This document shows, piece after piece, positions 1-64,000 of a stretch of 64,000 bases of DNA (position 1 is its first letter; every line of letters starts with the position of its first letter). Source of the DNA: Luidia sarsii (Eukaryota > Echinodermata > Asteroidea > Paxillosida > Luidiidae); assembly GCA_949987565.1 (NCBI GenBank), contig OX465121.1, positions 3,737,117 to 3,801,116 of the forward strand, in the 5' to 3' direction. Below the pieces are notes generated by a model that was not told the origin of the DNA, ran no database searches, and saw only the letters and a program-made list of their open reading frames with translations. The translations under genes and the position numbers were made by a program.

Positions 1-74
1 ATGTGGCAACTTGCGTCAAAAAGGGTCTTTGTACTCTTTTTAGTGCCCAGGAAAAAATGACAGGCAACAAACAG

Positions 75-331
75 AAAAATGGCAAAGAAAACTTTGACCG
101 GACCGGGATTTGAACCCGAGACCTTTGTTTTTGCGGACCAGCGCTCTTACCATCTGAGCTATCCAGCCCTTAGATGGTGGCCTTCCCAAATACTCAACTA
201 GCCTTTGCCGGGGGTCAGAAGTATTCATCCATTGACTGCTGTATAATTATCTCAAGGGATCACACCACTGCTTTCATTCAGATGCAAACAGCCGATTGTG
301 CTTAACCTTGGTTTCGCAGCTCAGGGATCAC
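75..331 (-). repeat. tRNA-derived SINE, copy 1
   Basis: The minus strand of 96-168 folds like a tRNA: a 7-bp acceptor stem (GGCTGGA against TCCGGTC with G-U pairs), a D-arm with A-box-like TAGCTCAGATGG, and a T-arm with B-box GGTTCAAATCC. The anticodon arm does not pair well, so this is a SINE head and not a working tRNA. The flanking body (up to about 331, with the CTTTGCCGGGG and GGGATCAC blocks) recurs at 26461-26760 and 43690-44110. Confidence 0.75.
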
Positions 332-1329
332 TCAGAGTTGATGCAACTATCTCAATATATCTAATTTCAAACAAATAAAGGGAAGACTTACGTCTGAACA
401 AGTTGAACAATCACAAAGGAAACTTTGAAGGTAACCTTGGGGTTCACCGGCAATTTTGAATAAATGGGCGAGTTTACAGAAGGAGTATGAGCAAATTTGA
501 AAAATTAGCAAATTTATAAAAAAATTATCTTATTCTTTGATGAAGGGACGTTCTGAATAATGGGGAATTTAGAAAACGAGGTTAATCTTAAATAATTAGC
601 ATTTTTGAATGGAGGGCAGGTTTTAATTAATAATTGGCATTTATATTCATTTATTATTATAGGCAATTTCAAATAATGGATGATTTTCAATTGGGCAATT
701 TTAAATGAAAGTCCAGTTTGATTAATGGGTGATTTTGGAAACTGGTCATTATTTTATGTACACAGTTTCTGAGAAATTTGTATAAAGCCGGGACAGTATT
801 GAAGAAAAGGAGATTTCCTTCATTAGACAAATTTTTGCTAAAAGCTCAGAAATGATATTCACCAGTTACAGTGCTCATCTCTTCCCCTTGGTCTTCACTC
901 TTGTAGGTGAAGGATGCTTACCACCTGTACATCCAGCCGTTCCTGAAGGAGAACATTGCAGCCTCCAAACTGTAGAGGGAGCCCTTCGGACTGCTTGGGA
1001 TGGGTGCACAATCATAGATGTATATGATATGATATGAATTATTTTGAATAGGGCACACAGTGTTTCATAATGGACACACAATCATTTCTGCTGACTGAAT
1101 TGCCTGTATTCAATCAGTCAGTATAATTTATTACAGTGAATGACCAAACGATTCAAGCCAAATGATCATTTGATTGACTGAGATTTGTACCCAAGACTCT
1201 GGCTGAATGATTTGGCTCGATTCTGAGCAAATCGGAAAAAGACAAAATTTGCACGTTTGAACGCTTCAAAGAATTACTTTAAGAGCAAAGGAGAAACAAT
1301 TTTAAAAGACAATGCTGTTGTCTGGTTTA
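332..1329. other. Unassigned AT-rich DNA
   Basis: No gene, exon or recognised repeat is seen. The short open frames near 852-1081 overlap on both strands and show no domain or splice context. Confidence 0.5.
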
Positions 1330-1436
1330 ACATATCAGCACTCTACCAGCTGAGCTATTCAGCCCTTAGTTGAGACCTTTCCAACTAGTGAACGATGTTT
1401 GCTAAGCTGGGGACACCAGTCTGATGCATTGAAGCA
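1330..1436 (-). repeat. SINE fragment
   Basis: A degenerate copy of the tRNA-derived SINE: the minus strand keeps the A-box region (GCTCAGCTGGTAGAGTGC-like) followed on the plus strand by the AGCCCTTAGTTGAGACC block. The B-box is lost. Confidence 0.55.
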
Positions 1437-1636
1437 TACATTTAATACAATATTTACCAAGAAGTTATTATATCTTCAGTGTTTTCATGACATAACAAAT
1501 CAGTGTTGAATGTAACAATTGCATACAAGCACGCTCAAAGACAGAAATCAACGACAATATCTTAAGCCTGTCATAGATATAAAACAAACAAGATGACTGT
1601 CAACTTCATGCAGTAAACACATTTCAATATACAATT

Positions 1637-1882
1637 GTGACCCGACACAACGACATGAGGAATATCCCACCAAAATACTTTTTAAGTAAACAACGCCTGA
1701 AGTTAAAGTTTCTTTACAATTCGATTACAAATAATACTTCTTTTTTTGTATTTTCGGAAATTTTAAATATTAGAGGATATTATATTTTGATATCATTTGA
1801 AAGCTAATGGTATATTCTTTCACATCATTAGAAAATCTCAAAATCTCAAAAGTGGGGTTATTCCTCATTATGCTGTGGTCTC
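1637..1882 (+). mobile_element. GTGACCC-type MITE, copy 1 (short form, diverged)
   Basis: Starts GTGACCCGACAC and ends in a decayed GGTCTC, flanked by AATT on both sides (1633-1636 and 1883-1886). The interior (GACATGAGGAATATCCCACC near the left end, a block around ATATCATTTGAAAGCTAATGG, and ATTCCTCATTATG near the right end) matches the other ten copies. It has no coding capacity. Confidence 0.8.
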
Positions 1883-2143
1883 AATTGTGGTCTCAATGTC
1901 TCAGAATTGAGAGCTTGAGAGGGTTTTTAAAACGTTGAAAATTTGGTCAACTTTGTCCTTTCAGTCCCATGCAAGATGCAATGCAGCATGTCTTAATTGC
2001 CAAATAATGTCCAGGTTATGTTTAGGATTTGAAATGCTAACCTACACTTATACAATTCCCAGTGCAGCGGTGTAAGTTCCATCCCAGTTATACCAATGAT
2101 GTCCAAAGAGAAAATGCGCCAATGTGCTTTCGGAATCACATAT

Positions 2144-2596
2144 GTGACCCGGCACAGCGACATGAGGAATATCCCACCAAAACACATTTCGAGTAAACAA
2201 CGCCTGAAGTCAAAGTATCTTCTCAATTCGATAAAAAAAAAAGTTAAACAAAAGTTAATGTATTGGTGGATATTATGTTCAAAGGATTTTTCCAAAATCG
2301 ATCTCTAAATGTTGAAAAAAACACGAGGATTTCGGGGGAGTGTTTGTGTACTGTTTTCATGAAAATGTCAAGCTCCTGCCTTCATGAATGGCCGCTTTTG
2401 AGGAATAGAATGGTGCGGCTATATTATGTCTGGTACCAAATGAACGAGCGAAGTCCCCTTGTACTATTTACAACAAAGTTCACATGGAAATAATTTTGAT
2501 ATCATTTGAAAGCTAATGGTATACTCTTTCACATCATTAGCAAATCTCAAAATCACAAAAGTGGGGGTTATTCCTCATTATGCTATGCCGGGTCAC
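2144..2596 (+). mobile_element. GTGACCC-type MITE, copy 2 (long form)
   Basis: Terminal inverted repeats GTGACCCGGCACA / TGCCGGGTCAC with ATAT on each side as target duplication. This 453-bp long form has about 210 bp of extra interior, including a block with GGTACCAAATGAACGAGCGA, compared with the 250-bp short form. The small open frames inside it are chance frames. Confidence 0.85.
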
Positions 2597-3751
2597 ATAT
2601 TTGGTCAACATTCCTACATTTTGGTCTATGAGAAGTTTGAACTAATTTTTACAGTTCAATGTAGAGCAGTTGTCTAAGTTGTGCCCTTTCCTAGTGGAAA
2701 TAGAATTCCAAGTGAATTTCTTTCCAATGGCCAGGCACTGTCAGTGTGATGCAAATCAGTGGACAAAATTTGACACAGGTGTGACTCTAAAATCTGATAT
2801 TTTGGCTCATTATTATAATTTTTAATTAAGGTGAAAATTTAAGATTGTGGTTCCGATCCTAGCAGTACCTTTTGGGAAGGCATTCAGCCAATGAGAAAGA
2901 TCCTGCTAGGATCCTTAAGCTTGGACATTTCATATTGCTTAAAATGGTTTATTAATTGAAAGTTTAAGATATTTAATTAATTGCAATAATCTAGAATAAG
3001 TTGATGTTGATCTTTTCGTGTTAACTTAAGATTTTTAAGAAATTTGATTTGTAGAATTGGTAAATTGCTGTAACTTATTGTTTATACATGTATGACCTTT
3101 TTTTATTTACTTACCTCCATCCCTATATCTCAAAATCTGGAAATATTGAAAGGGATTGGGTACATTGATAAATGTTACATGTATGTACATGTACATGGTA
3201 GGGTGCTGTGTACGGTATCAATTAATTGAATGAGCTTTAATTGACTAATGTGTGTTTTATTTCACTACCATGAACCAATTCTAAAACAAAACATAACGGA
3301 AGATTCACTGGACCTACCAGTAGACCAGGCTAATTTTTGTTGACATTTATTTTAATTAATTAAAAATTCCCAGTGGGTTGTCCTTTGATTGAATATAAAC
3401 CATTTGAATTGATTAATTATTTATAACAAAAGCCTTCCTTTTTTTCAATAAGACAACAATAAGGTGATTTTTATTGTATAGATCATTATTATTGTTATTA
3501 AAGAACAATGTTTCTTACTGATATCAATCATTGTACGGAGTAACCAATTGCTTACTGCAGTTTCAATAAATCAAATTATATTTCTGAAATTAGTATCCCT
3601 GGTGTTTTTCTCTCCAACCTCGTCCACGCATATAGCAAGGTTATTGCTTTATGGTTAAATAGACTAACCCCGGCCTATGGCATAGGCCTATAGCAAAGAA
3701 CACGGCAACTGGTCTTAAAGTGTCTCGTACATTCGGGTCAACAGAGAGGCG
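2597..3751. other. Non-coding; relic inverted pair of Penelope-type tails at 2856-2912
   Basis: Within AT-rich DNA, 2856-2912 holds CCGATCCTAGCAG and, facing it, GATCCTGCTAGGATCC, a decayed head-to-head pair of the repeat described at 45498-45575. Nothing else is recognised. Confidence 0.5.
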
Positions 3752-4060
3752 GTGTCACTGAATGGGATTACACCATCATTTTCACAATCAGTCTACCGAA
3801 AACCCACGGAAATATACCAATACCTACATCGAATGTCTTCCCACCCACCCCATGTATTCAACGTATTCATCTACGGAGTATGTCTTCGATATGCAAGGAA
3901 TACAAACAATACTGAAGATTTCGAAGAAACGGTCAAAAACTTCTCACAAAAACTTCTCCAAAGAGGCTACTCCAAACCCGAGATCGACCTTGCAACAAGG
4001 AAAGTATCTCCCGCCAACCGACCCAACCTGGTTCGCAAACCGCAACCCAATACCCGAACA
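3752..4060 (+). pseudogene. Penelope-like reverse transcriptase fragment (C-terminal part)
   Basis: About 100 codons read SVYRKPT, QYLH and SSHPPH, followed by a region ending in RGYSKPEID. This resembles the segment after the catalytic palm in Penelope-like reverse transcriptases (Y.KPTD, YLH, S.HP.H). The catalytic aspartates are absent upstream and the frame is shifted within the fragment, so it is a dead remnant. The family call rests on motif recall; a related reverse transcriptase family is possible. Confidence 0.5.
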
Positions 4061-4061
4061 T

Positions 4062-4200
4062 TGGAACAACCCTTAGTGTCTTTGCCGGGGTGGAGCGCTG
4101 GTTAGTATAGAAGTTTGGAACCAATTCGACCATTACCTGCCGTATATCTCCAGGGATCACATTCCCCACTTTCATCCACATGCAACCAATGGTTGGAAAC
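4062..4200 (-). repeat. SINE fragment (non-tRNA module)
   Basis: Contains CCCTTAGTGTCTTTGCCGGGG, a block around GCCGTATATCTCCAGGGATC, and CTTTCATCCACATGCAAC, matching the module beside the tRNA-like head in the SINE copies at 75 and 26461. Confidence 0.6.
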
Positions 4201-5127
4201 CATTTTTTTCAAAATGGCTGCAGAGAGACAAACTACACTGCAAAACCGCACCGCGGGCCTCCACCCTTGCTCGCAAACAATGTGGTAGCCGAGCTGTATA
4301 CGTGCATCGTGAACTGTGAGCACTGACGCTAGCGCCTATGGATCTCTGTTTTGATTGGTGAAGACTCTTGCATATTATGCATATCGTATCTTCTACCATT
4401 ACCAAAATTGTAGCAAATGTAAAGAAAAGCACAAGCTAATTTGTGGAGCAGAGTTCCAAAGGCGTGCGGGCAATTCGTCGTGTAGTCTTTCTCTCTGACG
4501 TGAACCTGTACAGTAGGATTCGTTGGAGCGTACATTGACATCGCTAATAATGGGTTACTCAACGTGCCGTGATTAATTTTTAATTAAGCATCGGCTAAGC
4601 AGACAGTAACCCATTCTTTGCAAACCTGGAATAGGCCGCTCGTATATCTACTTCATTTTAATTGGTGCGTGTTTCATATAGAGTTACCATTGGGGCGTTG
4701 TGGGTAGATTTCTATACCCCTGTAGGCTGTATATCAAATACAGTTCGATCATAATAGCATAATCATTTATTCGGGTAAATTTAAGCTTAGTCGCTCAGGA
4801 TCAATTCATTTTTTTTTTTACATTTTTGATTCAATTTGAAAACATTGTGCAGGTATGCCAGTGCACAGCACGTGAATTGGCTTCCAACCCGTACTTATTA
4901 AAACTGTGGCGACGTCCCCTTCCCTTGCATTACGCTGTCTATCGTCAATTTCAGAAGAATAATAAAAACGCCTCGTACCAGCCAGCTCTATATGATTTCT
5001 CTGATGACAGATCTCACTCCTTAACTTAAGCGATTGACATCGTCACAGGTAGGTTAAGTTCGTGCAAAAGGTGAAAAAGAAGGACATTATTCGGTTGTTT
5101 TAGCTTGAATAATATTACAGGGGCCAG
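4201..5127. other. Unassigned DNA
   Basis: No supported gene. A segment near 4516 (GGATTCGTTGGAGCGTACAT) resembles 6891-6925, hinting at a small dispersed repeat. Confidence 0.4.
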
Positions 5128-5303
5128 TCATTATTTTGTGCACACACCTATGGGCCCATCATTATTTTGTGCACAAACCTATGGGCCAGTCATTTGTGCA
5201 TAATGTGCATAAACCTATGACCATTCATTTTGTGCACAAACCTATGGGCCAGTCATTTCTGCATATTATCTATGGTCAGTCAATTTGTGCACAAACCTAT
5301 TGG
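5128..5303. repeat. About 29-bp minisatellite, left part
   Basis: Degenerate tandem units around TTTGTGCACAAACCTATGGG with a CCAGTCATT linker, about six units. The array resumes at 6192-6322 on the far side of a Penelope-like insertion. Confidence 0.75.
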
Positions 5304-5315
5304 ACATCCATTTGT
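5304..5315. repeat. Target-site duplication, left copy
   Basis: ACATCCATTTGT is repeated exactly at 6180-6191 and brackets the 864-bp element 5316-6179. Confidence 0.8.
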
Positions 5316-5326
5316 CAAAAATTTAG

Positions 5327-5370
5327 TGGGCCTGACGTTTCGATCCTAGCAGGACCTTTCTCAAAGGCAG
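5327..5370 (-). ncRNA. Hammerhead-like motif at PLE 3' end
   Basis: On the minus strand: GCCT, then TTGAGAAA, a 5-bp helix GGTCC-TGCTA-GGATC (one G-U pair), GAAACGTC, then AGGC closing with the first GCCT. The order (outer helix, box, helix II, GAAAC, GUC, outer helix) follows the minimal hammerheads reported for PLEs, but the canonical CUGANGA box is not present. Cleavage activity is doubtful. Confidence 0.45.
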
Positions 5371-5640
5371 AGTGACAAGGACAAAACAGATACATGTACA
5401 CGAAGGCAGGGGGAGAGAGTGAATAGGACACGGATGAGAAACAGAGGACAAAGAGTGAAGCTGGTAGGGAGAGATCAAAGGGAAGGGCAAGGGGTAGGGA
5501 TTAGTGAGAGGAGGGGGAAAGATCAAAGAGAAGGGCAAGGAGTGGGGTAGGGATTAGTGACAATAGGGGGAAAAGATCAAAGAGAGAAGTGTGAAAGACT
5601 GAACACAAAAGAAGGATTATCAGAAAGCTGCATGGTGTTA

Positions 5641-6120
5641 GTCATTACCCTCCTGGATGTTGAGACCATGTGGTTGAATAGTCCGAAGACGCTTCATCCA
5701 CATTTTCTCACGGCTAAGACGGACAGCATTACTACGGTGACCAAGTGATTCTATGCCCAGTACACTCATATCTGATATCGAATGATCAGGGAGATTGAAG
5801 TGATACCCAACAGGGGTGTCCATTTTACCGGTTTTGATGGTAGACCTATGGCCATAGATTCGTTTTTTGAGGGTGTTTTTTGTCTCGCCAACATACTGAA
5901 TATTACAACTCTACAAGAGATGAGGTATATGATGTTTGAGGTAGTGCACGTGATAGAGCCATAGGTCGTGTGGGTAGTTCCAGAAGAATGTCCATTGAAA
6001 GAGTCTATTTCCTTGACATGTGTCTTGCAAACAATGCATTTCGAGGTACACTTAAATGTACCAAATTTGGTTGGAGGTGAAGAGTCCAAAGGGGGAACCT
6101 ATGCTCGGACAATTAAGTCA
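5641..6120 (-). pseudogene. PLE GIY-YIG endonuclease, frameshifted
   Basis: The minus frame has the paired-cysteine segment FKCTSKCIVCK, a TTHTTYGSITC stretch, and TSNIIYLISC, the characteristic start of PLE GIY-YIG nucleases (.NVIYLI.C..C). After a frameshift near 5800 the C-terminal signature continues with TPVGYHFNLPDHS, DMSVLGIE, REKMW and GLNIQEGN. The region expected to carry the GET motif has degenerated, so no activity is expected. In intact elements this nuclease nicks target DNA for reverse transcription. Confidence 0.75.
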
Positions 6121-6191
6121 CGCAGGTTACGGGGGCGCCTGAAAGCCAAAACAGGCGAATTAGGAATGGCTTCAGCCAGACATCCATTTGT

Positions 6192-6322
6192 GCACAAACC
6201 TGTGGGAAAGTCATTCGTGCACATAACAATGGGCCTGTCATTATTTTGTGTACAGACCAATTGGCCAGTCATGTGTGCACATATCTATCGGCCCGTCATT
6301 GTGCACAGACCAATAGGCATAA
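6192..6322. repeat. About 29-bp minisatellite, right part
   Basis: Continues the GTGCACAAACC / GGGCCTGTCATT-type units of 5128-5303 after the PLE insertion; the first bases complete the unit interrupted at 5303. Confidence 0.7.
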
Positions 6323-7325
6323 CTTGAGTTTATACAATCCACATTCTTTACTTGAAGATGTTTTCATTGAATAAAGGAGAAAAGTATGCAATACTATATT
6401 TTTTTCAAACTTCTGTTATTTTTTCCAGACTTCCGTAGAAAGGGTGCTTTGTATAAAGAATGAAACACAAGAATGTGATATCACACTGGGGAGTTGCACT
6501 TTAAGTGGGCAGATTTCTATACCACTGTACGTCAGTGTCTTATTGCGTGATGGCAGGTGTTTCTTTACTGTAGAGTTCCGCTGCTCTGCCCCATCTCGTA
6601 TACCAGCCCCAACCCCACTGGTTCTTAGGAGATTCACATTTTTGTCCGTCAGACAAAACCCGAAAATCCAGCTAGTGGTTCGTTTCCGAATTTGAAGGTT
6701 TCGTGGCACCACGAAACTGGGGCCAAAAAACTCCACAAATTCACAAGGACATATCTCGGTATTTTCTTCCTAAGGGGCCAAAAGGGCCAAACATTTTTCT
6801 TCGAACCCGACAACACACTGTGAAGGGGCCATAACATAAACAGCTCAACAAGGACATTTACAAGGACTGATATAAGTTTATTGAACTACTACGGGATTCG
6901 CTGGAGCGTGCCTTGACGTCGCTATGTACTGTACATGTACTGCTGCTCTTGGGAATTTTGCTGGCTACGAGTGCACACTTGGAACATCTAAACCGTGAAA
7001 AGGGGGTGAACATTACATGTCATTTCGCCATGAAACTAAAAAGTCACTGTGATTTCACGGTGCATTTTACAGTGAATTCACCGTGAAAATAATCACTTTT
7101 CTGACCTGATAAGGACATCTTCAGGTCACTAAAGAGACCGTGAAAAAACTGAATATCTAGGATGGCAAGCTCCAGCCTTGAGTGATGGCTAATTTAATTA
7201 CCAGTAGGGACCGCCAGCCCCCATAGAGGTACTGTATGGTGTCCGTGTACCTGTCACTCCCAGATACTTCTAAATTGCCTCTAGCCATTTACCACCAAGG
7301 ATGTGGCCTTGGAGACCACTGGTGA
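6323..7325. other. Unassigned DNA with one duplicated patch
   Basis: No gene recognised. 6934-6980 (TGTACTGTACATGTACTGCT onward, with CTTGGGAATTTTG) repeats 47271-47318, just before segment copy C, so the duplicated block may once have started further upstream. Confidence 0.5.
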
Positions 7326-7416
7326 AAACACGGGACGGAAGTACACGTACAGATTGAAGTGCTGAGTCACGCGAGGGTGAGCATACGGTACGGGGGTGTC
7401 CCCCACAGACATAAAT

Positions 7417-7668
7417 GTGACCAGGCACAGCATAATGAGGAATAACCCCATTTTTTAGATTTTGAAGTTTTCTAATGATGTGAAAGACTATACCATTAGC
7501 TTTCAAATGATATCAAAATATAATATCCTGTAATATTTAAACATTTCCGAAAATACAAAAAAGAAGAAGATTATTTGTAATTGAATTGTGAAGATACTTT
7601 AACTTCAGGCGTTGTTTACTCAAAAAGTGTTTTGGTGGGATATTCTTCATGTTGGTGTGCCGGGTCAA
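7417..7668 (-). mobile_element. GTGACCC-type MITE, copy 3
   Basis: GTGACCAGGCACA at the left and TGCCGGGTCA at the right, flanked by AAAT on both sides. Copies B (about 11513) and C (about 48107) carry the uninterrupted site ATAAATAACC, so insertion here is specific to copy A. Confidence 0.9.
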
Positions 7669-9057
7669 AAATAACCTACTGACGGACAACAGCGGGCGCT
7701 TGACTGTAATTTCAGGACGCGTGAAAAACCATGGACAAACTTGTTCGTTACGTCACACGGACGGGCGTACGAGAAAAATGACCGCCAATGTTTGATTCAT
7801 TATTTTTTTTCTAATAACAAATACGCAAATACACATATAATGGAGTATGTAGTCATTTCTGAAAAGAGCTCTTGATCTCAATCAGCATGGTTTCATCCAA
7901 ACAATCCAGTTTGAATCCACCATTCTCGGATTTCTCCATATGTTTGTGCACATTGTCAATCTACGTCCGACCATGGTTTCACATTTAGTCTGGCGCCGTC
8001 ACCATTACAGTATCCGGACGTCACTTTCCATAGGCGTTATGTATGGCTGTCGGTCTATAGGTTAATTGTGTGTGTGGTGTCCCGAGCTTGGGTGAGGACG
8101 GGGGAGGGGCCGCCACAGAAAGATTGTAGATTACTTGATTGATTGATTTAATTCATGTAAGCAGAGGGATAATGAAGGCATGGCATGGACATTGTAAATT
8201 CTGGATCCACGTAGTACATGCACCTACGGGACGTGTGCTTACATGTTAAATATCAATTTGGATACATACACAGCTGCTCTATGGTCTAGCAATACGCATT
8301 ATGAGGCTACATAGGCCATACAGAGGCCGTTACTGTCAGGAAACTTGCAACAGCAAGACAAGATCCCAACAATAACTGCTTCAAGTTCAACTGCAATAGC
8401 GCTGCAAACACAACGCATATACAATGTACAGCGAGAGGGTCAAAGGTCACGCTCGTGGCTTCCCACACAACCGTGCAGCCAGGGAAAGCGTGTGTACAAA
8501 GACACCACATGAATATGTGAGCACGCAAAATAATACAGTACACATACACTGTACATGGATACTTCAACGCACTGACGTGACATGTACATACATGGGGGTG
8601 GCATCAAGGCAATATTTGCCGAGCCAAACTGCTGGCAACCCTCGGTTAGTTCCCCCCCAAAAAAACAAAAAAAAAACAAAAAAACAAAAAAAACAAGAAA
8701 AAACAAAAAAACAACAACAACAGTCCAGTGCGGACAGGGCTTCAGCATGATCGAGAGGGGAAATGGTTGTTTGGGATTGAACTTCGTGTCAAGTGATGCG
8801 AGGTATTTGCTTTATTATGTGCCAAGATCAACATGTATCTTATTCTACGTTCACTGAACGTCTCAGTGCGTCTATTGTACACAACTGTTATGGGGTTTGT
8901 GTTCCCACAGCACACACATTCTGACGCTGCACACACTTTCGCGTGTCGTTCGCTGTCCCGGGCAGGGAAATTGATGGAAATACAGGCTTGAATTACTCGG
9001 CGGTGAAAGTGGAATCGCGTTTCAAACTGCTCGGACACTGACCGGTCAATCTTCAGC

Positions 9058-9163
9058 ATGCTTCGCGCTGGTGGCGTAAGACACGGAGGAAGGCACTTGA
9101 GGGTAATGCTTCTTCTCTGCCTTTGGACTGCACTCCTCCATCGGATCCACGGACAAGACACAG
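9058..9163 (+). CDS. Signal-peptide first exon, copy A
   Basis: ATG at 9058 opens 35 codons plus one base: a basic N-region (MLRAGGVRHGGRHLR), a hydrophobic core VMLLLCLWTALL, and a likely cleavage site near HG-QDT. The exon ends ACAG before the donor GTAAGA, in phase 1, matching the phase of every downstream domain exon of gene 1 (next 20788). It targets the receptor to the secretory pathway. Copies B and C differ by only a few mostly synonymous bases. Whether A is used by gene 1 as an alternative first exon, or is an orphan, cannot be told from sequence. The start is set by being the first ATG before the leader core. Confidence 0.8.
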
Positions 9164-9517
9164 GTAAGAATTCAATGTCGCTCACAACAGGAAATAACCT
9201 ATAGTGAAGCAAAAACTATGGGTAGGCGTAATACTTCAGGAGCACTGGTATACATTGACCAGCGTGGGCCTGAGGTCTAAATGATTCATTGCTGTCATTA
9301 ATGGTTCATAACATGCCCAACTCTTGAAGTGTACCTTTCAAAATCAAATGGAGGGTCTAGGATTTCGTACAACACTTTTTACCTAACTTTGTTCGCAGTA
9401 TAACTGTGTAAAAGAAAATCTTGTGTAAAAGAAAAGTAGCATGGATTTTGCAGTGTGGCTCCTGCTGATTGTAATTTCATAATAAAATGTGATTTCGTTT
9501 TGAGAAACATGACAAAT

Positions 9518-9767
9518 GTGACCCGGCACAGCGACATGAGGAATATCCCACCAAAACACTTTTCGAGTAAATAACGCCTAAAGTCAAAGTATCTTCTCAA
9601 TTCGGTTAAAAATCAATTCTCTTTTTTTGTGTGTATTTTCGGAAAGTTAATGTATTGGAGAAAATTTTGATATCATTTGAAAGCTAATGGTACACTCTTT
9701 CACATCATTAGAAAATCTCAAAATCTCATAAGTGGGAGTTATTCCTCATTATGATGTGCCGGGTCAC
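9518..9767 (+). mobile_element. GTGACCC-type MITE, copy 4
   Basis: 250 bp, terminal repeats GTGACCCGGCACA / TGCCGGGTCAC, AAAT on both sides. The same insertion is at 13739-13988 in copy B; copy C has the empty site at about 50264 (ATGACTAATAAG). Confidence 0.9.
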
Positions 9768-10605
9768 AAATAAGAATGCTTTTTAATATCATTATCCTGT
9801 ACTCTTACGCCGTGGTCAAGTCTCTTTTCATTCAAGAATTATCCTGGTAAGGCTGAACTCTGACACAGACTAAAATAATGGTTGATGCAGGGAGTTGAAA
9901 ACCCTATCGCAACAGTCTGTGTTATTTGTTGAAAATATTAAATCACTGGAACAAATACAAGGGAGCATTAACTTCGATGACGTTTACAAATCTCCTGGGC
10001 CAATTTTCAAATATTTTTCTACACTTAAAGTCCTCTTTTCAAGGAGTATTTCATTGAGGGATCCTTTAAGTTAGCATATCTTGGACACCGTATCCAATAT
10101 CGATTGTAGCCGGGAGTGGGTTTGTTTTTAAAATGTTTAAAATAATACACAGTTATAATGATCGTTGCATTTTGGACAGGAAGTTGTCTCTGTCAGTCAT
10201 TTTTTCCTCTATTGTTTAATTTAGATAGGAGTTTATATTTCACGTGGAATCGTGTCCAGTCTGTCGGTCACCTATAAGAGCAAAGAAATCCAGCGAAAGA
10301 GAAAACGATGAAATAAAAAATGTCCGACGCTATTCGAGCATAGTGTAAACTAAAAACAGGGGTATAGTAATGCAACAATAGCCGTCGATACGGAACTGTT
10401 CATTGGTGGGTTTTTCCTACCTTCCTGCCTTTCCACCTCATTCATTAATCGTTTTTAAGTTTTCTTTTCCTACCATTACGACTTGGATACAATGAATATA
10501 TTTGTTGAATTTGTTTGAACTTTAGAAAGAATGAGGTGCTATCCAAAAGCACGTTCATTGGGCATAGTTATTCTGCTCTCCAATCTGTTATGTTATTGAT
10601 AATAT

Positions 10606-10854
10606 GTGACCCGACACAGCGACATGAGGAATATCCCACCAAAACACTTTTCGAGTAAACAATGCATAAAGTCAAAGTATCTTCTCAATTCGATTAAAAA
10701 TCAATTTTCTTTTTTCTTTTTATTTTCGGAAAGTTAATGTATTGGGGGAAATTTTGATACCATTTGAAAGCTAATAGTACACTCTTTCACATCATTAGAA
10801 AATCAAAAAATCTCAAAAGTGGGGTTTTTTCTTCATGATGATGTGCCGGGTCAC
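10606..10854 (+). mobile_element. GTGACCC-type MITE, copy 5
   Basis: GTGACCCGACACA to TGCCGGGTCAC with ATAT duplications. In copy C the matching position (50957) holds a different, long-form MITE in the opposite orientation. Confidence 0.85.
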
Positions 10855-11263
10855 ATATAGTTTAAGCAGCAGCATGCGCCTTACCTGTTCTCGACATACT
10901 CTAATTGGGTCGGCTTACAAGTTAGAACTAATAATGGTGCACCCATCCCGGCAAGGACTAGTTGAGTGCTCAGGAAGACCGCTATCTAAGGGTTGATTTG
11001 CTCAAGTGGTAAAAGCGCTGGTAAACTTCGCACTTAAATTTCATGTTCTGGTGCAGTCCAATTCTTTTAGCCACTTTTCATATTGTTTTCCAGAAGGATT
11101 TCCAGTCAGTTTAATCAAGGACACAAGATATCGGGGTTGTTAAACATCGTCACCTGCTACTAAGTATAAGTTTGATCACCCCACTGAGTTCCGCTTTCGT
11201 TCAACGGTTTCACTTAACTGGAACATTATCATGCTCATATCCTCTATGCACGCCCATGTTACA
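10855..11263. other. Unassigned spacer between copies A and B
   Basis: Nothing coding is seen. 10990-11030 has a SINE-like A-box (TTGCTCAAGTGGTAAAAGCG) without a B-box. Confidence 0.4.
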
Positions 11264-13274
11264 AGTTCGTTTGATGTTTGATCGTTGAGCGTGCCCACTG
11301 CAGTAGCGCTGCCTCGATGCTCGGAGCTAAATGTACATGTACATGTACGCGTTTTTCTGGCCTCCTCCGGTGTTCAAGCTACGTTCTGCACCATGCAGAA
11401 CGGTCCTTGCAGCTGTAAACGCCCTCTATTGTTGACGGGACGGAAGTACGCATACAGATTGAAGTGCTGAGTCACGCGAGGGCGAGCATGAGGGGTTGTC
11501 CCCCACAGACATAAATAACCTATTGACGGACAACAGCGGGCGCTTTACTGTTAAAGACTCGTGAAAAACCATGGGCAAACTTGTTCGTCACGTCACACGG
11601 ACGGGCGTACGAGAAAAATGATCGCCAATTTTGGATTCATTGTTTTTTTCTAATAACAAATACGCAAATACACATGTAATGGAGTATGTAGTCATTTCTG
11701 AAAAGAGCTCTTGATCTCAATCAGCATGGTTTCATCCAAACAATCCAGTTTGAATCCACCATTCTCGGATTTTTCCATATGTTTGTGCACATTGTCAATC
11801 TACGTCCGACCATGGTTTCACATTTAGTCACACTTTCCATAGGCGTTGTGTATGGCTGTCGGTCTATAGGTTAATTGTGTGTGTGGTGTCCCGAGCTTGG
11901 GTGAGGACGGGGGAGGGGCCGCCACAGAAAGATTGTAGATTACTTGATTGATTGATTTAATTCATGTAAGCAGAGGGATAATGAAGGCATGGCATAGAAA
12001 TTGTAAATTCTGGATCCACGTAGTACATGCACCTACGGGACGTGTGCTCACATGTTAAATATCAATTTGGATACATACACAGCTGCTCTATGGTCTAGCA
12101 ATACGCATTATGAGGCTACATATGCCATGCAGAGGCCGTTACTGTCAGGAAACTATCAGAAAAATGTGGATCAATAGAACATGAGCTACAAATTATTTAT
12201 TTCATAATCGGAATATAATTGCCCTAAACAGGTGGAGAAATGAGGGCGACAGCAAGACAAGATCCCAACAATAACTGCTTCAAGTTCAACTGCAATAGCG
12301 CTGCAAACACAACGCATATACAATGTACAGCGAGAGGGTCAAAGGTCACGCTCGTGGCTTCCCACACAACCGTGCAGCCAGGGAAAGCGTGTGTACAAAG
12401 ACACCACATGAATATGTGAGCACGCAAAATAATACAGTACACATACACTGTCCATGGATACTTCAACGCACTGACATGTACATGGGGGTGGCATCAAGGC
12501 AATATTTGCCGAGCCAAACTGCTGGCAACCCTCAGAAAGTGGTCCGGCGATCAAGCAACAGCCAATCGTACAGCTCAGCAACACACAGCAACGGCTATAT
12601 CCGTGCGACAGCAAGCCGAAGTTCACGGGCGTGCTGTATAATGCCATCGGCGCTGTATATAGGCTATACGTTACCGACTAAGGGCCTAATTACTCGGCGA
12701 AATTATACCCATTGAAGCCCCGGAAGAGTGCGATGTCCCAGATCCCTAGACTCGCTTCAGGCTTTTCAATGAAACTGTTCTGTGGAAACCCCTCTGCCCC
12801 AAACTTTCCCAAAAGTTTCCAAAGTTTCCCATTTACTCGGTTAGTTCCCGCCCCCCACCCCCCCCCCAAAAAAAAAACACCCAGTCCAGTGCGGACAGGG
12901 CTTCAGCATGATCGAGAGGGGAAATGGTTGTTTGGGATTTAACTTCGTGTGAAGTAATGCGAGGTTTAGGTTTGCTTTATGTGCCAAAGTCAACTGCGAC
13001 TTACAGTACCTGTATGCATTATGATTGTTCATCGAACCCCTCGGTGCGTCCATTATGCACAACTATATTTTAGGTTTGTGTTGATCCCACAACACACACA
13101 TTCTGACGCTGCGCACTGCCAGTGTAAACCATTTTAAATTTATTTCCTTCTCGTTTCGCGTGTCGTTCGCTGTCCCGGGCAGGGAAATTGATGGAAATAC
13201 AGGCTTGAATTACTCGGCGGTGAAAGTGGAATCGCGTTTCAAACTGCTCGGACATTGACCGGTCAATCTTCAGC

Positions 13275-13380
13275 ATGCTTCGCCCTGGTGGCGTAAGACA
13301 CGGGGGAAGGCACTTGAGGGTAATGCTTCTTCTCTGCCTTTGGACTGCACTCCTCCATCGGATCCACGGACAGGACACAG
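13275..13380 (+). CDS. Signal-peptide first exon, copy B
   Basis: Same 35-codon leader as copy A with Pro for Ala at residue 4 (MLRPGG) and the core VMLLLCLWTALL. Ends ACAG before GTACGA, a weaker donor than the GTAAGA of copies A and C, in phase 1. It is the leader exon closest to the first propeller exon of gene 1 (20788), whose phase-1 start joins it cleanly to give an Asp codon. Strongest candidate for gene 1 exon 1, although the DIRS element and a minisatellite lie in the intervening 7.4-kb intron. Confidence 0.8.
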
Positions 13381-13738
13381 GTACGAATTCAATATCGCTC
13401 ACAACAGGAAATAACCTATAGTGAAGAAAAAACTATGGGTAGGCGTAATACTTCAGGAGCACTGGTATACATTGACCAGCGTGGGCCTGAGGTCTAAATG
13501 ATTCATTGCTGTCATTAATGGTTAATAACATGCCCAACTCTTGAATTGTACCTTTCAAAATTAAATGAAGGGCCTAGGATTTCGTACAACACTTTTTACC
13601 TAACTAAATTTGTTCGCAGTATAACTGTGTAAAAGAAAATCTTGTGTAAAAGAAAAGTAGCATGGATTTTGCAGTGTGGCTCCTGCTGATTGTAATTTCA
13701 TAATAAAATGTGATTTCGTTTTGAGAATCATGACAAAT

Positions 13739-13988
13739 GTGACCCGGCACAGCGACATGAAAAATATCCCACCAAAACACTTTTCGAGTAAATAACGCCT
13801 AAAGTCAAAGTATCTTCTCAATTCGGTTAAAAATCAATTCTCTTTTTTTGTGTGTATTTTCGGAAAGTTAATGTATTGGAGAAAATTTTGATATCATTCG
13901 AAAGCTAATGGTACACTCTTTCACATCATTAGAAAATCTCAAAATCTCATAAGTGGGAGTTATTCCTCATTATGATGTGCCGGGTCAC
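13739..13988 (+). mobile_element. GTGACCC-type MITE, copy 6
   Basis: Orthologous to copy 4 within the duplicated segment: same flanks (ATGACAAAT ... AAATAAGAATGC) and same orientation, so it predates the A/B duplication or spread by conversion. Confidence 0.9.
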
Positions 13989-14652
13989 AAATAAGAATGC
14001 TTTTTAATATCATTATCCTGTACTCTTACGCCGTGGTCAAGTCTCTTTTCATTCAAGAATTATCCTTGTAAGGCTGAACTCTGACACAGACTAAAATAAT
14101 GGTTGATGAAGGGAGTTGAAAACCCTATCGCAACAGTCTGTGTTATTTGTTGAAAATATTAAATCACTGGAACAAATACAAGGGAGCATTAACTTCGATG
14201 ACGTTTACAAATCTCCTGGGCCAATTTTCAAATATTTTTTCTACACTTAAAGTCCTCTTTTCAAGGAGTATTTCATTGCGGGATCCTGAGCATATCTTGG
14301 ACACCGTATCCAATATCGATTGTAGCCTTGTAGCCGGGAGTGGGTTTGTTTTAAAAATGTTTAAAATAATTCGGTTTTTGGTCGCTTGTCGACCGAAGAC
14401 CCACTTTGGGAGCGGGGAAGGGAGAATGCCCGTCTGAAGAAAGGCGTTGGTTTGCGTGCCGTACACGCTTGGCCCTAGAAAGCTGACCAGCAATGGGGCC
14501 GGTCAGGCATGCAGTCGGGCGAGGGGCGCGTTGTTGGTTCTTTTGGCCGCGCACCTCCGCTGGGGGTGCATCGTTGTTAAAAACTCTCCGCAAGTTTTTT
14601 AGCTGATTCAAGATTCAAGATTTCTGAAATTTGTCAGTGCTGCAGCTTGAGC

Positions 14653-15860
14653 ATGGCTAGAGGCAGGAAGAGGAAAGCGCAGGAGGCCCCTGCTCGACGG
14701 TCAATACGAGCGGTACGTGTTCAAACGCGCTCGGAGTCGCGAGCAGTCGATATGCTCCGTGCACCGCCTGATCAAGGCCAAGTGAGAGAGCCCCAATACT
14801 CAGTCAGCGCTGCCGACCCCGGAGTAGTCAATATCAGCAACCGGACTTCGTCCTTAGGCAGGAGTGCAAGGCAAAGAGGCTCTCAGCAGCAAGACCCATC
14901 AAGTGACAACGCCGTGGCGTCAACGTCGGCACAACCTCCTGGGAACTGCTCGCTGGGTTCCAGGTCCAAGCCGACATTCACGAACCCCCGTATTCCCGAT
15001 CCCCGGCGCCCATGATGACCGGCAACGCAGCGGCGGCACTGGGCTACGCCGGCGGCATATCGGGCCAAGCGCCGTCTATGGGACTGGGACAGGCTACAGC
15101 CGGAGGAGTGAGCAACCCAACATCCCAGCCCTTCGGCAGATTTGGAAGCTCAGGAGGGAACGTCCAGCCAACTTCGTCCAGCAAAATCCTTCTGGATCGC
15201 AAATCCCAAGCTAGTACCACACCTAATTTGACATTCACCTTAGGTAACAATGGGCAGATACAGGTCGTTGACTCTAAGAAGAAGGCTCAGATAAGCTAAT
15301 TTCTTGCGTGGACTGATGTTTTTCTCGTTTACACATCGGTATTCCTGAGCGCACATCCGGCCAGGTGTCAAGAGCTACTTAAATACATGCATGTCATCAG
15401 GACAGCAGCAGCCCGCTTTCCAGGCCGGGGTTGGGTTGAATACGACAGGCAGTTTAGAATGCGCCAGCAGTTACACCCTACTCGGTCCTGGGCAGTAATA
15501 AATGGGGAACTATGGGCACTTTACGTGATTACACCTATAGTACCCCTAGCACATACGCCACGGTCGCTACAGGTTCGAAGGTCACGCAAGGGGGGAAGCG
15601 TTTTGGAAATTCTTTTCGTTGGATCCCGCAACAAACCAACCGCGGCACAAACACGTGTTTCGCATTCAATCGAGCCACATGCGTTAATTCACAGTGCAGA
15701 TATGTTCGTCGATGCCTCGGATGCAATGCCCTTATGGGCATGGACTCACAGCATGCAAAGCCAACAAAGGCAAACCTCCCTCTACTGCACAGTAAAATGC
15801 AGGCTATGCAACCGGCTTGTGGCTTGGGGAATCATTGTGTATGCTGTCTCGCTCGAACGC
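14653..15860 (+). pseudogene. DIRS Gag, broken
   Basis: Starts at ATG 14653 with a basic Arg/Lys/Ser-rich head. The frame shifts at an ATGA overlap (15012-15015), meets TAA at 15297, then continues in the same frame as FLAWTDVFLVY and IRTAAARFPGRGWVEYDRQF, which is the conserved DIRS Gag core, and shifts again near 15520 into a cysteine-rich end (CFAFNRATCVNSQC...RCLGC). Gag would package the element's RNA. Three lesions make it non-functional. Confidence 0.7.
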
Positions 15861-15867
15861 CAATTAA

Positions 15868-17330
15868 ACTTTCTTTGCTAAGGCAGCAGCAGAGAGGTTA
15901 CGCAGTGGTTTTACAAATGGTTTTGGTCTCGGTTACAGCGGGCCGCGTGAACGACGGGATGCACCTAACCTGCAGTCCGTTAGGCAAAACACACACGCGG
16001 CTTTTGAAACATTGGAAAAAGAGATCCCTTTAGGGCGTATGGCCGGCCCGTTTACCACCCTTCCAATTGACAACCTTCGAATATCCCCCATAGGTCTCGT
16101 CCCCAAATCAGAGCCGGGCTCATTTAGGTTAATCCATCACTTGTCTTACCCAGACTCGGATTCAGTCAATGACGGTATTGACAGGACACTTTGCGCAGTC
16201 CGCTATTCCACTTTTGATGACGCGTTGCATTTGGTTACAAGGGCAGGGAAGGGCTCTTCCCTTGCTAAGGCGGATATTAAATCGGCATTTCGCCTCTTAC
16301 CAATTCACCCTAATGACTTTTGTCTTTTGGGCATTAAGGTCCAGGACAAGATATATGTGGGTAAGGCCTTGCCCATGGGGGCTTCCTGTGCTCCGGCTCA
16401 CTTTGAATCTTTTTCTACGTTTTTGGAATGGGTTTGCAAACAGCAGTCTGGCTTCGGTGGTATGTGCCATTACGCCGACGATTTTCTTTTCGTAGGAGGG
16501 TCAGATGAAAATGCACCCTCATCATGCAAAGCAGTGCTTGAGTCCTTTAAGCGTACATGTTAAATGCTGGGGGTACCGTTAGCTGAGGATAAGACAGTAG
16601 AATTACCTACTTCCGAGCTAGTTTTTTTGGGATTGGAAATTGACACGGAGGCATTATCAGTGGCCGTTCCTGAGGTCAAACTTTTGAAAGAGCGCAATAA
16701 GATAACAGCTGCGCTGGCTTTAGAAAAAATCTCACTTCGCTCACTTCAGTCTTTGACAGGGTCCCTTGCCTTCATTTGCCGAGCGGTAACCCCAGGTAGG
16801 GCATTTCTCGGGAGGCTAATTGATCTCACTATAGGGATCAAAAAGGCTCGGTACTTAATACGCCTGAGTAAGGGAGCAAAAGAGGACTTGCGCACGTGGC
16901 AATTTTTTCTGCACAGTTTCAATGGGAGGGCGATCATTGCTGACCAATATTGGGTGCTGGACTCTGATGTGCAATTCTTAACAGACGCTAGTGGGGGGAT
17001 TGGGTTCGGGGGATTCTACAATGGGCAGTGGTTCGCAGCACCGTGGCCACAAAAAATAAAGATTGCTAAACATTATATCGCTTGGCTGGGATTTTTTCCC
17101 TGTGGTTGTAGCAATAACGCTCTGGGGTCATAGCCTACTAGGCCGGCGCGTCATTGTCCGTTCTGACAATGAGGCTGTCGTTGCCATCCTTTGTAAGCAG
17201 ACATTACGGTGTAGCTCTATAATGCGGTTGGTCCGGTACTTTGTGCTACGTTGCCTAAGAGACGATGTGGCTTTCAAAGCCCAACATATCCCTGGTGAGC
17301 ATAATGAGATTGTACAGGGGGCTTGGCCTG
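15868..17330 (+). pseudogene. DIRS reverse transcriptase-RNase H, broken
   Basis: One open frame from 15868: GFTNGFGLGYSGPR, EIPLGRMAGPF, ISPIGLVPKSEPGSFRLIHH, then AKADIKSAFRLLPIHP, LPMGASCAPAHFESF, and the catalytic box YADDFLF (DIRS usually has YLDD). A TAA at 16561-16563 splits it exactly before LGVPLAEDKT. The second half gives FLGLEIDT and the RNase H start FLTDASGGIGFGG. A frameshift near 17090 moves to FPVVVAITLWG, RVIVRSDNEAVVAIL and HIPGEHNEI. Reads as a recently dead element because frames on both sides of each lesion are well conserved. Confidence 0.85.
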
Positions 17331-17440
17331 CCCGGGCCTTGGTTTTTCCCTGCTGGGGCGCCCCTCGTAACCTGTGGGGTGGGGTGGGCCACACAAAAAT
17401 GGTGTCAAAAACATGCACGCCCATATTTGAGCGGTGCTAG

Positions 17441-17963
17441 TTAACCACATGCAAGTGGCATGTACATTGGGAGATTAATTTTGGTTTAAGTTGGGCAAGG
17501 TAGCCTATACTGCTGGACGCATGTATACTGTATTCGGTTGATTTTCATATTTTTTGACCAAACAATCAAGGGTTGGTGAACCACGGTTATATACTGGAAG
17601 TGGATGTTTGATTTGTATAATTTTTGCACTCAATAGAAACCAAGCGGGGGCAGTGTGTCCGAGTGGCAATCGCGTGTCCGTGTGTCTCTCCGTTCCTCCG
17701 GGCACAATAACTGGTTTTCCGATTCCCCATATACAATGCGTGTACTGAGGAGGGCGCCGGTGACAGACGCTCTCAACGGTGGAAGTGTGGACAGTTTTTC
17801 CATTCTCGACACTTTTTAATCGAAAAGAAGGTTATTCTGACTTTTTGTTACATGTTTATGTTATGAAGGTGTTATTTGGATACATACATAGATTATGCAA
17901 TCGCAAAATCAATATGTCGAAAATCGTTTGAGTTGCCCTTTAAGTACAATCTGGGCACAGGGA
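17441..17963. other. Unassigned DNA between DIRS and minisatellite
   Basis: No recognised DIRS recombinase, gene or repeat. Copy B of the segmental duplication does not resume here. Confidence 0.5.
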
Positions 17964-20256
17964 TACTCGGAATACTCGACCAGCATGACTCTGACTACTC
18001 GACCAGCATGACTCGACTACTCGGCCAGCATGACTCTGACTACTCGACCAGCATGACTCGACTACTCGACCAGCATGACTCGGACTACTCGACCAGCAAG
18101 ACTCTGACTACTCGACCAGCATGACTCTGACTACTCGACCAGCATGACTCGACTACTCGACCAGCAAGACTCTGACTACTCGACCAGCATGACTCGGACT
18201 ACTCGACCAGTATGACTCGACTACTCGACCAGCATGACTCGGACTACTCGACCAGCATGACTCGACTACTCGACCAGCATGACTCGACTACTCGACCAGT
18301 ATGACTCGACTACTCGACCAGCATGACTCGACTACTCGACCAGTATGATTCGACTACTCGACCAGCATGACTCGACTACTCGACCAGCATGACTCGGACT
18401 ACTCGACCAGCATGACTCGACTACTCGACCAGTATGACTCGACTACTCGACCAGTATGACTCGGACTACTCGACCAGCATGACTCGACTACTCGACCAGC
18501 ATGACTAGACTACTCGACCAGCATGACTCGACTACTCGACCAGCATGACTCTGACTACTCGACCAGCATGACTCGACTACTCGACCAGCATGACTCGACT
18601 ACTCGACCAGTATGATTCGACTACTCGACCAGCATGACTCGACTACTCGACCAGCATGACTCGGACTACTCGACCAGCATGACTCGACTACTCGACCAGT
18701 ATGACTCGACTACTCGACCAGTATGACTCGGACTACTCGACCAGCATGACTCGACTACTCGACCAGCATGACTAGACTACTCGACCAGCATGACTCGACT
18801 ACTCGACCAGCATGACTCTGACTACTCGACCAGCATGACTCGACTACTCGACCAGCATGACTCGACTACTCGACCAGCATGACTCGACTACTCGACCAGC
18901 ATGACTCTGACTACTCGACCAGCATGACTAGACTACTCGACCAGCATGACTCGACTACTCGACCAGCATGACTCTGACTACTCGACCAGCATGACTCGAC
19001 TACTCGACCAGCATGACTCGGACTACTCGACCAGCATGACTTGACTACTCGACCAGCATGACTAGACTACTCGACCAGCATGACTCGACTACTCGACCAG
19101 CAAGACTCTGACTACTCGACCAGCATGACTCGACTACTCGACCAGCATGACTCTGACTACTCGACCAGCATGACTCTGACTACTCGACCAGCAAGACTCT
19201 GACTACTCGACCAGCATGACTCGGACTACTCGACCAGCAAGACTCTGACTACTCGACCAGCATGACTCTGACTACTCGACCAGCATGACTCGACTACTCG
19301 ACCAGCAAGACTCTGACTACTCGACCAGCATGACTCGGACTACTCGACCAGTATGACTCGACTACTCGACCAGCATGACTCGGACTACTCGACCAGCATG
19401 ACTCGACTACTCGACCAGCATGACTCGACTACTCGACCAGTATGACTCGACTACTCGACCAGCATGACTCGACTACTCGACCAGTATGATTCGACTACTC
19501 GACCAGCATGACTCGACTACTCGACCAGCATGACTCGGACTACTCGACCAGCATGACTCGACTACTCGACCAGTATGACTCGACTACTCGACCAGTATGA
19601 CTCGGACTACTCGACCAGCATGACTCGACTACTCGACCAGTATGACTCGACTACTCGACCAGTATGACTCGGACCACTCGACCAGCATGACTCAACTACT
19701 CGACCAGTATGACTCGACTACTCGACCAGCATGACTTGACTACTCGACCAGCATGACTCTGACTACTCGGCCAGCATGACTCGGACTACTCGACCAGCAT
19801 GACTAGACTACTCGACCAGTATGACTCGACTACTCAACCAGCATGACTCGACTACTCGACCAGAATGACTCGACTACTCGACCAGCATGACTCGACTACT
19901 CGACCAGCATGACTCTGACTACTCGACCAGCATGACTCGACTACTCGACCAGTATGACTCGACTACTCGACCAGCATGACTTGGACTACTCGACCAGCAT
20001 GACTCAACTACTCGACCAGCATGACTCGACTACTCGACCAGCATGACTCTGACTACTCGACCAGCATGACTCGACTACTCGACCAGTATGACTCGGACTA
20101 CTCGACCAGCATGACTCGACTACTCGACCAGCATGACTCGACTACTCGACCAGCATGACTCGGACTACTCGACCAGCATGACTCGACTACTCGACCAGTA
20201 TGACTCGACTACTCGACCAGTATGGCTCGGACTACTCGACCAGCATGACTCCGACT
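17964..20256. repeat. 22/23-bp minisatellite, about 100 units
   Basis: Units CATGACTCGACTACTCGACC+AG (22 bp) alternate with 23-bp variants having TCGG or TCTG after GACTC; point variants include GTATG, CAAGA and CTAGA. Longer blocks repeat, for example those starting with GTATGATTCG at about 18350, 18611 and 19484. It sits in the first intron of gene 1. The open frame through its start is produced by the repeat and is not a gene. Confidence 0.97.
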
Positions 20257-20787
20257 AGGACATGTTGACGAACTTAATAATTAGGTTAGGTTGCTTGAAT
20301 CACAGTCTGCATTGGTGCATATACCTCTCCTGACACAGCAGTAATTCATGCGCTGAATCTGATTGCATATTTGATTGCAAATATGCAAATTTGCTAAAGT
20401 GAATTTGTTTCGGAGTATAGCTCTTTCTGTCTGTTATGGGAAATATAAACCAAATGCACTGTATGCCTGAAACAAATTATGCCTAAGAAATACATTGCCA
20501 TGAAGGAAGCACATACATGTCATCCTACTTGACGTCTTGACAAGATAATCATCTTATTATGTCAAGCCGACATACATGTACTATGCATATCGTACAGTAT
20601 GTCTAGTTTGTCCTACCATGTCGACTTATCAACCTCTTCACTCGTCTTCATGAGGAGTTGATCTTATCAGTCAATTTAACAAACTGGATGTCTAAGGTAG
20701 ATCAGGTTGCCAATTAAAAAAAAATAATTCAATAGGAATCAGTCGACACGGTATGTCGTGTCTTAATAATCATACCCTTGCCTTTAG
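20257..20787. other. Gene 1 intron 1, distal part
   Basis: AT-rich DNA ending in the acceptor TTGCCTTTAG before 20788. No other feature is seen. Confidence 0.7.
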
Positions 20788-21030
20788 ATAGCAGATATGA
20801 TCTGGTGTTCGTGGCCGATTGGAATGACGGTCTCTTCGTGTCGCCGGCACTCACCTTCCACTTCACCCTGGTGCCCGGGTCCGATGAACACCCCGACATC
20901 CTGCATCCAGTGGCCATAGACTACGACCCGGTGGACGCCATGGTCTACTGGACAGATGTCCAACACAAAAGCATTAGCCGCGCATTACTGGACGGCACCG
21001 GATTGGTGACGCTTGTCACAGACCTTCAGC
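20788..21030 (+). CDS. Gene 1 exon 2: YWTD propeller blades 1-2
   Basis: Acceptor CCTTTAG, donor GTAAGT, phase 1-1, 81 codons. Encodes blade motifs LVFVADW and MVYWTD with the LDL-receptor class B spacing (HPVAIDYDPVDAMVYWTDV, then ISRALLDGTG). The Asp formed with the leader exon's G starts the mature ectodomain. With exons 3-5 it makes six blades, the number needed to close an LDLR-type beta-propeller, so no propeller exon appears missing. Such propellers bind extracellular ligands; the ligand here is unknown. Confidence 0.9.
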
Positions 21031-21916
21031 GTAAGTTGAGCAGTCTCCTGTATGACATAGTAGCGCGAAATTGTGCAGCGGACTGCAAGTTTCTACTGTG
21101 AATGTAGTCATAGAAAATTAGGAGGGCCCAACATTTCGATGCTTGCAGGATCTTTAACAAGTTTTTCAAAGACCTTTGAAAGGTCCTGCTACGACATCAA
21201 CGTCGAAAATACTTATCCGATATCCACTGATGTTGGAATGTTTCTTACTTGCGCCTGAAACCAGGGAAAGACAGTTGACTCTTTTGGAAGGCCACCATCT
21301 TAAGGCTGGATAGCTCCGATGGATAGAGCGCAGTCACGTTAAAGGCTGTATACAACATGTGGAAGATCTGGAAACAACGATGTCGATATATGTCCTTCAA
21401 ATTACTTTACACAGTTTTTTGACAATCATTACAGAATCCTTGTATTGAAATATAACGGTCTGGGATGCTGTACCTTTCTAAACAATCTCGCGAAAAACAT
21501 GTTTGTGCGACTCGTTGAATGCTGCCCCATCAAACAAGCGAACGACTGTTTCGAAACAAGACTCGACTGTAGACCCCTGGGACGTACATGGGTGTTTGGT
21601 ACCTGTATATTAATATCCAGGTCTGTGGTTTCTACGTCACAAATCAGTCGTCCATAGTGGGTTTAAAACTAACAGGTTTGTGTCAAAAACAAGTGACGAG
21701 TTTTGCAATTTTATCACTTCTCAGATAATCGTTTGAGATAAAACCTCCATTATGTTAATTGTTTTGGGGTAGGCCTATATTTAATGGTCTAACATACATG
21801 TGCATGTACAAATTTAGGGTAATCTTTCGACCTTCACCTATATTGTATTGGTGAACCCGCAAGCGTTGCTCGTGTTATTTTAATATGATTTGTGTTTAAA
21901 TGTGACTGCATTATAG
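21031..21916. other. Gene 1 intron 2 with repeat relics
   Basis: Holds a head-to-head Penelope-type tail pair at 21123-21213 (GGGCCCAACATTTCGATGC facing GAAAGGTCCTGCTACGAC) and a plus-strand SINE fragment at 21286-21345 (GGCTGGATAGCTCCGATGG). The acceptor is CATTATAG. Confidence 0.7.
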
Positions 21917-22094
21917 AACCGCTGGGGATTTGCCTTGACGTGGCCAATCGTCTGATGTACTGGACTGATGGAGGCAGTGGCGTGATCGAACGGTCATCGA
22001 TGGACGGTCAATCCAGAACTGTGCTTATCAACTTGGCAGATCCAAATCGGCTATCAGTTTTCCCCAGAGATATCGTCATGGACGCAGTGAACAA
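21917..22094 (+). CDS. Gene 1 exon 3: YWTD propeller blade 3
   Basis: Acceptor TTATAG, phase 1 in. Encodes PLGICLDVANRLMYWTDGG, then VIERSSMDGQSRTVLINLAD and PRDIVMDAVN. The donor is GTGCGC at 22095, ending in phase 2; this non-standard site is chosen because the next exon begins in phase 2 and the junction restores DAVN-N-HLYWTD, the exact family pattern. Reading on past the donor loses the motif. Confidence 0.85.
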
Positions 22095-22542
22095 GTGCGC
22101 ATACTCCTTCGAATTCACACACAAAGACAAAGAGATCGGGCGTAATCATAAAACGTCTGGATTGTGTGCTGTTGTGAATGAGGCCACTTTGAATTTGGGA
22201 TCACTCCTGAGTCCTGACTAACGGGTAGTTATTCCTCCGAATAGACCAGCTGCGAATAGACTGGAGGAGGGGACATGTCATAGCATTTAGGGGCGAAGTC
22301 AAGCTCATCGTGTAACATACAGTCCGTACGGTCGAGTCCTTCGCCTGGGTAAACACAAAGAATGGACTTTTTCATGGATCATTCTACTTCCAGTAGCATT
22401 GGTTCTGCTAAGATCTAAACTCGATGGCCTATTGATTTTGGGTTATCTAGCATGGGCAGTTGGCAAAATAAGGACCCAATTAGTAAACTTTCACGAAAAC
22501 ACTTTTCATTCTGAAATTTACTGAATCAATTTTCCCTTTCAG
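22095..22542. other. Gene 1 intron 3
   Basis: 448 bp, GTGCGC donor and TTTCCCTTTCAG acceptor; nothing else recognised. Confidence 0.7.
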
Positions 22543-22670
22543 CCATTTGTACTGGACAGACCTTGGGGATCCCCCCAGAATCGAGAAAGCTAATATCGAC
22601 GGCACATCAAGACCAGTTCTCGTTGACAGCGACCTGCAGCGGCCGACTGGAATATCCGTAGATGTCACAG
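22543..22670 (+). CDS. Gene 1 exon 4: YWTD propeller blade 4
   Basis: Strong acceptor TTTCCCTTTCAG, donor GTACGA, phase 2 in and phase 1 out. Encodes HLYWTDLGDPPRIEKANIDG, then PVLVDSDLQRPTGISVDVTG, a textbook LDL-receptor class B blade. Joins exon 5 as DVTG-GRVYWCD. Confidence 0.9.
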
Positions 22671-22737
22671 GTACGATGGCTTAAAGAAGCACAGTCCCTC
22701 CTTCACCCTCCCTTCTTCCAGCAGAGATGTTATAAAT

Positions 22738-23204
22738 GTGACCCGGCACAGCATAACGAGGAATAACCCCCACTTTTGAGATTTTGAGATTTTCTAATGA
22801 TGTGGAAGAGTATACCAATAGCTTTCAAATGATATAAAAATTATTTCCGTGTGAACTTTGTTGTAAATAGTACAAGGGGACTTTGCTCATTCGTTTGGTA
22901 CCAGACACAATATAGCAGCACCATTCTAACTCCTCGAATGCGGTCATTCAAAAAGGCAGGAACTTTAGATTTTCATGAAAACAGTACACAAACACTCCCC
23001 GAAATCCTCGTTTTTTCGACATTTAGAGACGAATTTCGGAAAATTTTGGTTATAATATCCTCCAATACATTAACTTTCCTGAAAATACAAAAAAACAAAA
23101 ATTGAATTTGTTTTTATCGAATTGAGAAGATACTTTGACTTCAGGCGTTGTTTACTCGAAAGGTGTTTTGGTGGGATATTCCTCATCTCGCTGTGCCGGG
23201 TCAC
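22738..23204 (-). mobile_element. GTGACCC-type MITE, copy 7 (long form)
   Basis: 467 bp in intron 4, 67 bp after the exon. GTGACCCGGCACA to TGCCGGGTCAC, AAAT on both sides. Confidence 0.9.
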
Positions 23205-23860
23205 AAATATGAAGAGTTGCTTACAATACCACCGACGAATGAATTAACGATAACCTCGGTTTCGAGTTTACTTAGAGCATGGAGGTTGTGTAATCTGCTT
23301 AACATTTTAACAGCGTTTGAGAGTTTGATCTCTACTTCTGCAATGAGCTTAATAATGTTGTGTATTAGTCACCCCTAACTATCTTGACCCCTTACCTAGT
23401 AACCCTCAGTCCACTTCAGCCCAATACTACACATGACTCAATTATCCTGGAGCCATTCCAAACTGACCACTGACCACACTTTCCTAGCTGACCAGACCTC
23501 CTGCATTGAAACCTGTTGACCAAGCCCTCTGTCGACAATCATTTAAGTATTGTATTATAATTACAGGTCACCTACTCTTATAGACCACACACCCCATCTC
23601 CTTAGACCAGTGATAAAAATAAGAAGACCCCTCTTACTAAGACAGTAAGAGAGAAGAGAGAAGGGAATGTTTATGGATGAGAGAGTAAAAATAAAATTGC
23701 TAGATGTTGTAATAAATAATTGTTGCGTTGCCAATAATATGAGAGTAAACACAGTCCATTGTGAAAAGTGTGAAAGCCTGAAGATCAAAGCCTTTCTGAT
23801 CCCGCAAGACAACATTACGATTCCTTGCTGTCGATTCTCTTCTTGCGTCTTACTGTCCAG
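23205..23860. other. Gene 1 intron 4, distal part
   Basis: No repeat recognised. Ends in the acceptor CTTACTGTCCAG. Confidence 0.6.
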
Positions 23861-24151
23861 GCGGTAGGGTCTATTGGTGCGACGCGGGGCTAGATCTGAT
23901 CGAATCCGTGGACCTCCAGGGTCAGGATCGGTGCACTCATGCCAGCCTGCCAAGCGGTAGCAACAATTTAGACATCTGGTTCTACAAGAACAGCTTGATC
24001 TGGACCGACGGAGACAATGATCGTCTGTTCAGCATGAACTTGACGGCGACCAACCAGCCGAGCAGGATTGGCTACTCTAGCTTCTCGGTACCCCTTGGAC
24101 TGCACATTTACGAAGGCAAGAATGAGTCAAATGTGCATCGCCACTCCACAT
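23861..24151 (+). CDS. Gene 1 exon 5: YWTD propeller blades 5-6
   Basis: Acceptor CTTACTGTCCAG, phase 1 in. Encodes GRVYWCDAGLDLIESVDLQG (blade 5, Cys in place of the motif Thr) and LIWTDGDNDRLFSMNL (blade 6), ending SVPLGLHIYEG, the closing strand. The 3' end is uncertain: the only phase-1 site nearby is GTTCAC at 24152, a weak donor. The frame stays open about 210 bp further, into the 20-bp satellite, which I treat as chance. Start well supported; end weakly. Confidence 0.75.
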
Positions 24152-24162
24152 GTTCACTGTCA

Positions 24163-26135
24163 TCAGCTCAGCCCAGTTCCGCTCGGCTCAGCTCAGTTCT
24201 GCCCTGCTCAGCTCGGTTCATACCAGCTCAACCCGGCTCAGCTTACCTCGCCTCTCCTCAACTAAACTTAGCTCAGCTAAAACTCAGCTCAGCGCGGTTC
24301 AACTCTGTTTGGCTAAACTCAGCTCAGCTCAAACTGAGCTCAGACCAGCTTAGCTCAGCTTAACTCATATAGCACAGCTAAACTCATCCCAGCTCAGCAA
24401 ACTTCTAAGCTAATCCCAGCCAAGCTAAGGTCGGCTAAGCACAGCCCAACTGGGCTAAACTCAGCCCAGCCTAGCTAAACTCATCCAAACTCAGCCAATT
24501 CCAGCAAAACTTATCCCAGCTCGGCTAAACTCGGCTTAGCTCTGCTAAACTCAGCCCAGCTCGGCTAAACTCAGCTCAGCTCGGCTAAACTCAGCTCAGC
24601 TCGGCTAAACTCACCCCAGCTCGGCTAAACTCATCCCAGCTCGGCTAAACTCATCCCAGCTGGGCTAAACTCAGCCCAGCTGGGCTAAATTCAGCCCAGT
24701 TTGGCAAAACTCATCCAAGCTCAGCCAAACTCAGCCCAGCTCGGCTAAACTCAGCCCAGCTCGGCTAAATTCAGCCCAGCTCGGCTAAATTCAGCACAGC
24801 TCGGCTATACTCAGCCCAGCTCGGCTAATCTCAGCCCAGCTCGGCTAAACTCAGCTCAGCTCGGCAAAACTCATCCCAGCTCAGCCAAACTCATCCCAGC
24901 TCGGCTAAACTCAGCCCAGCTTGGCTAAATTCAGCCCAGCTCGGCTAAATTCAGCCCAGCTCGGCTATACTCAGCCCAGCTCGGCTAAACTCAGCTCAGC
25001 TCGGCTAAACTCAGCCCAGCTCGGCTAAACTCATCCCAGCTCGGCTATACTCAGCCCAGTATGGCTCAACTCAGCCCAGCTCGGCTAATCTCAGCCCAGC
25101 TTGGCCAAACTCATCCCAGCTCGCCTAAACTCAGCCCAGCCCGGCTATACTTAGCCCAGCTCGGTTAAACTCAGCTCAGCTCGGCTAAACTCAGCACAGC
25201 TCGGCTAAACTCAGCTCAGCTAGGCTTAACTCAGACCAGCTCGGCAAAACTCAGGCCAGCTCGGCCAAACTCAGCCCAGCTCGGCTAAACTCAGCCCAGC
25301 TCGGCTAAATTCAGCCCAGCTCGGCTTAACTCAGCCCAGCTCGGCAAAATTAAGCTAAGCTCGGCTTAACTCATCCCAGCTCGGCTTAACTCATCCCAGC
25401 TCGGCTAAACTCAGCACAGCTCGGCAAAACTCAGCCCAGCTCGGCTAAACTCAGCCCAGCTCGGCTAAACTCAGCCCAGTTTGGCAAAACTCATCCCAGC
25501 TCGGCCAAACTCAGCCCAGCTCGGCTAAACTCAGCCCAGCTCGGCTAAACTCAGCCCAGCTCGGCTAAATTCAGCCCAGCTCGGCTAAACTCAGCACAGC
25601 TCGGCTAAACTCAGCGCAGCTCGGCTTAACTCAGCCCAGCTCGGCCAAACTCAGACCAGCTCGGCTAAATTCAGCCCAGCTCGGCTAAACTCAGCCCAGC
25701 TCGGCTTAATTCAGCCCAGCTCGGCTAAACTCAGCTCAGCTCGGCTTAACTCAGCCCAGCTCGGCAAAACTCAGCCCAGTTTGGCAAAACTCATCCCAGC
25801 TCGGCTAAACTCAGCCCAGCTGGGCTAAACTCAGCCCAGCTCGGCTAAATTCAGCCCAGCTCGGCCAAACTCAGCACAGCTCGGCTAAACTCAGCTCAGC
25901 TCGGCTAAACTCAGCCCAGCTCGGCTTAACTCATCCCAGCTCGGCTATACTCAGCCCAGTTTGGCTATACTCAGCCCAGTTTGGCTATACTCAGCTCAGC
26001 TCGGCTATACTCAGTCCAGCTCGGCCAAACTCATCCCAGCTCGGCTAAACTCAGCCCAGCTCGGCTAAACTCAGCTCAGCTCGGCTTAACTCAGCTCAGC
26101 TCTGCAAATAGTACCTGAGCTCCACTGGGCTATGC
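24163..26135. repeat. 20-bp satellite, about 95 units
   Basis: Unit AGCTCGGCTAAACTCAGCCC in gene 1 intron 5. From about 24400 to 26100 the 20-bp register never slips; variation is by substitution only (CAGCCC, CATCCC, CAGCTC, GGCAAAAC, GGCTATAC). The first 200 bp are less regular. Two-unit and longer blocks recur. Confidence 0.97.
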
Positions 26136-26460
26136 TCAGCTCAACTGAACTCTTTATCAAACGATTGTTTTCAGTTCACTCGTTTAACATCTACATGTAG
26201 TTGATCCGCTCAATCTCTGTTCACGGTGAGCTCAACTGGAATATCACGGGTCAGCGAGTACTCGCAAGGGCTCGGTATGTGTTTTTCAGCGAATTCGAAC
26301 GAGGGCAATATTTGAAGGGTTTGCAAGCACATGCGTGTGCTTGCGATATTCATCGAGTGCGCTCGAACGTTTACGAGACACGAGACAGCGCTCATAAACC
26401 CTCGCCACCCCCGTACTCGCTCGCTCGTTCGTGGGTACTTACTTTTAATCATTAAAGTAT
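26136..26460. other. Intronic DNA
   Basis: Unassigned. Overlapping open frames on both strands have no domain or splice support. Confidence 0.5.
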
Positions 26461-26760
26461 TTTTTTGAAAAATTGGCAAAGGAAACTTTGACTGGACTGG
26501 GATTTGAACCCGAGATCTCTAGACTAACGTACCAGTGCTCTTCCATCTGGGCTTTCCAGCCCTTAGATAGTGTCCTCCCAAATAGTCAACAGTCTTTGCC
26601 GGGGTAGGGGCACCAGTCAGAAGCGATTCAACCATTAACTGCCGTATATCTGCAGGGATCGCACCCCCGCTTTCATTCAGATGCAAACAAATAATTGTTG
26701 TAGACCTGGCTACGGCTGCTCGGGGATCACACAAAGTGCCTTCAGATTTTTCAATTAAAT
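26461..26760 (-). repeat. tRNA-derived SINE, copy 2
   Basis: tRNA-like head at 26490-26561 (minus strand; B-box GGTTCAAATCC, degenerate A-box), flanked by the CCCTTAGATAGTG, CTTTGCCGGGG and GGGATCGCACC blocks shared with copies 1 and 3. It abuts the broken end of the gypsy element. Confidence 0.75.
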
Positions 26761-26821
26761 TAAAACAAACCAAGGTAAAACTGACTGGGAACTTTTTGAA
26801 CAATTTAAAAGATAGTATCTC

Positions 26822-27692
26822 TTAGATATTCGTTCTTGGTGTAGTCCAATTTCTGACACGCTCAACCTTCTCGGGATCTGCCCCTTCACCACACACAATG
26901 TGACCCAGGATGGACACAGAAGACTGGAATAATCTGCACTTAGCACCCTTCAGCTTTAGCACAGCACAGCACCTTTTCCAGGCGACTAAGATGTTCCTCA
27001 AAGGTAGAGGAAAAGACCAGTAAGTCATCTAAGTAAAGAACAACTTCAGAAAAATTCATATCCGTTGGAACGTGCTCGGGCTATTCGATAAACCCTGCGG
27101 CAATCGCAGGAACTCGTACAGGCCCCAGGGCACCCTGAAAGCCGTTTTCTCTACGGACTCCGAATGTACTGCCACCTGGAAATATCCTTGGGCCAAGTCG
27201 AGAGATGAAAACACCCTAGAGCCACCCAATGATTCCAACGCCTCCTCGATTCGGGGCAATGGGAACGTGTCTTTTTGTATCTTAGCGTTGAGACGTCGAT
27301 AGTCGACGCACAGTCGCAGACGTCCGTCACGCTTCCTGACCAATACAACAGGGCTTGCAAACGGACTCTTCGACTTCTGAATGACATGCCTATCCAACAG
27401 GTCCTGAAGAAATCGCTTAACCGCGGCAACACATGGCGGAACAGTCTGGCGATAAGGCAGGTTAACGCGAGAATCATCACGAATCTTTAATTTCGTGAGG
27501 AATAAGTGTGCAACAGCCAAGGTCGTAGGGGTCCATGGAGAAAGCATTCACATGCTTCTGTAGTAATCTCGCTGCATCTACCGCTTCGGTGGCGTCCAAG
27601 CCCTTGAGGCTTAGACCAGGAGGCAAGTCAAAAGTGGCCCCATCTGGAAATGTGAACACCTCTCGCAGATCATCAGGTGCGACATTCTTCAA
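26822..27692 (-). pseudogene. Ty3/gypsy reverse transcriptase, frameshifted and truncated
   Basis: The N-terminal part shows NAFSMDPYDLGCC, then after a frameshift near 27485 the core motifs SPFASPVVLVRKRDG, LRLCVDYRRLN and FSSLDLAQGYFQ. The YLDDLLVFSS catalytic box lies at 27024-27035 in another frame. It ends before the thumb is complete. It would copy the element's RNA; it is not functional as it stands. Confidence 0.85.
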
Positions 27693-27721
27693 GTTGTCAA
27701 ACGGGTTATACTACCGTTTAA

Positions 27722-28684
27722 TCAAAAGAGACAGATGACTGCATGTATGAAGTGTACTGACACATCTACTCCATCAGAAGAAGGGTCAACAAAAATCTCA
27801 TCAGTAGCCATGAGTTCAAAAGCCAAAGCCACCCGAGTACCCACGGAGATCACTAACGGCTCAACATTAGTATTGGCAACTAAAACAGATATGGAACCTT
27901 CAGACACAGAGTGGACACCCTCTATAACTTGGAAACTGGGGGAAACATCCTCAGAAGTCTGCAGAGTCGACTGACACGAAGCCACAAATATGTCTGCATC
28001 GGGGGAACTGTCCCCGTCCACACTACAATGAACTTGCATCACAGTCTCGGGAGATATGATTAGATCTTCACAGGTCGTCATTTCCCTAACCTTCTGAGAC
28101 TCGGGCCTTATATCCCGTCGGATTTCATCATGAGGTTTACTACCGTTAAACCATTTGAGTGCTAAATCCCAGTCTGCGCTATGAACAGTTTGCTTAGAAC
28201 TTCTTAACTTCTGTGCCAAGGGTCGCAGAATATTACAACCTAATAGGATGGGATGCTGCTCTCGCCTACCACCTGGAACGCAGGGCGCGTCATCCTTAGT
28301 GATCACAAACACCCCGTTGAAGGTTTGACCGAGAGCACACACAGGAGCCTCTATATAGCCTTCCACAGGTATGTCGAGGTTGTTGGCTCCCACTAACCTT
28401 ACAAATTGGCCTACATTACCCAATTCGCCCGCTTTGAGCGCCAGTTTACTGTGATACAGGTAGGAAGACATCAAGGACGTCTCCGCCCCCGTGTCTAAGA
28501 TACAATTTACAGGTTTCCCACAGACCGTGATCGGTCCAGTAGGAATACTGGCTATCACTCTATGACGGTCCTTATCTGCCATCACTTTGTCAATGGGTAC
28601 TTCAAGGGAATCCTCTAAATTACAAGCTGAAACGAAGGTATCTTGAAGCACGCAATCTGTCGGCGGCTGCTCTTCCCCAGTCAC
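27722..28684 (-). pseudogene. Ty3/gypsy aspartic protease region
   Basis: An open 320-codon stretch with the retropepsin active site ILDTGAETSLMSS and, about 85 residues later, the HPILLGCNIL segment that corresponds to the family's ILG motif. The frame is intact but cut off from Gag and reverse transcriptase by lesions, so I score it as part of a dead element. Confidence 0.8.
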
Positions 28685-28795
28685 AGCGCCCTCTACGACG
28701 GAGGAGTCGCATTTCCCGATTCAACTCCCTTGTGAAGTGGCTTTTGAGCCATGGTAGGGTCACTACACTGAGGACCACCCCCTTTTTCTGGCAAA

Positions 28796-28838
28796 GCACT
28801 TCTCGTAGGAGTGCCCATTCCTTCCGCAGAGAGTACAC
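28796..28838 (-). pseudogene. CCHC zinc knuckle of gypsy Gag
   Basis: Minus strand reads CTLCGRNGHSYEKC, an exact C-X2-C-X4-H-X4-C nucleic-acid-binding knuckle, in a frame separate from the upstream Gag; a stop follows at GWSSV. Confidence 0.8.
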
Positions 28839-29133
28839 TGCACAATAGGGCGCGCTACCTTCCTTCCTCCCTTTTGAGATCCTCCACTGATTCTATCAAG
28901 CGCTGCAACTTGGTGTTAGTCTCCGTCTGAGTCTGCACAAGACATCCTACTGCAGCAGAAAGCTGCTGCTGGCTCTCAGTTAACCCAATCAGCAACTCGT
29001 GCTCGCTCTTAGTGCGCTTCTGAACCACAGCTACGTTACTGACTGTAGGCCGGGACCAGTCCTCCGCTTGAGGGGTATATAGTCTGGAGACTCTACATCG
29101 CGCAGAAAATCTAACGCAACTTGTCTGAATGCG

Positions 29134-29730
29134 TCATGGCATCCCTGCATGGTCATGGCTCAGTCTTCTCAATTCTCGTTTTGTGGAAGGCCCTATGACT
29201 CCGCCCATGAATTGCTCTCTAAGAGAGTTGTTGCGCAACTGACGCAGCGCTGCTCTTTCCCTGGGGTCGGCCGATGCCTCCATGAGTTCATGCATGCGCA
29301 TTAACGATCGGCTTAACTCAGCGAGAGTCTCACCCTCCATCTGGGTCCTAGCATAGAATGCGCTGTTCAGGGACCTTAACGACTCAACTGCACCGAAACG
29401 TAATTTCAAGAGAGCAGTCAGTCTCGGAACAGAGTTGCGCTCTCCGTTCGGACAGCACAACACTTCCTCCTTGGCTCCCCCCCCATGACCTAGGGCAGCA
29501 TCTACCTGTTCTTCTTCTTTCAGATTCAAAGGTCGCAAATATGCGTCAAGATCGGCCAACCAACCCTCTAGACTGGAATCACCCGACGTCTTTGGATGGC
29601 CACAAAACTTCGCAAGCTTTACCGTAGGGGTGCGCTTCATCTGCAAATTCTGAAATGCACCGGCTAGTGTATCAGCTAGCGCTTTGTGAGAGTTTGTAAT
29701 GAGCTCAGTCAATGCTTCAGGAGTAGCCAT
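29134..29730 (-). pseudogene. Ty3/gypsy Gag, N-terminal part
   Basis: 198 codons from ATG at 29730: FCGHPKTSGDSSLEGWLADL and LTALLKLRFGAVESL, then MEGETLAELSRSLMRMHEL, the usual order of gypsy-type capsid domains. The frame stops before the zinc knuckle. Confidence 0.75.
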
Positions 29731-30220
29731 GGCTCTCTACCAATAGAATCAACCAGACACAAAGTAGTATGAACTCCTATCGAAAACAACCGATGTGACC
29801 GAAGGGATTTGCACGTATAGGAGCAAAAGGTAGTGCCTTAGTATCAAAGATACGTCACAGGAAATGAGCCTAAACGTACGAGCAACCACAAAGTGATCAT
29901 AGATAATCGCAGTTGCCCCTTAAACCACTGGGAAAGAATATCCCCAAACGCATTTGCTTTTAATCTGCCAGACAGCTGACTTGAAGTCCCCAAATGAAGC
30001 CTCAAATTCCATACCTAGTATACACATGTACATAGGTCTCACAAATACATAACCAGTGACAATTAAGGAGAGAGGGGGGAAAACTATAATGGTATACCAA
30101 ATATGGCAAACATACCTCTGGTATAAGTCATAATACCTTAAATAAGCATACAAATGTCATAACGGTCTCAAAGAATACATGAAGTTTCAAAGAGGTTGCA
30201 GATCATGGGCATACACAAAT
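29731..30220. other. Intronic DNA beside gypsy element
   Basis: Could include the element's leader, but no primer-binding site or long terminal repeat could be confirmed by eye. Confidence 0.4.
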
Positions 30221-30683
30221 GTGACCCGGCACAGCATAATGAGGAATAACCCCCACTTTTGAGATTTGGAGATTTTCTAATGATGTGAAAGAGTATACCA
30301 TTAGCTTTCAAATGATATCAAAATTATTTCCGTGTGAACTTTGTTGCAAATAGTACAAGGGAACTTCGCTTGTTCGTTTGGTACCAGACAGTATAGCATC
30401 GCCATTCTAACTCCTCGAAAGCGGCCATTCAAAAAGGCAGGAACTTTACATTTTCATGAAAACAGTACACAAACACTTCCCCGAAATCCTCGTTTTTCAA
30501 CATTTAGAGACGGATTTCGGAAAAATCCTTTGGACATGATATCCTCCAATACATTAATTTTCCTAAAATACAAAAAAACAAAAATTGATTTTTAATCGAA
30601 TTTAGAAGATACTTTGACTTCAGGCGTTGTTTGCTCGAAAAGTGTTTTGGTGGGATATTCCTCATGTCGCTGTGCCGGGTCAC
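30221..30683 (-). mobile_element. GTGACCC-type MITE, copy 8 (long form)
   Basis: 463 bp, full terminal repeats, AAAT on both sides; closely matches copy 7. Confidence 0.9.
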
Positions 30684-31640
30684 AAATGCACAAAATAGCC
30701 TATAGGCCTATAAACACAAATATTATTTTAGAGCAAGAAAATACACACACAGAGTTGTGTTTCAAATTTAAGTAACTCAGGTATTGCTCAATAAATTAAC
30801 AACTGGGGGTTGCAGAAAATGAAGAGCTTTCCAGGTGTGGTGACAGTGTAGCGTTTCATTACAGACATTGATTATATTTCCTTATATGCATTTCCCTCTG
30901 TTACTTTTTTCAATTTGCTGATCAATACTGTATATCCTTATTTCCACATAAGACACCGTGTACATGTGTAATTGTTTTGCCACATGTCCACCATTTCATA
31001 GAATTGTTGTTACTCACTACTTCCTGGACCTACGCTTACACTGTACAGCCTCAACCAATTACTTGCACACATTGTTTTACACCAGTGAGGCTGACCAATG
31101 ACCCTGAGTGGTCAGTGCTCTGTCCAGTGTTGCACTCCTGACTATGAGTCATCATTTTTTCTTAGAAAGCTTCCCTGACTTGTTTGTTTCTCAATCTACC
31201 AATTCTTTCTCCTAAGACTATTTCTCACTTCTCCTGCTACCTTCATTCGAGCCACATCACTTTTCTTAGCGCTCCACCTTTCAACTTGGGCATTCAAGCA
31301 TAGCTCTGTACATATACATGTACACTGTCTTGTACATCAATAAAATACTGTACCGCCATCTCAGCCCAAGAGTAAATTAGTGTGTTCATTCCCCTTAACA
31401 ATAAAACAGTTCACTGGATCCTGTCTACGACGGTATGAATATCTGTAGAGTCACGCGAAGGCGCGCCAACTAGGTGTCCCCATAACAGCTTGGGCAAGGA
31501 GGGGAGGTAATCCCCAGGACCCGGTGAGGAGTACGCAGTCACAGAAAGATTGACTTGGTTGTGGAATATCTTTTTTTTTAAATTATTATGAATGGTTTAT
31601 TTATTCTAAAAGGAAACTGTACTCCTCGCCGCCAGTGGCA
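30684..31640. other. Intronic DNA
   Basis: No exon seen. 31440-31560 (GTCACGCGAAGGCGCGCC and CACAGAAAGATTGACTTG) loosely resembles the start of the duplicated segment (7360 and 8116), suggesting a shared dispersed repeat there. Confidence 0.4.
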
Positions 31641-31787
31641 GAATTGTGAATACAATTTACATGTTCATTAAAACAAATGAATATCAATTGATATGAACAT
31701 TTAAATGTCTAGGCAAAGCTATGTAAAACCAAAGGCCAAAAAAGCCTTGGAGACGCTGAGGTAAAATCACATTAATATCAATTAATA
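31641..31787 (+). repeat. Direct repeat, unit 1 (about 147 bp)
   Basis: Near-identical to 31850-31997, separated by 62 bp of ATTAATACAATT-type simple sequence; contains CCAAAGGCCAAAAAAGCC. Looks like duplicated 3' ends of a retroelement, family unknown. Confidence 0.75.
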
Positions 31788-31849
31788 CATTAATACAATC
31801 AATACAATTAACACAATTAATACAATTAATTGCATCAACTGTATCAATA

Positions 31850-31997
31850 GAATTGGGAATACAATTTACATGTTCACTAAAACAAATGAATATCAATTGA
31901 TATAAACATTTAAAAGTCTAGGCAAAGTTATTTAAAAACCAAAGGCCAAAAAAGCCTTGGAGACGCTGAAGTAAAATCACATTAATATCAATTAATA
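31850..31997 (+). repeat. Direct repeat, unit 2 (about 148 bp)
   Basis: Second copy of 31641-31787 with a handful of substitutions and one extra A. Confidence 0.75.
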
Positions 31998-32376
31998 GAT
32001 GCAAGAAGGGGCACAATTAAATGACAGAGGAATAATTATAGAAAGATTGGTTTTTATTCAGAAGACGATAAGAGATGAAGAGACCAAGACTGAAGATAAA
32101 CCAAACCAAACCACCTAAACAGAGAAAAGAGAACAAAAACAAAACCCCAAAACCCCTCTGGCGAGAAAGACAAAAATGACCAAATTAAGCTTTCTGCATA
32201 GTTACGAATAGAGTATATGGCGAACTTATACATCAGTGTGGCCATAGAAGAGTTAGATGTTCCAGATCCCTAGACTTGCTTACCGGCCCTTTCGTGACAA
32301 TAATTTGTTAAAAGCCCGGATCCCCACATTGAGATTAATATTTCCTTGTTCTGTGTGTTGCATGTTCATCTTGCAG

Positions 32377-32493
32377 ACCACTTCACGGACCATAGCTGCG
32401 TGGACTCTCAGCCTTGTGAAACAAACCAGCGGTGCAGGCAATTTGACACTAATTATGCCTGTGTTTGTCGCGATGATGCAGTCTGCTTAACTG
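32377..32493 (+). CDS. Gene 1 exon 6: EGF-like domain
   Basis: Acceptor CATCTTGCAG, donor GTAAGT, phase 1-1, 39 codons. Six cysteines spaced C-X5-C-X5-C-X8-C-X1-C-X5-C (SCVDSQPC, QRC, YACVCRDDAVC), the EGF order with a short last loop. In LDLR-type receptors an EGF follows the propeller in the same way. Confidence 0.85.
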
Positions 32494-33745
32494 GTAAGTG
32501 TCATTTGCACGATACGGAGTCCTTAAGGAGACATAGTTGGTATGCATATTTCTATTTTGCTCTCTCTAAAGAAAGTCGTTACCACACGTAAGTCAATGAG
32601 TAATTTCACATTTTTCATAAATGAGTCGTTAACATTTGTTCACACTAATTTATTGATAATAATGTAATGGTAATTAGTAAAGGCTTTGTGATTACCCTCC
32701 TCCTTTCGCGATTTAGTTTGTCAGTTCTTAAATCCAACCTTATTCGGAAAAGGTCTGTTATAATTTCGTTGGAACAGCAACATAGAAAAAATATAGATTT
32801 TTGTCTGTTTGCAAACAGAACATAACGGTTTTTCTGCATCCGTGTGCAAACGTTGATACATATCGCATTTTTTGTTCATCAGATATATGTTTAATTTTGT
32901 TGCTGTACAGAGTGCGTTTGCCCCTTAAAGGGGTGTCACGTGACACACGATAACGACTTTTGTTTCAAGTGTTTTTCATTTTTTGTGAAAATTATGAACA
33001 GGAAAATGTCACTGTATGAGCCAAATATGCTCAAATGAATGTAACATTTAGGATACACCTTTTTCCAACTTAGATACATACCAAATGTTAATCTTTTGGC
33101 ATTTTGGCCTTTTGAATGGCTGTCACGTGACCATCAAAGCAAAAAAAGACAAAGAAAACAATTAAACAAATCATTTTGATGACGTCATGGTTGCGTCATA
33201 TCGTTTTGGCCAATTGATATAAAATAAAGTATTGAAACAATCTCGCACCGTTGCCCCCAAAAATATTGTCGATTGAATGTTACAATCTGAAAAGTTCATA
33301 ACCTCAAAAAAATATTCATAAAATGAGGTCACGTTACATGCTGGCAAGTTTGGATACAACTTTTCCCAACTTAAATATAATGCACAATTTAAACGAAAGG
33401 AACTTGTACTTTTGGTTTTAATGGAGTTTGAAATGTGCACCTTTATAACCCTTGGTCAAAGGAATTGTCAATAATTATTACGATGAATTGAAGGAAAAAA
33501 GGAAAACCACCGGTGTTTGTTTACGTTTTCAGGGGTTAGACTGGCCAGGGTGATATGTTCTTGCCTTCGGCGAAAACAAACAGCTGCTGGACAAAATCCT
33601 TGTAAAAAGTCTAAAGGATTTTTCCGACAAGAAAAAGTCCAAAAAAAATATCAGAACAAAAACAATAGCTTTTTCCGCTTAGCGGCGGAAAAGCTAACAA
33701 ACCAAAAATGTCCACAAATGCGTTCCGTACAACTGCTCTGTATTA
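32494..33745. other. Gene 1 intron 6, proximal part; one hairpin
   Basis: AT-rich. At 33667-33695 AGCTTTTTCCGC faces GCGGAAAAGCT; the same hairpin type occurs at 52693-52718 and 52749-52778. No exon seen. Confidence 0.5.
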
Positions 33746-34007
33746 CAATGGACCTTTCCCATGAAATATGCAAATTAGAATTAGCGCATGCGCTCAACTA
33801 AATTGGTGGGCAAGCGGGCTGCCAATCAATCATGGTTTTCCACGGGCGTGCGCGCGTTCCTTCCCACTAACAGTTTGGCGTGCGGTCATTGCGGTCTCCT
33901 GCGAGCGTATTTCGAAACCTGCACGCAACGCGCACTCGTTTGCCCACCAATTTAGTAAAGCGCATGCGCCAGCTCTTATTTACATATTTCATGGGAAAGG
34001 TCCATTG
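33746..34007. mobile_element. MITE with long terminal inverted repeats
   Basis: 262 bp. The left arm starts CAATGGACCTTTCCCATGAA, and the right arm ends in its reverse complement TTCATGGGAAAGGTCCATTG. Complementarity (with small gaps) extends about 65 bp inward through GCGCATGCGC and AATTGGTGGGCAA. No coding capacity. Target duplication unclear, possibly only 2-3 bp. Confidence 0.8.
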
Positions 34008-34316
34008 CTTGCGGTGCTACCAGTCAAAGATGATCGGTTTGTTTGGGTGGCTCTTGATTAAGAAATGGAATGATTTTTTTGTAGAGCCACCCAGTCCCTG
34101 GCATAAAATGAACTCACTACGAAAAGGCTGAAATCTATTCTGAGCATTGCTATCTCTAGAATGCGCACTATTATAAATCGTCCGTATTACAGTGTGCAGA
34201 ACACTAATACAAGCGTTCTTAGAACGTGGTTCACAACACATCAGTTTTGAGACAAAAAGTTTTGTTATTATACTCCAAATTATCTTCTTTTTAAATTTTG
34301 GTGTTTGCCTTTGAGA

Positions 34317-34345
34317 AAGGTCCCGCTATTAGCGAAACGTCAGGC
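34317..34345 (+). ncRNA. Hammerhead-like PLE tail motif
   Basis: GCCT, TTGAGAAA, helix-II-like region with GCTATTAGC, GAAACGTC, AGGC: same order as 5327-5370. Followed by CCCACTAAATTTTGAG, the element's 3' end. Confidence 0.45.
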
Positions 34346-34814
34346 CCACTAAATTTTGAGATTTGCATTTTGGTAATTTAAGTCAGAAAGCAGTTTGCAA
34401 GATGTTTGTATATCAAATTTTGGTGTTGTTAGCGGATTGGATTTGCTGCTAATTACTCCCCAAATAAAGCCCCTATTATTTTGAAGTCGTCCAAGCCGAG
34501 CTAATGCAATGATTTTGGATAGCATCTACTTCCACAGGAAAATGGGGAAACATAATTATGTTACAAAATAAACACGAAATTAAACAAAATTAAACGTTTA
34601 AACCCTGGGTTGTTATGAGCTTCACGTATTCTACAACACATCAGTTAACTAGACTCCAAAGAAAAGAGTTGTTGGTCGACTTTATGACGATCAGTTCCTG
34701 GATCCTACAGACCTTCGATGGTGTTCCCTTCTTTAATTTCTTCCTTTGATCCCTCTTACTTAGTCCCGTATCATCAGGGCAGATGTGAATGAAAGTCTCT
34801 TTTGACTATTCAAC

Positions 34815-35252
34815 AACTAGGTCTCAACATCCAGGAGGGGAATGCTCTTTTTTCCTTTCAGACGCTTCCCTTTCTGCCTACCCATCCCGTTGTCAAACCC
34901 TTCTCTTTGATCTCACCATAGTACTTCTATCAGCTTTACTCCTTCGGTAGCATCCTACCTGATTGTCTTTTATTTATATCTCACTCTGGTCTGCCTCCAG
35001 CTTTCTTCCTCTAATCCTTGACATAATGTTTGCCATTCCCTTTTTGTCACCCTGGTGTGTATATCAGTTCATCTCCTTTGTTCCTTTTCCGATACCGCTT
35101 GCCCACCCCATTGATCTCTCACTCCTCTGTCTTTCCTTTCTGTATTCATATTTAGTTATCCACATCTCATAACTTTCCCTTTAATATCAATTCATGTCCT
35201 TGTTGTTCTGCCTTTGAGAAAGGTCCTGCTGGTTCATAGACGTGGGATCCTC
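34815..35252 (+). mobile_element. Second PLE 3' end, plus strand
   Basis: 34815-34855 encodes LGLNIQEGN, the last conserved motif of the PLE endonuclease also seen at 5641-6120, followed by a long pyrimidine-rich untranslated region and the tail motif GCCTTTGAGAAAGGTCC at 35210-35247. 5'-truncated; no target duplication identified. Confidence 0.6.
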
Positions 35253-35906
35253 ACTTTTTCCGAATGCTTGATTTTCTAATTAAATCACGCATGACCGAAA
35301 TTTTGACATTATGTGACTAAGACTAACATATAAAGCATCGGAATTATTTACACAAGTGTAAGGAAACACATATAGTGCCATCCTTATCTATACCTAAGGT
35401 CACCACAGTATTCCTCACATGCTCTATTGACCAGCCACCTCCAACTCGGGCCAGCCACACTGAATGGTTAGGGGATCCTTGATCCATGGGCAGGATCCAT
35501 CATACCCACACTAAGATCATTTATAAGAAGGCCTCACCACTGGCATCTCCATAGTCTCCTGATGGTGGGCAGAGCCTACTGATAGAAGCGTTGAGTCCAC
35601 TGGTTATATCCAGAACCACACACACTCAGATATTTATAATATGGTGTCACTGCAAACTACCTTAACTTTCTATCTCCATCATGATCATAAACACCCTGGA
35701 ATCTCAAGTGACATTAGCAAAACAGGAACAATTAATAATCGATTTGGCATGATAGTTTATCATGCAACTTTTCAAGATGTTTAAATTGATATCATTTTGA
35801 TATTGCGCCGACCTGACAAGATATTTGTCTTGAAGTAGGATGGTACTTAGGCGCTTCCGTACCCTTTGCTTTATATGTCCCCATTATTGTTTTCCCCGCC
35901 ATACAG
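35253..35906. other. Gene 1 intron 6, distal part
   Basis: No features recognised before the acceptor GCCATACAG. Confidence 0.5.
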
Positions 35907-36029
35907 ATGATGCGTGCAGTGGTGTCACGTGTATGAATGGAGGCTCGTGCGTTAGGTCTGCAACACTGGGCGACGGCTACGTCTGTCACTGCCCTCTCCG
36001 TTATTCTGGCATCCACTGTCAGATATTTG
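35907..36029 (+). CDS. Gene 1 exon 7: EGF domain
   Basis: Acceptor CCGCCATACAG, donor GTAAGC, phase 1-1, 41 codons. Classic EGF: CSGVTCMNGGSCV, GDGYVCHCPLRYSGIHC, with the MNGG-C, C-x-C and G-x-x-C landmarks. No calcium-binding D-x-D/N-E at its start. Confidence 0.9.
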
Positions 36030-36801
36030 GTAAGCACAGAAAGTGCACGGGATATTCTGATTAGAATGTAGTCCTTTCTTTATGCTGGGATTGAGTACGA
36101 TCTGTTTGCCTTTGTGAAAGGCCCTGCATGATGCAGGAAACGTCAGCAATATTTGATTATATTTGCATTTTGACGTGCTAGTTAATAGCGGTTGGCAACA
36201 GTTTGGCCTATCCTTCTAGGAATAGGTATGAGGTATATTAAATTGTTCGTGCTACGCCAATACGTTTCTTGATTGGAACAACAAACCTAATCTGAAAACA
36301 TACGTGCTTAAACCTTATTTGTTCCATAAACATGGTATCGATAAATCTGCGTGCGCGGTGCATAAGCTGATTTCAAGTTGACACACGCCATTACTTTGGT
36401 CACCCGAAACCGTCCGCTATGACGTCATGCAGAGCTGCACCTGAGACCCGCTCACCATTTGTGGTTGTGGCGGTTGATTCCAGGGCAAATACCAAGAATC
36501 GCGTGAGGTCACCCCGGACGCTCCCGTGTAGGCCTACCTTACATTTGCATGCGTTCACTTATCGAACCCAGCCCTCCATCTAAAAATATACGGAACTCTT
36601 GAAGTGCATTCGGTTTATTAAGATATCTCGAGAAAGATTGAACCTAAAGTCATGCAGGTTGAATTCGGATTAAGGTGCAAGTCTGAGTTATTTCTTCCTG
36701 TGACTAAGATCCTTGTATATGTCACAAGTCAGTCAAGTCTGACTTTCAGTTATTAACACTGTAGTTTGATTGGATGTCCTGCTTTGTTGCCATGGATACA
36801 G
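36030..36801. other. Gene 1 intron 7 with PLE tail relic
   Basis: 36108-36147 carries GCCTTTGTGAAAGGCCC, then GGAAACGTCAGC, a decayed hammerhead-like PLE tail. Confidence 0.55.
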
Positions 36802-37035
36802 AAAACAGAATGCTAGCCTGTCCACGAAACATCAATGTGTCGGCCGATTGGGAAGGAAACAGCACCGACGTGTCCTGGCCTGGCTTTGTGGTCATAGACA
36901 ACGACCTTGTGGCGTTCCTATATGTCTCCCATCCCAATGGCAGTGAGTTCTTCATTGGCACCTGGACAGTGGAGTACACAGCAGAAGATTTAAGCGGGAA
37001 CTTGGAAACCTGCAGCTTCACTGTCACCGTCCATG
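36802..37035 (+). CDS. Gene 1 exon 8: HYR domain
   Basis: Acceptor GGATACAG, donor GTAAAA, phase 1-1, 78 codons. HYR landmarks: LACPRNINV at the start, SWPGFVVIDND in place of the usual W..P...DN, GTWTVEYTAEDLSGNLETC and FTVTV at the end. HYR is an immunoglobulin-like adhesion module, usually next to EGF, sushi or SRCR domains. An ATG at 36774 in the same frame lies upstream of the acceptor and is not a start. Confidence 0.9.
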
Positions 37036-38526
37036 GTAAAAGTTGTCTCCTTCAAATTAATTTAATCTTTACATAATACTTGAAGGCTCTTTGGTGACAT
37101 ACCTCCATGTCCAGGAAATGGAAGCTGTCATCGTTTTCCTGTCCACGGAGTATTGAGCATGCAACACCTTTATGTTTTTCCAGCAACAGCTGAAGCTTGT
37201 CTTGGCTATGCAAAATATTGAGTGTGAGTCGTATCTTGCTAGTCAGTACAAATCCCAAGCGAGTCTCCAGTCTGAGTAAATTGATATAGAATTGAATGCT
37301 CTTTTGAAAATACATTTTCAAATTTTTGGCTGTTGTTTTCTTGAATCACATTTACTGGTCATAGGCCTACTTAGAGGAAAATGAATGTATCAGGCTAGTT
37401 TTGGCCAGTGGCTTCCCGTTTTGTAGCACAGTTTTTCTTTAACCCTAGCCCATTTCTAGGCTTACTCCTTCAAGTCTTACAATGTGGATGTGCATGCTCT
37501 CAGCCATATGTTGCATTTCTAGTCATTCATGAGATTATCTAAATTTCCAACAGCTATGTTTGTCAAGTTAGACATTGCATTACGTTGGTGGGATTGGGCT
37601 TTGTATAGAAAAAAAAGTAGTGTTATAATCATTGACCCCAAAATTTGCAGCTATCGATCTTAGCACGCATGATGAGTGTTGCCAGCACCAATGATCTTAC
37701 AACAGGCCTTTTCTTATTATATATGCAAATTGTATGCATCGAACTGAATAGAAGGCTGAGAGCGCTTGTCGTCACCGCTGCTTTTTATCTTTTCTTGAAA
37801 TATTTTCCAACTAAACATAAATTTCTCTAAGGAACAACGGTAAGGTCCCTTGAATTTAACGCCAAGTTGGAAATCTGGCGCATACAGCCTCCTTTAGGAC
37901 TCAATGCATACCATTTGCATACATATTAAGAAAGGCCTATATGATTGTTTTCATCAAGTCATAAGTCACACTATTGAGTCTGAGTCTGATTCATAGAAAT
38001 AAGACTTTAGTCTTGAGTCATACAACTCTGCCAGTGAGACAAGGGGTCAGAGTGACATCTTACATTCTGTTAAAAAAAACACGTCTTAAATTTTGCACTG
38101 GTTAAAATGTGTCTGACTTTTGTGGACTTTGTCCTTTCAATGTATCATTGTGTGGCAGATAAGTTCATGAGTGCGTTGTGCCTAAGAAATGGGTCTAAAT
38201 TAACGAATGGTTGATCCACTTAACAAGAATACTCCTACCTAATGCGTGTCCCTTCGCTGTGATGACCACCTCAACAAAGTGGAGCACATGCTCTCTCAGC
38301 CCAATGGAATCCCCTTCCCTCTGGCTTCGTACAGTAAGGCTTGGTCTTTATGGCTCAATTGTCTATGCTATGATTGATGCAGAGACTTCCTTCATAAACT
38401 AGTATATACAGAAGTATGTCGACTACCAAATGTGGGCTGGGGCAAAACACAGAACAACATTTGGATGCAGCAAAATAATAATCTGCAATATTGGCATAAG
38501 ATTCATCTTCTGTTTGTGTATTTCAG
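37036..38526. other. Gene 1 intron 8
   Basis: 1.5 kb with no recognised exon or repeat. Confidence 0.6.
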
Positions 38527-38643
38527 ATGTGAATGAGTGCGATACTAACCCATGTCCCTCCGAACGTCTCTGCATCAACAAGATCGGCAGCTTCTTGTGC
38601 AGATGTCCGATTGGCTTGGTCCTCGTTGGACCCTATTGTGTTT
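38527..38643 (+). CDS. Gene 1 exon 9: calcium-binding EGF
   Basis: Acceptor TGTGTATTTCAG, donor GTAAGA, phase 1-1, 39 codons. DVNECDTNPCPS is the calcium-binding N-terminus, followed by CINKIGSFLCRCPIG with the family's N/S-x-x-F/Y segment and a final cysteine in GPYC. The Asn that is usually hydroxylated is present (INKIGSF). Confidence 0.92.
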
Positions 38644-39296
38644 GTAAGAGAATCTAATTTATGTAATTCAATTACATGGGTATGAATTTTGACTGTTAAT
38701 TTGACACCAATCGGGATTAGAAGAAATTAGACCTGGACAATGTCAAGTAAAGTTTAAATCTTTTACCTGAGTATTGAAATAATCAGGTACCCGTGTACCT
38801 GCAGTTAAAATAAACACTGGTCCCCTTATGGCGAGAAGAAACCTTCCCTGTACCAATGAAAGAGTAGCAGTACGTTTAAATATATGCTCATGCGTTCTCG
38901 GTCGAGCCACAGCTGAGTACACAAAGCTAAGCCATCGCTATAGGAAAGAGTTATCTTTGATTGACTAGGTGTTTTGATATGGACACGTTTTTAATACCAG
39001 CCAATCATGAGCTGTTCTCTTTTTCTGTGACTGGTCAGTTGCTGAACTTCATATAATGTTTACTAACGAAATTCAGCCGAACAGGTCGGTATTTAGTGGT
39101 TGTAAGAAGGCCCTCCCTAACTTTTAAGAAGGGATAAATCAACCTGTGTCCTTTTTGAAGTAAAAAGGAATTTCGGAGGGTATCGGGAATCTAAACGGTG
39201 ATTAGCTCTGTCAGGATTTGGATGCCCTGCTCATTTGCTCTACTGTAATGCCAAAGCCTGTGAAATGATGTGATCTTTCTGTGTTTTGTTCCTTAG
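38644..39296. other. Gene 1 intron 9
   Basis: Nothing recognised; acceptor TTGTTCCTTAG. Confidence 0.6.
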
Positions 39297-39424
39297 CTAA
39301 GTCAACATTTAGGGGTGCCTTTGTCATTACTCGTATCGGCACTTCAGAGGCCATTTTCAGTCCGGACTTGGCAACAGTCACATCTGAGGGCTTCCGGCGG
39401 ATGGAGAGAGACATCACTGAAGTG
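39297..39424 (+). CDS. Gene 1 exon 10: SEA domain, first half
   Basis: Acceptor TTGTTCCTTAG, donor GTAAGG, phase 1 in, 0 out. STFRGAFVITRIGTSEAIFS, then LATVTSEGFRRMERDITEV has the SEA start (F.G.F.I, FS..L, hydrophobic helix). Joins exon 11 in phase 0. SEA domains sit just outside the membrane in mucin-like and adhesion receptors. Confidence 0.75.
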
Positions 39425-40110
39425 GTAAGGTTTAGAGCTCCAACAATGTAAAGGATCCGATGAACCGATGCTAGTAGGACCTTTAATAATGGCAGGAAAT
39501 AGGTCCTGCTTTGACCAAAACGACACCTATTGCCATCTGTTAATTGCATTTGTTCGTTTAAGTCATAAAGCAGTAATTAGTATATATCAATGTTTGTTTC
39601 TCAAGTAGTGAAAATTGAGTTGCTTCTTGCAAAGTCTAAACAGAAATTTCAGAAAAACAAAATGTAAGAGTAAAATTTGATCTGTTTAGAATTTCACTCT
39701 GAGTTGTTTGGTACAAGCAGGCTTTTCCATCTAAGCTATCCAATCCTTAGTCTGTGGCCTTCCTAATTCGTGTGTTATAAATGTAGATATCCATAAGATT
39801 GACAATATTGTGCTCACGAGAGAACCTTACGTGATAACATCTTTACATGCAATTTGATCGTGAATTGTGATACTTCATGCATAGATAGGATGTCTGAGTT
39901 GACTTCAAAATCTAAATGGCATAAATCAACACCCACATCACAACATTACATCCATTTGATTTATCAGTACACATTTTCCATTTATTTGATAAGTGGGACC
40001 TAATATTTTGGAATTATTGAGAAATTTGATTTGCAGTCCTAGCCATTTTTAATTCAATTAGCAGTCTGTGACTCTGTATAACAAACTATTTTAACTTTGG
40101 CACCCCACAG
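39425..40110. other. Gene 1 intron 10 with repeat relics
   Basis: 39464-39520 is a head-to-head PLE tail relic (CCGATGCTAGTAGGACC facing AGGTCCTGC); 39706-39775 is a decayed minus-strand SINE (CCATCTAAGCTATCCAATCC). Confidence 0.55.
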
Positions 40111-40330
40111 CTGGACGGTATCTTCAAAGGTGAGGAGTCTTTCGTTGAATCTCAAGTGCTTGGCCTATCCAGTGGTAGCATTGGGGTAGAATATCTTGTC
40201 ATCTTTGAATTGGACACCAGTGTGACGAAAAACATAGTCACCAGACAGATGAGTGACAGCATCTCAACGGACGGAGAGATAGCGAACAGCGCCTTATACA
40301 TTCGTCCATTATCCCTATCTCATGTCAATC
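40111..40330 (+). CDS. Gene 1 exon 11: SEA domain, second half
   Basis: Acceptor GGCACCCCACAG, donor GTAAGT, phase 0 in, 1 out. VESQVLGLSSGSIGVEYLVI has the SEA turn where many members self-cleave at G-S-V-V-V; here it reads GSIGV, so autoproteolysis is possible but not certain. Ends YIRPLSLSHVN. Confidence 0.8.
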
Positions 40331-41029
40331 GTAAGTATACTTTCGGCACAGTTCATTTGTTACACAAACTGCAATTGATTTAATTCCCTTTTCAACTAAT
40401 CAATCATGTGCTTTGTGTTTCCTCCATCTTTATTTTTGCGATTCACGGTAACAATAAATATTTGGACAAACAATTAGTTTGGTCGAGCTATGACTTGGCC
40501 AAGCTTGTTCGTGCTTCAACAATCTCCAGAATGGATATAAACACCATCATCTGTCAGAATCCAGCGGTCTTCTGATGACGTGCAGAGCACACTCTGTCTG
40601 AATGTAGAGTTACAGCTCTTGCTTGCCATACAGAGATTACATAAGTAATGTCACAGCAAAGTTTTCACATTTTGTTTCTCCCTGGCAAAAATACTCTGTG
40701 GAAATGCTTGGGTTGATTCCATGCTTCTTAGCCTGTGTAATCAATTAACCATGTTCTTATTGGCTAATGAGTTCTGTTCAGGTGTGTAGCCAACAATGAG
40801 AGATCTGTGATCACCGTTCAAATCTAATCAAAGCTTGCAAGTTGCACACATCTACTTGACAATTGGTCGTTGTATGGACTGTCATGCTAAAATAATGATA
40901 ATGAAGATACGAAACTGACCTGACCTTATACTGGCTCTCCGTCCACTACCGAAACAGTTCTCTACATCGTTGTCCTTGTTAACAGTCTGTAGGATAAATG
41001 CTGATGTCCTCATTTTAAATTTCCCATAG
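40331..41029. other. Gene 1 intron 11
   Basis: No features recognised; acceptor TTAAATTTCCCATAG. Confidence 0.6.
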
Positions 41030-41105
41030 AAATATGTCCACAGGGATATTGCAAGAACGGAGGAATTTGTTCCATGGACCCTGAAACCTTTGAAAGCACT
41101 TGCAC
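41030..41105 (+). CDS. Gene 1 exon 12: membrane-proximal EGF, first part
   Basis: Phase 1 in, 2 out; donor GTAAGT. Encodes ICPQGYCKNGGICSMDPETF up to ESTC, the first four cysteines of an EGF completed in exon 13. Confidence 0.85.
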
Positions 41106-41717
41106 GTAAGTCAGAACTATTTTGCCTTACCATAGAGGAGTTATTGTTGGCTGCAAATGTTGATAGGTTGATAGATTCAAGATCAAGAATATTTACTTGT
41201 CTTTGGATGGAAAGGCTTTGTTTGTTTCTGTCCACCGAATAATATCTTATTCAGAGGAATATGACTTAAAGTATGAAGACATTTTGAGAACTGCTTACTG
41301 ACAAATGCCAATCTATAGATTCTCACGTTATAGTGTCTGCTGGCAATGTCATCCAATCAATCATTACTTAACCTTTTCAAGTCCACTCACTGAACTTGCT
41401 CATAATGATCTGCTGACTTACCTCAACAGCTGCCATTTCTGAATACGAAGCTGTGGTTTTCATAGGAAATAATGATATTTTGAGTTCTCGTCACTGCATC
41501 GAAGCAGTGCAAATGGTAGCAGTTTGCTCTCCATGAACTTTCTAAGGTTGAACTTTGTACCTAACTTAGTACCTAGTACCTAACTTAATTCTGAGATATT
41601 TATCCCAAAATAGTTAGATGACTTTACAAGTTAAGCTTTGGTTCAAGTATGAAAGTTTTCTATACACCGCTTGCATTTCTCACAAGCTGTTGATGTTGTG
41701 TTACCATGCCTTTCCAG
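41106..41717. other. Gene 1 intron 12
   Basis: No features recognised; acceptor GCCTTTCCAG. Confidence 0.6.
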
Positions 41718-42009
41718 GTGCGACAGTCTCTACTCCGGGGAGCGATGTGAGGTCACAAGTGTTGTGTCACCTCTGGTCTTTGTCATGGTGGCAGTTGCTG
41801 TGGTCTTCATTGTCCTCATTGTGCTCTTTGTCTGCTTCTGTCTCTTTCTGCCCAACCGTCTGAATGAGGACCCAGGGGTCAGGTACCCCGTGGCCTCTCA
41901 CTTTGGGCCACCATACAATCCGCATGGCAAAGGTTTCTCCACCATTTTCCCCACCCGTACCCTGCACATGTACCTCTACCCTGGCAATTACCGCTTCAAT
42001 GACGCCTAT
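41718..42009 (+). CDS. Gene 1 exon 13: EGF end, transmembrane helix, cytoplasmic start
   Basis: Acceptor CATGCCTTTCCAG, phase 2 in. TCDSLYSGERCEV completes the EGF (C-x-C-X8-C). The helix core VFVMVAVAVVFIVLIVLFVC is a strong single-pass segment, followed by LPNRLNEDPG and a Pro/Tyr/His-rich tail (YNPHGKGF, YLYPGNYRF). The perfect donor GTAAGT at 42010 falls inside the open frame in phase 0; if unspliced, the frame would stop at 42054. Splicing to 42920 is preferred because a compatible exon and poly(A) signal follow. Confidence 0.88.
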
Positions 42010-42919
42010 GTAAGTTCCATCCAACCTGGACCTCTGGGGTTTCGGGGGTTGTAAGCTGCGAAGCCAATGAAATAGAACCACTTTCCCGTCAATGCATCTG
42101 TTTGGCCATGCGGCCATCCCTCTGCCAATCTGTTTTAGTCGTTTGCATGAAATGTGAAACTATTTTGCACCGTCGCTGTTGACTGTTGTCTACATTTGCA
42201 CTGACACGAGATTGATAAGCTCTCTAATTTCCTTAATTTTATATGCATATTGTGGCTAACTTGAGCAGTGATTGTTTAATTATTAACGAAAACGCAAATA
42301 TTGTATGGAATACTTGTGCACATCACTCAGCCACACTCTCAGTTAGTTTCATCCATAGATGGCGTTGTTCAATTTGTTTCAAAATGTAAAAAAGAAGTGA
42401 GACTGAAGCTAGCCGTGACTGCACTTCTGTTCTGGTAGTATATAAGTTACCCTCTTGTCATTTTGGTCACATTGTGGTAACCGTTTTTAGCAAGGGCAAG
42501 AAAGAGACCGGTGTGAATGTGCACTCTCCTTTCCTGACAATGTAAATTTGACTGGGGAAATCCACACAAACACTATGTTCACATATCTCATACATTTTAT
42601 TTCATTTTATATTTTGTATTGTACTAAGCCACGTCTGTATTATGTTCCTTTATGGATGATGTTGTTTAATGTGTATCATGTTGAGACTGCAGCAAAACAT
42701 GGACGTCTCTAATATAGCTTCATAAACATCCATTCTGCCTCTGAATTTATTCATCCAAGGGTGCAAGCACCAACGCAATCCTACTCTCCATCATTCCAAT
42801 GGCCACAGCATTCCAAAGTAATACGTTTCACCATTAAGCTAAGATGCCCTCTGTATTTTCCCACCAGGCCCCAGTTTGCTGACAATACTCCACTTTCATG
42901 CGACTTTACATTTCTACAG
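42010..42919. other. Gene 1 intron 13
   Basis: A second good acceptor, TATTTTCCCACCAG at 42867, would give a terminal stop after four codons (APVC), an alternative short tail. Confidence 0.5.
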
Positions 42920-42933
42920 GACAGGAGGCCTTG
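42920..42933 (+). CDS. Gene 1 exon 14: predicted 14-nt microexon
   Basis: Bounded by TTTCTACAG and GTAAGT, phase 0 in, 2 out, encoding DRRP plus two bases. It is the only short segment found here that links exon 13 in frame to the last exon. Prediction only. Confidence 0.4.
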
Positions 42934-43281
42934 GTAAGTTTAAATTATCCCAATGTATTCCATCAGTCAGTCACAAAATATCAACTCAGTCAGTCTCATT
43001 TTCCTGTCATAGTTCCATGCCATCCAGTTCAAGTCCTATTCCGTGCCCTAACAAAGGGCGAGTCTCATGTCAGAGTCACTAGATTTTGACATGTACCAGT
43101 AGCGATTATACCGCACAATATATCAAATGGATAAGTCAAGTTGACCAATGACTAAGTACTATGTACCTTAAATATCCCAAATTGAATAATAGTTTGTGAC
43201 ATTTGTCAATTTTGTCCGCCGATATGGCAGTCAATGTGTGATGTGAATTCATTGCAATCCGTCCACGATTTATACTTGCAG

Positions 43282-43321
43282 GGGCATGGCCGAATGCATC
43301 TACGGCAAGCGATGGAAATGA
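43282..43321 (+). CDS. Gene 1 last exon: end of cytoplasmic tail
   Basis: Acceptor TTTATACTTGCAG. After the microexon it reads W, then GMAECIYGKRWK and TGA at 43319-43321. A poly(A) signal AATAAA follows 52 bp later, as expected for a short last exon. Ends gene 1. Confidence 0.5.
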
Positions 43322-43373
43322 ATAATTCTGATTACCTTTACTACTAGATTGCTAGCTCGACTCTTACTCTGCC

Positions 43374-43379
43374 AATAAA
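43374..43379 (+). terminator. Poly(A) signal of gene 1
   Basis: AATAAA 52 bp after the predicted stop codon, followed by AT-rich DNA. Confidence 0.55.
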
Positions 43380-43689
43380 CACTGGATGTGTTAAAAGCAT
43401 AATGTTTTGACTCCACTGGCTTTTTAACCCTATCTGCATTGGGGGCTCTCGGAGGCCTTCCTCCATAGTTCTTGTTACTGCATCGCGACCGCTAAAAAAG
43501 ATCCTTGCTTCCTGATTTTTTTTTTCTGTTTTCTTGCGCACATTTTAATCCTTGTTTATATCGGACATACCTATATGGTGATACATGTCAATTAGTATTT
43601 GCAGGTAATTACAATTTCGTATAACTGTCAGACAGTGGCTTGCATTTCTCTACAAATCGTGCTCTGGGATTAATGTTGCACTGATTTCA

Positions 43690-44110
43690 TGCTTTTGTAT
43701 TTGATAAATTGGCGAAGAAAACTTCGAGTGGACCGGGACTTGAACCCGAGACCTCTGGAGTAACGTACTGGTGCTCTTCCATCTGAGGTATCCAGGGGCC
43801 AATTTCATAGCGCCGCTAAAGCGCCAAAATGTGCTTAAGCGCAAAAACCCATGAGCCACATGATTCCCTCGCCTACCAAAACTTCACTTTATTTCACGCT
43901 AAGTGAAGAAGAGTGGGATACAAGTCAAAAGCAATGGACATCACATTGCATGGCAGCTTGTAGTCCTTGCTAACACGAGGAAGACTTTTCCTGCTTAGTA
44001 GATTTTCACGCTTAATTGGCTCTATGAAATCGGTCCCAGCCCTTAGATGGCGCCCTTCCAAATAATCAACTAGTCCTGTCCTTGGTGGGGGCGCGAGTCA
44101 GAAGCAATTC
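43690..44110 (-). repeat. tRNA-derived SINE, copy 3, interrupted
   Basis: tRNA-like head 43726-43795 (B-box GGTTCAAGTCC on the minus strand) is cut at TCCAG and resumes at 44038 with AGCCCTTAGATGG, as in copy 1. The 242 bp between belong to a nested MITE. Confidence 0.8.
43796..44037. mobile_element. MITE nested in the SINE
   Basis: Ends GGGCCAATTTCATAG and, reversed, GGGACCGATTTCATAG form terminal inverted repeats. The target duplication is short and ambiguous (AG, or CCAG if the terminal bases are counted as host). No coding capacity. Confidence 0.8.
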
Positions 44111-44580
44111 TACATTTTTCCAACCAAGTTCCTCGGACCTTACGTTTTTTAGATCAATGGGGTCCTCCGAGGCCCCAGTATTTTCATGGACCGAGCGAAA
44201 AGGCCCAGTGCACTGAGGATAAAGGCTCACGCATGATTATTCCAATAAGAACTGTAAAACTAGGGTGTATACATTCATGTATACATTCAGGTTCTTTGTA
44301 ACGGTGTACTATTATATAAACATACTTAATTTATGTTGTCGGTTTTCATATGCAACTGAATAGTGCATGACCTGATGCTCAAGTATATTGATGTGTATTT
44401 TTACAGGTTAGTGATGTTTTATATTTGAATTTATGACCTGAAACAACGATGTTCAATGCGGGTGACTTTTTCTTGTTAAGTTAAATTATTAAGTTTAGGG
44501 TAAAATACAGCATTTGGACTCGTACAAGAACCTAGGGTCATACATTTGCAAATTGTTTTTCCCTCGTTTTTTTAACTTAG
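44111..44580. other. Intergenic DNA between genes 1 and 2
   Basis: Nothing recognised. Confidence 0.5.
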
Positions 44581-44626
44581 ATATATATATATATATATAA
44601 TAAGTGAAGAAGAGTGGGATACAAGT
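44581..44626. repeat. (TA)n tract with 26-bp copied insert
   Basis: About 19 bp of TA repeat, then 44601-44626, identical over 26 bp to 43900-43925 inside the nested MITE, then TA-rich sequence again. Confidence 0.8.
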
Positions 44627-45497
44627 TATCTATATATATAAGTATACTTATACTATACTTATTTATCACATTTTAGTCAGTAAGCAGTTTGCAACATTTT
44701 TGTATGTACTTTTATATTATAACTAGTAATTACTTACTTGCATAATCTAGTATTTTTGGCGTAGACTAATTTTATACTCTAATTCTGTGATTTGTTCAAG
44801 TATTGCCGTTGTGAAAATATCAGCTCTTTAGATAAGGACTATTTAGATAAGGTTTTGATCATTTTATTGTGATATTGATGTACTCACACATGGTATTGAG
44901 AGGGGTGGTATTTTTGTATCTTTGTACTTTAATACTCATTATAGATATTTTAAATTTAGTGAAGTGATCTTGTGCTAACATTGTTCAATCTGAAGCATTC
45001 CTTTCTCGCTGTATTCACTGCAAGTTTTATTCGTTTTTCAAGCAACATTTTTTTTCAGGTTCTGTCCGGATGTGAGTGAATGATTTTTAAACGAAATTGG
45101 CATCATGGGGTTCAGGGTGATTTTAGTGCTGAAAAATATGGAGAGTATTTTGTCACTTACTGGATAGCGGTAGTTTGTATTCCATTGTATGATGCAGGAA
45201 ATCCCCTGCCATGTCGAAAGTAAACACAAACGAACCTTATCATAAACCCTTTGATAGAACTGGTGTCTAGTGGCTATTGTCATTGATGCCCCTTTTATTC
45301 TGTATAAATCATGCTTTACATTCGTGTTAAACTGCTGCACTACATGCTGCAAGTTGTCTCTTTCCAACCCTATCAAGAACACAGTTACCGCGTCAGTCCA
45401 CGCACCAGATACCTATTGTTGAATGGTACCAAATGGCTGATAGACTGAACCATGAAATAATAATACCCTGGAATCGTGTTATTTAGATCTATGTGGA
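44627..45497. other. Intergenic DNA
   Basis: 44677-44740 (AGTCAGTAAGCAGTTTGCAA onward) matches the sequence that follows PLE tails at 34380 and 45608; the rest is unassigned. Confidence 0.45.
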
Positions 45498-45575
45498 GGG
45501 CCTGACGTTTCGATCCTAGCAGGAACTTTCTCTGCCTTTGAGAAAGGTCCTTCTAGCATCGGAACATCGGGCCCT
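45498..45575. repeat. Head-to-head pair of hammerhead-like PLE tails
   Basis: GGGCCTGACGTTTCGATCC facing GCATCGGAACATCGGGCCC, centred on TTTCTCTGCCTTTGAGAAAG: a palindrome of two PLE tail motifs in opposite orientation. Confidence 0.7.
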
Positions 45576-47368
45576 CAAAATGTTGATATTAGCCTTTTGG
45601 TAGTATTGGTCAGTAAGCAGTTTCCAACAATTTGGCATATTGCTTTATAATTATTATTGTGTACTTTTAAGTTGGTATTAACTCTGAAAATTGATTTTTC
45701 ATGCATTTTCTTGCTTTTAACTACTCATTTAAATAATGCCATACATATTTTGAAATGGGCATGTAATCATAAAGCACATAAATCAGTTTAGCAAGTAGCT
45801 TATTTTGGAATAATAGTCAAGACTTGTCTGACGAACACCGCCATACAGCCCTTGTTAGCTTCTGCAGTCTGTAATTGATAACTTATAGTCCAACTAAATG
45901 CCGTAACCCAATAAGACAGGAGTTTTCTATGAGTGTGTTTGTTTGTATGAAGAGTGCTTTGCTACCCCGGCCTTTTAGATTATCTTTCATCAATGACTGG
46001 ATTAAACCTGGGCTTTGTCCCCGCCACACAGTACCTGGAAATGCGGGCTGTAGTTTGTTACAAGGGGAATATTCACTGAGTTTTATATTTAGAGACTCGT
46101 CAAAAGCTTGTTTCTACAATGCCTGTGGTGCTATAACGGGAGTGTGAACTCAACCCAAAGACTGCAGAACCAAAAGCCAGGCTCCCACGTGCTCGTTAGT
46201 CGTAACCGTCACCAAGGCGTTGGAATTTGCGTTGACTTTTGTTCGTCAGTAGTGCGCCGGTGTGACGCTAAATTATGGAAATATCTATTTACGTGAGAGT
46301 CACGTTAGCAAAGCGTCGGACCACCACACATAGCGGCACCTCCAGTGTGCCAGTCTCCCGTCGCCAGTAGGTCTGCGTAAATTTTAAACGTTTTAAAAAT
46401 TGTCATCTTCTTCCCGGTGTGTGGCGCCACTAACGTACCAAAACGTAAATCTTCGCAGATCTTGCGTCGTCTGTTAACGCGTTGTTGTATTGCTAGTTAA
46501 AGAGGGTGTGCCGTGCTGGACCTTTTGTTTCCAAAACATACCTCAACACACAGAACAGACATGCTAACATGTATCAATAAAAACACAGCTGCATAGTTCT
46601 TGATTGCGAGGAAATTAATAAAAATGATGGTTTTCACGACTCGATATTCCACCGACTACTCGCAGCAAAAGCTAAACAAAAACATCTGGTACCGAGAGTT
46701 AACCCCAATAATCATGATGTCGTCTAATGTAGTCCTCTTAGCGACGACGCTTTGGTGTTTTGTTTTCGATCGTGCCAGAGATCAGCTGTCATGTACATAA
46801 TATCCAGTTGACCAACCAAGAAAACTGTGAGGGAGCGGAATAGATTTCGCCGTATCAATTCGAACCTGACTACACCCGATCAGGGTCAGGAGGAAATTTG
46901 GATGGAAGGTGAAGCTTCTGGCCACGGGCATGGCAGGGACGCGGACGATCGACAGCAACCCAGAGGCCTGTTTTTCCTGGAAAAAAAACCTTTCTAAAAA
47001 GGCGTATTTGTCCTACCATTGCTTCTTTGTCTATTCCGGAGTTTGGGGCGGTATTATTTACATGGTCGTTGGCTTTTTCGTCCAAGCATGGGGGAAGTTG
47101 TGTTCCATCTTCCGATTTCAATTTTCACCGTGCGCTGCGTGGATGGCATGGGCTAAACGCATCGCACGCTCGGCAACGGTACGTTACATGTACGGTGACA
47201 TGGTTCTGGAAAGTAGACCATGTACACCAGTGCTATAATATCCCGGTGTACGAGTACATGTACTGTGTATGTACTGTACATGTACTGCTGCTCTTGGGAA
47301 TTTTGTTGCCTACGAGTGCAGCCTCCAATAGCCATTCTCACGTAACTCGGTGACGATGCAAACCAAAG
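45576..47368. other. Intergenic DNA
   Basis: No gene recognised. Open frames at 45875-47238 have no domain and overlap antisense frames. 47235-47290 is rich in GTACATGTAC palindromes. Confidence 0.4.
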
Positions 47369-47515
47369 TTCGTTTGATGTTTGATCGTTGAGCGTGCCCA
47401 CTGCAGTAGCGCTGCCTCGATGCTCGGAGCTAAATGTACATGTACATGTACGCGTTTTTCTGGCCTCCTCCCGTGTTCAAGCTACGTTCTGCACCATGCA
47501 GAACGGTCCTTGCAG

Positions 47516-48003
47516 GGTGCAGCACACAAAATCCATCCAAGATGGCTCCGCCGAGCTGATTATCATAAAGTGTGTACCCACAACTTTTTTTTAATAAGGG
47601 GTCTTTGGAGGCTAATTAACTGATACATTGTAGAACAAGTGAAGCTTAAGACAACCTGGGGGTTCACTCTTCAATTTGGTATGTAATTTGGACCATATCT
47701 GGCTTTAAATGTGGCCCTATTTGGCTGTGGAAGTGGAGGGGTCCATCCCAAAATCCTTGCAGAAATTCGGCTTGGACGACTACACATTTTGGGGGTGTTT
47801 TTTTCTGAGGGTAATTAGCAAAAAATCTAATCGGCTAAGAGCACTAAAATTGAAAAGAATCTGAGAGATGAAGGTCCAAACTACAATTTTAAGTATAGCT
47901 ACAAGAACTGAGAGACTTTTGGGCATGGGATAATTGACTTTGAAAGTGAGTGTTTTTGTACAGTGTTCAATGGGAGCTCTATTTAGTGTTCTGCACCCTA
48001 TAG
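47516..48003. mobile_element. Insertion with short terminal inverted repeats, copy C only
   Basis: Copy B reads CCTTGCAGCTGTAAACG without a break; copy C has 488 bp at that point. Ends GGGTGCAGCACAC and GTGTTCTGCACCC are inverted repeats with one mismatch. No protein coding seen; probably a non-autonomous DNA transposon. Target duplication not clear. Confidence 0.7.
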
Positions 48004-49818
48004 CTGTAAACGCCCTCTATTGTTGACGGGACGGAAGGACGCATACAGATTGAAGTGCTGAGTCACGCGAGGGCGAGCATGCGGGGGTGTCCCCCACAGC
48101 CATAAATAACCTATTGACGGACAACAGCGGGCGCTTTACTGTTATTTCAAGACTCGTGAAAAACCATGGGCAAACTTGTTCGTCACGTCACACGGACGGG
48201 CGTACGAGAAAAATGACCGCCAATTTTTGATTCAATATTTTTTTCTAATAACAAATACGCAAATACACATGTAATGGAGTATGTAGTCATTTCTGAAAAG
48301 AGCTCTTGATCTCAATCAGCATGGTTTCATCCAAACAATCCAGTTTGAATCCACCATTCTCGGATTTCTCCATATGTTTGTGCACATTGTCAATCTACGT
48401 CCGACCATGGTTTCACATTTAGTCACACTTTCCATAGGCGTTGTGTATGGCTGTCGGTCTATAGGTTAATTGTGTGTGTGGTGTCCCGAGCTTGGGTGAG
48501 GACGGGGAAGGGGCCGCCACAGAAAGATTGTAGATTACTTGATTGATTGATTTAATTCATGTAAGCAGAGGGATAATGAAGGCATGGCATTGAAATTGTA
48601 AATTCTAGATCCACGTAGTACATGCACCTACGGGACGTGTGCTCACATGTTAAATATCAATTTGGATACATACACAGCTGCTCTATGGTCTAGCAATACG
48701 CATTATGAGGCTACATAGGCCATGCAGAGACCGTTACTGTCAGGAAACTATAAGAAAAATGTGGATCAAAAGAACATGTGCTACAAATTATTTATTTCAT
48801 AATCGGAAAATAATTGCCCTAAACAGGTGGAGAAATAAGGGCGACAGCAAGACAAGATCCCAACAATAACTGCTTCAAGTTCAACTGCAATAGCGCTGCA
48901 AACACAACGCATATACAATGTACAGCGAGAGGGTCAAAGGTCACGCTCGTGGCTTCCCACACAACCGTGCAGCCAGGGAAAGCGTGTGTACAAAGACACC
49001 ACATGAATATGTGAGCACGTAAAATAATACAGTACACATACACTGTACATGGATACTTCAACGCACTGACGTGACATGTACATACATGGGGGTGGCATCA
49101 AGGCAATATTTGCCGAGCCAAACTGCTGGCAACCCTCAATTAGTTCCCCCCCAAAAAAAAAAACAAGAAAAAAAAAAAAAAACAAGAAAAAAAAAAAAAC
49201 AACAACAACAGTCCAGTGCGGACAGGGCTTCAGCATGATCGAGAGGGGAAATGGTTGTTTGGGATTGAACTTCGTGTCAAGTGATGCGAGGTATTTGCTT
49301 TATTATGTGCCAAGATCAACATGTATCTTATTCTACGTTCACTGAACGTCTCAGTGCGTCTATTGTACACAACTGTTATGGGGTTTGTGTTCCCACAGCA
49401 CACACATTCTGACGCCAAACTGCTGGCAACCCTCGGTTAGTTCCCCCCCCCCCAAAAAAAAAAAACAAGAAACAAAAAAAACAACAACAACAGTCCAGTG
49501 CGGTCAGCTAGGGCTTCAGCATGATCGAGAGGGGAAATGGTTGTTTGGGATTGAACTTCGTGTGAAGTAATGCGAGGTTTAGGTTTGCTTTATTATGTGC
49601 CTACTATACCTTCATGTATAATAAATATTCTACGTTCACTGAACGTCTCAGTGCGTCCAGTGCCAGTGTAAACCATTTTAAATTTATTTCCTTCTCGTTT
49701 CGCGTGTCGTTCGCTGTCCCGGGCAGGGAAATTGATGGAAATACAGGCTTGAGTTACTCGGCGGTGAAAGTGGAATCGCGTTTCAAACTGCTCGGACATT
49801 GACCGGTCAATCTTCAGC

Positions 49819-49924
49819 ATGCTTCGCCCTGGTGGCGTAAGACACGGGGGAAGGCACTTGAGAGTAATACTTCTTCTCTGCCTTTGGACTGCACTCCTCC
49901 ATCGGATCCACGGACAAGACACAG
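49819..49924 (+). CDS. Gene 2 exon 1: signal peptide, copy C
   Basis: Same 35-codon leader as copies A and B (MLRPGGVRHGGRHLR, core VILLLCLWTALL with Ile for Met), ending ACAG before GTAAGA in phase 1. The next in-phase exon on this strand is the first SRCR exon at 57172; joining gives [14 protein letters not shown], a secreted or surface SRCR protein. The 7.2-kb intron includes an assembly gap, so a missed exon is possible. Confidence 0.8.
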
Positions 49925-50956
49925 GTAAGAATTCAATGTCGCTCACAACAGGAAATAACCTATAGTGAAGAAAAAACTATGGGTAGGCGTAATACTTCAG
50001 GAGCACTGGTATACATTGACCAGCGTGGGCCTGAGGTCTAAATGATTCATTGCTGTCATTAACGGTTAATAACATGCCCAACTCTTGAATTCAAATCAAA
50101 TGAAGGGTCTAGAATTTCGTACAACACTTTTTACTTAACTTTGTTCGCAGTATAATTGTGTAAAAGAAAATCTTGTGTAAAAGAAAAGTAGCATGGATTT
50201 TGCAGTGTGGCTCCTGCTGATTGTAATTTCATAATAAAATGCGATTTCATTTTGAGAATCATGACTAATAAGAATGCTTTTTAATATCATTATCCTGTAC
50301 TCTTACGCCGTGGTCAAGTCTCTTGTCATTCAAGAATTATCCTGGTAAGGCTTAACTCTGACACAGACTAAAATAATGGTTGATGCAGGGAGTTGAAAAC
50401 CCTATCGCAACAGTCTGTGTTATTTGTTGAAAAAATTAAATTACTGGAACAAATACAAGGGAGCATTAACTTCGATGACGTTTACAAATCTCCTGGGCCA
50501 ATTTTTAAATATTTTTTCTACACTTAAAGTCCTCTTTTCAAGGAGTATTTCATTGAGGGATCCTTTAAGTTAGCATATCTTGGACACCGTATCCAATATC
50601 GATTGTAGTTTGAAATAATACACAGTTATAATGATCGTTGCATTTTGGACAGGAAGTTGTCTCTGTCAGTCATTTTTTCCTCTATTGTTTAATTTAGATA
50701 GGAGTTTATATTTCACGTGGAATCGTGTCCAGTCGATACGGAACTGTTCATTGGTGGGTTTTTCCTACCTTCCTGCCTTTCCACCTCATTCATTAATCGT
50801 TTTTAAGTTTTCTTTTCCTACCATTACGACTTGGATACAATGAATATATTTGTTGAATTTGTTTGAACTTTAGAAAGATTGAGGTGCTATCCAAAAGCAC
50901 GTTCATTGGGCATGGTTATTATGCTCTCCAATCTGTTATGTTATTGATAATAATAT

Positions 50957-51253
50957 GTGACCCGGCACAGCATAATGAGGAATAACCCCCACTTTTGAGA
51001 TTTTGAGATTTTCTAATAATGTGAAAGAGTATACCGTTAGCTTTCAAATGATATAAAAATTATTTCCGTGTGAACTTCGTTGAGGGGACTTCGCTCGTTC
51101 ATTTGGTACCAGACACAATATAGCAGCGCCATTCTAACTCCTCGAAAGCGGCCATTCAAAAAGGCAGGAACATTTTTTCATGAAAACAGTACACAAACAC
51201 TCCCCTGAAATCCTCGTTTTTTCAACATTAATTAGAGACGGATTTCGGAAAAA
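50957..51253 (-). mobile_element. GTGACCC-type MITE, copy 9 (long form, cut by gap)
   Basis: Left terminal repeat GTGACCCGGCACA after ATAT; the interior matches copies 7 and 8. The right end is hidden by the N gap. Confidence 0.85.
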
Positions 51254-51453
51254 NNNNNNNNNNNNNNNNNNNNNNNNNNNNNNNNNNNNNNNNNNNNNNN
51301 NNNNNNNNNNNNNNNNNNNNNNNNNNNNNNNNNNNNNNNNNNNNNNNNNNNNNNNNNNNNNNNNNNNNNNNNNNNNNNNNNNNNNNNNNNNNNNNNNNNN
51401 NNNNNNNNNNNNNNNNNNNNNNNNNNNNNNNNNNNNNNNNNNNNNNNNNNNNN
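51254..51453. other. Assembly gap (200 N)
   Basis: A run of exactly 200 N. Its true length is unknown; it truncates MITE copy 9. Any protein frame running through it is meaningless. Confidence 0.99.
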
Positions 51454-52160
51454 AGCTACAAAATGCGTTGCCATTGATTTGTTTTACACTAAGAAAGTAT
51501 TAACTATTTTACGTGACTCGAATACCAGTCTGCATCGGTGTAAACAGCGTACCTCTCCATGCAGATACTGCAGTATTTCCTGGTACCGAAATGCGCCCAT
51601 GCCAGCCCGAATAAGGCAGCCAGATTTGAATATGCCTTTTGAATTTCACCCATGGAAGGCCATGGTCATTATACGCAGTATTATTGTTATTTACCTCAAC
51701 TGCGTCATGATTGCTGGCACATTGTCAAGAATGGTAGAGCTCCACACAGAAGCTATTTTTAGTTTTCCCTCCAGCAAAATACCAGTCATAGAAGCCTCAC
51801 TGAAAGGCGTTCACTTAAAGAGGAACTCCGGGGAATTAAAAAAAACCATCAAGAAACCCAAAACAGAATGAATTCGTGGAGAAACATGACAGCGGAATGA
51901 ATGAGGGGCATCTTCTGGACGAAACAGGCTTGTTTCTTAAACGGGCGAAAATCAACTCTTGCCTTTATTCTGGGTTTGTGACGTCAAAAAGGATCGCTGT
52001 TCGTGGTAAAAAAAAATGAATAGTGCCACCGTATGGTCCGTAGAGGCCTTAGTGCACGACTGTCATGTTAGCCGGCCCCCAACTCCGGTCGATAAGACGA
52101 TCAAAATAAGATGTGCTGAAAAGTGAGTGAAAGGGCAACAGTTATCGTGGCTACCCATAT
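51454..52160. other. Gene 2 intron 1, unassigned
   Basis: A 130-codon frame at 51479 has no recognisable domain and is not called. Confidence 0.4.
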
Positions 52161-52413
52161 GTGACCAGGAACACCAACATGAGGAATATCCCACCAAAAC
52201 ACTTTTTGAGTAAACAACGCCTGAAGTTAAAGTATCTTCACAATTCGATTACAAATCAATTGTCTTTCTTTTTTGTATTTTCGGAAGTTTTAAGTATTAG
52301 AGGATATTATATTTTGATATCATTTGAACGCTGATGGTATACTCTTTTACATCATTAGAAAATCTCAAAATCTCAAAAGTGGGGTTATTTCTCATTATGC
52401 TGTGCCGGGTCAC
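52161..52413 (+). mobile_element. GTGACCC-type MITE, copy 10
   Basis: 253 bp, GTGACCAGGAACA to TGCCGGGTCAC, ATAT on both sides. Confidence 0.85.
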
Positions 52414-52794
52414 ATATTCGTGATTGTTTGCGCAATATGACCCATCGGCGATAAAGCACAACGTGATTATCGGAGCATGGCCGCACAGGGGCTACAGTGA
52501 ATGCCGATGTGTACTCTGAGCTAGCTGACACGTTCGAGTCACTTTAAGCCAGGAAAAGGACAGTAAACCTATGGTGTATGGTGTTATGAATCCCACTGTG
52601 GTTTCTTAAACTCCCTCCAAGTCCCTCTTGTATCGGTCTTTTCAAAACAGCTATTGCTTTCGTTCGTTATTTTTTTTTCTATTCGTTGATTTGCTTTTCC
52701 GCCACGAAGCGGAAAAGCTGTAGTTTTGTTCTTTTTTTTCCCTTATTGGCTTTTCCGCCGCTAGGGCCTAGCGGAAAGGAATTGTTCTGATTTC
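52414..52794. other. Unassigned DNA with two GCTTTTCCGC hairpins
   Basis: 52693-52718 (GCTTTTCCGC / GCGGAAAAGC) and 52749-52778 (CTTTTCCGC / GCGGAAAG around CGCTAGGGCCTAGCG) lie just upstream of a (CTT)n tract and a retrotransposon. Confidence 0.55.
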
Positions 52795-52916
52795 TTCTTC
52801 TCCTTCATTTTCTTCTTCTTCTTCTTCTTCTTCTTCTTCTTCTAGACTATCACCTACTACTTTGTAATATCGAAAATAATTTTCTGATCAGTCTCCCTCC
52901 GTTTTATAGTGATATT

Positions 52917-53984
52917 TTGCGTGCTTGGAGTGCCTCCGGAGCTCGCATCGAAATGCAAATCACTTCCATCAACCATGTCATAAATATTCCCCTAATAAGC
53001 CCAATTGTAGAACCTTTTATTGTTGGCAATACCGATTTTGCTGCCCGGCTCTTTGCACGCGGGGTGAGACTCCTCCGCCACCTGTTCCACCCTGAAACCG
53101 GCCAGTGGCTCGGCGTCGAAGATCTTCCTTGGAGTCACACACTTGCACCTCGTCCTCCCTCTCATCGTGTACTTCAACCTCAACTGCTACTTCTTCGTCA
53201 GAAACTTATCTTCACCTTTCCGGAAATTTTCTCGAACACCGGACTAACTTATGGCCATGGACTCCCATGCAATGTCCCTGATCGCCCGACTACGCCTATT
53301 GAATTTGTACTTGATACTTCCATCAAGGGACTCTCAGCTACATCCAGAACTTTGTACGCTATCCTGAACAATCATCTCAATTGTTTAACGGATGATCCAC
53401 TCTCTCCATGGTACAAACCTGGTTTTCTGGACCCCTCCACCAAAATTCAGTGGCTGTCCATCTACAAACTGCCAAGCACCAAAAAGGAAGGAGATGTCCA
53501 ATTCAAGCTCCTCCATAATGTCCTGCCATCCCTGCCAGTACTACACCACATGAATCCGGACATTCCTTCATCATGCGGATGGTGCGGAGAGAAAGGCACC
53601 ATCGAGCACCTCTTCATCACCTGTGCAAGCATCCAGCCAGCTCTGAATTTTCTTCACAGCATTTTGTCCCGTCTTCTCCCTAATCTAAAGCTAACCTTTG
53701 ACAACTACTGGGCCCTCATCCCGCGTGCTAGAGGCCTAGACACCAAGACGGTTTGCCTTGCCAACTATTTCATCATCAGCTGCAAGAATACCATCTATTG
53801 GCTGTATCGTACCTGTCGAACCCCTGACCCACTGACAATCTGGCAACACCGATTGAAATACAAAATTCTACTCGAATATACCTACTTCAAATCCCTCAAT
53901 AATGTAGACACTTTCATCATGAAATGGCCCCTTCAGAACATTCTCTTTAATATGAACAACAACAAAATGACATGGTTGATGTGA
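52917..53984 (+). pseudogene. C-terminal part of a non-LTR (Tx1/L1-like) reverse transcriptase
   Basis: 355 open codons. Contains the post-catalytic segment TKIQWLSIYKLPSTKKEGD, LLHNVLPSLPVLHHM, and the C-terminal CCHC knuckle CGWCGEKGTIEHLFITC, then IWQHRLKYKIL. The polymerase motifs (YADD) and the N-terminal endonuclease are absent, so this is a 5'-truncated copy. The upstream boundary is set by the CTT tract; the listed start codon is arbitrary. Clade assignment is from motif pattern; CR1/L2-like is an alternative. Confidence 0.7.
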
Positions 53985-54049
53985 AGACTCCTTACTTTCT
54001 CTGTCCTCTCTTTGCCTACCACCCCTTACTCCTACATCTCTTCCCTACT

Positions 54050-54117
54050 GGCCTGAGCCTAGAGCAGCTGCTTGCTTCGGCGAGACATGGGGAACCCACT
54101 GTTCCTTGGCTCAGGCC
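54050..54117 (+). ncRNA. Three-way-junction RNA motif 1 in retrotransposon 3' UTR
   Basis: Outer stem GGCCTGAGCC / GGCTCAGGCC (10 bp, perfect), inner hairpin CTTGC-TTCG-GCGAG, then ACATGG and a small GGG..CCC hairpin. Confidence 0.65.
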
Positions 54118-54336
54118 TAAGCCCCCACCCCAACCCACCACTATCTACTGTCTCCACTTCTATTTGGTTTCCTTGTTTATTCATATCCAATGTATTGTTT
54201 TCAAACTTAACTTATTTTCGATATTAAATACTGTTCTTTCTAAATCTTCAGTTATAAAATTATTGCTTTGTAAAATAATATTCATGTATGTCCAACTTAT
54301 TAATGTAACTTAATTTTTGTTTGTACGAGACCTCTG

Positions 54337-54388
54337 CTGAAGACAGCTGCTCGCACTAGCGAGACGTGGTGTATACCTCTGTCTTCGG
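54337..54388 (+). ncRNA. Three-way-junction RNA motif 2
   Basis: Outer stem CTGAAGACAG / CTGTCTTCGG (G-U tolerated), inner hairpin CTCGC-ACTA-GCGAG, ACGTGG, and the hairpin GGTGTATACC. Same core as motifs 1 and 3 with a different outer-stem sequence. Confidence 0.65.
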
Positions 54389-54569
54389 TTAAAATCCCAA
54401 ATCTTCCATTTCAAACACAATTCTTTTACTTGCTTAAATTTGTACATTTCTGTTTATTCTGTTTATTGTAATGTTTATCCATTATTTGTTTACTTCCATG
54501 TAAGTTAATGTACTTCAAATGGATTTGGAATAAAGTTTCCATTTGAAAAGTCAAAAAAAAAGTCTTCTT

Positions 54570-54600
<31 letters not shown>

Positions 54601-54736
54601 ATAACAATTACCCTTAATAACAACGTATGTATTAGATAAAAATAATTCTTATATAATGTCTTTTTTTTTACCTCTTTATTTGACTTCCCCTTTTGGACCG
54701 TTGTCTTATGAAAATTAAACCCTTGTGACTTTCTTT

Positions 54737-54793
54737 CTCGGGAGCAGCAGCCCGCGTAAGCGAGACATGGTGTTATACCTCTGCTCCTGGAGA
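54737..54793 (+). ncRNA. Three-way-junction RNA motif 3
   Basis: Outer stem TCTCGGGAGCAG / CTGCTCCTGGAGA, inner hairpin CCCGC-GTAA-GCGAG, ACATGG, hairpin GGTGTTATACC. Lies in unit 2 of the array. Confidence 0.65.
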
Positions 54794-55490
54794 GATCTAT
54801 CACCGGTTTATTTTCGATTACCACTTTGACAACTCCCTTCCAACTGATTTTGTTTTGTATTACAAAACACCTCTAATATGTTATACTATTATACATATTA
54901 TTTTCTCCTATGTTTATTGTTTATTTGTGTTATGTTCATTTATTTAATTTATCATTTCAAGTCTTTTATTTGTAAATTTTGTTTTGATTGGTTTAGTTCC
55001 TGTTATTTTCAAAAGAATGAAATAAAGTCTTCCTTTTGAAAAGTCAAAAAAGTCTTCTTCTTCTTCTTCTTTTTCTTCTTCTTCTTCTTCTTCTTCTTCT
55101 TCTTCTTGTTTTGAATGATGACTTGAATCTCTTTGGTAATTGCATGTAATGTATTGTAAATATTGTATATACATATATTCCTATTGTTGTACATAGCTTT
55201 TCACTGGAACTGAATTAAAGTGTCTATGTTGAAAAGTCTTCTTCTTCTTTTTCTTTTTCTTCTTCTTCTTCTTCTTCTTCTTTCTTTTCTACTTCTTCTT
55301 CTTTTTCTTCTTCTTCTTCTTTTTCCAATTGTATGATTGTTTTTCCCCCTTTTTTATATTATTTGTTCCTGTATATATTTGTCAACTGTATTTTGTGTTT
55401 CATTTGGAAAATAAAGTTTTCCTTTGAAAAGTAAAAAAAAAAGTCTTCTTCATCTTCTTCTTCTTCTTCTTCTTCTTCTTCTTCTTCTTC

Positions 55491-55695
55491 TGCACAAAAT
55501 ATGTGAGTGCATTTTGGGGTAGACATGGAGGGCATGGACTCGATCCCGGTGATGTCACCTTTTTTATCCTCAAACTCAATCAAAACGATGCAAAAAGGGT
55601 CTTCACCCAGTATAAAATAAAAATGTGTATTTTGATTGCTTCCTTTTTAGTTTTTGCTTGGATGTTACGTCACAACCATTATTTTAGACATAAAT
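55491..55695. other. Unassigned DNA
   Basis: No features. A short stretch GTGCATTTTGGGGTAGACAT resembles 63197-63220. Confidence 0.4.
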
Positions 55696-55907
55696 GTGAC
55701 CCGGCACATCATAATGAGGAAAACCCCCACTTTTGAGATTTTGAGACTTTCTAATGATGTGAATGAGTGTACTATTAGCTTTCAAGTGATATCAAAATTT
55801 CCTCCAATACATTAACTTTCCGAAAATAAAAATAAAAAAGAAAATTGATTCTTAATCGAATTGAGAAGATACTTTGACTTTAGGCGTTGTTTATTCGAAA
55901 AGTGTTC
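55696..55907 (-). mobile_element. GTGACCC-type MITE, copy 11, truncated
   Basis: Left end GTGACCCGGCACA preceded by AAAT; the interior matches the short form until about 55907, where the right terminal repeat is missing. Confidence 0.8.
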
Positions 55908-56493
55908 TTAGATCCGAAAGAACGCCGACAGAAATGAGCAGATCCTGCGCATATGACAAAGCTTTGTAAACATTTTTGAGAACAAAATCTCAAGCTTAGA
56001 CTTGAGTTTTGGCCTTTGTAGTTTATAGACAGTTGGGTCGTGCGAAAACCGTTCACGCGCCGCGTGGAAAAGGGCCTTTATCAACTCGAGTCAAGTCTAG
56101 CGAAGAACGTACTCTGCAGCTGACGAATTTCCTCGCATGGTCCACAATTGGAGAAACTGTAGGGAAATTCCTAAGACACCTGCCAAAGATTGGTAGTAAC
56201 CACATCAGATTAAAGGGGAATGAAACCCAGAGAAAAATGTTGGCTTATCTGATTGGGTGTTAAAAACAACCTACAATTACCTATGTGCTACTTACCTACT
56301 AGTTTCATAAAGAGGGAAAAATCATGGAATTCGGTGTTCGAATTCGCGTTCCCGCAAACCGCCATCTTTTCGAATGGCCCGCCAGTCACTGCGGGGTATA
56401 ACATCGCAACGGAAAACTCCCGCATCGGCCCGGACTGATGTACCCCTACTACATGTATATACTGCGTGCAGTTATACACTCGCGAGCTGAACG
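55908..56493. other. Unassigned DNA
   Basis: An 84-codon frame at 56009 (unknown protein, no domain seen) is not called. Confidence 0.4.
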
Positions 56494-56690
56494 ATGGTGT
56501 ACTGCCTGGCTTTCGGATGTCAAAATGCCAGCGGGAAAACGCTGGGGAAATCTTTCCATGCAGTTCTAAACAATTAAGGACAAGATACCTAAGTTGTTTA
56601 GGAAGTGGGCTGCGGCCATCAAAGTTGAGACATTTCTCAAAGTCTACACTAGATCGAGACTATACGAAATCACCACGCTACAAATAACGT
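56494..56690 (+). pseudogene. THAP zinc-finger domain remnant
   Basis: MVYCLAFGCQNASGKTLGKS followed by FH matches the THAP start (C-x4-C, SFH). One frame over, DKIPKLFRKWAAAIKVE matches the later K...W...I segment. The P after FH and the final C..H pair are not found, and a frameshift near 56575 separates the halves. THAP domains occur in P-element transposases and host regulators; either source is possible. Confidence 0.45.
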
Positions 56691-56723
56691 CATTTCAACT
56701 GTATACTTTACGGGAGTTTTTTC

Positions 56724-57171
56724 TTACACTTGTATGTAAACAAGATGCGGGAACCTTAATGGTTTTTTTTGTTCATCACAGTACATTAAACATTAAATGT
56801 GCCACAGAGTAGATTTTCCTCTGTGTGCTGCCCCATATAAGCCTGGAAAGTCATAAATTATGGGATGCGGACTACGTTGGAACAATGTTCACAAATGAAA
56901 TGTAGAAAGAAGCTACCATGGGTGGCCAAAAAGACACGACATAATCATAACGCCATAAAAAGAGATTTTTTAAAACTCACATAATCCATTGACACGTGAC
57001 GTTGAAACTTTGTGGGTAGTTACACGTTGCTCCATACATGAACAATGTGAAATAATGAATCGATTGAGTGTTGTTTTGAACTACTGTGAGTTTGTGATTA
57101 TTATTTAGTTTGCAAATGTCCCTGTATGTATTCAATTATTTTTGCTTTTTCTACATTTTGTTTTCAAAAAG
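56724..57171 (+). repeat. SRCR-type intron unit lacking its exon
   Basis: CTTACACTTGTATGTAAACA and what follows (GATGCGGGAACC, TTTTCCTCTGTGTGCTGCCC, GGATGCGGACTACGTTGGAA) match the introns directly after SRCR exons 1, 2 and 4, but no SRCR exon stands in front of it. It ends at the acceptor of SRCR exon 1. Confidence 0.75.
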
Positions 57172-57486
57172 ATGGTGACATTAGGTTGGTGGGAGGGGTC
57201 TCTCCTTCAGAAGGCAGAGTTGAAGTGTATGTAGATGGTTCCTGGGGAACCGTTTGTGATGACAGCTGGGATTTTAATGATGCCAGAGTGGTCTGTAGAC
57301 AGCTGGGCTATGAAGGAACCACATGTGCACCAGAGTGGGCAATATTTGGACCGGGAAGTGGACCCATAGTATTGGATGAAGTGGCTTGCACAGGTACAGA
57401 AAGCAGCTTACTTGATTGCACTGCAAGCAGGTCACATGATTGTAACCACTTTGAAGATGCTGGTGTCAAGTGCCCTACTGTTGGAG
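57172..57486 (+). CDS. Gene 2: SRCR domain 1
   Basis: Acceptor TTTTCAAAAAG, donor GTAAGC, phase 1-1, 105 codons. SRCR signature: [57 protein letters not shown] and FEDAGVKC. It has the six cysteines of group A plus one extra, in TTCAPEW, whose usual partner position is Ser (GPGSGP). SRCR domains bind microbial or matrix ligands in secreted and surface receptors. Confidence 0.95.
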
Positions 57487-58256
57487 GTAAGCAAGGATGC
57501 AGCAAGTCAACATTGGTAGTTAAACTTACACTTGTATGTGAACAAGATGCGGGAACCTTTATGCTTTTCTTGTTCATCACATAACATTGAAAAATACATG
57601 TGCCACACAATGAATTTTCCTCTGTGTGCTGCCCCATTTAAGCCTGGAAAGTCATATGGGATGCGGACTACGTTGGAACAATGTTCACAAATATAATGTA
57701 GAAAGAAACTACTTTTTGACAAGCTGATCAGTCGATCAATTACTTGTACGTGGATACAAAATTGCAATCGTGTGACTGGGACGACATCTCATGAATATGT
57801 ATGAGATCATAACATTGTCTGATTTTCACTTTCAATCGAGCATTGAGCATATTTTGACCAACGCTGGGAAAAACATTTTAGTTGTTTTCATTTATATTTT
57901 TGTAATAGCATTTGTTTGATTTGTTATATATTTATATTGGGAAAATGGCTTACAATCACAATGGGTGGCCAAAAAGACATGACATATCATAACGTCATAA
58001 AAAAGAGTTTTTTTAAACACATATAATCATTGACACGTGGCATTGAAACTTTGTGGGCAATTATACGTTGCTCCATACATGAACTATGTGAAATAATGGA
58101 TCGAACTGTGAGTTTGTGATTATTATTTCGTTTACAAATGTCCCTGCATGAGTTTCTGTCTGTGTCACTTTTAAAGTTTGATTTTCTCAATTGATCCTTG
58201 TAATGTCTGCAGGCATTAAGTCATTTTTGCTTTTTCTACATTTTGCTTTCAAAAAG
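57487..58256. other. Gene 2 intron after SRCR 1
   Basis: Tandem-repeat intron type: ACACTTGTATGTGAACAAGA, then TGACACGTGGCATTGAAACT; about 770 bp. Confidence 0.85.
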
Positions 58257-58571
58257 ATGGTGACATTAGGTTGGTGGGAGGAATCTTTCCTTCAGAAGGC
58301 CGAGTTGAAGTGTATGTAGATGGTTCCTGGGGAACCGTTTGTGATGACAGCTGGAATTTGACTGATGCCGGAGTGGTATGTAGACAGCTGGGATATGAAG
58401 GAGCCACATCTGCTCCAGGGTCGGCAACATTTGGAGAAGGAAGTGTACCCATAGTATTGGATGATGTGGCTTGCACAGGTTCAGAAAGCAGTTTACTTGA
58501 TTGCACTGCAAGCAGGTCACATAATTGTGTCCACTTTGAAGATGCTGGTGTCAGGTGCATTGCTGTTGGAG
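58257..58571 (+). CDS. Gene 2: SRCR domain 2
   Basis: Phase 1-1, 105 codons, donor GTAAGC. Six-cysteine group [62 protein letters not shown]. Both extra-cysteine positions are Ser (ATSAPG, GEGSVP). Its 3' half and following intron are almost identical to those of SRCR 4. Confidence 0.95.
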
Positions 58572-59362
58572 GTAAGCAAGGATGCAGCAAGTCAACATTG
58601 GTAGTTAAACTTACACTTGTATGTATACAAGATGTGGGAACCTTAATATTTTTCTTGTTCATCACAGTTCATTAAAAATTCCATGTGCCACAGAATGGAC
58701 TTTCCTCTGTGTCCTGCCCCATATAAGCCTGGAAAGTCATATGGGATGCGGACTACGTAGGAACAATGTTCAAAAATATAATGTAGAAAGAAACTACGTT
58801 TTGACAAGCTGATCAGTCGATCAACTACTTGTACGTGGATACAAAATTGCAATCGTGTGACTGGGACGTCATCTCATGAATATGTATGAGATCATAACAT
58901 TGTCTGATTTTCACTTTCAATCGAGCATCGAGCATATTTTGACCAACGCTGGGAAAAACATTTTAGTTGTTTTCATTGATATTTTTGGAATAGCATTTGT
59001 TTGATTTGTTATATATTTATATCGGGAAAATGGCTTACAATCACCATGGGGGGCCAAAAGAAGCGACATAATCAAAAAAGAATCAAAAAGAGATGTTTTA
59101 AAACACACATAATCCATTGACAATTGACGTTGAAACTTTGTGGGAAATTACACGTTGCTCCATCAATGAGCTTTGTGAAATAATGAATCGATTGAGTGTT
59201 GTTTTGAACTACTGTGAGTTTTTGATTTATATTTCGTTTGCAAATGACCCTGCATGAGTTCCTGTCTGTTTCACTGTCAAAGTTTGAATTTCTCAATGGA
59301 TCCTTGTAATGTCTGCAGGTATTAAGTCATGTTTGCTTTGTCTACATTTTGTTTTCAAAAAG
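58572..59362. other. Gene 2 intron after SRCR 2
   Basis: Same intron family, about 790 bp. Confidence 0.85.
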
Positions 59363-59677
59363 ATGGTGATATTAGGTTGGTGGGAGGGGTCTCTGCTTCA
59401 GAAGGCCGAGTTGAAGTGTATGTAGATGGTTCCTGGGGAACCGTTTGTGATGACAGATGGGATTTGAATGATGCCGGAGTGGTCTGTAGACAGCTAGGCT
59501 ATGAAGGAGCCAAATGTGCACAAGGGTCGGCAACATTTGGAAAGGGATGTGCACCCATAGTATTGGATAATGTGGCTTGCACAGGTACAGAAAGCGGCTT
59601 ACTTGATTGCACTGCAAGGAGGTCACATGATTGTACCCACTTTGAAGATGCTGGTGTCACATGCACTGCTGTTGAAG
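59363..59677 (+). CDS. Gene 2: SRCR domain 3
   Basis: Phase 1-1, 105 codons, donor GTAAGC. Eight cysteines: the six of group A plus a pair in AKCAQGSATFGKGCAPI. Other landmarks are [15 protein letters not shown] and FEDAGVTC. One site reads ARRSHDC where its sisters have ASRSHDC or ASRSHNC. Confidence 0.95.
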
Positions 59678-59795
59678 GTAAGCACTTGTAGGAAGTAAAA
59701 CGTGATAGTTAAACTTACACATTTGTGTAATGTCTGTAAGTTTTTCATTTTTTTTTCATTTTGCTTGTTCCGCTTCTTGTTTTTAAAAATTTCAG
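59678..59795. other. Short gene 2 intron after SRCR 3
   Basis: Only 118 bp and unlike the other SRCR introns after its first 50 bases; acceptor AAAATTTCAG. Confidence 0.85.
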
Positions 59796-60104
59796 TCATT
59801 AGATTGGTCGATGGAATCTCTCCTTCGGAAGGCCGAGTTGAAGTGTATATAAATGGTTCCTGGGGAAGCGTTTGTGATGACAGCTGGGATTTGAATGATG
59901 CCGGAGTGGTCTGTAGACAGCTGGGCTATGAAGGAGCCACATCTGCTCCAGGGTCGGCAACATTTGGAGAAGGAAGTGTACCCATAGTTTTGGATGATGT
60001 GGCTTGCACAGGTTCAGAAAGCAGCTTACTTGATTGCGCTGCAAGCAGGTCACATAATTGTGTCCACTTTGAAGATGCTGGTGTCAGGTGCACTGCTGTT
60101 GGAG
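59796..60104 (+). CDS. Gene 2: SRCR domain 4
   Basis: Phase 1-1, 103 codons (two fewer at the start: [13 protein letters not shown]). [31 protein letters not shown]. Six cysteines; both extra positions are Ser as in SRCR 2. The first third differs from SRCR 2 while the rest is nearly identical to it. Confidence 0.95.
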
Positions 60105-60697
60105 GTAAGCAAGGATGCAGCAAGTCAACATTGGTAGTTAAACTTACACTTGTATGTATACAAGATGTGGGAACCTTAATATTTTTCTTGTTCATCACAG
60201 TTCATTAAAGATTACATGTGCCACATAATGGACTTTCCTCTGTGTGCTGCCCCATATAAGCCTGGAAAGTCATAATGGATGCGGACTACGTTGGAACATC
60301 GTTCACAAATGAAATGTAGAAAAAACTACTTTTTGACAAGCTTATCAGTCAATCATCTACTTGTACGTGGATACAAAATTGCAATCGTTTGACTGGGACG
60401 TCATCTCATGAATATGTATGAGATCATAACATTTTGTGATTTTCACTTTCAATCGAGCATCGACCATATTTTTACCAACGCTGGGAAAAACATTTTAGTT
60501 GTTTTCATAGATATTTTTGGGATAGCATTTGTTTGATTCGTTATATATTTATTTTGGGAATATTGCTTACAATCACCACGGGGGCCAAAAGACGCGACAT
60601 AATAAAAAAGAATCAAAAGGAGATTTTTTAAAACACAAATAATCCATTGACACGTGACGTTGAAACTTTGCTTTTTCTACATTTTGTTTTCAAAAAG
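60105..60697. other. Gene 2 intron after SRCR 4
   Basis: Almost identical to the start of the SRCR 2 intron; a deletion near 60670 removes the stretch that lies between TTGAAACTTTG and the acceptor in the others. Confidence 0.8.
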
Positions 60698-61012
60698 ATG
60701 GTGCCATTAGGTTGGTGGGAGGAGTCTCTCCTTCAGAAGGCCGAGTTGAAGTGTATGTAGATGGTTCCTGGGGAACCGTTTGTGATGACCTCTGGGATTT
60801 GACTGATGCCGGAGTGGTCTGTAGACAGCTAGGCTATATAGGAGCCACATGTGCAAAAGGATCTTCAACATTTGGACAGGGATGTTTACCTATAGTTTTG
60901 GATGACGTGGCTTGCACAGGTACAGAAAGCAGCTTACTTGATTGCACTGCAAGCAGGTCTAACGATTGTAGCCACTTTGAAGATGCTGGTGTCATATGCA
61001 CTGCTGGTGGAG
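60698..61012 (+). CDS. Gene 2: SRCR domain 5
   Basis: Phase 1-1, 105 codons, donor GTGAGC. Eight cysteines with the extra pair in [17 protein letters not shown], as in SRCR 3. [23 protein letters not shown]. Confidence 0.95.
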
Positions 61013-62206
61013 GTGAGCACTTGTAAGAAGTAACATGTGCTATTTACTCTGATACCTGTTTGTGAACAAGCTGAGAAAACTTAGTGGTTTTTCCTGGCAG
61101 TAAAAGAAGTTAAATGTGGCACAAAGTGGTTTTTCCTCTGTGTTTTGCCCCAGTTGAGCCTGAAAAGTCATATGGGCTGCTAACTTTCAGTGGAACATTG
61201 TTCACAGATTAACACTGAACATAGAAACCACTTGATGACAAGCTCATAAGTCAATCATCTACTTTTTCAACAATATCAAACTGTATGCTTTAGATTTTAC
61301 CAAAATGCCTGCTTTAAAATCAAACTGATGCGCGTCATGGTTTATATACTGATTGAACATTGCTCTTGCTGCTACATGTACATGTATATGATTTGAATCA
61401 ACATCATGACTTATGTAGCATTTAGAAACAACCTGCGGGTCTAAGATGGCATTGTGCAATCATAACGTCATCTAAATGCGAGACTTTGAAACACATATAA
61501 GGCAATGACCAATGACCTTGAAACTTAGGTTGCCATTAGTTATTCAATTACACATTGAAAATCTTAAGTTTGACATCAATTGATCATTGTTTCAAATTAT
61601 TTATTTTCTATATTGTCATCGTCAATTCCCTTTACTTTGTGCACAAAATGTGAATGTGCGTTTTAGAGGATTGGATGGTATGGGGTTTACATTTGGCATG
61701 TTTATAATTTTGAGAAAATATGTATGAAAAATAGCCATTGTGCAATTGTGCCATCATGTTATGAATAATATTGAGGTCATGAGCATTTCAGATTTTCACT
61801 TGCGAATGAGCACATTTCCCCACCGGAGTAAGATGTGTTTAATTTCTTCTAATATATATTGGCGACATGTTTTACTATCACCATGTGTGGCAAAAATGAC
61901 ATGACGTAATCACGACGTCCCCAAAAATTGATATAATTATTAAAAAACGCAAAAGCATTAGCCAATTACCTGGAAACTTGGTGGGCAATTAGGCGTTGTC
62001 CAAGTCGAGAAATAATTATCTTACTTTATGAATTTATTCGATGAGTGTTTTCCTGAATTAGAATGAATTGTTGTTTATTAGTTTGTTTGTAAAATGATCT
62101 TGCACAAACTTGATGATTTGTGTCACGTTTAAAGTTTGAATTTCTCAATGGATCTTTGGAATGTCTGCAGGTTTTAAGTTCTTGTTTGTTTTTCTACTTT
62201 TTGTAG
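61013..62206. other. Gene 2 intron after SRCR 5
   Basis: 1.2 kb, a more diverged member of the same intron family; acceptor CTTTTTGTAG. Confidence 0.8.
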
Positions 62207-62524
62207 AAGACGGTGACATTAGGTTGGTGGGAGGAATCTTTCCTTCAGAAGGCCGAGTTGAAGTGTATGTAGATGGTTCCTGGGGAACCGTTTGTGATGA
62301 CAGCTGGAATTTGACTGATGCCGGAGTGGTCTGTAGACAGCTGGGCTATGAAGGAGCCACATCTGCACCAGGGTTGGCAGCATTTGGACAGGGATGTGCA
62401 CCCATAGTATTGGATGAAGTGGCTTGCACAGGTTCAGAAAGCAGCTTACTTGATTGCACTGCAAGCAGGTCACATGATTGTAGCCACTTTGAAGATGCTG
62501 GTGTCAGGTGCACTGCTGTTGTAG
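62207..62524 (+). CDS. Gene 2: SRCR domain 6
   Basis: Phase 1-1, 106 codons (starts [10 protein letters not shown]), donor GTAAGA. Seven cysteines: first extra position Ser (ATSAPG), second Cys (GQGCAPI), the mirror image of SRCR 1. Confidence 0.95.
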
Positions 62525-63581
62525 GTAAGAAGTAACACGTGTTATTTAAAATTACACCTGTCTTTAAACAAGATGAGGAAACTGTTTGTTTTCATTACAG
62601 TACAAAGAAGATTATTGATGCCACAGAGTCGATTTTCCTCTGTGTTCTGCCCCATTTAAGACCGAAAAGTCGTAATTATGGGCTGCTTTTTTTGGGAACT
62701 TTATTCACAGATGCAACATTTAAAAAAGGCACCACTTTTTTATGCTATGTTTTCAAGTAATTATGTTTTTATTGTTTTTATTTACTTATGTTTTTTATTG
62801 TTTCCGAACTTTCGAAAATTTCTCCAAGTATTATCATGAAGCATGAAATCAGTTCAATATCAATTCCTGACCATGATTCATAAAGAAATGCCAGCCACCG
62901 TCTAACATGTTTAAGTTGTACAAAAATATTTGCAATTATAATGACCTGCACGTGCTAAATGAGGAAATAAATTAGGTATCAAAATGTGCGAAAGACTACA
63001 GAGGAAGTAATCATAAAGCAGAAAATCCAAACTTTTAACTGAAGGCGATGCAGCATTACCAAAATTGAGGGTTAATTCGAATGTTGGCAATTACTTGTTT
63101 TTCAAAATGTTAAGTTTGGAACCGATTGACCTTTTTTCGAATCATTGTGAATTTTTTAATATTATATTCAAGTCCCATTGACTTTGTCCTGAAAGTATGT
63201 GTGCGTTTTGGGGTATGCATGGAGCGTTTATACAAATATGTGAAGGAGGCAACTGTCTACGAACCACAACCTGTGCTTTGCTAGCTGAGTTATTCATGCA
63301 CGTGAAAATGACATGAACCCAGCAAAGAGGTCATGGTGGTTTATCTGAGCGGGCATACGTCATCTTTCCTAGTTTAAACGAAAAAAGCACTTATTTAGAC
63401 ATCTTTTTTTATTACAATGGTAGCCCCGCAAGGCACTTTGTGTAGTTGGAAGAAAATGTAAATTCCCTTCATTATCAATTATAAGTGACGGAGGATCTAC
63501 TCTATATATCCAACGCATAATTTGCACCAAATGCTGATCGTACTCAGCAAATCGTCACATTTCTGTAATCCATTGCCGCAG
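62525..63581. other. Gene 2 intron after SRCR 6
   Basis: Starts like the SRCR introns (ACAAGATGAGGAAAC, TTTTCCTCTGTGTTCTGCCC) and then is unique. Acceptor CATTGCCGCAG. Confidence 0.7.
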
Positions 63582-63854
63582 ATACAACGAGTCCCGTCAT
63601 CCGAGGCTGTCCTGCCAATATTACGATCCCAGTCGCGTCGTCATCCGACGCGACATCGGCCAGCTGGACCCCGCCTATCATAGAGGACAACTCGGGCGCC
63701 TTCAGCGAGTCCTTCTCCTGCTCCCCGGCCGCATCCCGAGTCTGCCTCCGTACCGGCTCGGGGACGTTCACCGCCGGTGTAACCCAAGTGACCTACAGCG
63801 CCATAGACGCATCCGGAAACGAAAACGAGTGCAGTTTTAGTGTCACCGCTTCAG
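63582..63854 (+). CDS. Gene 2: HYR domain
   Basis: Acceptor CCATTGCCGCAG, donor GTTTGT, phase 1-1, 91 codons. PVIRGCPANITIPVA, SWTPPIIEDNSG, FTAGVTQVTYSAIDASGNEN and CSFSVTA are the HYR landmarks, closer to consensus than the HYR of gene 1. GC-richer than its surroundings. The gene continues beyond the window, so its end and membrane anchor are unknown. Confidence 0.92.
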
Positions 63855-64000
63855 GTTTGTCCCGGCCTTTGACGAATTACCACTTCTCACATGTGATCAG
63901 ATGCTATAGGTTTTGATTAACTAGGCATGATCCGAGGCAAAGATCGGAGGCCATCCACCTATAGGCTTAGTTTGAGAGCCGCGTGCAAGGCAGAATTTTG
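63855..64000. other. Gene 2 intron, cut by window end
   Basis: No further feature visible. Confidence 0.7.

Follow-up and report, generated by a model that had tools for sequence, protein, structure and literature searches.

How did nearly the same first exon come to stand in front of different receptor-like genes? This question is raised by a stretch of 64,000 nucleotides of the sea star Luidia sarsii (contig OX465121.1; hereafter the window), in which three leader exons were located: leader A (9058..9163; 35 codons plus one base, donor CAG/GTAAGA), leader B (13275..13380; donor CAG/GTACGA) and leader C (49819..49924; donor CAG/GTAAGA). These exons and all the other features of the window given below lie on the forward strand. 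The 35-residue peptides of A, B and C differ from one another in only 1–2 residues. Each leader lies inside a repeated segment of about 3 kb composed of upstream DNA, the leader and the start of the intron: cassette A (7666..10637), cassette B (11411..14370) and cassette C (48002..50988), with about 1.4–1.9 kb of shared upstream DNA. The first-pass annotation had reported three leader exons with almost the same signal-peptide-like sequence and phase-1 ends inside such repeats, and this was confirmed in the sequence.

The ungapped identity among the three cassettes was about 95–100% in most 200-column blocks and about 79–87% in some, the latter being poly-A and repeat-rich; the blastn pieces, gaps included, were mostly about 87 to 98% identical. 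A scan of both strands of the window for an ATG followed by a hydrophobic stretch and a phase-1 donor returned five rows, corresponding to the three leader starts and, in A and B, one internal Met each. Within this criterion, which is limited to phase-1 donors, no alternative signal-like first exon of either downstream gene was found in the window. The surroundings of the three cassettes are different. An insertion of about 250 bp, itself a repeat, is common to A and B and absent from C, there is a repeat at the edge of cassette A, and a retroelement follows B, within the intron that leads from this leader to the first gene (14581..17437, outer limits taken from open frames; reverse transcriptase PF00078 on 15868-16560). 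Additionally, an N gap of 200 bases (51254-51453) lies just 3' of cassette C. A cassette carried by a mobile element was considered, as the edges of A, B and C are at or near repeats (the 250-bp repeats, the retroelement), yet no repeat was seen that delimits all three; therefore, an ordinary duplication whose edges have since eroded is favoured.

Since a single gene lies downstream of both leader A and leader B, the window contains two genes behind three leaders. The domains previously noted behind them were found again, propeller/EGF/SEA in gene 1 (leaders A and B) and SRCR/HYR in gene 2 (leader C), although both lists were incomplete: gene 1 also encodes a HYR domain, and gene 2 has GPS and 7TM exons that lie outside the window. 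Behind the leaders, gene 1 has four predicted exons of a YWTD/LDLR-B propeller, P1 (20788..21030, phase 1>1), P2 (21917..22094, 1>2), P3 (22543..22670, 2>1) and P4 (23861..24115, 1>1, with a GC donor). These are followed by a first EGF-like exon (32377..32493, 1>1; Pfam EGF match under the cut-off), a second EGF exon (35907..36029, 1>1), a HYR exon (36802..37035, 1>1; PF02494, E=5.8e-14) and a calcium-binding EGF exon (38527..38643, 1>1). The SEA domain is encoded in two halves, the first assigned by eye (39297..39424, 1>0) and the second with a profile E=8.9e-4, under the Pfam curated cut-off (40111..40330, 0>1). The first part of another EGF, also assigned by eye (41030..41105, 1>2), precedes the last exon (41718..42054), which contains the end of this EGF, a single TM helix recognized by eye, a short tail and the stop. 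The 13 exons form a single frame of 753 amino acids with all phases matching. Adhesion GPCRs are recognized by a GPS plus a 7TM part; the chain of gene 1 ends instead in SEA-EGF-single TM with its stop at 42054, and visual inspection of the exon scans, which reached 47300, showed no GPS- or 7TM-like exon. When the gene 1 model was compared with proteins (7995 candidates sharing the most words were scored), 51 were matched at E<=0.001, and the top two were from Patiria miniata and Acanthaster planci. The tail alone (residues 380-753) matched eight proteins, all HYR-bearing according to Pfam and bacterial where the organism was given; a sea-star relative of the tail was absent among these eight.

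Gene 2 is different in its middle part. Behind leader C there are six predicted SRCR exons, all of phase 1>1 (57172..57486, 58257..58571, 59363..59677, 59796..60104, 60698..61012 and 62207..62524), and a HYR exon of the same phases (63582..63854), after which come the GPS and 7TM exons beyond the window. The GPS (PF01825, E=5.4e-19) has the sequence CSCDHLTNFAILL, in which H-L-T agrees with the autoproteolysis motif H-X-S/T as given in the part of the source used here (PMC13062082). A class-B-type 7TM was detected on one exon (7tm_2, PF00002, E=1e-5), and further TM-like exons were recognized by eye at window-scale positions 78505-80026, one of which had no Pfam match when run alone (L022:4621-4764). 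The exon before the GPS, also without a Pfam match, is called the GAIN-region exon here because of its position and its by-eye likeness to the A. planci protein P0005. From leader C, 12 exons up to window-scale position 69338 fit in phase without a stop, the chain onward to GPS and 7TM being incomplete. The HYR part of gene 2 matched 403 proteins, and the best 120 of these were mostly hyalin-like proteins of echinoderms and HYR-repeat proteins whose source was bacterial or not named, plus adhesion GPCRs.

A search of the whole genome detected five complete copies of the leader, and a single contig carries them all within a span of 333 kb; the sixth-ranked match was noise (E=1.08). The first-pass annotation had asked for such a search, and the two additional copies, D and E, stand ahead of genes with adhesion-GPCR-type 7TM exons. 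The gene of D has HYR-type and 7tm_2 exons (7tm_2 E=4.2e-5) and a GAIN-region exon of 91% identity, while no GPS exon was present in its exon list. The gene of E combines propeller, EGF and HYR-type exons with both a GPS (PF01825, E=8.7e-17) and a 7tm_2 domain (PF00002, E=1.2e-5), although its locus might hold two genes. Both gene bodies were located with a home-made exon finder that used an approximate splice matrix; several training exons had wrong ends in one run, and in later runs the training exon 36782-37035 was still in the wrong frame. As D, E and gene 2 all have adhesion-GPCR-type exons, the leader seems to be the exon with which a subfamily of adhesion GPCRs starts.

The comparison of copies B, D and E revealed full identity over a short tract. 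The leader exons of B, D and E are the same in 106 of 106 bases and also in the 60 bases upstream, so that the tract from -60 to +105 contains 0 mismatches in 166 positions in D-E, B-D and B-E, against 100/287, 84/272 and 79/283 mismatches in the respective flanks; the limits of the tract were chosen after looking, and the p-values are therefore descriptive. Moreover, B has intronic variants at +109 and +119 that are common to E alone, inside flanks that are otherwise like those of A and C, and these two are the only sites that separate B and E from A, C and D. Segments of paralogues more alike than their flanks, together with variants common across loci, are the pattern of a gene-conversion chimaera.

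The sharing extends to other exons. The GAIN-region exon of gene 2 is identical to that of E in 383/388 nucleotides and to that of D in 370/388, and among its 17 genome-wide matches at least 91% identity was reached in three, exactly the genes of C, E and D. HYR, GAIN-region and 7TM exons are common to gene 2 and the genes of D and E, and the propeller and first two EGF exons are common to gene 1 and the gene of E, the first EGF-like exon with 87% amino acid identity. Between gene 1 and E, dS was 0.07 in P1 and 0.37 in P4, a contrast that makes this pair a mosaic; dN/dS was 0.8-1.1 in the propeller exons measured. By contrast, the HYR exons of D and E (182-185/273) and the GPS exons of C and E (144/176) are not homogenised. 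The identity and dS comparisons were made on a subset of exon pairs selected by us. A highly similar exon between dissimilar flanks (exon >=96%, a flank <=70%) was found in 9 of 50 selected pairs, all of one exon type, with the flanks aligned jointly with the exon and forced end to end. One HYR2 query was in the wrong frame, so its matches indicate DNA likeness only; the exon-pair comparisons used the correct frame.

These results point to the leader being, probably, the first exon shared by the members of a small cluster of related putative surface receptors, shaped by common descent together with recent 5'-end duplication and ectopic gene conversion. Three of the genes (those of D, E and C) would be adhesion-GPCR-like, and the fourth, gene 1 behind A and B, would be a single-pass relative. 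The leader, once spliced to the exons behind it, would provide a signal peptide for entry into the ER, and the symmetrical phase-1 exons that follow (propeller units, EGF, SRCR, HYR) could be exchanged without breaking the frame; thus, the front (the leader) is common, the back (GAIN region and 7TM) is common in three of the four genes, and the middle varies. Recent duplication of the 5' end (A, B and C) and ectopic conversion (B-E and others) would together keep the leader, some 60 bases upstream and some 45 bases of intron nearly identical. Gene 1 would be a chimaera in which the leader, the propeller and a pair of EGF exons are of the E type and the tail is HYR-EGF-SEA-EGF-TM; it seems to have exchanged the 7TM body of an adhesion GPCR for one with SEA and a single TM. 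In compact and easily read form, the locus illustrates how new receptors could arise from exon shuffling combined with gene conversion, the signal-peptide exon remaining fixed while the symmetrical exons behind it change.

The earlier proposal was that promoter and leader had been copied together and set before different domain sets, understood here as unrelated ones, founding two commonly regulated genes. Part of this holds, as a block of about 3 kb, made up of the upstream DNA, leader and intron start of A, B and C, was duplicated or homogenised between genes 1 and 2 in recent time, the exon phases fit the phase-1 exons downstream, and the other exons of the two genes differ. Nevertheless, the founding of the genes in this way is unlikely, because the leader also heads the genes of D and E, which carry it without cassette-wide identity and share exons beyond the cassette with genes 1 and 2. 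The exons behind the leader are thus explained by descent from leader-bearing relatives, and in each case gene and leader were most likely inherited together. Even less credit is given to cassettes A and B (or C) being uncollapsed haplotypes or mis-joins with a single leader before gene 1. A difference of a few percent is within the range between alleles in heterozygous marine invertebrates and the N gap adjoins cassette C, but the 250-bp insertion sets A and B apart from C, the neighbours of all three differ, and the loci of D and E are plainly distinct.

The appearance of conversion could also be produced by extreme selection on the DNA or RNA around the leader: the tract from -60 to +150 would be held by translation or splicing control or by a promoter element, and the family would share it by descent. 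The fourfold sites of the leaders, with 0-1 differences per 19-20, and the conserved noncoding bases that flank the exon at either end in all five copies are what such selection would leave. It is improbable that selection acted without any conversion, however, given the private intronic variants of B and E and the recurrence of the exon-high, flank-low pattern outside the leader. Moreover, the leader peptide is unlike 11 N-termini of P. miniata and A. planci proteins (best local alignment scores 12-28), compared as relatives rather than established orthologues and including several records without a signal-like start. A broader idea, possible although rather doubtful, is that of a constant-variable-constant receptor locus that serves as a germ-line generator of diversity in adhesion receptors. 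Exon-sized conversion would homogenise the leader/5' end and the GAIN-region/7TM back, the ectodomain exons between them would be swapped and driven to diversify, in line with the dN/dS of the propeller exons measured, with SRCR inserted, and tandem leaders (A with B, and a truncated copy that lies upstream of D) would be alternative starts.

Human EMR2/ADGRE2, a chimaera of CD97 and EMR3, is the closest precedent: in the sections of the two sources drawn on (PMC10055975, PMC2720389), adhesion-GPCR relatives have one part homogenised by conversion and others diverged. What is shared there is the EGF exons and the 7TM part, whereas in the sea-star cluster it is the leader exon and selected ectodomain and GAIN-region exons, and the 7TM part is missing from one member. 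In amphioxus, adhesion GPCRs likewise have SRCR and other cysteine-rich modules in their N-termini, for which domain shuffling was suggested by the authors; they are non-echinoderm, and the portion of that report used here mentions neither a shared leader nor exon homogenisation (PMC2246102). Tandem duplications in Drosophila yakuba, according to the excerpts considered (PMC5460883), similarly shuffled regulatory elements and made chimaeric gene structures, but these were sampled in populations with expression data, whereas the sea-star cluster is a repeatedly homogenised family known from sequence alone. Searches of the PMC open-access set showed no paper on the leader or the cluster, which is no proof of absence.

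Among sea-star relatives, no SRCR match was obtained in the four proteins scanned, and P. miniata P0098 has HYR-GPS-7TM without a propeller. A. planci P0109 has an F5/8-type-C domain before its HYRs and no GPS or 7TM match. The A. planci proteins P0005 (adhesion GPCR G6-like) and P0110 (LOC110978300) have the order propeller-EGF-HYR-GPS-7TM, as in the cluster, with a hydrophobic N-terminus directly before the propeller. Together with P0002, P0004 and P0109, these two appear to lie on one A. planci scaffold.

The three leader exons of the window (G000:C24:3737117-3801116 of a 470.9-Mb assembly) were confirmed where the first-pass annotation had placed them, at 9058-9163 (A), 13275-13380 (B) and 49819-49924 (C). 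Each comprises codons for 35 residues, MLR[A/P]GGVRHGGRHLRV[M/I]LLLCLWTALLHRIHGQDT, and the first base of the following codon, directly before a GT donor. A scan of both window strands for an ATG, a hydrophobic stretch and a phase-1 donor gave five rows, all of them from these three exons. The duplicated segments of about 3 kb around the leaders were also recovered by blastn self-comparison of the window (cassettes A, 7666-10637; B, 11411-14370; C, 48002-50988), with pieces mostly about 87 to 98% identical. In the joint alignment, interrupted at poly-A tracts and repeat insertions, most 200-column blocks agreed over about 95-100% of ungapped positions and some over about 79-87%; a repeat of about 250 bp was common to cassettes A and B and lacking in C. 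An abundant ~250-bp repeat, which sits at cassette edges, was observed in both orientations in the window (1635-1877, 7412-7667, 9516-9772, 10604-10859, 13737-13993, 52156-52417 and 55691-55906), with many further copies in the DNA surrounding the window.

Leader A and 12 more exons (20788 to 42054) form a predicted chain, gene 1, with all phases matching, a single stop and 753 residues; leader B, of the same phase, could equally head it. Pfam detected LDLR-B propeller repeats in four exons (P1-P4), an above-threshold EGF (28.1 bits, exon 35907-36029), HYR (5.8e-14) and EGF_CA, while an EGF-like match on exon 32377-32493 and a SEA match (8.9e-4) were below cut-off. By eye, the chain terminates in EGF and one TM helix. 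Within the intron from leader B to the propeller lie a reverse-transcriptase element and a minisatellite of 22-bp units (17965-20257, about 102 copies, 93% matches), the latter strongly asymmetric between strands (GC skew -0.29). A second long array (24163-26102, GC skew -0.31; made up from 24507 on of about 80 copies of a 20-bp unit) starts at most 50 bases from P4, which is followed by a GC-AG intron (AAG|GCAAGA, 24113-24121). Long minus-strand frames resembling a retrotransposon polyprotein (27059-29736, reverse transcriptase by eye) lie in the intron between the propeller and EGF exons.

Behind leader C, six SRCR exons (3.5e-31 to 4.7e-29) and an HYR exon (3.6e-13), all phase 1-1, were detected with Pfam. 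The next 19 kb beyond the window contain further HYR exons, a GAIN-region exon, a GPS exon (5.4e-19) and 7TM exons (7tm_2, 1e-5). The GAIN-region exon had no Pfam match and is named from its position and its likeness to Acanthaster planci P0005. Gene 2, as predicted from these exons, is therefore most probably an adhesion GPCR; its exon chain is incomplete between HYR and GPS.

Searching the whole genome with the leader as protein yielded six matches: five full copies on the same contig and one at E=1.08. The two copies outside the window, D (3453558-3453662) and E (3688976-3689080), are on the minus strand. A DNA search also turned up a leader truncated after codon 17, lying 1.2 kb upstream of D (L010, 3454834-3454885, minus), and tandem leaders thus arose at a second locus too. 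The exons behind E, in one or two genes, are a propeller, then two EGF exons whose residues are 87-90% identical to those of gene 1, then a third EGF and a second propeller, and finally EGF, HYR, GAIN-region, GPS and 7TM exons. HYR-type, GAIN-region and 7TM exons lie behind D, with no propeller exon among them. The GAIN-region exon of gene 2 had 17 matches genome-wide, three of them at least 91% identical and belonging to the C, E and D genes, and the next best at 62%. Therefore, the leader is a mark of this receptor subfamily, of which gene 1 is a member that lacks the 7TM part. Several exon sets that we take, by eye, to be acyl-CoA oxidase-like lie between leader E and the window, at about 3694530-3736575 (plus strand, L016-L020).

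Leaders B, D and E have identical sequences over positions -60 to +105, counted from the ATG (166/166); A has 4 differences from them in this tract and C has 3. Over the 43 intron bases that follow, the copies match at 39-43 positions. In the flanks (-200 to -62 and 149 to 299), mismatches reached 100/287 (D-E), 84/272 (B-D) and 79/283 (B-E), and were low among the cassettes (6/242 for B-C, 14/281 for A-C, 20/290 for A-B); these limits were chosen after looking, so Fisher values are descriptive. At two (+109 and +119) of the 12 sites that vary between -60 and +149, B and E share a variant that sets them apart from A, C and D, despite the A/C-like flanks of B. Sequence transfer between B and E, which lie 61 kb apart in opposite orientation, would explain this sharing, two sites only, better than parallel change. 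The pattern extends beyond the leader: in 9 of 50 exon pairs chosen for comparison, exon identity was at least 96% with one flank at most 70%, all nine being of one HYR-like type, here named VxLVCP. By contrast, the same comparison found only 182-185/273 positions alike between the D and E HYR exons and 144/176 between the C and E GPS exons.

Nei-Gojobori estimates for gene 1 against the gene of E gave a dS of 0.07 in P1 and 0.37 in P4, a mosaic that fits patchwise homogenisation. The corresponding dN/dS values were 1.10 and 0.81, and 0.88 over six propeller/EGF exons (P1-P4 and EGF1-2, 342 codons), high ratios over short exons being uncertain; seven other comparisons gave 0.28 to 1.20, one with dS = 0 and hence no ratio. 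A ratio near 1 in this part is unusual for an intact receptor, and diversifying selection may possibly act on it.

The best protein matches of the gene 1 model were sea-star proteins. In A. planci P0005 (adhesion GPCR G6-like) and P0110 (LOC110978300), a hydrophobic N-terminus is followed by propeller, EGF, HYR, GPS and 7TM, a layout that parallels a leader directly ahead of a propeller. Patiria miniata P0098 has HYR, GPS and 7TM, and in A. planci P0109 the HYRs are preceded by an F5/8 type C domain, with no GPS/7TM match. These differing fronts indicate front-end swapping in this receptor type in other sea stars too. The N-termini of these proteins are unlike the Luidia leader. Precedents are EMR2 (PMC10055975, PMC2720389) and amphioxus adhesion GPCRs bearing SRCR (PMC2246102). 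A further article describes expanded SRCR genes in A. planci and has a 7tm_2 label in a domain table (PMC10855680).

Judged from sequence, these data are best fitted by a history in which a receptor family would have inherited its leader from a common ancestor, the 5' ends A, B and C would have been duplicated recently, and ectopic conversion would act among the leader copies. The first-pass proposal that promoter and leader were copied as a unit, founding two receptor genes, fits the recent A/B/C event but is not required to account for how the two genes arose.

Additionally, two Rfam tRNA matches were detected on the minus strand of the window (95-168, 49.9 bits; 26489-26561, 32.8 bits). Both sit in a pair of 350-bp repeats, 74% alike, which are possibly a tRNA-derived SINE.
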